Assembly (NCBI GenBank): GCA_021296475.1
Contig: JAGWAJ010000004.1
Span: forward strand, 58,937-92,192
Direction: 5' to 3'
DNA from: Acidobacteriota bacterium
GTDB taxonomy: Bacteria > Acidobacteriota > Vicinamibacteria > Vicinamibacterales > UBA8438
DNA length: 33,256 bases
The notes below the pieces were generated by a model. That model worked only from the letters and a program-made list of their open reading frames with translations, did not search any database and was not told where the DNA came from. Below, piece after piece: positions 1 through 33,256 of the stretch (its first letter is position 1; the number at the start of each line of letters is the position of its first letter). The position numbers and the translations under genes were made by a program.

Positions 1-1105
1 CGGCGACGAGATCGCCCGCGTCCTCGATCCCGACCGAGAGCCGCACCAGGTCGTCGGGAACCGGAGAGCCCGGCCCCTCGGCCGGACCGCGGTGCTCCGC
101 GAGGCTCTCGACGCCCCCCAGCGAGGTCGCGTCGTGAAACAGACGCAGCCGCTGCACCATCCGGCGCGCCGCCTCCGGGCCACCCGCCAACCGGAGCGAC
201 ACGACCGATCCGAACCTGCCGTCCATCTGCCGGGCGGCGATGGCGTGCCCGGGATGCGCCGGCAGCCCCGGATAGAGCACCCGCGACACCGCGGGATGCC
301 CGTCGAGGGTCTCCGCGATGCGCTGGGCGTTGTCGGCCGACGCCGTCACCCGCAGGCATACGGTGCGCATTCCGCGCAGCAGCAGCCAGCTCTCGAAGGG
401 GCCCAGCACGGCACCGCGAAACCCGCGCTCGCGGCGGCAGCCGGACCACAGCTCGTCCTCCTCCGCGGTGACCAGCGCGCCGGCCAGGACATCCGAGTGT
501 CCGTTGAGCTGCTTGGTCGCCGAGTGCATCACGAGGTCCGCTCCGTGGGCCAGCGGCCGGGAGAGCACCGGCGTCGCGACGGTGTTGTCCGCCACGAGAC
601 GGGCGCCGGCCTCGTGGGCCGCCGCGGCGGCGTCGGCGAGGTCGGTCACCGCACCGCTCGGATTGGCCGGCGTCTCGACCCAGACGATTCGCGTGGCGCC
701 CGGTCGCAGCGCCGCGCGGAGCGCGCCCGGATCGCCGTTGGGAACCAAATCGAGCGCAATCCGCCCCCGCCGTTCCAGGTTCTGGAGCCACCGGCGCAGC
801 ATCCAGTACATCTCCCGCGGCGCTACGACGTGGTCGCCGATGTCGAGCGTCTCGAACACGGTGGTCGCCGCCGCCATGCCGGAGCTGAACAGCATCGCCG
901 CGCGACCGCCCTCGAGCGCGGCCAGCAGGGCCTCTGCCGGCTCGTAGGTCGGGTTCTCGTCGCGGGTGTAGACGGGTCGGCCGGGGCCCTTCTCGTACTG
1001 CACCGACGGGTGGACCGGGGGCACGAGGCCGCCGGTGGACGGATCGATCCAGCCGAGGGCCTGCGCGGCAAGCGTCGGTATCCGACGAGGCGGCGAAGGA
1101 GGCAT
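1..1105 (-). CDS. PLP-dependent Cys/Met-metabolism enzyme (cystathionine gamma-synthase/lyase family), 3' end cut by window
   Basis: 368 codons are visible from an ATG at 1105; the C-terminus runs off the window edge, probably by only a few tens of residues. The fold-type I PLP signature is clear: NPTY near residue 51 for the substrate pocket, SSGMAA at 74-79 for the phosphate-binding turn, WVETPANPSG near 142-151, DNT at 173-175 for the pyridine-N aspartate, and HSATKQLNGHSD with the Schiff-base lysine at K198. Family members catalyse gamma- or beta-elimination/replacement on homoserine esters, cystathionine or methionine. The usual YGGT motif contributing the stacking tyrosine is replaced by MYWMLRRW around Y100, so the exact reaction cannot be assigned. 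No clear ribosome-binding site precedes the ATG. It lies 21 bases downstream of the MATE gene on the same strand and may be co-transcribed with it. Confidence 0.85.
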   Translation of the reverse strand, partial: MPPSPPRRIPTLAAQALGWIDPSTGGLVPPVHPSVQYEKGPGRPVYTRDENPTYEPAEALLAALEGGRAAMLFSSGMAAATTVFETLDIGDHVVAPREMYWMLRRWLQNLERRGRIALDLVPNGDPGALRAALRPGATRIVWVETPANPSGAVTDLADAAAAAHEAGARLVADNTVATPVLSRPLAHGADLVMHSATKQLNGHSDVLAGALVTAEEDELWSGCRRERGFRGAVLGPFESWLLLRGMRTVCLRVTASADNAQRIAETLDGHPAVSRVLYPGLPAHPGHAIAARQMDGRFGSVVSLRLAGGPEAARRMVQRLRLFHDATSLGGVESLAEHRGPAEGPGSPVPDDLVRLSVGIEDAGDLVA

Positions 1106-1126
1106 GCGAGATTCCGCGACCGGAGT

Positions 1127-2548
1127 CTATGCGCGCGCCGGGCCGGGGCCGATGTCGATCGCGATGTTCTGCCATTTGCCCTGGCGGAAGCGGGCGACGC
1201 TCAGGCCGGCCCGCGCCATGTGGCCGAGTACGATGGCCAGCCAGATGTCCGCCGGCTCCAGGCCGCGCGTCACCTGCAGCCAGGTGCAGAGGCCGATGGG
1301 GACGACGACCTGCGAGAGGATCGAGATGTAGAGCGGGCTGCGCGTGTCGCCCGTTCCCTGCAGGCCGCCGGTATAGGTCAGCGCCACCGTCACGAACACG
1401 CCGGACACCGCGAGGTAGGCGAGGAGCTGTCGGCCGATCTCGAACTGCACGCCCTCGTCCATGCCGAACACGCCGAGCAGGGCGCGGGGAACCGTCAGGA
1501 AGGCGAGCCCGACGATGCAGGCCACGCCGACGCCGATGGACGCCGCCACCAGTGCCGCACGCTTGCTCCGCTCGGGCTGGCCCGCCCCGAGATTCTGACC
1601 CGCCACCGCCGCCGTCGCCCCCATGAGACCCACCGAGGTCCACGTGATCAGCGCGAACAGCTCCGAGTAGCCGACCGCGTACGCGGCCTGGGCCTCGGCG
1701 CTGTACTGCAGCGATCCGACGAACCGCAGCATGAGGACGCCGGCGATGTTCATCACGATGCCCTGGAAGCCGGTCGGCAGACCGAAGCGGAAGAGCTCGC
1801 GAATCACCTTCCAGTCCGGCGCGAACGACATGTCGCGAGTGAAGTGGATGACGAGCCGGCCGGAGAAGAGCAGCCACAGGAAGGCGACCCCGGTGAGCCC
1901 GCTCGCAATCGCGGTGCCCATCGCAGCGCCCAGCGTGCCGAACGCCGGGATCGGTCCGAGGCCGCGGATGAGCACGATGTTCAGCACGATGTTCAGCACC
2001 GTCATCAGGAGGCCGAGCTGCATCGGGGTGCGCGCGTCGCCCGCGGCGCGCAACGCTCCGCTCATCATGAAGAAGATGAGCATGCCGATGCTGAACACGA
2101 AGTTCACCCGAAGGTACGGCAGCGCCTCGACCTGCACCTCGGGAGCGGCGTTGATCATGTCGAGCAGCGCAGGCGCCAGCACGTAGCCGAGCGGCGCCAG
2201 CACGCCGAGGGCGAGGAACACGGCGGTGAGGAACGCCTGGTAGACGGCGCGGTTGACCTCCTCGGGCTCGTTGGCGCCGGCGAAGCGGGCGACGAGCACG
2301 CCCATCCCGCTGAACACCGAGGCGACGAAGACGATGACGAGGATGAAGATCTGCAGGCTCACGCCGATGGCGGCGTTGCCGGTGTGGCCGACGTAGTTGC
2401 CGACCATCGCCTGATCGATGATGCCCTGCACCCCGCCGACGACGTTCTGGAGCATCGTGGGCCAGGCGAGCATCCACACGGCCCGGCCCAGGGGTCCGTC
2501 GACAATCGTGCGATCGAATTTCTTGGCCGGCCGTTTGGCTTGGGTCAT
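1127..2548 (-). CDS. MATE family efflux transporter
   Basis: A 473-residue polytopic inner-membrane protein with about 12 hydrophobic segments in two repeated halves, the size and layout of MATE exporters (MatE domains near residues 25-185 and 250-410). The N-terminal part contains [18 protein letters not shown], typical of helix 1 in the family, followed by QAMVGNYVG. Family members export cationic drugs, dyes or metabolites in exchange for Na+ or H+; the substrate cannot be read from sequence. The start is the ATG at 2546-2548, preceded by a short cytoplasmic stretch rich in Lys/Arg. It is divergent from the NUDIX gene (43 bases between starts) and is followed on the same strand by the PLP enzyme. 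Confidence 0.9.
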
Positions 2549-2591
2549 GTCGACGCGGAAGGCGTCGCTGCGGGCTGCGGTAAGCTATTCC

Positions 2592-3242
2592 GTGGCGCCG
2601 GCCTCCCCGACACTCTATCAGATCGAAACCCGCATCCTGGCCGCATCGGCGGCACCGCCGCGGCACGGCGCCGCCCGGCGACGCCTGGCCCCCGTGCCCC
2701 GCAGGGAGCCGCTGGCGCACGCGGAGACCGGCGACCCCCGGCCGGCGGCAGGGCTCGTGCTCCTCTACCCGCGCGCCGGTGCTCCGCACGTGCTGCTGAC
2801 GGTGCGCAGCGGCGACCTGGCCCGGCACGCCGGTCAGGTCTCGCTGCCCGGAGGCGTCGTGGAGCCGGGCGAGACCGTGCGCGACGCCGCCCTGCGCGAG
2901 GCCCGCGAGGAGGTCGGCCTCGACCCGGCGCAGGTGCGCGTGCTCGGCGAGCTCTCCATCCTGCCCATCGCGGCGAGCGGATTCGTGCTCCACCCGGTGG
3001 TCGCGGTGACGGAGCGGGAACTCCGGCTGCGGCCCTCCGACGGCGAGGTGAGTCGCGTGCTGCACGTACCGCTCGCCGACCTTCGCGACCCGCGCAACAC
3101 GCGCCAGGGCTCCTACTGGCGTCCCGGCGGTCCCATCCTCGCGCCGTACTTCGCGGTGCAGGAGGAACGCGTCTGGGGGGCGACAGCCATGGTGCTGGCC
3201 GAGCTGCTCGCGGTGCTCGCGGGGCCCACCGAGGATCCGTGA
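2592..3242 (+). CDS. NUDIX hydrolase, CoA pyrophosphatase-like (NudL type)
   Basis: The NUDIX box is complete: [18 protein letters not shown] followed directly by REEVGL fits G-x5-E-x7-REUxEExGU and supplies the Mg2+-binding glutamates. Just upstream, [20 protein letters not shown] matches the extra UPF0035 motif that separates CoA/acyl-CoA pyrophosphatases from other NUDIX enzymes. The likely role is therefore cleavage of CoA or oxidised CoA to 4'-phosphopantetheine and 3',5'-ADP. I chose the GTG at 2592, giving 216 aa, close to family length. The frame stays open upstream, and an ATG at 2547 would add 15 residues but overlap the divergent MATE start. A strong terminator follows the stop, so this is probably a single-gene unit. 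Confidence 0.85.
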
Positions 3243-3248
3243 CATACT

Positions 3249-3277
3249 GGGGCGGCGGCAGCGCGCCGCCCCTTCTT
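3249..3277 (+). terminator. Intrinsic-type terminator after the NUDIX gene
   Basis: A perfect 9-bp GC stem, GGGGCGGCG (3249-3257) with CGCCGCCCC (3264-3272), encloses a 6-base loop and is followed at once by TTCTT. It starts 6 bases after the NUDIX stop and isolates that gene from parC downstream. Confidence 0.7.
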
Positions 3278-3327
3278 GCGGCGCTCTCCCGGCCGCCGCG
3301 CGCACGGTCGCCGACGGAGAGCAACCC

Positions 3328-5766
3328 ATGGCGAAGCAACGTACCGACAGCAGGGCGCAGCGCCCGACTCCGCGACGCGCTCCCCTGTTCGACGCGGCGG
3401 ACGGGGGCTCGGACACCGGCAGCGACCCGCCGGGCGGCATCGGCGAGATCGTCGTGCCGCTGCACGAAGCGGCGCAGGCGCGCTATCTCAACTACGCCCT
3501 CTCGGTCATCACGGCGCGGGCCCTCCCCGACGTGCGGGACGGCCTGAAGCCGGTGCAGCGGCGCATTCTCTACACGATGTGGCGCCAGAGGCTGACGGCC
3601 GACGCCAAGCCCCGCAAGTGCGCGAAGGTGGTCGGCGACGTGATGGGCAACTACCACCCGCACGGCGACACCGCCATCTACGACACCCTGGTCCGGATGG
3701 CACAGCCGTTCTCGCTGCGCTATCCGCTCGTCGACGGCGCCGGCAACTTCGGCTCGCTCGACGGCGACGCGGCCGCCGCCATGCGCTACACCGAGTGCCG
3801 CCTGGCCCCGATCAGCGCGGAGCTGCTCGCCGAGATCGATCAGGAGACGGTGCCGTTCCGGGACGCCTACGACGGGTCGCGCACGGAGCCGGCGGTGCTG
3901 CCGGCGCGCCTGCCCAACCTGCTCGTCAACGGCGCGTCCGGCATCGCAGTTGGGATGGCCACGAACATCCCGCCGCACAACCTTGGAGAGATCGCCGACG
4001 CCCTGCTCCTGCTCCTCGAGAACCCGGACCTGGACAGTGCGCAGCTCGCCCGCCGGGTCCGGGGACCGGACTTCCCCACCGGCGGACGGATCACGAACAC
4101 CACCGACGAGCTGGCCGAGATCTACTGCACCGGATCGGGCACGATCCGCGTCCGAGCCACGTGGGAGTCGGGGCCGGTCCGGCGCTCCTCCCGGACCCTG
4201 CACGTGACGAGCGTGCCCTACACCGTGAACAAGGCGCAGGTGGTGGAGCGCATCGGCGAGATCGTCGCCTCCCGGGCGCTGCCGGCCCTGCTCGACGTCA
4301 AGGACGTCTCGACCGGCGACGTTCGCATCGCGCTCGAGCTCAGGGCCGACGCCGACCCGCGGCTGGTGATGGCCTACCTGTTCAAGCACACCCCCCTCCA
4401 GACCACGTTCCCGGTCAACATGACCTGTCTCGTCCCGACCGGGGAGGCGGGCGTGGGGCGGCCGGAAAGGCTCGGCCTGCACGAGCTCCTCTCCCACTTC
4501 CTGAGCTTCCGGCTCGATGTCGTCACAAGACGCCTGGAACACGAGCTGGCCGGGCTTCGCGCCCGCATTCACATCCTCGAGGGCTTCGAGCGGGCCTTCG
4601 ACATGCTCGACGCCATCATCGCGCTCATCCGCTCGTCGGACGGCAAGGCCGACGCCGCGGCCAAGATCGTGCAGCTCTTCCCGCTCGACGCCGAGCAGAC
4701 GGACGCGATCCTGGAGCTGAAGGTCTATCGCCTGGCGCGCCTGGAGATCCGCCGCATCCGCGAGGAGCTTGCTGCCAAGCGGTCCCGCGCGGCGGAGATC
4801 GGCGAGCTGCTGCGCGACGAGGATCGGCGCTGGGGCATCGTGCGCGACGAGATCGACGAGGTGCGGCGCAGCCATGGCGATCCGGACACGAGTCCGCGGC
4901 GCACCGTGATCGACAGCACGGTCGAGGACGTCGCCTTCAGCGCCGACGACTTCATCGTCGACGAGGACGCCATCGTGCTGGTGTCGGCGGACGGGTGGGT
5001 CAAGCGCCAGAAGGAGGTCCGCGATGTCTCCGCCACGAGGCTGCGCGAGGGCGATACCCTGCTGGCGGGCGTGGCCGGCAGCACGCGCTCGACCGCCGTC
5101 TTCTTCTCCAGCTTCGGCGTCGCCTACAGTTGCCGGCTCATCGACGTGCCGGCCTCGACCGGCTACGGCGAACCGATCCAGCGCCTGTTCAAGCTGCGGG
5201 ACGGCGAGCGCATCGTCGCCGCGATCGGGCTCGACCCGCGCGTGACCCCTTCCATCGAATCCCCGGCGGAAGACCAGGAGCCCCCGACCCATGCCCTCGC
5301 CGTCACGAGCGACGGGAACGGCCTGCGGTTCAGCCTGGAGCCGTTGATCGAGCCGAGCACCCGCGCCGGGCGCCGCTTCGCCCGGCCGGCGGGCAACGCG
5401 GGGGTGGTGGGCGTGGCGGCGGTCAACGGCAGCGAGACGCTGATCGCCGCAACGCGCCAGGGCCGCGCCATGCTCTGCCCCGTGCGCGAGATCAACTTTC
5501 TGTCCGGCGCGGGGCGCGGCGTGCGCATCGTCAAGCTCGATGCGTCGGACGATGGCGTCGTCGGGTTCGTCGCGTCGCGCGGCAACCGCGACCTGCTGTC
5601 CGTCGAGACGAGCCGCGGCGCCGTCCAGACCATCAGCACCGCCAAGTACACGGTCACCGGACGGGGAGGCCGCGGCCGGGTTCTGCTGCAGCGGGGGCGC
5701 TTCGCCGCCGTCGTACCCCGACCGGTGACGCTGCCCGACCTCGAGCCGCGCAACGGCAAGGAGTAA
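3328..5766 (+). CDS. parC: DNA topoisomerase IV subunit A (ParC/GyrA family)
   Basis: An 812-residue type IIA topoisomerase cleavage subunit. The DNA-gate region has [43 protein letters not shown] and [14 protein letters not shown], with the DNA-linking tyrosine at Y154. The quinolone-determining positions equivalent to E. coli GyrA 83 and 87 are T115 and D119, the unmutated type. The C-terminal beta-pinwheel is present, but the GyrA box (QRRGGKG) is not seen in its first blade ([17 protein letters not shown]). This, with the ParE-like partner at 7394, favours decatenating topoisomerase IV over gyrase. About 30 polar, Arg-rich residues precede the conserved domain. The ATG at 3328 has GGAG about 8 bases upstream. 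A GyrA paralogue elsewhere would be expected. Confidence 0.9.
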
Positions 5767-5807
5767 GCGCCTGCGGCCGCGGCCGGCTGCAACAGCGGGA
5801 TCTCACC

Positions 5808-7226
5808 ATGAGCATCGACCGGCTCATCGACGGCGCGATGCGCCCCGTGGCCGACCTCGTGTCGGGAGCGGTCTTCGTCACCGTGCCGGTGTTCGGGGCC
5901 GACCTGCCGCTCATCGTCGCCTGGCTCATCGGCGGCGGCGTCTTCTTCACGGTCTATCTCCGCTTCATCAACCTGCGCGGCTTCGCGGAAGCGTTGCGGA
6001 TCATCACGGGACGCCGCGCCGGACCGGCCGATCCGGGCGAGATACCGCAGTTCCAGGCCCTGACGACCGCCGTCTCCGGCACGGTGGGGATCGGGAACAT
6101 GGCCGGCGTGGCGGTCGCCATCACGGCCGGGGGCCCGGGGGCGACCTTCTGGCTCATCGTGGCCGGCCTGCTCGGCATGTCGACGAAGTTCGCGGAGTGC
6201 ACGCTCGGCGTGCGGTTCCGCCGGGACAACCCGGACGGATCGGTCTCCGGCGGGCCCATGTACTACCTCGAGCAGGGCCTGCGGGTGCGCGGCCGGCCGC
6301 GCCTCGGCCGGGTGCTGGGCGCCTTCTACGCCGCCGCGATGGTGTTCGGCTGCCTCGGCATCGGCAACATGTTCCAGTCCAACCAGGCGGCGGCGCTGTT
6401 CGTCGACGTGACCGGCGGCGGCTCCGGCTACTTTGGCGACAAGGCCTGGCTGGTCGGCCTGCTGCTCGCCGTTCTCGTGGCGCTGGTCATCGTCGGCGGC
6501 ATCCGCTCGATCGCCAGCACGACGGTCCGCCTCGTCCCCGCCATGGCCGTCCTCTACATCGCCCTGGCCCTCGCCGTCCTGGCCCTCAACGCGCGCGAGA
6601 TTCCGAGCGCGTTCGTCGCGATCTGGCAGGGCGCGCTGTCGTCGGAGGGGGTGGCCGGAGGCGCGCTCGGAGCCCTCGTGATCGGCTTTCGGCGCGCGGC
6701 CTTCTCGAACGAGGCAGGCCTGGGCAGTGCCGCCATCGCGCACGCCACGGCGCGCACCGCGCGGCCGGCCAGCGAAGGCTACGTCGGCCTGCTCGAGCCG
6801 TTCATCGACACCGTCGTCATCTGCACAATGACGGCCCTCGTCCTCATCACGACGGTGTACGACCCGGTCCTCGCCGGCGCCGGCGTGAACGGCATCGAGC
6901 TGACTACGCGCGCGTTCACGTCCACGCTGTCGTGGTCGGCGCCTCCTCTCGCCGTCGCCGCCATTCTGTTCGCCTTCTCGACCATGATCGCCTGGGCCTA
7001 CTACGGCCTCAAGGCCTTCACCTATCTGGCCGGCGAGGGCCGCGCGCAGGACCTCGGCTTCAAGCTGTTCTTCTGTGTCTTCGTCGTAGTCGGGGCCAGC
7101 GTCGATCTTGCCGCCGTGGTCGATCTCTCGGACGCCCTCGTCTTCGTGGTCGCGTTGCCCAACCTGGTGGGGCTCTACCTGATGGCGCCCCTCGTCCGGG
7201 AGGAGCTGCAGCGCTATCGACCCTGA
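5808..7226 (+). CDS. Sodium:alanine/glycine symporter, AGCS family
   Basis: A 472-residue inner-membrane protein with about 10-11 hydrophobic helices. Family marks are GTVGIGNMAGVAVAITAGGP in the Na+/substrate-binding region, FAECTLGVRFR, SGGPMYYLE, FGCLGIGNMFQSNQ and AAFSNEAGLGSAAIAHATAR. AGCS proteins co-transport alanine or glycine with Na+. The ATG at 5808 is preceded by only a weak AGCGGGA. The gene lies 41 bases after parC and is followed by a 167-base gap carrying a probable parE promoter, so it is probably read through from parC. There is no obvious functional link to the topoisomerase genes on either side. Confidence 0.9.
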   Translation: MSIDRLIDGAMRPVADLVSGAVFVTVPVFGADLPLIVAWLIGGGVFFTVYLRFINLRGFAEALRIITGRRAGPADPGEIPQFQALTTAVSGTVGIGNMAGVAVAITAGGPGATFWLIVAGLLGMSTKFAECTLGVRFRRDNPDGSVSGGPMYYLEQGLRVRGRPRLGRVLGAFYAAAMVFGCLGIGNMFQSNQAAALFVDVTGGGSGYFGDKAWLVGLLLAVLVALVIVGGIRSIASTTVRLVPAMAVLYIALALAVLALNAREIPSAFVAIWQGALSSEGVAGGALGALVIGFRRAAFSNEAGLGSAAIAHATARTARPASEGYVGLLEPFIDTVVICTMTALVLITTVYDPVLAGAGVNGIELTTRAFTSTLSWSAPPLAVAAILFAFSTMIAWAYYGLKAFTYLAGEGRAQDLGFKLFFCVFVVVGASVDLAAVVDLSDALVFVVALPNLVGLYLMAPLVREELQRYRP

Positions 7227-7281
7227 CCGCCGGCGGCCGTGGCGCGGGCTCTCGCGTTCCACAACCGGTCGGCGGAGCGCG

Positions 7282-7290
7282 TGCTACACT
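7282..7290 (+). promoter_or_regulatory. Probable extended -10 promoter for parE
   Basis: TGC followed by TACACT (7285-7290) fits an extended -10 element about 100 bases upstream of the parE start, in the 167-base gap after the AGCS gene. No good -35 box is present at standard spacing. The same TGCTA start is seen in the -10 elements before the cytochrome/PHM gene and the tonB-like gene. The rest of the gap shows nothing recognisable. Confidence 0.4.
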
Positions 7291-7393
7291 GGGGATCCTC
7301 CCTCTGGACGGCGCGTCGCGCTCGGTCGCAGGACCCGCCGCGCGGCGTCCGCTGCCGGTCTGGAGCCCAGCCAGACCGACCGGAAGCACTGGC

Positions 7394-9319
7394 ATGGCAC
7401 AGACCTACACGGCGAAGGACATCACCGTACTCGAAGGGCTCGAGCCCGTGCGCAAGCGCCCCGGGATGTACATCGGGGGGGTCGGGTCGGCGGGCCTGCA
7501 TCACCTGGTCTGGGAGATCCTCGACAACGCGGTCGACGAGGCGATGAACGGACACGCCGCCCACGTGCACGTCACGCTGCACGCCGGCGGGTCGTCGGTC
7601 ACCGTCAGCGACGACGGGCGCGGCATGCCGGTCGACCGGCATCCGGCGAACGGCGTGACCGCGCTCGAAGTCATCTTCACGAGGCTCCACGCCGGCGGCA
7701 AGTTCGAGAACCGAACCTACCGGACGGCGGGCGGCCTGCACGGGGTGGGTGCCAGCGTGGTCAACGCGTTGTCGCAGGAGCTCGTCGCCACCTCCAAGCG
7801 GGACGGGTTCCTCTGGCAGCAGACCTTCCGGCGCGGCAAGCCGCTCGCACCGCTGCGGCGCCTGCGGCCGGCGCGCGGCTCGGGGACCACCGTCCGCTTC
7901 CATCCCGACCCGCGGATCTTCCCCCGCACCGCGTTCGAGGCGGCGCTGGTGCGGGAACGGCTCGAGGTCGCCAGCTACGTGCACGGCGGCGTCGAGTTCG
8001 TGTTCGAGGACGAGACGCGGGGTACGCGGGAGGTCTTCCGGCACGACGACGGGCTGACCGACTACCTCGCGCGGATCGTCGCCGAGCGCGGAGCTGCGCC
8101 CGTCCACGACGCGCCGTTCGTGCTCGCGCGGGACCAGGCCGAATCGGGGTCGCGCTTCGAGGTCGTTCTGCAGTGGACGGAGTCGACCGACGAGCACGTG
8201 CGCAGCTACGTCAACGGCATCCCGACGGGGTCGGGCGGCACCCACGAAGCCGGAGTGCGCGCCGGTCTCGGCAAGGCGGTTCGGAACCTCATCGAGACGC
8301 ACGGCCTGACGCCGAAGGGCTTGACCCTGACCGCCGAGGACATCCGGGAAGGACTGACCGGGATCATCAGCATCTTCGTGCCGGAGCCGCAGTTCCAGGG
8401 CCAGACGAAGGACCGGCTGAACAACCCGGAGCTGACGCAGGCGCTCGACGCCGCCGTGCGGCCCGCGCTCGAGCACTGGCTGAACCACAACCTCAGCACG
8501 GCCGAAGCGATCGTGGCGCGGATCATTCTCGCCGCGCGCGCCCGGGCGGCGAGCCGCGCCGCGCAGCAGAGCGTCGCCCGCAAGAGCGCGACGTCACGCC
8601 GGCTGAACCTGCCCGGCAAGCTGAGCGACTGCACGGGGAGCGTCCGAGGCGATACCGAGCTCTTCATCGTGGAGGGAGACTCGGCGGGCGGCTCCGCCAA
8701 GCAGGGACGCGACCGCTCCCGGCAGGCGATCCTGCCGCTGCGCGGCAAGGTGCTGAACGTCGAGAGCGCCCCGCTGTCCAAGGTGCTGGCCAACAAGGAG
8801 CTGTCGGACGTCGTCACCGCCCTCGGCTGCGGCTTCGGGAAGTCGCTCGACCTCGCGAAGCTGCGCTACGACCGCGTCATCATCCTCGCCGACGCCGACT
8901 CGGACGGCCACCACATCGCCACGCTGCTGCTCACGTTCTTCTACCGCTACCTGCCGGGCCTGGTCACCGGCGGCAAGGTCTTCCTGGCCCAGCCGCCGCT
9001 CTACCGGGTCGACATCGGCAAGCAGACGCACTGGGCGGTCGACGATGCGCACCGCGATCGGCTGGTCGGCCGGGCGCAGTCGACCAACGGGCGGGGACCG
9101 AAGCCGCAAATCACGCGCTTCAAGGGCCTCGGCGAGATGATGCCGAAGGTGCTCTGGGACACGACGCTCAACCCTGCCACCCGGCGCCTGCTGCGCGTCG
9201 CGGTAGTGGACCCGCTGATGACCGACCGCGTCATCGCCGACCTGATGGGACGCGACGCCTCCGCCCGCTTCCGCTTCATCATGGATCGGGCCGACGACGC
9301 GCTGGACCTGGACGTGTAG
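7394..9319 (+). CDS. parE: DNA topoisomerase IV subunit B (ParE/GyrB family)
   Basis: A 641-residue ATPase subunit of a type IIA topoisomerase. The GHKL ATP site shows EILDNAVDEA (41-50), DDGRGMPV, and GGLHGVGASVVNALS. The transducer domain carries QTKDRLNNPE. The TOPRIM domain has EGDSAGGSAKQGRDRSRQAI, the DADSDGHH metal-binding pair and FKGLGEM. It lacks the large insertion of proteobacterial GyrB. The start is the ATG at 7394 with GGAAG 7 bases upstream; the reading frame stays open far upstream but overlaps the AGCS gene and is not coding there. With parC at 3328 it should form the A2B2 enzyme that resolves linked chromosomes. ParE versus a second GyrB is inferred from the partner. Confidence 0.9.
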   Translation: MAQTYTAKDITVLEGLEPVRKRPGMYIGGVGSAGLHHLVWEILDNAVDEAMNGHAAHVHVTLHAGGSSVTVSDDGRGMPVDRHPANGVTALEVIFTRLHAGGKFENRTYRTAGGLHGVGASVVNALSQELVATSKRDGFLWQQTFRRGKPLAPLRRLRPARGSGTTVRFHPDPRIFPRTAFEAALVRERLEVASYVHGGVEFVFEDETRGTREVFRHDDGLTDYLARIVAERGAAPVHDAPFVLARDQAESGSRFEVVLQWTESTDEHVRSYVNGIPTGSGGTHEAGVRAGLGKAVRNLIETHGLTPKGLTLTAEDIREGLTGIISIFVPEPQFQGQTKDRLNNPELTQALDAAVRPALEHWLNHNLSTAEAIVARIILAARARAASRAAQQSVARKSATSRRLNLPGKLSDCTGSVRGDTELFIVEGDSAGGSAKQGRDRSRQAILPLRGKVLNVESAPLSKVLANKELSDVVTALGCGFGKSLDLAKLRYDRVIILADADSDGHHIATLLLTFFYRYLPGLVTGGKVFLAQPPLYRVDIGKQTHWAVDDAHRDRLVGRAQSTNGRGPKPQITRFKGLGEMMPKVLWDTTLNPATRRLLRVAVVDPLMTDRVIADLMGRDASARFRFIMDRADDALDLDV

Positions 9320-9320
9320 A

Positions 9321-9371
9321 CCGTCGTCGGGGAGACGACGGCCCCCGCTGCACCACCGCGCAACGGGGGCC
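9321..9371 (+). terminator. Two back-to-back hairpins in the parE / secreted-protein convergent gap
   Basis: Directly after the parE stop is an 8-bp perfect stem, CCGTCGTC (9321-9328) with GACGACGG (9334-9341), with a 5-base loop. A second perfect 8-bp stem, GGCCCCCG (9340-9347) with CGGGGGCC (9364-9371), follows and shares two bases with the first, so the two compete slightly. There is no T-run, so Rho-independent termination is uncertain. The position between convergent genes fits a bidirectional barrier. Confidence 0.5.
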
Positions 9372-9409
9372 GGATGTGCGACCGGTCTGCGCCGGCCGGC
9401 GCGCCTGCG

Positions 9410-10339
9410 CTACTTGACGACGAAGGTCACGTCCTCGTGCGCCATCAGGCCGCCGTCGTGGGCGAGGCCGCGCAGGACGTAGGTGCCCGGCGTGTCGAAC
9501 GTCGCCTGCACCACCCACTTGCCCATCGGAGGCGCCTCGGGGGTCTCCCAGCCGGGCGAGAAGGGCGAGTCGGCGTTGTTCCGCGTGTCCTCCCACGCCT
9601 TGAACTGCGGCGGATTGAAGCGCACGCCGCCGGCGCCGCGGTAGACGAACCACGACATCCGGAGACCCGTCGCCGCGTTCGGCGTCACGTTGACGGGCGG
9701 CTTCGTCGGATCGAAGCGGCGCATCGCGCGCGGCTTCGGCAGCTCGTCGTCGCTGGCGTAGGCGGCGAGGGTGACCCACTCTCCCACCTTGGCGGTCCGC
9801 TTCTTCTTCCCGACGAGCACGAGTTCCGGCGTCTGGTTCTTGTAGATGTCGCCGGAGGCGCCCCCGCCGTTGTTCGCCATGAGGACGCTGTTGTCGATGA
9901 AGTAGTCGGGGTGCAGCGTCGCGTAGGCCCGCTTCGTCTCGCCGTTGGGGCTGGTCAGGGTCCAGATCACCTCGCCGTCCCCGAAATCGGCGGGCACGTG
10001 GACCTTGAACAGGAACCGGTTGCGGCGCGGGAGGAAGCGCGTCGGCTGCCCCAGATCCGGGCCACCCGGTTCGAGCCTGTTGTTCGGACCGGGCGGAATG
10101 TCGATCTCCTCCTCCCAGTTCCGGTTGAAGTAGCCGAAGACCAGGTTGAAGGACCCGTCCGGATTCGGCTCCCATCCCTCGTAGGCAGGCACGACCTCCT
10201 GGCCTGTGGCGAACGACTCCCGCATCTTGCGGGGAGTCTGGGCGCTGCTCTCCAGCACGGATCCGGCGACGATCGCGAACGCGACGAGGAGCGCGCAACC
10301 CAGCCTCGCTGTCAGCCGGCAAAGGCGCGGTTCGTTCAT
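9410..10339 (-). CDS. Secreted protein of unknown function, partner of the cytochrome/PHM gene
   Basis: 309 residues. The N-terminus has a signal peptide: basic start, hydrophobic GCALLVAFAIVAGSVL, then a likely cleavage after SSAQ near residue 34, so it is probably periplasmic. The body is Pro/Asn/Gly-rich and beta-looking, with NRFLFKVHVPADFGDGEVIW and WFVYRGAGGVRFNPPQFKAW. The end, FDTPGTYVLRGLAHDGGL, resembles the closing strands of Ig- or PKD-like domains. I do not recognise a catalytic motif. Proteins of this look often accompany PHM-like genes in acidobacteria (recollection, not tested). GGAGGG lies 6 bases before the ATG. It is downstream of the cytochrome/PHM gene, separated by 120 bases with a strong hairpin that could reduce its expression relative to the first gene. 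Confidence 0.75.
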   Translation of the reverse strand: MNEPRLCRLTARLGCALLVAFAIVAGSVLESSAQTPRKMRESFATGQEVVPAYEGWEPNPDGSFNLVFGYFNRNWEEEIDIPPGPNNRLEPGGPDLGQPTRFLPRRNRFLFKVHVPADFGDGEVIWTLTSPNGETKRAYATLHPDYFIDNSVLMANNGGGASGDIYKNQTPELVLVGKKKRTAKVGEWVTLAAYASDDELPKPRAMRRFDPTKPPVNVTPNAATGLRMSWFVYRGAGGVRFNPPQFKAWEDTRNNADSPFSPGWETPEAPPMGKWVVQATFDTPGTYVLRGLAHDGGLMAHEDVTFVVK

Positions 10340-10373
10340 GGCCGACCCTCCATCGCAAACGAGAACGGGCGAC

Positions 10374-10402
10374 GGGGTCCGGCGGCCTGCGCCGCCGACC
10401 CC
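10374..10402 (-). terminator. Strong GC hairpin between the two secreted-protein genes
   Basis: GGGGT plus CGGCGGC (10374-10378, 10380-10386) pair with GCCGCCG plus ACCCC (10391-10402) around a 4-base CTGC loop, with a single bulged base at 10379. This 12-bp stem sits in the 120-base gap. No T-run follows on either strand. It could be a partial terminator or an mRNA processing/stability element setting the ratio of the two products. Confidence 0.45.
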
Positions 10403-10459
10403 GGTCGCATGAGGTTCACGGAACGCCGAGCGGAGTTTCCCGACCGGCCGGCAGCGGGC

Positions 10460-11977
10460 CTACTGGCCGGCACCGGCCGCTTCGGTAGCCTCCGCCGCGG
10501 CCGCTTCGGCTTCCGCCGCCGCCTCGGCCTCCGCCGCGGCTTCGTTCAGCGGATCCTCCACGCCGCAGAGCGGACAACCGATCACGCGCTCGCCCGCGGC
10601 GAGGTCGAGCACCTGCTCCCGCTCGGCCAGGGCCGCCTTGAACTCGTCGTCGTCCAGGTAGCTGCCCTGCATGATGTTGATGAACATCTGATCGACCGAC
10701 CGGTTGCCGCCGCCCGACCAGTTCCGCGGATCGGGAACATTCGGGTTCGACGCCGAGTTGTTGAACCAGCCGGTGATGTGCAGGATGGTGCCCTTGGGCA
10801 GCAACGGCATCGCATGGTCGGCGTACGTGTACACGCGCACCCAACTGTGGTCGTAGCCCGAGCAGTTGAGGGTCTCGATCGTGGTCCCGTAGATGGCCTC
10901 CAGGCACATCCGCACCCCGGGCGCGTGCATGTGGGGCTCGAAGACCGAGATCCGCGCATGGTCCGGAAGCACGAAGTACGACTCCATCGTCTGGTTCGGA
11001 TGCTCCGCCTCGACGTCCAGATCGACACCGTTGCCGAACGCGATCAATCTCTGATCCACCTCCGGCTCGTAGCCCTTGGGATGGAACTTGAAGCCGATGT
11101 CCAGACGGGCGCGGGTGGCAGCGCCGTTCGCGTGCAGGTGCAGGGAGGGAAACGTGATCTTCGAGTCGGCGACCATCTCCTTGCCGGCCTTCGGATCGAA
11201 GACATCGGCGTTCCGCCCCACCTCGTGAACCGGCCAGCTCGAGAGCCCAGCGGCCGCCAGCGGGTCCTCGTCGTCGAAGTCGGGGCCGACGACGCGGATC
11301 ACCGCATGGTGGAAGACGAAGCGCCCGCCCACCGTCTGCCGGCCCTCACCGACACGTGACTCCGTGACCTCCTTGAATTCGATCGCGGAGACGTAGCGGT
11401 CTTCCTGGAGGCCCGTTTCGACGTCGGCCACGGCCCCCCACCAGTCGGGCGCATCGGCCTTCACCTCGACGCTCGGAGAGGGCACGATGAGGTCCGGGTC
11501 ACCGATCTCCCACTCGTCGACGTCGATGAACGCCACGGGCGGCGGCATGTCGGCCGGATTCCCGAACGGCGCCCCGTTGTCGGCCCAGGCGGCGATCTTC
11601 AGGATCTCCTCCTCGCTCAGCGACGGGTCGTTCTTGAAGTCCTGGATGCCGATGCCCTTCTCGATGTACCAGGGCGGCATCACGCCCATCTTGTCGCGCA
11701 ACCCGGTGCGGTACTTCATCGCCCGCGCCCAGGGACGCACCTCTTCGTAGTCGATCAGCGACATCGGCGCCAGCGCGTCGGGCTGGTGGCACCTCTGGCA
11801 GCTCCGCTGCAGGATCGGCGCGATGTCCTTCGTGAACGTCACCTCCTCGGTGACCCGGTCGGATTCCAGTACCTGCCCGGCCGCGGGCAGTGCCGTCATT
11901 ACCGCGACAGCCGCCGCGAGGGCGAGCGCCGCCCGCGCCGCTGTCGACCGCCGCCGATCGTGCTGCGTCGTCGTCAT
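10460..11977 (-). CDS. Secreted monohaem cytochrome c fused to PHM-like copper type II monooxygenase domain
   Basis: 505 residues. A signal peptide (ALALAAAVAVMTALPAAG) leads to a cytochrome c domain with haem motif CQRCH (60-64) and a probable axial Met in MPPW (M100). The following domain carries every copper-ligand motif of the peptidylglycine hydroxylating monooxygenase fold: FHHAVIRV (H223, H224), HLHANG (H280/H282), EPHMHAPG (H349, H351) and DQMFINIM (M431/M436). This suggests an outer-face or periplasmic oxidase fed electrons through its own haem; the substrate is unknown. The end has CPLC (468-471) and a low-complexity Ala/Glu tail. GAGG lies 5 bases before the ATG, and a good promoter is at 12047-12075. 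It is probably transcribed with the 9410-10339 gene. Confidence 0.8.
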   Translation of the reverse strand: MTTTQHDRRRSTAARAALALAAAVAVMTALPAAGQVLESDRVTEEVTFTKDIAPILQRSCQRCHQPDALAPMSLIDYEEVRPWARAMKYRTGLRDKMGVMPPWYIEKGIGIQDFKNDPSLSEEEILKIAAWADNGAPFGNPADMPPPVAFIDVDEWEIGDPDLIVPSPSVEVKADAPDWWGAVADVETGLQEDRYVSAIEFKEVTESRVGEGRQTVGGRFVFHHAVIRVVGPDFDDEDPLAAAGLSSWPVHEVGRNADVFDPKAGKEMVADSKITFPSLHLHANGAATRARLDIGFKFHPKGYEPEVDQRLIAFGNGVDLDVEAEHPNQTMESYFVLPDHARISVFEPHMHAPGVRMCLEAIYGTTIETLNCSGYDHSWVRVYTYADHAMPLLPKGTILHITGWFNNSASNPNVPDPRNWSGGGNRSVDQMFINIMQGSYLDDDEFKAALAEREQVLDLAAGERVIGCPLCGVEDPLNEAAAEAEAAAEAEAAAAEATEAAGAGQ

Positions 11978-12046
11978 GTCATCCTCGCTGATTCCGGGAC
12001 ACGGGCGCGCGCATACAGATATCGACGATCCGTTCTAGCTGCACGA

Positions 12047-12075
12047 ATCCTAGCAGGTGTCGAGGCCGGGCTCAA
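12047..12075 (-). promoter_or_regulatory. Probable sigma-70-type promoter for the cytochrome/PHM gene
   Basis: On the minus strand, -35 TTGAGC (12070-12075), a 17-base spacer, then -10 TAGGAT (12047-12052) preceded by TGC (extended -10). The start of transcription would fall about 60-65 bases before the ATG at 11977. No operator is evident in the remainder of the 118-base intergenic region. Confidence 0.6.
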
Positions 12076-12095
12076 TGGGATTCTCAGGGGGATCC

Positions 12096-12296
12096 TCAGA
12101 CGGCGCGCGGTCCGCGGAGCACACGGGCCGGGAGGCGGAGGATCGCTCCGAACAGCTCGAGCACCCCTCCCACCGCGATGCCGACGAGCCGGAACGGAAG
12201 CAGGAGGAGCCAGACGATCGGATAGAGAACGAGGGCCAGCAGGGCCAGAGGCCAGCACAGGACCAGCAGTACGCACCACAGCAGGAACTTGGTCAT
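12096..12296 (-). CDS. Small two-helix membrane protein, unknown function
   Basis: A 66-residue protein beginning MTKFLLWCVLLVLCWPLALL. Two hydrophobic segments, about residues 4-34 and 41-55, are joined by a short LPFR turn, and a basic tail (RLPARVLRGPRAV) is probably cytoplasmic. GAGGAG sits 6 bases before the ATG at 12294-12296, which decides the start against the much longer open frame upstream. It is divergent from the 12390 gene across 93 bases. I do not recognise a family; it resembles the many small inner-membrane proteins of unknown role. Confidence rests on the ribosome-binding site and clean membrane pattern. Confidence 0.65.
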   Translation of the reverse strand: MTKFLLWCVLLVLCWPLALLALVLYPIVWLLLLPFRLVGIAVGGVLELFGAILRLPARVLRGPRAV

Positions 12297-12317
12297 CGGA
12301 ATCTCCTCTGGCATAGT
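12289..12317 (+). promoter_or_regulatory. Possible promoter for the 100-aa orphan gene
   Basis: TTGGTC (12289-12294), a 17-base spacer, then CATAGT (12312-12317) preceded by TGG as an extended -10. It overlaps the 5' end of the divergent small membrane gene. An oppositely oriented TACTAT overlaps the same bases (12313-12318), so the two promoters may share DNA. Confidence 0.4.
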
Positions 12318-12389
12318 ACTGACGGCGCGGATGGCTCGCCCGTTTCCCGGCGCAGCGAGGCCGCCGCACGCCAGGCAGAGGAGTCCGAC

Positions 12390-12692
12390 GTGTCCGACGG
12401 AGCCCCGAAGAGCGCCTTCGAGCTGGCGATGGAGAAGCTGCAGCGGCAGGACGAGGTCGCGGGCGTCGCGGCCGTGACGCTCACCGACGAGCAGGTGGCA
12501 GCCATCGCCGAGGCGCGAAGCACCCATGGCGCACAGCTCGCCGAGTGCGAGATCCTGCTCGCCGCCGCGCTCGCGGCGACTCCCGATCCGGGCGCACGCG
12601 AGGAGCTCGAGGCCAATCACCGGCGCGATCTCGCCCGCTTCGCGGCCGACCGGGACCGCAGGATCGCCCGGATTCGCAGCGGGGAAGGGTAG
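12390..12692 (+). CDS. Conserved-looking small cytoplasmic protein, unknown function
   Basis: 100 residues from a GTG at 12390, fixed by GAGGAG 6 bases upstream. It is almost wholly alpha-helical and charged: SAFELAMEKLQRQDEVAG, then LTDEQVAAIAEARSTHGAQL, then a run of Glu/Arg/Ala to the end (DLARFAADRDRRIARIR). The pattern of spaced hydrophobics suggests a helical hairpin or coiled coil. There is no signal peptide or membrane segment. I recall similar orphan proteins in acidobacteria but cannot name a domain. It ends 66 bases before the convergent htpG stop, with a palindromic repeat in that gap. Confidence 0.65.
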   Translation: MSDGAPKSAFELAMEKLQRQDEVAGVAAVTLTDEQVAAIAEARSTHGAQLAECEILLAAALAATPDPGAREELEANHRRDLARFAADRDRRIARIRSGEG

Positions 12693-12759
12693 TCCAACGG
12701 CGCAGACCCCTCGCCCGCAACGCCGGCAGGAGTCCGCGCCGTTCCGCGGCGCAGATTCC
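12693..12759 (+). repeat. Copy C of the intergenic palindromic repeat, with a degenerate half copy upstream
   Basis: The 31-base core is 12729-12759: GGAGTC arm, GCGCCG (12736-12741), TTCCG, CGGCGC (12747-12752), GATTCC arm. It folds as a 12-bp stem with one G-T pair and one internal mismatch. It is about 27/31 identical to the core at 32464-32494 (minus). Its last base is inside the htpG stop codon (12759-12761). A right-half-like piece, CGGCGCAGACCCC at 12698-12710, lies just upstream. It may also serve as the convergent terminator. Confidence 0.65.
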
Positions 12760-14696
12760 TAGGCGCCGGGCGTCCAGATGCGCGACTTCGGCTGCCCTGC
12801 CAAGGTCAGCATCAGGGTGTTCAGCCGCTTGACGAAGCCCGCCGGATCGTCGAGCCGCCCCCCCTCGGCCAGCAGCGCCTGGTCGAAGAGGATGTGGCTC
12901 CAGTCCTCGAACCGGCCGTCGTCGGTTTCATCGGTGAGGCGGTTCACGATCGGGTGATCCGGATTGATCTCCAGGATCAGCGGCACGTTCGGCACGTCCT
13001 GCCCCGCCGCACGAAGCAGCCGTCCCAGGTTGGCGCTCATCCCGTCCTGGTCGGTCACCAGACAGGCCGGCGACTCGGTGAGCCGATCCGAGACGCGGAC
13101 CTCCTTCGCCTTCTCGCCGAGCACCTTCCGCATCCGCTCGACGACCGGCCGGTAGTCGTCCGCGGCCGCCTCCCGGGCGTCGTCCCCGTCTCCCGCCAGC
13201 GCCCCAAGATCGAGGTCGCCCTGCGCCACCGACTGCAGCGGCCTGCCCTCGAACTCCCGGAGGTGGGTTACCACCCATTCGTCGACCCGGTCGTGGAGCA
13301 GCAGGACCTCGATGCCCTTCTTGCGGAAGACCTCCAGGTGAGGGCTGTTCCGCGCCGCGGCGAAGCTCTCCGCGGTGACGTAGTAGATTCGCTCCTGCCC
13401 CTCCTTCGCGCGGGCGAGATAGTCGGCGAACGACACCGTCTGGTTGGGACGGTCCGTGTGGGTGGACGCGAACCGGAGCAGCTTCGCGATGCGCTCCCGG
13501 TTGCCCGCGTCCTGTCCGACGCCCTCCTTCAGGACCTGACCGAACTCGCGCCAGAAGTCGGCGTAGCGATCGGACTCGTCCGCGGCCAGATCCTCGAGGA
13601 GCCCGAGCACGCGCTTGACCCCGGCCGCGCGGATCGCGTCGACATCGCGGGAGTCCTGCAGGATCTCGCGCGACACGTTCAGCGGCAGGTCGTTCGAATC
13701 GATGATGCCGCGCACGAAGCGCAGCCACGCCGGCATCAGCTCCGTCGCGCCGTCCATGATGAACACGCGGCGCACGTACAGCTTGATGCCGTGGCGCTGC
13801 TCGCGGTCCCACAGGTCGAACTGCGCGCGGCGCGGAACGTAGAGCAGCAGCGTGAACTCCTGCCGTCCCTCGACACGGGCGTGGGTGTGGGCCAGGGGCG
13901 GCTCGAAGTCATGCGCGACGTGCTTGTAGAACTCCTGGTACTGCGCCTCCGTGATCTCGGACTTGGCCCGCGCCCACAGCGCGGACGCCTGGTTGACCCG
14001 CTCGGTGGCGTCGACGGTCCCGGTGTCCACCTGCTTGCCGGCCGCCTCCTCCTTCCGCATCCGGATCGGGATCGTGATGTGGTCCGAGTACTTGCGGAGG
14101 ATCGACCTCAGGCGCGAGCCGTCCAGGAGCTCGTCCTCGCCCTCCCGGAGGTGCAGCGTCACCTCGGTCCCGCGCGCCTCGCGGACGGCCGGCTCGATGG
14201 TGTAGTCCCCCTGGCCCGCGCTCTCCCAGCGGACCCCGTCCGCGGCGGCCAGGCCCGACCGCCGCGTCGTCAGCACGACGCGCTCGGCGACGATGAATGC
14301 CGAGTAGAACCCGACACCGAACTGGCCGATGAGCTGCGTGTCCGTCGGTCGATCGCCCGTCAGCTTCTCGACGAACTCCCGCGTCCCCGACTTCGCGATG
14401 GTGCCGATGTTGTCGATCACCTCCTGACGCGACATGCCGACCCCGTTGTCGCGGACCGTGATCGTGCGCGCGTCCGGATCCGACCGGACATGGATGGCAA
14501 GGTCCGGTTCGTCCTCGAGCAGCGCCGGGTCCGTGAGCGCCTCGAACCGCAGCTTGTCACATGCATCGGACGCGTTCGAGACGAGCTCCCGGAGGAATAT
14601 CTCCTTGTTCGAGTACAGGGAATGGACCATCAGATCGAGCAGTTGACGGGCCTCGGTCTGGAAGGTGTGCGTGGTGCGTTCCGGCGTCTCCGACAT
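12759..14696 (-). CDS. htpG: Chaperone HtpG (Hsp90)
   Basis: 645 residues, full length for bacterial Hsp90. The N-terminal GHKL ATPase shows [20 protein letters not shown] with the catalytic Glu and Mg-binding Asn, [20 protein letters not shown], and [16 protein letters not shown] (ATP lid). The middle domain carries the conserved YVRRVFIMD and [11 protein letters not shown] with the catalytic-loop Arg. The C-terminal dimerisation domain ends in IWTPGA without a eukaryotic MEEVD tail. It is an ATP-driven chaperone dimer in the cytoplasm. GGAGG lies 11 bases before the ATG, a long spacing. No CIRCE or sigma-32 box is evident in the 61-base gap shared with rpsT. Confidence 0.95.
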
Positions 14697-14719
14697 CCTG
14701 CCGCGCTCCTCCGTTGGGT

Positions 14720-14748
14720 TTGCCCAGGGTCTTCGATTTCAGTATAGT
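14720..14748 (+). promoter_or_regulatory. Promoter of rpsT, apparently giving a leaderless mRNA
   Basis: -35 TTGCCC (14720-14725), a 17-base spacer, then -10 TATAGT (14743-14748). Only 9 bases separate the -10 box from the rpsT ATG (14758), so the expected start of transcription falls within about 3 bases of the start codon. No Shine-Dalgarno-like sequence lies between. Confidence 0.55.
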
Positions 14749-14757
14749 CAACCGTTT

Positions 14758-15039
14758 ATGGCCAATCACAAGTCTGCAGTAAAGGCCCACCGTCGCAGCC
14801 TCGAACGTCGCGACCGCAACCGTCAGTACCGCAGCCGGATGCGGCGGGCTCTCCGGTCGATGCGGACGGCGATGGACGCCGCGACCGCGTCGGACGGCGG
14901 GGGCTCGACGGACGCGCTCCGCGAGCAGTTTCGTTCGACCGTCTCCCTGATCGACCGGCTGGCGGGCAAGGGCATCATCCACGTCAACACGGCATCCCGC
15001 TACAAGGCGCGTCTCAACAAGCGCCTCGTAGCCATTTAG
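14758..15039 (+). CDS. rpsT: 30S ribosomal protein S20
   Basis: 93 residues beginning MANHKSAVKAHRRSLERRDR, the standard S20 opening, followed by a basic three-helix-bundle sequence and the conserved end GIIHVNTASRYKARLNKRL. S20 is a primary 16S rRNA-binding protein placed at the base of the 30S body. The acidic/Gly patch TASDGGGSTDA between helices is slightly longer than usual. The reading frame is open upstream, but the ATG at 14758 gives the exact family start. No ribosome-binding site is visible and the promoter is so close that a leaderless transcript is likely. It is convergent with holA, and the repeat unit begins at its stop codon. Confidence 0.95.
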   Translation: MANHKSAVKAHRRSLERRDRNRQYRSRMRRALRSMRTAMDAATASDGGGSTDALREQFRSTVSLIDRLAGKGIIHVNTASRYKARLNKRLVAI

Positions 15040-15124
15040 CCCACCCTTCGTCGCCTGACGGCTCCACCGGTGCCCAACCAACCCTGCTCGGAGTCTGCAC
15101 CGTTCTAGGGCACAGACTCCGAGC
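15037..15124 (+). repeat. Copy A of the intergenic palindromic repeat (about 88 bases), also the rpsT/holA convergent hairpin
   Basis: Homology with copy B (minus 32461-32547) begins at the rpsT stop codon TAG and includes an identical 18-base block, TCGTCGCCTGACGGCTCC (15048-15065). The 31-base core is 15090-15120. Here it sits in a perfect 12-bp hairpin, GCTCGGAGTCTG (15086-15097) with CAGACTCCGAGC (15113-15124), with a 15-base loop. The holA stop codon (15105-15107) is in the loop and the right arm is holA coding sequence. No T-run follows, so terminator function is only inferred. Confidence 0.7.
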
Positions 15125-16121
15125 GCCGTTCGGCTCGGCGCTCCGGCCTTCGTCGCGCCTGAGCGCGCCGCGCGTCGTTGCGCAGCGCCGGATCCGAACC
15201 CACTCCGCACAGCTCTACCACGAGGCGCTCGATGAGCAGGCGCGGCTCGCCCGCAGAGCGCTTCAGGTCCGTGTCCGTGCGGAACACGGCGTCGATCGCC
15301 GCCCGCACGCGGACGGCAGGAACCTTGGACCGCGCCACCCAGGCGAGCTTGCCGAGCAGCATCTGCGGCACCGCGCCGCCCTCGAGCGCCATCCCGACCT
15401 CGCGGAGCGCCACGTCCGCCGCCCCGCGCTCGATGGCGCGCGTCACCGCCCAGTCGTCGTGGGCCACCGGCGGTCCGGCGAGTGCTGCGACGTCGGCCAG
15501 GGTCACCGCCGGCTGATCGGCGGCGTAGAGGAGGATGCGGTCGACCTCCCGCCGCAGGCGGCCGATGTCCGGGCCGACCATCGCGGCCAGCGTCCGCGCG
15601 ACCGCGCGATCGACTTCCTTGCCGCTCTCCCGAAGGCGCGCCAGGACCCAGCGCTGCGCGTCGGCCACGGTGGCGACGCCTGCGCAGCGGACGACGGTGG
15701 CCCCGGCGAGGAGCCGCTTGCTCGCCCGGCGCTGCTCGTTGAGCCCGGCCGCGACGAAGACGAGCGTCGCGTGGGGGGCGGGGGCGTCGACGTAGGCTTC
15801 GAGGGCGACGAGGTCATCGGCCGCGGCGCGGCTCTCGCGCTTCGGCTGCAGCCAGCGCTCGGCGTGCAGCGCCACCACGACCCGGCGCGGCGCCATCATC
15901 GGCAGGGTGCGGGCCGCGTCCAGAACCGCCGCGAGCGGTCCCTCCCCGCCATGGAAGCGCTCGCAGTTGAAGACGCGCACGCCCTCGTCGACGATCGCCT
16001 CGAACGCCGCGACGAGCGCGGCCTTCTCGTGCTCGTCATCGCCGAGCAGTACGTACACGGGAGCCGGCTCGCCGGATGCGAGCCGGTCGCGCAACGCCGC
16101 GGGAGCGACCGTGCCGGCCAC
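15105..16121 (-). CDS. holA: DNA polymerase III subunit delta
   Basis: 338 residues, close to the E. coli delta length. The N-terminal AAA+-like domain has PVYVLLGDDEHEK, then RVFNCERFHG and AARTLPMMAPRRVVVA, typical of HolA. The middle has MVGPDIGRLRREVDRILLY, the delta counterpart of the lid region, and the C-terminal collar helices hold VPQMLLGKLAWVARS. Delta opens the beta sliding clamp within the clamp loader. I chose the GTG at 16121: AGGAG lies 4 bases upstream, it is 7 bases after the lptE stop, and it aligns with family N-termini; the open frame to 16196 overlaps lptE. The Arg-rich tail (ARRAQARRRPERRAERRSE) overlaps the palindromic repeat. Confidence 0.9.
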   Translation of the reverse strand: MAGTVAPAALRDRLASGEPAPVYVLLGDDEHEKAALVAAFEAIVDEGVRVFNCERFHGGEGPLAAVLDAARTLPMMAPRRVVVALHAERWLQPKRESRAAADDLVALEAYVDAPAPHATLVFVAAGLNEQRRASKRLLAGATVVRCAGVATVADAQRWVLARLRESGKEVDRAVARTLAAMVGPDIGRLRREVDRILLYAADQPAVTLADVAALAGPPVAHDDWAVTRAIERGAADVALREVGMALEGGAVPQMLLGKLAWVARSKVPAVRVRAAIDAVFRTDTDLKRSAGEPRLLIERLVVELCGVGSDPALRNDARRAQARRRPERRAERRSESVP

Positions 16122-16128
16122 CGGACTC

Positions 16129-16701
16129 CTAGAACGCTTCGAGGATGGAGCTGACGACGGTGGTGGCGAATTCGGATGCCATGCGCTCGACCGCATTGCT
16201 CCGCTGTCCGAAGAATGCCGACGCGTTGGTGACGTCGCCGGCCCCCGAGGCCACGTCGTACTCCTCGCTGAAGACGAGGCTCGGGTTGTCCCAGATGACC
16301 TCGTTCGTCGTCAGGTCGACGAACTCGATGGCCGCGGTGAGGGTGAGCACGTAGCGCGATGCCTGCTGCTCGGCGCTGAAGCTCGCCGGCTGGATGTTGA
16401 TGTTGCTGATCGTGCCCGACAGGAGCGCCTGGGCGTCCGATTCGTCGGTCTGGACGCGGTACGATCCGCGCGCGATGAACGCCGTACGGACCTCCTGGGT
16501 CAGGAGCCGCTCGACCTCGAAGACCGGCGTCCGGTTCTCGAACATCGGAATCCCGATGGTCTCGACGTAGTCGGGCAGGAAGGAGCCCCGGCCGGCCAGG
16601 GTGTAGCCGCAGGAGCTGCCGCCGAGCGCGAGCAGAAGCATGGCCGCGGTCCAGCCCGCGGCGGATCGGAACCCGAAGGGCGCGGTCGTCGTGTGCAACA
16701 T
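16129..16701 (-). CDS. lptE: LPS-assembly lipoprotein LptE-like
   Basis: 190 residues. A hydrophobic signal (AAGWTAAMLLLALGGSS) precedes Cys31, then CGYTLAGRGSFLPDYVETIG and IPMFENRTPVFEVERLLTQE, the characteristic LptE N-terminal pattern. The remainder is strand/helix mix with EVIWDNPSLVFSEEY. LptE plugs the LptD barrel that delivers LPS to the outer leaflet of the outer membrane. The residue three before the Cys is Gly rather than the usual Leu, so the lipobox is weak. The ATG shares its first base with the last base of the leuS stop (TGATG), implying translational coupling. This gene is the best evidence here for an LPS-type outer membrane. Confidence 0.8.
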   Translation of the reverse strand: MLHTTTAPFGFRSAAGWTAAMLLLALGGSSCGYTLAGRGSFLPDYVETIGIPMFENRTPVFEVERLLTQEVRTAFIARGSYRVQTDESDAQALLSGTISNINIQPASFSAEQQASRYVLTLTAAIEFVDLTTNEVIWDNPSLVFSEEYDVASGAGDVTNASAFFGQRSNAVERMASEFATTVVSSILEAF

Positions 16702-19325
16702 CAGTGCTCTCCCCCCCGCTGCGCGGGCGCCGGTCGGGTCACGACGTTGACGAGGCGGCGCGGAACGACGATCACCCGCACCACCTGCTGGCCCGCTGTG
16801 CGGGCCTGTACGTGAGGGTCGGCGAGCGCCAGGCGCTGCACCTCGGCCTCGGCCGTCTCCACCGGCACCGACAGGTGCGCGCGGACCTTGCCGTTGACCT
16901 GCACCGGGAGCTCCAGCTCCTCGGCGCGCGCGATGTCGGGATCGAACTCCGGCCAGCCGGCCGCGGTGACTCCGCCGGCGTGTCCGATCGACTCCCACAG
17001 CTCCTCGGCGAGATGCGGCGTGAACGGCGCCAGCATCAGAATCAGCGCCTCGATCGCCTCCCGCACCACGCCGAGCGCCCCGGCCGGCGCATCGGGCCCC
17101 GGGGCCGCCTCGCCGGAAGCGCCGGCGAACGGCCCCAGCCGTGTCCGCTCGCAGTAGGCGTAGGTCTCGTTGACCAGCTCCATGAGGGCGGAGACGGCGG
17201 TGTTGAGGTGCACCCGCGGGTCGAGATCGTCCGATACGCGGCGGATCGTCTCGTGGGTCTTGCGACGCAGCGCCCGCTCGGCCGCGCCGAGCCGCGGCGC
17301 CGGCGCGGCGGATGCAGCCCCCACGGCGCCTCCGGCCCCCGCGGTGCTTCCGGCGCCGGCCGCGAACGCCGGCGCGAACGGCGTGACCAGGCGCCAGACG
17401 CGCCCCAGATAACGCGCGCTCCCCTCGAGGCCCGCGTCGGTCCACTCGATCTCCTTCTCGGGCGGAGCGACGAACATCTCGTAGAGGCGCAGGGCATCCG
17501 CGCCGTACGTGGCCGTCATCTCGTCCGGATCGACCACGTTCCCCTTGGACTTCGACATTACCGCGCCGTCGCGCAGCACCATGCCCTGCGTCAGCAGCCG
17601 CGTGAACGGCTCGTCGTGGGTCACCAAGCCGAGGTCCCGCATCACGCTGCACACGAACCTCGAGTAGATCAGGTGCAGGATGGCGTGCTCGACGCCGCCG
17701 ATGTAGAAGTCGACCGGGGCCCAGTACCGCACCGACTCCGGACGGAACGGCGCGGTCCGGTTGTGCGGATCGCAGAAGCGGTAGAAATACCAGGAGGAGT
17801 CGACGAACGTGTCCATCGTGTCCGTCTCCCGCCGCGCCGCCGCGCCGCAGCTCGGACAGCGCGCCGACACGAACTCCGACACCTGCGCGAGCGGGGAGTC
17901 GCCGCGCCCCGTGAAGACCTCGACGTCGGGAAGCTCCACCGGGAGATCCTCGTACGCCACGGGGCGAACTCCGCACGCGTCGCAGTAGACGATCGGGATC
18001 GGCGTGCCCCAGTAGCGCTGGCGCGAGATGCCCCAGTCCTTCAAGCGGTACTGGACCTCGCCACGACCGATGCCCCGCGCTTCCGCGGCGCGCGTCATGG
18101 CCTTGACGGCCTCCGCGCTCGGCAGCCCCGAGAACTCCCCCGACGCGACCACCGTCCCCGGCGCCGACGAGGCGGCCTCCAGCGTCTCCCCCGCGAGCCG
18201 TGGACCTGTGTCCGGCTGAATCACGACCCGCACCGGAAGTCCGTACTTGCGCGCGAACTCGAAGTCGCGCTGATCGTGGGCGGGCACGGCCATGATGGCG
18301 CCCGTTCCGTAGTCGGCCAGGACGAAATTGGCGACCCAGATCGGAACGGCCTCGCCCGTGAAGGGGTTGCGCGCCCGGCGGCCGGTATCGAACCCCTCCT
18401 TCTCGAGCTGCCCCGTCAAGCGGGCCATGCGATCGAGCGCCCGGAAGCGCCCGACGCGGTCCCGGAATCCCGCAGCGTCGGGGCTCTCGTCGGCCAGTCG
18501 ATCGACGAGCGGATGCTCCGGCGCGAGCAGCACGAAGGTGGCTCCGTGGATGGTGTCGATGCGCGTCGTGAAGACTTCGATCGCATCGTTGCCGGCCGTG
18601 TCCGAGCCGCCCGCGGCGAGAAGCGCGAACCTGACCCGGGCCCCCTCCGAGCGCCCGATCCAGTTCTGCTGCATCGTGAGCACCTTGCGGGGCCAGGCCT
18701 CGAGGCCCCCGATGCGATCGAGCAGCTCGTCCGCGTACTGCGTGATGCGCAGGAACCACTGCTCCAGGTCGCGCGCCTCCACCCCGGCTCCGCAGCGCCA
18801 GCACCCGCCCTCCACCACCTGCTCGTTGGCCAGCACGGTGCGGCACCCAGGGCACCAGTTGACGGACGAACGCTTCCGGTAGGCGAGGCCCCGCTCGTAC
18901 ATCTTCAGGAACAGCCACTGGTTCCAGCGGTAGTAGTCGCGGTCGCACGTGGCGAACTCGCGCTCCCACGCATAGCCGATGCCGAGGCGCTGGAGCTGGC
19001 TCTTCATGTGCGCGATGTTCGCGCGGGTCCAGCGCTCCGGATGCGACTCGTTCTTGATCGCCGCGTTCTCGGCCGGCATGCCGAACGCGTCCCAGCCGAA
19101 GGGATGCAGCACGTTGCAGCCGCGCATCCGCTTCATGCGGGCGATCACGTCGCCGATCATGTAGTTGCGCACGTGGCCGACGTGCGCGTGGCCGGACGGA
19201 TACGCGAACATCACCAGGCAGTAGTACTTCGGGCGGGACGGGTCTTCCGTGACCTCGAACGCCCGCTCCTCGGACCACCGCCGCTGCCACTTCCGTTCGA
19301 TGGTCTGCGGGTCGTAGTCGTGCAC
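16701..19325 (-). CDS. leuS: Leucyl-tRNA synthetase
   Basis: 874 residues from the GTG at 19325. The class I HIGH motif is HVGH in [32 protein letters not shown] follows. The zinc knuckle is seen in [15 protein letters not shown] and CWRCG. The CP1 editing domain has [13 protein letters not shown] and [19 protein letters not shown] with the editing Asp. The KMSKS loop is VMSKSKGN. Two Ala/Gly/Pro-rich stretches ([20 protein letters not shown] and [14 protein letters not shown]) look like local expansions in the anticodon-binding region. The frame is open to a TTG at 19370, one base after the HDAC stop, but [13 protein letters not shown] is where family members start. Neither start has a clear ribosome-binding site, so the start is uncertain. 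Confidence 0.93.
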
Positions 19326-19371
19326 TGGAATCGATAGGGCGCCGGAGTGGCGCCAGCGTGCCGCCGTCAAC

Positions 19372-20406
19372 TCATAGTGTAGGCCAAAAGGCCCGCAGGG
19401 CCGGCCGCACCGCCGCGAGCGCCGCGTCGGCCGCGGGGGTCGCTCCGTCCAGGCTCGCGATCGCTCCGGGAGACGCGCCCGCGGCGACCTCCAGCGTGCC
19501 CTCCAGGCACGCCTCGAGGGCGGCGAGGTCGTAACCTCCCTCCGTGACCACCGCCAGCCGCCCGCGGCAGCTCCGCTCCGCGGCCGCGCGCAGGCGCCGG
19601 GTGAGCGTCGCGTAGCCCCCGGTCGTCACCCGCATCCCGCCGAGCGGGTCGTCGACGTGCGCGTCGTACCCGGCCGACAGCACGATCAGCTCGGGGTCGT
19701 AGGCGGCCAGCACCGGGGCCGCGACCTCCCGGAAGACGCGATCGAGGTCGGCGTCGCCTGCCCCCGCCGCGAGCGGGATGTTGACGGTGAAGCCCGCCCC
19801 GTCGCCGCGTCCCACGTCGTCGGCCGCCCCTGTGCCCGGATAGAAGGGGTACTGATGCGTGGACAGGTAGAGCACGCGCGGGTCGTCGTAGAAGATCCAC
19901 TGCGTGCCGTTTCCGTGGTGCACGTCGTAGTCGACGACCGCGACCCGCTCGAGCCCCCGGTCGAGCGCGTGGGCCGCGGCGACCGCCGCGTTGTTGTATA
20001 GGCAGAAGCCCATCGCCCGCTCCCGCTCCGCGTGGTGGCCCGGCGGCCGGACCAGGGCCAGGGCGATCGCGTCGCCGTCGAGGGCGTGGTCGACCGCCGC
20101 CAGCGCCGCGCCGGCCGCCAGGCGGGCGATCGCCTCCGATTCCGGCGCGGCGTAGGTGTCCGGATCCAGACGCACCCGGCGTCCGGCCGTCGAGCCGATG
20201 GACCGCACGTAGCCCGCTGCGTGCACGCGCTCGAGCGCCGCGTCGGACACCACCCGCGGCTCCGCCGTGCGGCCGCCGCGGGACCGCCAGCGCGACAGGA
20301 CCGCCGCCATCACGTCCGCCCGCTCGGGACGCTCCGGATGTCCGGCCGGGGTCGCGTGATCGCGGAAGCGCTCCGAACCGATCACCAGCACTTCGCTCGT
20401 GGCCAC
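19372..20406 (-). CDS. Histone deacetylase-family (AcuC/acetylpolyamine amidohydrolase-like) zinc deacetylase
   Basis: 344 residues. All catalytic landmarks of the arginase/deacetylase fold are present: [16 protein letters not shown] with the His-His pair at 124-125, [13 protein letters not shown] with zinc ligands D161 and H163, SAGYDAH with zinc ligand D248, and EGGYD with the transition-state Tyr292. Such enzymes remove acetyl or acyl groups from protein lysines or polyamines. Substrate choice cannot be read. The start is a GTG at 20406 with GGAGG 6 bases upstream; the open frame beyond it includes a 13-base tandem repeat and is not coding. It lies downstream of the DUF374 gene and 46 bases before leuS. 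Its place beside acyl-CoA/ETF genes hints at acyl-lysine turnover, which is only inference. Confidence 0.87.
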
Positions 20407-20418
20407 AGCGCCCTCCTC

Positions 20419-20457
20419 TTCCTGCCTCGCGTTCCTGCGTCGCGTTCCTGCGTCGCG
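20419..20457 (-). repeat. Three tandem 13-base repeats upstream of the deacetylase gene
   Basis: The plus-strand unit TTCCTGCGTCGCG occurs at 20432-20444 and 20445-20457, and with one mismatch (TTCCTGCCTCGCG) at 20419-20431. The array fills most of the 62-base gap between the DUF374 stop and the HDAC-family start and ends next to that gene's ribosome-binding site. Confidence 0.8.
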
Positions 20458-20468
20458 GCGGACCCGCC

Positions 20469-21197
20469 TCAAGCCGGGCGATCTGGATATCGCCCCGCCC
20501 CACTTCGGCGATCGTCGCGGCCGATCAGCCGCAGCGCGCGGCGCGCGGCGTCGTGCAACGCCTGCTCGAGACTCCGGCGCGTCGACTCGATCCGCTCCTC
20601 GTCCGCCGGCGGCGGCGCCGGAATGGGTCGTCCCACGACGATCGCGGCACGGGCGAACGGCTTCGGAATCTGGGCGCGGTCCCAACTGCCGGCGGTCCAG
20701 CACGGAGCCGCTTCGATGTGGAAAGGCAGTATCGGATGCCCGGTCAGCCGCGCCAGCCAGACGGCCCCCGGCTGGACCGAGCGGGCCGGTCCGCGCGGGC
20801 CGTCGACCGTGAACGCCGCCGGACGGCCTGCGCGCATGTCGCGCCGGAGCTGGGCAAGGGCGCGGCGGCCGCCGCGGGACGTCGACCCTCGGGCCGTGCC
20901 GTATCCGAACCGCTCGATGATGCGCGCGATCCACTCCCCGTCGAAGTTCGCGCTGGTCATCACGACGATGCCGCGACGGCGCCAGAAGTACGTTGCGGAG
21001 AGGATCCGCCCGTGCCAGAACGCAAAGATCGGCGGCTGCCCCGCCCGTTCGAGAGCCTCGAAATGCTCGTAGCCGGAGACGGTCCACCGCAGGCTCCATC
21101 CGAGAAGAGCGACGGTCGGATAGCCGGCGGCGGCGATGACCGCAGCCTGCGCCCGCTGGCTCCGCGTCAGCCCCGACGTGCCGGCAAGCGGCTTCAC
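20469..21197 (-). CDS. DUF374 lysophospholipid acyltransferase-like protein
   Basis: 242 residues. It matches the DUF374 family, distant relatives of PlsC/LpxL acyltransferases: FAFWHGRILSATYFWRRRG, SANFDGEWIARIIERFGYG, GSTSRGGRRALAQLRRDMRA, FTVDGPRGPARSVQPGAVWL and ARLTGHPILPF. The likely job is acyl transfer to a lipid A or phospholipid precursor at the inner membrane; an N-terminal segment (VIAAAGYPTVALLGWSL) could anchor it. In many relatives a His precedes the DGE motif; here the position is Asn (ANFDGE). The GTG at 21197 overlaps the ETF-QO stop by four bases (GTGA), so the two are translationally coupled. Confidence 0.8.
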   Translation of the reverse strand: MKPLAGTSGLTRSQRAQAAVIAAAGYPTVALLGWSLRWTVSGYEHFEALERAGQPPIFAFWHGRILSATYFWRRRGIVVMTSANFDGEWIARIIERFGYGTARGSTSRGGRRALAQLRRDMRAGRPAAFTVDGPRGPARSVQPGAVWLARLTGHPILPFHIEAAPCWTAGSWDRAQIPKPFARAAIVVGRPIPAPPPADEERIESTRRSLEQALHDAARRALRLIGRDDRRSGAGRYPDRPA

Positions 21198-22807
21198 ATG
21201 CCTTCGTAGCGGGGACCGCCGCCGCCCTCGGGCGGTACCCAGTCGATGATCTGGTACGGGTCCATGATGTCGCACGTCTTGCAATGGACACAGTTCGACG
21301 CGTTGATCTGCAGCCGCTGGCCGCCCGCCTCGGCGTCGACCATCTCGTAGACGGCGGCCGGGCAGAACCGCGTGCAGGGGTTGCCGTACTCCTCCCGGCA
21401 GCGTGTCCGGCAGATGTCCGTGTCCTGGACGAGCAGGTGCGACGGCTGATCCTCGTCGTGCCGGGTACCCGAGTAGTGAACGTTGGTCAGCTTGTCGAAG
21501 GTCAGGCGCCGATCGACCGGCACGGCGGCCGCGGCGGGCTCGCCCCCGGCGACGCGCCGCAGGCGCGTGTGCCCGGCGTGCGCGGGCATCGGATCGCGGA
21601 TCCACCAGCCACCGGTCACCAGGGACAGGCCGGAGTACAGCAGTCCGGGCAGCAGCCCGCCGGCGAACGCCTGGTGCACGTTGCGCACGGGATGGAGCTC
21701 GCGTCGGATCGGTCCGGACTCGACGAGGGCGGCATACTGCGCCAGCCGTTCGGCCGACGCGTCGTTGGCCCGCACGGCCTCCAGGGCGGCATCGGCCGCA
21801 GCCATGCCGCTCTGCATCGCGAGGTGAATCCCCTTGAGCCGCATCGAGTTGAGGAACCCGGCCGCGTCGCCGACGATCAGCGCGCCGTCGACGTGACAGC
21901 GCGGGACCGCGTGCCAGCCTCCCTCCGGGAGAGCCTTGGCGCCGTAGCGGACCATCTCGCCGCCCGCCAGCAGATCGGCGACGAGCGGATGGCGCTTGAA
22001 GCGCTGGAATGCGGTGTGGGGGTCGAAGCCGGGATCCCGGTAGTCGAGGCCGGCCACGAAGCCGACCGAGAGCGCTCCGTCGGGAAGCGCGTAGAGGAAG
22101 CCGCCCCCGAACTGCTCGTGCGGCAGCGGATAGCCCATCGTGTGGATGACGGCCCCGGCCGGCAGGCGGCCCGACGGCACCTCCCACAGCTCCTTGATGC
22201 CGACCGCGTAGACCTGCGGCAGCCGTCCGTCGTCGAGCCCGAAACGCTCCACGAGCGTCTTGGTCAGGTTGCCGCGAACGCCGTCGGCGAGCACGGTGAC
22301 CCGCGCGCGGATGTCGACCCCCGGCTCGAACGCCGCCTTGCGGTTCCCCTCGCGATCGACGCCGCGATCCCCGGTCCGCACCCCGACGACGCGGTCCCCC
22401 TCGTAGAGGAGCTCGGCGCCGGCAAAGCCCGCGAAGAGGTCGACGCCCGCCGCCTCGACCTGCTCGGCCAGCCAGCGCACGAGGCGATTGAGGGAGATGA
22501 CGTAGTTGCCGTGGTTGCGAAGCGGCGGCGGTGTGATCGGAAACGGGATCCGCCGGCGCTCGGTCAGGAAGTAGATGCGATCCTCGGTGACCGGAACCGC
22601 GACCGGCGCCCCGCGGGACTGCCAGTCCGGCATCAGGTCGGCCAGCGCCGACGGGTCGAGCACCGCCCCCGACAGCATGTGGGCGCCGGGCTCGCGCGAC
22701 TTCTCCAGCACCGCGACGACCGGCGGCTCGCCGCCTACCGTCCGGTGCCGCGTCGCAAGGCGGTAGGCGGCGGCGAGGCCGGCGGGCCCGCCTCCGACGA
22801 CCAGCAC
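21194..22807 (-). CDS. Electron transfer flavoprotein-ubiquinone/menaquinone oxidoreductase (ETF-QO)
   Basis: 537 residues from the GTG at 22807. The FAD dinucleotide fold begins at once (VVGGGPAGLAAAYRLATR), and EKSREPGAHMLSGAVLDP, CHVDGALIVGDAAGFLNSMR and LKGIHLAMQSGM are family signatures. The C-terminal ferredoxin-like domain carries the 4Fe-4S cysteines in NPCTRFCP and NCVHCKTCDIMDP. The enzyme passes electrons from reduced ETF to the membrane quinone pool. The GTG start leaves almost nothing before the first beta-strand. An in-frame CTG at 22834, one base after the etfA stop and 4 bases after GGGGGAG, would add LDRETLDVD, which matches usual family N-termini, so the true start may be CTG. 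Its stop overlaps the DUF374 start. Confidence 0.92.
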   Translation of the reverse strand: MLVVGGGPAGLAAAYRLATRHRTVGGEPPVVAVLEKSREPGAHMLSGAVLDPSALADLMPDWQSRGAPVAVPVTEDRIYFLTERRRIPFPITPPPLRNHGNYVISLNRLVRWLAEQVEAAGVDLFAGFAGAELLYEGDRVVGVRTGDRGVDREGNRKAAFEPGVDIRARVTVLADGVRGNLTKTLVERFGLDDGRLPQVYAVGIKELWEVPSGRLPAGAVIHTMGYPLPHEQFGGGFLYALPDGALSVGFVAGLDYRDPGFDPHTAFQRFKRHPLVADLLAGGEMVRYGAKALPEGGWHAVPRCHVDGALIVGDAAGFLNSMRLKGIHLAMQSGMAAADAALEAVRANDASAERLAQYAALVESGPIRRELHPVRNVHQAFAGGLLPGLLYSGLSLVTGGWWIRDPMPAHAGHTRLRRVAGGEPAAAAVPVDRRLTFDKLTNVHYSGTRHDEDQPSHLLVQDTDICRTRCREEYGNPCTRFCPAAVYEMVDAEAGGQRLQINASNCVHCKTCDIMDPYQIIDWVPPEGGGGPRYEGM

Positions 22808-22835
22808 GTCGACGTCGAGCGTTTCGCGATCCAGC

Positions 22836-23831
22836 TCACTCCCCCAGCGCCGCCACCAGGGCCGGCACGACCTCGAACAGATCGCCGACGATGCCGTAGT
22901 CGGCCACCTCGAAGATCGGGGCGTCGGCGTCCTTGTTGACGGCCACGATCGTCCGCGCCCCCTTCATGCCCACCAGGTGCTGAATGGCGCCGGAAATGCC
23001 GAGGGCCACGTAGAGCTTGGGGGACACGGTCTGCCCGGAGCTCCCGATCTGCCGGTCCATCGGGAGCCATCCCGAATCGCAGATCGGCCGCGAGGCCGCC
23101 AGTTCCGCGCCGAGCGAGCGCGCGAGCTCCTGCGCGAGCGGCAGGTGCTCCTGCCCCTTGATGCCCCGGCCCACGGCGACGATCCGCTCCGCCTGCGTCA
23201 GGTCGACCGCCTGCTTCGCTTCCTGGAACGGTTCTTCCGGACGCTGGCGAATGGCCGCCGCGTCGATCGTCACCGGGACGGCGCGCGTCGCGGCCGCTCC
23301 GCCCCGCGCTGCCGCGTCCGCGCGCCACGCGCCGATCTGGAAGCTGACGCAGTGCGGCCCGTCTCCCGCCGGCGCCACCTCCGCCACGAACTTGCCCTGG
23401 AACATGGGCCGCAGCAGGACGAGGCCGCCGTCGCGCGCCGTCGCGCCGACGCAGTCCGGAATCAGGACGCGGCCGAGGCGGCTCGCGAGCGCGGGTGCAT
23501 AGTCGCGCGTCTGGTAGGTGTGCGGGAAGAGCACGAGCCCGGGGCGCTCCCGCTCGATCACCTGGGCCAGCGCCGCGATGAATCCGTCGGGGGTGTAGCG
23601 CTCGAGAGCCGGATCCTCCACGACCAGCACTTCGGACACGTCCGCCGATGCCAGCTCCGTTGCCGCGCCGGCCAGCCCGGCGCCGGCCAGGGCGACCGAG
23701 ATCGGCCCCCCGATGACCTGCGCAGCCGCGACCGTCTCCCAGGTCACCGGGTTCAGGGAGCCGGCCCGTTGCTCGGCAATCACCAGCACGGGGGGGCGCG
23801 CGCTCGAGGGCATCGGCATCGTCGCTGTCAT
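22836..23831 (-). CDS. etfA: Electron transfer flavoprotein alpha subunit
   Basis: 331 residues. The C-terminal FAD-binding domain is typical: SRPICDSGWLPMDRQIGSSG, then QTVSPKLYVALGISGAIQHL, GMKGARTIVAVNKDADAPIF and VADYGIVGDLFEVVPAL. The N-terminal domain pairs with EtfB (VLVIAEQRAGSLNPVTWET, FPHTYQTRDYAPALASRLGR). The ETF heterodimer collects electrons from acyl-CoA and related dehydrogenases. It follows etfB after 34 bases and precedes the ETF-QO gene with no gap. In the region following the first domain the sequence is RPMFQGKFVAEV where many relatives have RPIYAGNA, a modest variant. Confidence 0.94.
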   Translation of the reverse strand: MTATMPMPSSARPPVLVIAEQRAGSLNPVTWETVAAAQVIGGPISVALAGAGLAGAATELASADVSEVLVVEDPALERYTPDGFIAALAQVIERERPGLVLFPHTYQTRDYAPALASRLGRVLIPDCVGATARDGGLVLLRPMFQGKFVAEVAPAGDGPHCVSFQIGAWRADAAARGGAAATRAVPVTIDAAAIRQRPEEPFQEAKQAVDLTQAERIVAVGRGIKGQEHLPLAQELARSLGAELAASRPICDSGWLPMDRQIGSSGQTVSPKLYVALGISGAIQHLVGMKGARTIVAVNKDADAPIFEVADYGIVGDLFEVVPALVAALGE

Positions 23832-23865
23832 CCTTCACCGAAAAGCGGCCGGGAACCGACCGCCG

Positions 23866-24636
23866 TCAGAGTGCGCGCGCCTCGTCGCGCAACAGCCGGA
23901 CCAGCTCGGCCGCCGCGGCCTCGGGCGGGCCATCGACGAACCGCGTCTGCTTGTCCTTGACCGGCACGCGGAGGGCGACGATGTTCCAGGCGGATGGCGG
24001 CGGGGAGGCGAACGGCACGGTCCGAACGTCCTTTCGTTTGGCCGCCATGATGCCGCGCAAGGTGGCGTAGCGGAGCTGGTTGATGCCGCTCTGGATCGTC
24101 AGCAGGGCCGGGGTCGGCAACGTGATCCACTGGAACCAGCCGCCTTCGAGCTCCCGCTTGACCCGAATGCGGCCCGCTCCGTCGCCGTCGGCCGCGATCT
24201 CCATGATGATGGTCGCGTGCGGCAGCCCGAGACGCTCCGCCAGAATCACGCCGGTCTCCCCGAAGCCCTGATCGTCGGACTGCAGGCCGGTCAGCACGAG
24301 GTCGAACGACTCCTCGCGCACCGCGGAAGCGAGGGCCTCGGCCACGACTCCGGCGTCCGCGGTGGCAAGGTCCTCGCTCTCGACGTGTATCGCCCGGTCG
24401 GCGCCGCGGGCCAGCGCCTCCCGAATCACCTGGGCGACACGGGCGGGGCCGGCCGAGCAGACAACGACCTCTCCCCCGTGGCGCTCCTTGAGCCGCAGCC
24501 CTTCTTCGAGGGCATAGGCATCGGGCTCGTTCATCTCGAAGCTCGCATCTCCGTCGCGGACCCATGCCGCCGACTCGTCGATGCGCACGGGCCAGTCGCG
24601 GGTGACGACCTGCTTGATGCAGACGGCGATCTTCAC
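23866..24636 (-). CDS. etfB: Electron transfer flavoprotein beta subunit
   Basis: 256 residues beginning [20 protein letters not shown], the classic EtfB opening. ADP/AMP-binding loops are visible in [20 protein letters not shown] and [20 protein letters not shown], and the EtfB signature in [20 protein letters not shown] with [20 protein letters not shown]. It forms the electron-transfer heterodimer with EtfA. The GTG start (24634-24636) overlaps the fabF stop in a GTGA, so translation is coupled to the last fatty-acid synthesis gene. Confidence 0.94.
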
Positions 24637-25877
24637 GAGTCTTCGTACCTCTTGAGGAGCAGGCTGGCGTTGGTGCCGCCGAAGCCGAACGAGTTGGAGA
24701 GGGCGTAACCGATCGGCAGCGGCCGGATCTCGTGCGGAACGTAGTCGAGATCGCAGTCGGGATCGGCGTGGTCGAGATTGATGGTCGGCGGGGCGGCCTG
24801 CTCCCGGACCGCGAGCGCGGTGATGCCCGCTTCGAGCCCGCCGGCGGCCCCGAGCAGGTGCCCCGTCATCGACTTGGTCGACGAGATGGCGACGGTGGAC
24901 GCGTGCGGGCCGAAGCAGCGCTTGATGGCGAGCGTCTCGAGGCGGTCGTTGTAGGGCGTCGAGGTTCCGTGAGCGTTGATGTAGTCGACCTGCTCGGGAG
25001 CGACCTCGGCCTGCTCGAGCGCCGCGCTCATCACGCGGACCGCGCCGTCGCCGTCCTCGGCCGGCGCCGTCACGTGGAAGGCGTCGGCCGACATCCCGTA
25101 GCCCACCAGCTCCGCGTAGATGGACGCGCCCCGCCGCCGGGCGCGCTCGAGTTCCTCGAGCACGACGACACCGGCGCCCTCGCCGATGATGAACCCGTCG
25201 CGATCCCGATCGAACGGGCGGCTGGCGCGTTGCGGCTCGTCGTTGCGTGTCGAAAGAGCACGCATCGCCGCGAACCCACCCACGCCGAGGGGCGTGATCG
25301 CGGCCTCGGAGCCGCCGGCGATCATCGCCTCGGCCGAGCCCCGCCGGATGATCTCGAAGGCGTCGCCGATCGCGTGGGCAGATGCCGAGCAGGCGGTGCA
25401 GGTGGCGGAGTTCGGCCCGCGTGCGCCGAACCGAATGGAGACCTGTCCCGCGGCGAGATTGATGATTGCGGAGGGAATGAAGAACGGCGAGATCTTGCGG
25501 GGCCCGCCCCGCAGCAGGGACTGGTGCTCGCGCTCGATCGTGCTGAAGCCGCCGATCCCCGAGGCGATGAACACGCCCACGTCGGGGCCGAGCGGCTGCG
25601 ATGTCTTCAGGCCGGCGTCACAGATGGCGAACTCCGACGCTGCAATGGCGTACTGGATGAAGACGTCCATCTTCTTGACGTCCTTCCGGTCGACGAACTG
25701 CAGCGGGTCGAAGCCCTTGACCTCGCCGGCGATACGGGAGGCGAAGGCGGATGCGTCGAAGTGCGTGATCGCGCCGATGCCGCTGCGACCGGCGCAGAGC
25801 GCCTCCCATGTCGGCTCGGTCCCGATACCGAGCGACGACACCAGCCCGACTCCGGTCACGACGACGCGCCTCTGCAA
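24633..25877 (-). CDS. fabF: Beta-ketoacyl-ACP synthase II
   Basis: 414 residues. The thiolase-fold catalytic triad sits at the same numbers as in E. coli FabF: Cys163 in [11 protein letters not shown], His303 in [11 protein letters not shown] and His340 in [15 protein letters not shown], with Lys335. The C-terminal [10 protein letters not shown] loop is intact. It condenses malonyl-ACP with acyl-ACP during chain elongation. The start is a TTG at 25877 ([11 protein letters not shown]), supported by AGGGGAG 7 bases upstream and by family alignment. It follows acpP after 31 bases, and its stop overlaps etfB. Confidence 0.95.
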
Positions 25878-25908
25878 ACGGTGTCTCCCCTGGAACCCCG
25901 ATCGCCGT

Positions 25909-26211
25909 CTAGCTTTCGTCGGTCGATTCGGATTCCGCCGCCTTGCCGGATTCGGATTCCTGGTCGCCGCCGGTCTTGCGTCCCGCGTGCGACTCGATGT
26001 ACGCCACGGCCTCCCGGACGCGAGTGATCTTCTCGGCGTCCTCGTCGGGGATGTCGAGCTTGAACTCTTCTTCGAGCTGCATGACCAGCTCGACGGTGTC
26101 GAGCGAGTCCGCGCCCAAGTCCTCTACAAAGGACGCATCCGGCGTAACCTCGTCCTCGTCGACGCCCAAGTGCTCGACGATGATCTCCTTGACCTTGTCA
26201 GCAACCGCCAT
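25909..26211 (-). CDS. acpP: Acyl carrier protein with an extended acidic tail
   Basis: 100 residues, against the usual 77-80. The core is a standard [23 protein letters not shown], then [20 protein letters not shown] with the phosphopantetheine Ser36. After helix IV (VAYIESHAG) comes a Ser/Glu-rich tail of about 22 residues ([15 protein letters not shown]). It carries growing acyl chains between the Fab enzymes. AGGAGG lies 8 bases before the ATG and overlaps the fabG stop codon. The tail is probably disordered and its function is unknown. Confidence 0.95.
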
Positions 26212-26223
26212 GCAACCAGCCTC

Positions 26224-26994
26224 CTACATGTACATCCCACCGTTGACGCCGAGGACCTGCCCCGTAATATACGACGCTTCGTCGGATGCGAGAAAGCAGA
26301 CCGCGGCCGCCACATCGTCCGGTCTTCCCATTCGTCCCTGCGGAATCTGCCCCGCCATCGCCTCCCGCGCGCGTCCGTCGAGCCCGGCGATCATGTCGGT
26401 GTCGATCATCCCCGGGGCGACGACGTTGACCGTGATGCCGCGCGCGGCCACCTCGCGCGCCAGCGATTTCGTGAACCCGGTGAGCCCCGCCTTCGTGGCC
26501 GCATAGTTCGCCTGCCCCGGGTTGCCGGACTGCCCGACGACGGAGCCGACGTTGATGATGCGCCCGGAGCGCTGCTTCAGCATCGGCCTCAGCACGGCCT
26601 GGCAGCAGGTGAACGTGCCGGTCAGGTTCGTGGCGAGCACCGCGTCCCATTCCGCCGGCTTCATGCGCACCGTGAGCTGATCGCTCACGATCCCCGCGTT
26701 GTTGACCAGGATGTCGATCCGGCCGAAGCCCGCCGTCGCCGCCTGCACGGCGCGCCGCACGCTGTCCGCGTCGGTCACGTCGAGGCCGACGTGCGTCGCC
26801 GTGCCGCCTGCCTTGACCGCCTCGCGGGCGACGTCCTCCGCGTGGTCCGCCCGGGCGCCGGCCACGACGGACGCACCGGCCGCCGCCAGCCGCAACGCCA
26901 CCGCGCGACCAATCCCCCGGGAGGCGCCGGTCACCAGCGCCACGCGGCCCGCCAGATCTATCATGCCCGACGGCCCGGCCGGTCCTGCCGTCAT
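26224..26994 (-). CDS. fabG: 3-oxoacyl-ACP reductase
   Basis: 256 residues, a short-chain dehydrogenase/reductase. The NADPH-binding TGASRGIG is at 22-29, NNAG at 98-101, and the catalytic Ser151 (NVGSVVG), Tyr164 and Lys168 (YAATK) are intact. The end VNGGMYM is the usual FabG C-terminus. It reduces 3-oxoacyl-ACP in the elongation cycle. The ATG at 26994 overlaps the fabD stop (ATGA), which argues for this start although Met11 (MIDLAGRVALVTG) would match the family length better. Confidence 0.95.
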   Translation of the reverse strand: MTAGPAGPSGMIDLAGRVALVTGASRGIGRAVALRLAAAGASVVAGARADHAEDVAREAVKAGGTATHVGLDVTDADSVRRAVQAATAGFGRIDILVNNAGIVSDQLTVRMKPAEWDAVLATNLTGTFTCCQAVLRPMLKQRSGRIINVGSVVGQSGNPGQANYAATKAGLTGFTKSLAREVAARGITVNVVAPGMIDTDMIAGLDGRAREAMAGQIPQGRMGRPDDVAAAVCFLASDEASYITGQVLGVNGGMYM

Positions 26995-27923
26995 GATTCC
27001 GCCAACAGGGCCTGCGCCGCCTCGAGGCTGCGGGGGTCGCCGACCTGCGCGACCCGCGCGGTGGGCAGCGTCTGTCGGATGAGGCGGCTCAGCACCTTGC
27101 CGGGCCCGATCTCGATGAACGTGGTCACCCCATCGGCTGCCATGCGCCGCACCACCGCTTCCCACTGCACCGGCGCGCTCACCTGGCGAATGAGGGCGTC
27201 GACCGCCTCCGCCGCCCGACGCTTCGGCTCGGCGTCCACGTTCGCCACCACCGGCACTGCGGGATCGGCGACGACGAGCGCCCTGAGGTCCCGCGCCAGC
27301 CGCTCTTCGGCGGGCTTCATGAGTGCGCAGTGGAAGGGGGCGCTGACGTCGAGCGGCAGCACGCGGCGCGCCCCGAGCTCGCGCGCCCGCTTCCCCGCGC
27401 GCGCCACCGCACCTTGCGCCCCCGCAATGACCACCTGACCGGGCGCGTTGATGTTCGCCACGCTGACCACCTCGCCGACGGCCGCTTCGGCGCAGGCCTG
27501 ACCGACCCGCTCCGTCTCCAGCTCGAGGACCGCAGCCATCGCTCCCTCGCCGACGGGGACCGCCTCCTGCATGTAGGCACCGCGGCGGCGCACCGTGCGC
27601 AGCGCGTCGGCGAAGCCCAGGGTCCCGGCCGCTACGTGCGCGGAGTACTCGCCGAGGCTGTGACCGGCCACCATCGCCGGAGCATGACCCCGTGACGCGA
27701 GCAGGCGATGAGCGGCGATGCTCAGCGCGAGCACCGCCGGCTGCGTGTTCTCGGTGAGCGCGAGCTGCTCCGCCGGGCCCTCGAAGCAGAGGCGACTGAG
27801 CGGTTCGCCGAGCACGTCGTCGGCCTGCTCGAGCGCCTCCCGGAACACGGGGTGCGCGGCCGCAAGCGCCTTCCCCATGCCGGCGCGCTGCGAGCCCTGG
27901 CCCGGAAACACGAACGCGATCAT
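26991..27923 (-). CDS. fabD: Malonyl-CoA:ACP transacylase
   Basis: 310 residues. The N-terminal FPGQGSQRAGMG, the nucleophile elbow GHSLGEYSA (Ser89), RRGAYMQEAV with the malonate-binding Arg, and PFHCALM (His198) are all in place. It loads malonyl groups onto ACP. The ATG at 27921-27923 fits the family start (MIAFVFPGQG), but no ribosome-binding site is visible. It is followed by fabG with a four-base overlap. Upstream is an 88-base gap to rpmF where plsX and fabH would usually be found; the gap holds no gene. Confidence 0.95.
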   Translation of the reverse strand: MIAFVFPGQGSQRAGMGKALAAAHPVFREALEQADDVLGEPLSRLCFEGPAEQLALTENTQPAVLALSIAAHRLLASRGHAPAMVAGHSLGEYSAHVAAGTLGFADALRTVRRRGAYMQEAVPVGEGAMAAVLELETERVGQACAEAAVGEVVSVANINAPGQVVIAGAQGAVARAGKRARELGARRVLPLDVSAPFHCALMKPAEERLARDLRALVVADPAVPVVANVDAEPKRRAAEAVDALIRQVSAPVQWEAVVRRMAADGVTTFIEIGPGKVLSRLIRQTLPTARVAQVGDPRSLEAAQALLAES

Positions 27924-28011
27924 TGGCAGTCCAGCGCTCTGACCGCGCCGGCGGCCAGGCGAAGCAGGGTCACGGGTGGGTCGGGTGGAGGAACTGGAGG
28001 TACGCGAAAGC

Positions 28012-28194
28012 TCACTCTTCCTTGACCGCCCGCACCTGCCGGCCGCGGTAGTACCCGCAGTGTGGACAGACCACGTGCGGCAGCTTCGGCTCGTGACACT
28101 GCGGGCACTCGCCGCGCCCGGCCGGCGTCAGCGCGTCGTGCGCCCGTCGCTTCGCCGTCCGCGCCTTGGAATGTCGTCGCTTGGGATTCGCCAT
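28012..28194 (-). CDS. rpmF: 50S ribosomal protein L32
   Basis: 60 residues: MANPKRRHSKARTAKRRAHD opens a typical L32, followed by a zinc ribbon with CPQC and CPHC. All four Cys are present, the zinc-binding form. The ATG at 28192-28194 has CAGGA about 9 bases upstream. The open frame upstream overlaps yceD and is not coding. The yceD-rpmF pair, 13 bases apart, is a conserved arrangement near fatty-acid genes in many bacteria. Confidence 0.95.
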   Translation of the reverse strand: MANPKRRHSKARTAKRRAHDALTPAGRGECPQCHEPKLPHVVCPHCGYYRGRQVRAVKEE

Positions 28195-28207
28195 CCTGTC
28201 GTCCTGC

Positions 28208-28786
28208 TCAGTCCTCTTCCGAGCCCCCGCGTGCCGGCCGATAGGCACGCAACGCCTCGAGGCGCGGGTCGCGCCACTCCGTCTCGCACTCGCAACGCTC
28301 CGCGTTCCTGTCGATCCCGCACACCGTGCACAGGCCCCGGCACGAGGCCCGGCAGAGCGGCTTCATCGGCACCGCGAGCTGGAGCTGCTCCCGGATCAGG
28401 TGCCCCAGATCGAGCTCCTCGTCCCGATAGAACGCGGTGCTCAGGTCACCGTCCCCGATCTCGAATTCGCCCTCGCCGGTGTTCGCCCGCTGCGGCAGAT
28501 ACAGGACGTCGAGGTCGACCGCGACCGGCAAATCGAAACGCGCCAGGCACCGCGAGCAGGCGAGCTCCAACGCCGTGCCGAGCCCGCCGCGCAACCGGTA
28601 GCTGTCGCCGTCGCGGTGTATCGCGAGGGCCAGCCGCACCGGCCCGGCGACCGCGTAGTCGTCAGCCGGGCCGGCCGGAAACAGGCCGCTCGAGAACGCA
28701 CGGTCGAACCGGTCCTCCCCCCTGCGCAACGCGCGCAGGTCGAGGAGCAGCGACCCACCCGCCCCGGAGCGACCTTCCCCTGGCAC
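28208..28786 (-). CDS. YceD / DUF177 family protein
   Basis: 192 residues from a GTG at 28786, with GGAG about 7 bases upstream. DUF177 features are ALELACSRCLARFDLPVAVD in the middle, then HLIREQLQLAVPMKPLC with CRASCRGLCTVCG. The Cys pairs could bind metal. YceD homologues are linked to 23S rRNA accumulation and to L32/ribosome assembly in bacteria and chloroplasts. The pairing with rpmF supports the call. Its 5' region is overlapped by the out-of-frame extension of the frameshifted dGTPase gene. Confidence 0.88.
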   Translation of the reverse strand: MPGEGRSGAGGSLLLDLRALRRGEDRFDRAFSSGLFPAGPADDYAVAGPVRLALAIHRDGDSYRLRGGLGTALELACSRCLARFDLPVAVDLDVLYLPQRANTGEGEFEIGDGDLSTAFYRDEELDLGHLIREQLQLAVPMKPLCRASCRGLCTVCGIDRNAERCECETEWRDPRLEALRAYRPARGGSEED

Positions 28787-28813
28787 CCTGAAACTCCACG
28801 GGCGAACCAGAAA

Positions 28814-29877
28814 CTATACCACGCCGGAGCCGCTCCGCTCGCCCCACGAGCGGGGGACGAACAGCTCCTCAAGCGATCCGTCATCCCCGCCAGGAAATCC
28901 CGCGACGCGACGTCGAGACCGTCGCGCTCGAGGGTGGCGCGGTCGAGGAAGCGCGCGGGCTCGCTGCGGACCCTGCTCCAGAGACTCTCGAGAATGCCGG
29001 CGACCTTGCCGAACTCGGCCGTCGCGGCGTCGTTCTCGTAGACGGCGGCGAAGAGGAACTCCCGGAGCGTCAACGTCGCCTCGAGCACCTCCCCGCTCAT
29101 GCCGATCTCCGGTGCCTCCGGCCGCCGCACGCTCTGCTCGACGACGTCGGTCACCATCCGGCCGATCCGCTCCGACGAGGAACCCCCGAGCACTTCGACC
29201 GCCTCGGCCGGGAGACTCGTCGCCTGCAGGATTCCGGCGCGCATCGCGTCGTCGATGTCGTGATTGACGTACGCGATGATGTCGGCCACGCGCGCCACCT
29301 GTCCCTCCAGAGTCGCCGCGCGCCGCTCCGGCGCGGCCCCCACCGGTGCTCCTCGCTTGCCCTTGGAGTGCTTCGCGATCCCGTCGCGAACCTCCCAGGA
29401 GAGGTTCAGCCCGCGACCGCCGCGCTCGAGCACGTCGACGATGCGCAGGCTCTGCTCGTAGTGGTTGAAGCCGCCGGGCGCGAGCCCGCGCAGCACCCGC
29501 TCGCCGGCGTGCCCGAACGGCGTATGACCCAGATCGTGGCCGAGCGCAATCGCCTCGGTGAGCTCCTCGTTGAGGCGCAGCACCTTGGCGATCGTGCGTG
29601 CGATCTGCGAGACCTCGAGCGTGTGCGTGAGCCGCGTCCGGTAGTGGTCGCCGGTCGGAGCGAGGAACACCTGGGTCTTGTGCTTCAGCCGGCGGAACGC
29701 CTTCGAATGCACGATTCGATCGCGATCCCGCTGGAAGGCGGGCCGAATCGGATCCTCCGCCTCCGGACGCAGGCGCCCGCGGCTCTCGCTGGCCCGCGCC
29801 GCCCACGGCGCCAGGGTGTCGTGCTCGCGGGCCTCGAGCCGCGCGCGCAGGGCGCCCGCAACCGGTGGATCGGACAT
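28814..29877 (-). CDS. dGTP triphosphohydrolase-like HD-domain protein, apparent one-base frameshift near its 3' end
   Basis: The protein begins MSDPPVAGALRARLEAREHD. HD-superfamily residues are intact: LTHTLEVSQIAR (H85), ALGHDLGHTPFGHAGERVL (H114, D115) and YVNHDIDDAM (D207). Such enzymes hydrolyse dNTPs to nucleosides and triphosphate. After GMTDR, about residue 334, the frame runs on as LRSCSSPARGASG and stays open to 28441, across the yceD start. In the next frame the expected ending ELFVPRSWGERSGSGVV stops at 28814, 27 bases before yceD. Adding one T to the TT at 28871-28872 restores MTDRFEELFVPRSW and a 354-residue protein. As written, the uninterrupted frame is 28441-29877 (478 aa). 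GGAG lies 7 bases before the ATG. Whether this is a mutation or an assembly error cannot be decided here. Confidence 0.85.
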
Positions 29878-29892
29878 GACGGGGCTCCGAGC

Positions 29893-30141
29893 CTACGGAG
29901 CGCCGCGCGGGGCGCCGGTAGCGAAGGGACGAATCGAGGCTATGGCGTGCTTGAAGAGCATGTGATCCGCCCCGTCGTGCTCCACGAGAACGGAGAAGCG
30001 GTCGAAGCTCTTGATGCGGCCGTCGACCTCCGTCCCGTCCATGAGGCGGATGACCACCTGCAGCCGCTCGCGGCGTGCGCCGTTGAGGAACGTCTCCTGC
30101 AGGTGCGAGACAGGCGCTGGGGCGTCACCGCGGCTCGACAT
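29893..30141 (-). CDS. hfq: RNA chaperone Hfq
   Basis: 82 residues with the Sm fold. The Sm1 region reads LQETFLNGARRERLQVVIRL followed by MDGTEVDGRIKSFDRFSVLV, and Sm2 has LFKHAIASI in place of the common (Y)KHAI. There is almost no C-terminal tail beyond the Sm core. Hfq hexamers bind sRNAs and mRNA A/U-rich sites. The position next to miaA is the classic miaA-hfq arrangement, which strengthens the call. The ATG at 30141 lies inside the end of miaA (17-base overlap). Confidence 0.9.
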   Translation of the reverse strand: MSSRGDAPAPVSHLQETFLNGARRERLQVVIRLMDGTEVDGRIKSFDRFSVLVEHDGADHMLFKHAIASIRPFATGAPRGAP

Positions 30142-31102
30142 CGGCTTGGGTCGGCTCCACGTCGACGAGGCTGCCGAGGACGGCCGGCAGCGCGTCCCGA
30201 TGCTCGCCAGGAACCCGGATCCAGCGTAGATTAGGTTCTTTGCGGAACCAGATCAACTGCCGCCGCGCGTAGCGCAGGTTCTCGCGCACGATCAGCTCGC
30301 GGGTGGCCCGCTCGTCGCGCTCTCCCCGCAGGTGCTCGATGACCTGCCGGTAGACGAGCCCGCCGAGCGGGTGCGCGTCCTCGGGAAGGCCGGCGGCGAG
30401 GGCCGCGCGCACCTCCTCGAGCAGGCCCGCGGCGAACTGCGCCTCCACGCGGGCCTCCACGCGGCGCGCCGTGTCGGCCGACGGGAGCCGGATGGCGAAG
30501 CCCGACACGGCGTAGTCGGCGAGCGGCGATCGTGTCCGGGCGAAGTGCTCCGTGAGTGGCCGGCCGGTGAGCCGGAACACCTCGAGGGCTCGAATCAGGC
30601 GCTTCTCGTCCCGCGGCTGGATCCGCTCCGCCGACTCGGGATCGATTCGCGCCAACGCTCGCCGCAGGCAGTGCAGGCCGCGCCGGCGGGCTACGCGCGC
30701 CAGACGCCCGCGCAGGGCATCGTCCCGGCCGGGTCCCGGAAACAGGCCGCGGGTGAGGGCACGATAGTAGAGGCCGCTCCCGCCGACCACGATCGGCAGC
30801 CGCCCCCGACGGCTGATGTCCCGGACGGCGGTCGCCGCCGCCCGGGCGTAGCGCGCGGCCGAGTAGCGCTCCGTCGGCTCGACCACGTCGACAAGGTGGT
30901 GCGGCACGCCCCGCCGCTGGCTCGGCGGCAGCTTGTCGGTCCCGATGTCGAAGCCGCGGTAGACGGCGGTCGAGTCGCAGCTTACGACCTCGCCTCCGAG
31001 GCGCCGCGCGAGCGCGACCCCGAGCGCACTCTTCCCGGACGCGGTCGCGCCGACGATGGCAACCACCCGCGGCCGGTTGCGGGTCAGGCGAGGCGCAGCC
31101 AC
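30125..31102 (-). CDS. miaA: tRNA dimethylallyltransferase
   Basis: 325 residues. The P-loop GATASGKS is at 18-25, followed by SCDSTAVYRGFDIGTDKLPP, HHLVDVVEPTERYSAARY, VVGGSGLYYRAL and QPRDEKRLIRALEVFRLTG, all MiaA signatures. RYARRQLIWFRKEPNLRWI closes the tRNA-binding part. It adds the dimethylallyl group to A37 of tRNAs reading UNN codons. The start is a GTG at 31102 without a clear ribosome-binding site; a GTG at residue 13 (VAIVGATASGKS) is an alternative. The end overlaps hfq. Confidence 0.93.
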   Translation of the reverse strand: MAAPRLTRNRPRVVAIVGATASGKSALGVALARRLGGEVVSCDSTAVYRGFDIGTDKLPPSQRRGVPHHLVDVVEPTERYSAARYARAAATAVRDISRRGRLPIVVGGSGLYYRALTRGLFPGPGRDDALRGRLARVARRRGLHCLRRALARIDPESAERIQPRDEKRLIRALEVFRLTGRPLTEHFARTRSPLADYAVSGFAIRLPSADTARRVEARVEAQFAAGLLEEVRAALAAGLPEDAHPLGGLVYRQVIEHLRGERDERATRELIVRENLRYARRQLIWFRKEPNLRWIRVPGEHRDALPAVLGSLVDVEPTQADVEPR

Positions 31103-31179
31103 CGGAGGATGACCAGGGCCAGCAGTAGCGTCAGGAGGACCAGCCAGCCGAGCTGCTGCGCCCGCGTGGGAAGCGGCAT
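31084..31179 (-). CDS. Candidate single-helix membrane peptide (31 aa, or 53 aa from an upstream GTG)
   Basis: The ATG at 31179 gives MPLPTRAQQLGWLVLLTLLL followed by ALVILRWLRLA, a clean 18-20 residue transmembrane helix with flanking basic residues. An in-frame GTG at 31245 would add a hydrophilic 22-residue lead (REGSHGSPPADGSNRRPRQH). The ORF lies in the 165-base gap between the tonB-like gene and miaA and overlaps the miaA start by 19 bases. No ribosome-binding site is visible, and leucine-rich frames arise easily in high-GC DNA, so this is only a candidate. Confidence 0.35.
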   Translation of the reverse strand: MPLPTRAQQLGWLVLLTLLLALVILRWLRLA

Positions 31180-31267
31180 CGAGTGCTGACGGGGGCGCCG
31201 GTTGCTGCCGTCCGCCGGGGGTGAGCCGTGCGACCCCTCCCGCACGGCGGGGCTCGCCGGGCGTCCG

Positions 31268-32404
31268 TCAGGCCCGCGGCGGCGATTCGTTGAAGTAGAA
31301 GGTAATCGTGAAGAACGCCTCGTCGTCCGGGTACTCCTCCGGGAGCGGCCGGGTCGGATTGGAGGACTTCAGCGCGTTGAAAGCCGAGTTCGTGAACGCG
31401 TCGACCGCGGACGGCCGCCGCACCGTCAGCCCCGTCATCGTCCCGTCCCGGTGCACGTAGAACGTGAGCTGGACGTTCCCGTGCATGCTGAGCGCGGCAT
31501 AGGGAATGAACCAGTTGCGCCGGATCTGCGCGATGAAGCGGCGCAGCCACGGGCCGAACTCCACGCCCTTGGTGTCGAACTGAATCCATGGGGCGAACCG
31601 GTCGGTGTCGCCGTAGACGTTGCCGAAGCTCTCGCGCCGCACGTAGCGACCGAGGTCCTGCAGCGTGCCTCCGAGCAGGCCGTCCGCGAAAAGATCGCTC
31701 CGTGGGTTGGGCGGATCCGGATCCCGGCGGCTCCGGCTCCGCCGCGGGACGGTCAGCGCCCCGTCGGCGAGGAGCTCCGCCGTGCTCCGATCCATTTCCT
31801 CCGCCGGCTCCTCGTAGTCCTCGGGCTCGTCCGGCTCCGGTTCGTCCGACTCCTCCACGCTCTCGGACGGAGGCACGTCGGCCGCGGCAGCGAGCAGGTC
31901 GTCGACCCTCGGATCGGGGTCGGGCGTCTCCGACGGAGCCGGCGAGCTGGCGTCGGCCGGCACTCCGATGCGGGGCTGGTCGTCGAGGGTGTCGCTCGGG
32001 TCCTCGGCCTCGACGAAGTCGATCGAGTTTCCGCGGGCGTTCGGCAGCCGGTTCCTGGGGTCGCGGGACGCGAAGGGCGACTGGGCGCGGCGATCCTGGT
32101 CCGACAGCGGGGCGTCGGGGCGCGCATCCGGCGCCTCGAGATCGACGCGCGGCTGGACGAAGATGAACGGCCGGTCCGATTGCGGAGCCTGCATCTGCGC
32201 CTGCGCGAGCATCTCGGCCTGCTCCGCAAGGCGCTCCGCGCGCCGGGCCTCGGCGTCGCGCACAAACGCCAACTGCGGCACGAACAGGACCGCGAGCACG
32301 ACCAGGAGGTGGATCAGCCCAGACAGCAGGACCTGCTCGCGCCACGACATCGCCGAATCGACGGTCGGCGTGTCGAAGCAGCGGTCCTCAAGGTCGAACA
32401 ACAT
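31268..32404 (-). CDS. TonB/TolA-like energy-transducing protein
   Basis: 378 residues. A short cytoplasmic N-terminus is followed by one membrane helix (about 24-46, LLSGLIHLLVVLAVLFVPQL). A long disordered periplasmic linker comes next: Ala/Gln/Glu-rich, then strongly acidic around residues 180-205 (ESDEPEPDEPEDYEEPAEEM). The C-terminal TonB-type domain is RRFIAQIRRNWFIPYAALSM, NVQLTFYVHRDGTMTGL and NSAFNALKSSNPTRPLPEEY. Such proteins use ExbBD or TolQR proton force to work on the outer membrane. No exbB/exbD is adjacent. The linker is acidic rather than the usual Pro/Lys type. The ATG is at 32404, with only a weak AGG upstream. Confidence 0.78.
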   Translation of the reverse strand: MLFDLEDRCFDTPTVDSAMSWREQVLLSGLIHLLVVLAVLFVPQLAFVRDAEARRAERLAEQAEMLAQAQMQAPQSDRPFIFVQPRVDLEAPDARPDAPLSDQDRRAQSPFASRDPRNRLPNARGNSIDFVEAEDPSDTLDDQPRIGVPADASSPAPSETPDPDPRVDDLLAAAADVPPSESVEESDEPEPDEPEDYEEPAEEMDRSTAELLADGALTVPRRSRSRRDPDPPNPRSDLFADGLLGGTLQDLGRYVRRESFGNVYGDTDRFAPWIQFDTKGVEFGPWLRRFIAQIRRNWFIPYAALSMHGNVQLTFYVHRDGTMTGLTVRRPSAVDAFTNSAFNALKSSNPTRPLPEEYPDDEAFFTITFYFNESPPRA

Positions 32405-32437
32405 GAAGGGCCTGATCGGACTACGGGATCCCCGACG

Positions 32438-32446
32438 AGTATAGCA
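32438..32446 (-). promoter_or_regulatory. Probable extended -10 promoter for the tonB-like gene
   Basis: On the minus strand TGC precedes TATACT (32438-32443), an extended -10 about 35 bases before the ATG. The -35 position falls on the right arm of repeat copy B, which shows no TTGACA-like match. Confidence 0.5.
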
Positions 32447-32460
32447 GCGTCCCCGGGTTT

Positions 32461-32547
32461 CCGGGAGTCGGCGCCGTGGAACGGTGCGGACTCCCGTAGG
32501 CACGGCTGGGCGCCAGGCGGAGCCGTCAGGCGACGATTGGCGGGCTA
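32461..32547 (-). repeat. Copy B of the intergenic palindromic repeat (about 87 bases)
   Basis: On the minus strand homology to copy A starts at the menG stop codon TAG (32545-32547), includes the same 18-base block TCGTCGCCTGACGGCTCC (32519-32536), and ends in the 31-base core at 32464-32494. The outer stem is CGGGAGTC with GACTCCCG (8 bp); inner GCACCG faces CGGCGC with one mismatch. It lies between menG and the tonB-like promoter and could also terminate menG transcripts. Confidence 0.7.
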
Positions 32548-33249
32548 CGCGCGGGCCGCCTCGTAGAGGTAAACGATGCCGAGCTGCAGCGGGACGGCGC
32601 GGGCGTCGCGGAATCCCGCCTCCTCGAGGAGCCGGCAGAACGCGGCCGGCCCAAGGAAGGCCCCGACCGATGCCGGGAGGTAGGCATAGGCGCTGCCGTG
32701 TCCCGACACCGCGCTCCCCAGGCGCGGCAGCACCCGACGGAAGTACCAGCGGTAGGCGGCGCCGACGACCGGCAGGCGGGGCATGCCGAACTCCAGGATG
32801 GCGATCCGGCCGCCCGGCCGGACGAGCCGGTGCATCTCGGACAGGGCGCGGTGCGGTTCCTCGACGTTCCGGATGCCGAAGGCGACGGTCGCCGCGTCGG
32901 CCGCCCCGTCGGCGAGCGGCGCCCGCGTGGCGTCGGCCCGCACGAGGCTCACCCGGCGGCCGAGCCCCGAGCGCTGGAGCTTGGCCCGTCCGAGCCGCAG
33001 CATCTCCCCTGCGAAGTCGATGCCCACGACGCGCGCCGCGCCACCGGTCCCTGCGCCGAGCGCGATGGCGAGATCGGCGGTGCCGGTGCAGAGGTCGACC
33101 ACCGTCTCCCGCCCCGTCAGGTCGAGCGACCGGACCGCCCGCGCCCGCCAACGCTGATCGAGACCCGCGCTCAGCACCCGGTTCAGCAGGTCGTAGCGAC
33201 GGGCGATTGCGTCGAACATCGCGGCGATGCGATCCGGCCTCTTGTCCAC
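32545..33249 (-). CDS. ubiE: Ubiquinone/menaquinone biosynthesis C-methyltransferase (UbiE/MenG)
   Basis: 234 residues. It opens with MFDAIARRYDLLNRVLSAGL; the SAM-binding motif I is TVVDLCTGTADLAI (about 49-62), then GIDFAGEML, VAFGIRNVEEPHRALSEMHR and RPGGRIAILEFGMPRLP, the UbiE/MenG signatures. It methylates demethylmenaquinone or the ubiquinone precursor at the membrane. Which quinone is made cannot be read from this gene; the possible acidobacterial context favours menaquinone (menG). The GTG at 33249 fits family length; the frame continues to the window edge, so a start outside the window is not excluded. Confidence 0.9.
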   Translation of the reverse strand: MDKRPDRIAAMFDAIARRYDLLNRVLSAGLDQRWRARAVRSLDLTGRETVVDLCTGTADLAIALGAGTGGAARVVGIDFAGEMLRLGRAKLQRSGLGRRVSLVRADATRAPLADGAADAATVAFGIRNVEEPHRALSEMHRLVRPGGRIAILEFGMPRLPVVGAAYRWYFRRVLPRLGSAVSGHGSAYAYLPASVGAFLGPAAFCRLLEEAGFRDARAVPLQLGIVYLYEAARA

Positions 33250-33256
33250 ACCCGCG

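Follow-up and report, generated by a model that had tools for sequence, protein, structure and literature searches.

The ascorbate-dependent enzymes PHM and DBH are textbook examples from animals, known from hormone and neurotransmitter synthesis. In both, two single electrons from ascorbate reduce two copper centers, CuH and CuM; CuH is the electron-transfer site, and CuM is the site at which O2 is bound and a C-H bond is hydroxylated (PMC4846438, PMC6123673). Here we describe P1, a bacterial gene in the window (the whole 33,256-nucleotide stretch of DNA that was analyzed), for which an earlier note had proposed a secreted chain joining a CQRCH haem motif to PHM-type copper motifs. No prior description of a cytochrome c-PHM family turned up in a targeted search of open-access papers.

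Predicted fold and conserved residues of P1

The features of the locus are collected in Table 1. Orthologues in three genomes of the same genus were 94-95% identical to P1 over residues 1-505, and the signal region formed a helix (residues 8-27) in the AlphaFold2 model. When P1 alone was compared by sequence with Pfam, NCBIfam and the PDB, there was no convincing match and no copper-domain match; it fell below the cut-offs for PF01082 and PF03712, and two homologues from its own genome scored above that for PF03712.

Table 1. Features of the P1-P2 locus, with coordinates in the window
Feature	Coordinates	Strand	Remarks
P1, secreted cytochrome c - PHM/DBH-fold copper protein (predicted)	10460..11977	-	505 aa, ATG start
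Predicted signal peptide of P1	11876..11977	-	~residues 1-34; RRR n-region, hydrophobic core, AxA-type end; read from sequence
Predicted c-type cytochrome domain	11558..11845	-	~residues 45-140; weak Pfam Cytochrome_CBB3 match in homologues; model helices
CQRCH haem-attachment motif (C60, C63, H64)	11786..11800	-	residues 60-64; invariant
M100 of MPPW, likely axial haem ligand	11678..11680	-	invariant
PHM-like N-subdomain (CuH side)	11018..11500	-	~residues 160-320; model and Foldseek
H223-H224, putative equivalents of PHM H107/H108	11306..11311	-	alignment, conservation
H280, putative equivalent of PHM H172	11138..11140	-	sole His of the H280/H282 pair kept in L117 and L118
PHM-like C-subdomain (CuM side)	10658..11017	-	~residues 321-440; Cu2_monoox_C in paralogues, model, Foldseek
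H349-x-H351, putative equivalents of PHM H242/H244	10925..10933	-	alignment, conservation
M431 in SVDQMFINIM, putative equivalent of PHM M314	10685..10687	-	alignment, conservation
C468-x-x-C471 (GCPLC), C-terminal motif of the core subfamily	10565..10576	-	44/53 homologues
P1-P2 intergenic gap	10340..10459	-	120 bp; AGGAGG-like ribosome site (GGAGGG) upstream of P2
P2, secreted partner	9410..10339	-	309 aa; signal peptide; two Ig-like beta-sandwich domains; no Pfam family

The model, which was built on an alignment of 53 diverse family members (alignment A1), had a mean pLDDT of 86.2 and a pTM of 0.82. Foldseek comparison with the PDB returned human DBH first (E 2.9e-10), followed by numerous PHM entries in succession (E ~1e-7, prob 1.00), and DBH and PHM outranked all other double jelly-roll proteins. 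The TM-scores were moderate (~0.5-0.58, PHM length), as expected because identity was about 9%. According to this model, the core of P1 is a double beta-sandwich of the PHM/DBM copper type II monooxygenase superfamily, and the PHM-like domain postulated in the earlier note was borne out by DBH and PHM as the best structural matches.

The N-terminal part of P1 has the features of a c-type cytochrome, namely a CxxCH motif, a distal candidate axial Met and a predicted signal peptide. Pfam Cytochrome_CBB3 was matched weakly by 49 of the 53 homologues, P1 itself being below the cut-off, and the domain formed helices at residues 48-60, 77-93 and 122-133 of the model. A second Met, M72, was 98% conserved; it is lost in the distant paralogue L118, where M100 stays.

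Conservation was determined over 55 sequences, comprising the 53 members of A1 and the distant paralogues L117 and L118. C60, C63, H64, M100, H223, H224, H349, H351 and M431 were 100% conserved, and the two candidates for the third CuH histidine, H280 and H282, were conserved at 98% and 87%, respectively. Among the 15 histidines of P1, only the haem His and five putative copper ligands reached 98% or more, with no other at or above 90%, and M100 and M431 were the invariant residues among its 14 methionines. About 9.6% of alignment columns were this conserved, giving p about 8e-7 for six of six random sites passing. The residues around M431 (SVDQM) resemble the SSDEM motif of PHM. As read from the alignment, the conserved residues are one c-haem set and one PHM-type dicopper set, and the putative CuH (His-His and His) and CuM (His-x-His and Met) sites are both complete in P1. 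The proposal of a secreted chain with CQRCH and PHM-type motifs was thereby upheld, all six putative copper ligands being kept in 98-100% of the 55 sequences.

The third CuH ligand had been left as H280 or H282. L117 and L118 score 32.9 and 27.5 bits, above the Pfam Cu2_monoox_C cut-off of 23 bits, and keep H280 but not H282; on this basis, we assign H280 as the probable counterpart of PHM H172. H282 was rejected as a CuH ligand; it is an additional histidine found in the core subfamily and missing from both paralogues. One member of A1 also gave a weak Cu2_monoox_C match.

The C-terminal CPLC motif was absent only from distant or truncated members and may form a disulfide or a metal site. Its conservation, like the presence of the partner protein P2, could suggest a binding role, in which P1 would bind copper or haem without catalysis, for copper handling or sensing, on a retained PHM fold. 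However, both distinct copper sites and the covalent-haem motif are kept across many paralogues per genome, and family members occur in operons with catabolic enzymes and transporters (see below), which makes a purely binding role very unlikely.

The contacts of PHM with the peptide carboxylate of its substrate are R240, N316 and Y318. The matching positions of P1 are E347 (E in 46 of 55 sequences), I433 and I435. Because the PHM residues are not conserved, peptide amidation is not the expected reaction, and glycine-extended peptides, which were among the substrates recommended for assay, are unlikely substrates as far as the alignment indicates.

The P2 partner and distribution of the family

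In 111 pairs, P1 is immediately followed by a P2 relative, the gap ranging from -29 to 263 bp, and in the genome of origin P2 stands beside 10 of the 10 closer P1 paralogues; the description of P2 as an orphan was consequently abandoned. Where no P2 was detected, the P1 copy is in many cases a distant family member or sits at the end of a contig. In a mirror-tree comparison of 87 pairs, P1 and P2 distances were correlated (r 0.92; highest null value 0.21), in part because of shared descent. P2 is thus the co-duplicated and most consistent partner of P1, and the two-gene extracytoplasmic module envisaged earlier agrees with the signal peptides and consistent pairing of both proteins. The P2 model (pLDDT 91.9) contained two Ig-like sandwiches and, because it resembled many unrelated Ig/FnIII tandems in a structure search, its fold gives no clue to function.

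The genome of origin (3.17 Mb, 160 contigs) encodes about 11 further P1 homologues of 29-75% identity. One of these is split into two frames (G000:C117:1261-2465; residues 14-325 and 347-454) by a frameshift or an assembly error. L117, from the same genome, is 35% identical to P1 over nearly its full length, and L118 (L118:730-3225), also from this genome, is an 832-aa cytochrome c - Cu2_monoox_C - TPR fusion without P2.

All 27 other sampled genomes of the same genus and family had at least 13 P1 matches each, and seven more complete counts yielded 13-26 matches in each genome, partial matches included. The number of copies in this Vicinamibacterales family is about 10-25 per genome. The P1 family is patchy across the order and occurred in 89 of 396 genomes spread over the phylum. 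The closest loci in public genomes were from Acidobacteriota (Vicinamibacterales and some others), and homologues from Gemmatimonadota and Gammaproteobacteria were 45-52% identical to P1. Some homologues came from MAGs labeled Acidimicrobiia or Cyanobacteria, which may be mis-assigned, and a search of plasmids found no P1 homologue. At three loci (L080:926-11806, L081:132-10785 and L163:9356-16243), three or four P1 copies lie within 11 kb, suggesting tandem duplication.

Altogether, these results indicate that the P1-P2 pair is massively duplicated in Vicinamibacterales and is also present in Gemmatimonadota and Gammaproteobacteria. Every sampled genome of this Vicinamibacterales family carries many P1 copies, nearly always with the Pfam-less partner. 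With so many copies per genome, an abundant group of uncultured bacteria may depend on numerous periplasmic oxygenases that have gone unrecognised.

Gene neighbourhoods and the proposed reaction

In the window, P1-P2 is flanked by a gyrase/topoisomerase B gene on one side and by a small membrane-protein ORF and then htpG on the other (identities read from sequence), and no other module gene adjoins it, dehydrogenase and transporter genes being absent alongside. The 118-bp gap upstream of P1 contains a plausible ribosome site. P1 had been credited with its own promoter, a claim that found no backing in a consensus scan of this region, which detected no sigma-70-type promoter, a weak negative in a GC-rich genome; a terminator scan at the window locus was likewise empty. 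Elsewhere in the window, an ORF at 19372-21291 (-) encodes a histone-deacetylase-like (acetylpolyamine amidohydrolase) domain; whether the long open frame at its N-terminal end is real is doubtful.

Neighbourhood comparison revealed no third gene that was constant beside P1-P2 at most loci. At nine loci from two phyla, the genes form an operon of the order cytochrome c - PQQ alcohol dehydrogenase - P1 - P2; the carriers are L051 and L052 from Vicinamibacterales, which lie in the sister clade of the window copy's clade, and seven Gammaproteobacteria. The three operon dehydrogenases tested (L051, L052 and L109) scored above the TIGR03075 cut-off, and PqqE was encoded in 7 of the 9 genomes tested, including the genome of origin. 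TAXI and fused TRAP permease genes follow P1-P2 at eight gammaproteobacterial loci, one of which (L112) is cut off upstream, and at eight other loci a sodium:solute symporter gene adjoins the pair.

The gammaproteobacterial cluster (L108-L115) is conserved, has the order cupin (mandelonitrile-lyase-like) / cytochrome c / PQQ dehydrogenase / P1 / P2 / TAXI / TRAP permease and is apparently a complete small catabolic operon. Quinoprotein dehydrogenase homologues numbered 26-41 in each of three genomes (G000, G006 and G007), representing another large expansion of genes for periplasmic oxidation in this bacterial family. Because of this abundance, loose proximity of a dehydrogenase to P1 means little; general proximity was dropped as evidence, and only the conserved cytochrome c - PQQ - P1 - P2 operons were used.

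From its predicted features, P1 probably oxidises organic compounds outside the inner membrane. The reading that we favor, and regard as likely, is that P1 is a periplasmic dicopper monooxygenase of the PHM/DBM superfamily that uses its c-haem as a built-in electron donor and P2 as an obligatory partner in the hydroxylation of small organic compounds. Periplasmic c-type cytochromes would pass electrons to the N-terminal c-haem (C60/C63/H64, axial M100), which would pass them to CuH (H223/H224/H280); CuM (H349/H351/M431) would bind O2 and hydroxylate an aliphatic C-H bond of the substrate, as in PHM and DBH. P2 would most likely be a subunit that binds P1 and shapes the docking of the substrate or the redox partner. 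Bacteria of this kind are not known to make ascorbate, and the fused c-haem would be the obvious substitute as donor. That the haem might stand in for ascorbate had already been suggested, and the suggestion was strengthened by the operons with cytochrome c and quinoprotein alcohol dehydrogenase genes; the donor role itself we infer. These operons suggest where the electrons could come from and how an alcohol product could be used. In some relatives, the alcohol would probably be passed to the co-encoded PQQ alcohol dehydrogenase and the electrons returned through the co-encoded cytochrome c, closing a redox loop with the balance RH + O2 -> R=O + H2O.

The same operons can be read in the opposite direction. 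When a cytochrome c domain is fused to a periplasmic enzyme, it often serves as the exit for electrons, and the PQQ dehydrogenases encoded beside P1 release electrons, as would be expected if the haem were an acceptor and P1 an O2-independent, oxidase- or dehydrogenase-like copper protein feeding the cytochrome pool. However, the CuM-type His-x-His...Met set, which is the O2-activating site in the PHM/DBM superfamily, is fully conserved, and P1 has no domain for a flavin, a quinone or another organic cofactor. We therefore consider an acceptor role for the haem quite improbable.

PAL-like NHL proteins are encoded beside P1 at five loci (L053, L058, L073, L160 and L161), and in divergent orientation at L035/L134. 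PAL was the best PDB match of the N-terminal half of the NHL protein (E 2.7e-16); the active-site positions HR, HG and DGY were aligned, and three inner-strand histidines were conserved. This would fit a bacterial PAM-like system, in which the carbon adjacent to an amide nitrogen is hydroxylated by P1 and the product is then cleaved by a distinct PAL-like lyase, resulting in oxidative N-dealkylation or amidation. Against this, 5 of ~77 NHL genes in eight genomes lay within ~1.6 kb of P1 or P2 when ~2.3 were expected by chance (an estimate), so that enrichment is not clear, and the P1 family has replaced the residues that hold the substrate carboxylate in PHM. Such a system is an unlikely explanation for the family, and the window module, which has no PAL-like gene beside it, is not a PAM system. 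The NHL-linked P1 copies are more distant paralogues. Propellers adjoining PHM-like genes (L058:9539-10684, L073:10182-11366, L161:6703-7836 and L160:7413-8591) conserve HR, HG, DGY, PHC..DR and PHS motifs, and such gene pairs may correspond, in bacteria, to the PHM and PAL halves of PAM.

Returning to the haem-driven monooxygenase, a wider and more tentative proposal, which we hold to be somewhat doubtful as a whole, is that P1-P2 is a two-component periplasmic oxygenase system with an obligate Ig-like subunit, that it operates in a PQQ-dehydrogenase/cytochrome c loop where these are co-encoded, that its 10-25 copies per genome form a broad toolkit with which recalcitrant dissolved organics are oxidised in marine, host-associated and soil Acidobacteriota, and that one branch works with a PAL-like lyase.

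Comparison with known systems

If this proposal of a covalent haem as built-in reductant is correct, the bacterial branch would represent another way to drive dicopper chemistry, and a haem-fused branch would be useful in testing the debated route by which electrons reach CuH. In particulate methane monooxygenase, a copper monooxygenase likewise acts beside a PQQ methanol dehydrogenase and a c-type cytochrome. The likeness is a functional analogy only; the folds are unrelated and the copper sites differ, and the methane enzyme is in the membrane whereas P1 is predicted to be soluble.

Homology is closer to the bacterial Cu2_monoox_C proteins L117 and L118, which share sequence and the layout of a cytochrome c and a copper domain with P1. 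Some Cu2_monoox_C proteins with cytochrome c carry TPR repeats. Four features of P1 are missing from L117 and L118: a P2 partner, H282, the C358/C372 pair and the CPLC motif.

PHM (PF01082/PF03712) has the predicted fold of P1, all six copper ligands and a similar ligand spacing. P1 differs from it in the fused haem domain, in E/I/I at the carboxylate contacts and in giving no detectable sequence match of its own. DBH (DBM/TBM/MOXD group, PDB 4zel) resembles P1 in its core of two beta-sandwiches with CuH His3 and CuM His2Met (PMC4846438), and in having an extra N-terminal domain ahead of the catalytic core. In DBH, however, this is an Ig-like DOMON domain, no haem is seen and ascorbate is used, whereas P1 has a cytochrome c domain; the two proteins are 12% identical, and the bacterial P1 has its Ig-like component as a separate partner, P2. 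On the predicted fold and ligand set, the P1 family is part of the PHM/DBM superfamily but is not PHM proper.

Follow-up and report, generated by a model that had tools for sequence, protein, structure and literature searches.

The stretch of DNA analyzed here (the window; 33,256 nt, C155:58937-92192 of genome G000, a Vicinamibacterales MAG of 3.17 Mb in 160 contigs, 85% complete) carries the same short palindrome in three intergenic places, which raises the question of what kind of sequence this is and how its copies came to lie there. A preliminary description had delimited three cores of exactly 31 nt with GGAGTC and GAYTCC arms and had offered three interpretations, namely a REP-like element of the kind moved by RAYT transposases, a family of terminators, and a binding site for a nucleoid or segregation protein.

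Results

The repeat unit and its copies in the window

All three cores were found exactly as described, arms included (H2 in Table 1), and 4 of the 31 positions distinguish copy 1 from copy 3, which matches the identity of about 27/31 given for them. Searching with a 16-nt half-core, GGAGTCYGCRCCGTTC, at up to three mismatches returned 11 matches in the window, as compared with 3.8 ± 1.9 in window shuffles, and this number was reached in 0 of 100 shuffles. The surrounding gaps had been called otherwise unrelated; instead, the similarity of copies 2 and 3 continues for ~50 nt beyond the 5′ side of the core (I11, an inverted repeat, 88% over 32 nt), and this common sequence proved to be the 5′ half of a larger element. 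The 31-nt core is not itself the unit; it makes up the 3′ hairpin (H2) of a two-hairpin unit of about 83–85 nt, the 5′ half of which forms a second hairpin (H1) that has a covarying stem and is joined to H2 by a CCAACCAACCCTGC linker. Copies 2 and 3 are full elements; in copy 1 the 5′ half has decayed and only the core is left.

From 108 named loci of other genomes and the flanking sequence of the first 30 copies, the element layout was read as TA-GCCC-H1-CCAACCAACCCTGC-GGAGTCYGCRCCGTTCTACGGCGCAGACTCC-TA, in which the first base of the element is G and the last is C. Among these loci the orientation of H1 relative to the core is fixed (130:3), and both halves are present in 144 copies. A relaxed search, in which several matches are weak or due to chance, also gave 63 cores and 39 first halves without their partner. 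No part of the window matched Rfam at gathering score.

Table 1. Repeat copies and adjoining genes in the window (positions counted from the first base of the window)
Feature	Position	Strand	Support
Copy 1, decayed 5′ half	about 12673-12728	+	
Copy 1, H2 only	12729..12759	+	model R1 match C155:71609-71700, E=2.3e-4
htpG, HSP90	12759..14696	-	PF00183 E=4.5e-128
rpsT, ribosomal protein S20 (start not settled)	14665..15039	+	PF01649 E=1.7e-22
Copy 2, target bases	left TA 15037-15038; right TA now GA (15121-15122)	+	
Copy 2, full	15039..15120	+	model R1 match C155:73970-74061, E=2.6e-11
Copy 2, parts	H1 15042-15072, linker 15073-15089, H2 15090-15120	+	
holA-like, DNA polymerase III delta subunit	15105..16121	-	PF06144 E=7.9e-12
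Copy 3, full	32464..32545	-	model R1 match C155:91395-91486, E=1.1e-14; sequence
Copy 3, parts	H1 32511-32542, linker 32495-32510, H2 32464-32494	-	
Copy 3, left TA	32546-32547	-	
ubiE/COQ5 methyltransferase	32545..33249	-	PF01209 E=2.4e-51

Hairpin structure and covariation

With respect to structure, 62 full copies were compared. H1 consists of 9 bp, an internal loop and 3 bp, and H2 of 15 pairs. Standard pairs are kept in 86% of cells, as opposed to at most 40% when the partners are slid, and both-side changes number 83, compared with 34 in shuffles that do not remove the relatedness of the copies. The outer H1 stem switches blockwise by subfamily (CACCA/TGGTG, CGCCAA/TTGGCG, CGGGAA/TTCCCG, CGCCCA/TGGGCG). 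Moreover, a sister family in G001–G003 has the same layout with GGAGCT...AGCTCC replacing GGAGTC...GACTCC, a double change that is compensatory within the core stem. Together, these compensatory changes, which are not tree-corrected, strongly support the two-hairpin fold. A pairing favored by RNAalifold between GGCTCC of H1 and GGAGTC of the core is near-invariant and without covariation, and was not adopted.

A CGTC motif is conserved within the internal loop of H1, next to the 3-bp inner stem. In H2, the outer bases tend to pair across the hairpin foot, while any continuation of the palindrome to its right is marginal and involves the first two bases at most. The terminal sequences, GCCCRCC at the 5′ end and GGAGTCYGC reading inward from the 3′ end, are mutually unrelated, and the element lacks terminal inverted repeats.

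Copy number and distribution

The preliminary description had predicted many more copies in the genome, with the lack of a genome-wide excess as the observation that would speak against it. The excess is pronounced: at up to two mismatches the half-core has 205 matches in G000, compared with 12 for a reversed control pattern, and a covariance model, applied to 150 scored candidates, recovers at least 142 copies. The same model gave 117–136 copies per genome for three congeners and at least 150 for each of three g5 genomes; in genus g2 the count runs from 71 to at least 150, and G022 of genus g7 has 92. G016 has a single copy and G009 one weak match. The model found no copies in six other genera, so that four of the ten genera of this family are carriers. 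Across the order Vicinamibacterales, copies occur in 13 of 149 genomes, and all 13 belong to one family and four genera.

In a scan of one genome from each of 85,000 species, the matches listed all came from Vicinamibacteria/Acidobacteria MAGs, and no viral contig matched the element. The nearest copy was found within the same genome 42 times, compared with 15.7 expected, a pattern of lineage-specific amplification.

Mobility and target

Comparison of occupied and empty sites established that the element is mobile and that its target TA is duplicated. Two empty sites are exact to the base, the remainder being blurred by divergence. At one of these (window versus L105), CC-TA-CATG corresponds to CC-TA-[element]-TA-GAGG, at the end of a gene that reads like fabG from its last codons; at the other, CC-TA-CCTC corresponds to CC-TA-[element]-TA-GCTG (own contig C103 versus G003/G001). 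At each, the empty form has a single TA and the occupied form has two. The S20 gene likewise lacks copy 2 in G001, G002 and G003 and ends there on TGA; the ancestral target is not visible here, as these relatives carry neither TAG nor TAA. Copy 1 is older: at its place, G003 has a diverged core and G001 a remnant.

In general, the left flank ends in TA, TG or CA and the right flank starts with T-R-G, as expected of a TA duplication that decays by transitions. Removing one TA restores CTAG at 13 of 33 own sites and TAG at 5 more, which leaves only 18 of the 33 reading TA before G; the others are non-canonical or have decayed. CTAG is the preferred target. This tetramer occurs at only 96 sites outside elements in 758 kb, versus ~2,000 from base composition (GC 0.709), and the surviving sites are mainly TAG stops and intergenic DNA. 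Stop codons account for 48% of noncoding CTAG sites, a share equal to that of the copies at stops.

Gene ends and stop codons

Genes were called with a purpose-written program over 758 kb of own DNA, which holds 60 copies. Of these copies, 55 lie mostly outside genes. Tandem gaps hold 38 copies, convergent gaps 16 and divergent gaps 6, and in tandem gaps copies are more often oriented so that the gene runs into the core hairpin (28:10, p=0.005). In 29 copies a gene ends exactly at an element end (the left TAG in 11, the right end in 18), whereas random noncoding placement gave a mean of 0.67 exact gene ends and a maximum of 6; the family is therefore a high-copy extragenic palindrome at gene 3′ ends, as REPs are by definition. 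Eight copies have a gene end inside the core loop, and two of them also end a gene at the left TAG. TAG makes up 40 of 50 stops at elements versus 184 of 631 elsewhere. The TA followed by G at either element end rebuilds a TAG stop on either strand.

All three window copies supply stops, serving the S20, HSP90, DNA polymerase III delta and UbiE genes. The rpsT TAG (15037-15039) is composed of the target TA and the first G of copy 2, and the TAG of the holA-like gene on the opposite strand lies within the loop of the same copy's core. The right end of copy 1 overlaps the htpG TAG (12759-12761), in which TA is joined to the core's terminal G, and the ubiE/COQ5 TAG (32545-32547) is made by the left end of copy 3. 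Genes between neighboring copies are ordinary chromosomal genes, none of them a transposase.

Candidate mobilizing enzymes

Crude, frame-mixed clustering of the ORFs around the loci gave no obvious recurrent transposase, the single copy in G016 has no recognizable transposase alongside, and the DNA examined contained no autonomous copy. RAYT/Y1, IS630 and IS91/Y2 do not track the repeat and were rejected as drivers on distribution. IS110 is found in every element-rich genome apart from G004, but it also occurs elsewhere and has unrelated ends, and it was rejected as well. Copies of IS110 lie inside the linker of the repeat, with right ends adjoining the linker in L003, L008 and L051, and the IS110 transposase P0001 sits within an element on own contig C157. 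The repeat is thus a target of IS110; similarly, ISPpu9 is located within Pseudomonas REPs.

Discussion

These results are best accounted for by a family of non-autonomous mobile intergenic repeats, ~83-nt G...C units moved in trans by a TA-duplicating enzyme, an explanation we consider probable. Insertion occurs at TA, preferably within CTAG, leaving TA on each side and regenerating CTAG at both ends. New copies can then be placed beside old ones, which explains the direct tandem arrays with a common TA and a period of ~85 nt at L001, L015, L018, L024 and L028. Insertion into a TAG or TAA stop keeps a TAG stop, as G follows TA at either end, and gene-end insertions are therefore harmless. Insertions in genes or promoters would presumably be purged, so that surviving copies are those at gene 3′ ends. 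In this way, CTAG targeting combined with tolerance explains the stop-codon position without any recognition of stop codons, and the choice of CTAG, the G/C ends and the TAG stops provide a simple account of repeats that sit exactly at gene ends.

The moving is most likely done by a transposase or recombinase that acts in trans and recognizes the folded ends. It is quite conceivable that this enzyme is a TA-duplicating DDE-type transposase, and equally so that it is something else; a single-strand HUH enzyme that has diverged beyond the reach of PF01797/PF04986 is a distinctly weaker candidate. The absence of inverted-repeat ends is unusual for TA-duplicating transposons and counts against the explanation as a whole. 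We also propose, tentatively, an undescribed system whose enzyme falls outside the Y1, Y2 and IS630 families, reads the folded hairpin pair and inserts at CTAG; with the same reserve, the fold might be recognized as single-stranded DNA or RNA instead of through inverted repeats. If true, such a system would yield a near-neutral element that rebuilds stop codons on both strands.

Several other explanations share part of this evidence. A REP/REPIN-type element moved by a RAYT (Y1 HUH) transposase would likewise be palindromic, abundant and located at gene 3′ ends, would supply TAG stops as GTAG REPs do (PMC3733652) and would receive IS110 insertions as REPs do, and the pairing of H2 outer bases across the foot resembles guide/cleavage pairing. 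The REP likeness noted earlier holds for a high-copy, REP-like intergenic family, but the link to RAYT fails genome-wide. There is indeed no RAYT gene near the window copies, as had been observed, and a search for PF01797 gave nothing in G000 and, among element-rich genomes, only a partial hit in G019, while the domain does occur in several element-poor relatives. Furthermore, the repeat has no GTAG tag, has TA on both sides and forms direct instead of inverted arrays, and on the complete chromosome OY282382.1 replichore orientation reaches at most 24/40 under any assumed origin, a value compatible with a weak bias of the kind expected from IS200/IS605-type single-strand elements relative to the replication fork. 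Movement by RAYT is thus largely refuted, and we regard it as very improbable. The TA duplication and the CTAG preference are in keeping with a RUP-like MITE of an IS630/Tc1-type transposon, moved by a DDE enzyme with TA duplication in CTAG, as RUP inserts at TA and is moved by IS630-Spn1 (PMC2229807). However, GCCCRCC and GGAGTCYGC do not constitute terminal inverted repeats, DDE_3 is missing from G003, G020, G022, G004 and G000 despite their 92 to at least 150 copies, and the ends of the IS630 copies found, IS630 being the DDE family examined, do not match those of the element. We consider this origin unlikely.

A host function offers a different type of explanation. As an RNA element selected at gene ends, namely a bidirectional 3′-end hairpin or terminator whose spread is a side effect, the repeat would be expected at gene ends, with the observed orientation bias in tandem gaps and few copies in divergent ones, and its stems would show compensatory changes; a domesticated RNA function could be an alternative selector of the covarying stems. 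Nonetheless, the repeat is absent from sister genera of the same family, orthologous genes manage without it, the hairpin lacks a downstream T-tract, and at the three window copies no terminator-like site was predicted. The terminator proposal is accordingly weak, and a host RNA element in general is improbable. A palindromic, genome-wide sequence could also be a nucleoid or segregation protein binding site, but the copies are spread over both strands of the complete chromosome without clear replichore bias, presence is patchy with related genera lacking the repeat, empty sites are clean as in transposition, and two hairpins with changing stem sequence are unexpected for a double-strand site. 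Of the explanations considered, we give this one the least credence.

The repeat adds a well-delimited mobile intergenic family for Vicinamibacterales. A literature search with most subscription journals outside its coverage brought up no publication that describes repeats of this kind in Vicinamibacter or Acidobacteria. The pattern of presence and absence over ten genera of one family should make the enzyme findable by comparative genomics, and the result bears on how transposase-less repeats such as CGTC REPs spread.

In terms of known systems, none of the named REP or MITE classes tested accommodates this structure. GTAG REP/REPIN sequences with RAYT are likewise short, palindromic, intergenic, high in copy number, found at 3′ ends, often the source of a TAG stop, and targets of IS110-type insertion sequences. 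In contrast, our element has no GTAG consensus at the core foot (the bases to its left are CTA, CCA, GCA or CCG), lacks Y1/RAYT in nearly all carriers, and combines two different hairpins in fixed order with TA duplication and direct tandem arrays. CGTC-type REPs, characterized by a terminal unpaired CGTC and a stem of 8-9 bp (Di Nocera et al. 2013, PMC3733652), are also a palindromic family without a dedicated transposase and share the CGTC conserved within H1, which here, however, is internal, backed by a 3-bp stem and part of a ~83-nt compound unit. RUP and other IS630-derived MITEs resemble the element in length (about 100 bp), intergenic position, TA target and copy number (~100), and differ in that it lacks terminal inverted repeats and several of its carriers have no IS630 that matches. 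Caulobacter intergenic repeats (CIR) are listed as intergenic with TA termini, no terminal inverted repeat and an unknown mobility mechanism (table, PMC2229807). Although they belong to another lineage and are likened here by description only, they share with our element both the TA termini and the absence of a terminal inverted repeat.

Variation in the core stem and related repeats

With respect to the 31-nt core, a mismatch was found to be nearly always present in the stem, at columns 69/87 and 72/84 of the alignment of repeat copies (A1), where TGCA variants leave one pair open, CGCG variants the other and CGCA variants both; the palindrome is therefore strand-asymmetric. Genome G016 holds a single copy, placed where a duplicated gene ends; the palindrome of this copy is unusually long (GACGACTAGGAGTC...GACTCCTAGTCGTC), with the last codons of that gene falling within it. 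A sister family (CTAGCGCCGCCAACCCGTCGCAGGCTCCGGGTCGGCCCCAGCC...GGAGCTTGCGCC...GGCGCAAGCTCCTAG) shares the two-hairpin, TA-flanked layout of the main repeat and has many matches in G001–G003, three other genomes.

Loci of repeat variants and associated elements
Feature	Locus	Position	Genome, contig
Single repeat copy	L188	about 5900-6030	G016, C29
IS110-interrupted repeat copy	L225	1-1700	own, C157
IS110-interrupted repeat copy	L003		own, C17 end
Unrelated 84-nt repeat	L027	about 1425-1510	own, C95
IS110-family right end, CRISPR-like array	L243	about 2640-2900	G024
IS110-family right end, CRISPR-like array	L244	about 3620-3783	G001
Sister family	L052, L060, L070, L076, L081, L086, L103, L114, L118, L125, L233, L262

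IS110-family ends, CTAG sites and an unrelated 84-nt repeat

One copy is interrupted by an IS110-family transposase, the linker (CCAACCCTGC) directly adjoining the right end of the element (TTTCACGGCAA). Because C157 and C17 have 78 identical bases in common at their ends, these contigs probably join through the IS110-bearing copy. Two IS110-family elements have right ends (GTTTCAYAGCAA) at or beside CRISPR-array-like DNA, and the right end in L243 apparently falls within a repeat unit of the array.

In 758 kb of the own genome (L149–L187 plus the window), CTAG occurs at about one-twentieth of the frequency expected from base composition. TAG stop codons make up about half of its noncoding sites outside the repeats. 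Between the first hairpin (H1) and the core in L027 lies an unrelated 84-nt repeat (...GTGATTTCGTCAACGATTGCGCGCGATAAACCCATGTCC...) flanked on both sides by CTAG, and related pieces adjoin cores in L120 and L129. The arrangement in L027 resembles that of a nested MITE whose insertion duplicated the 4 bp CTAG.
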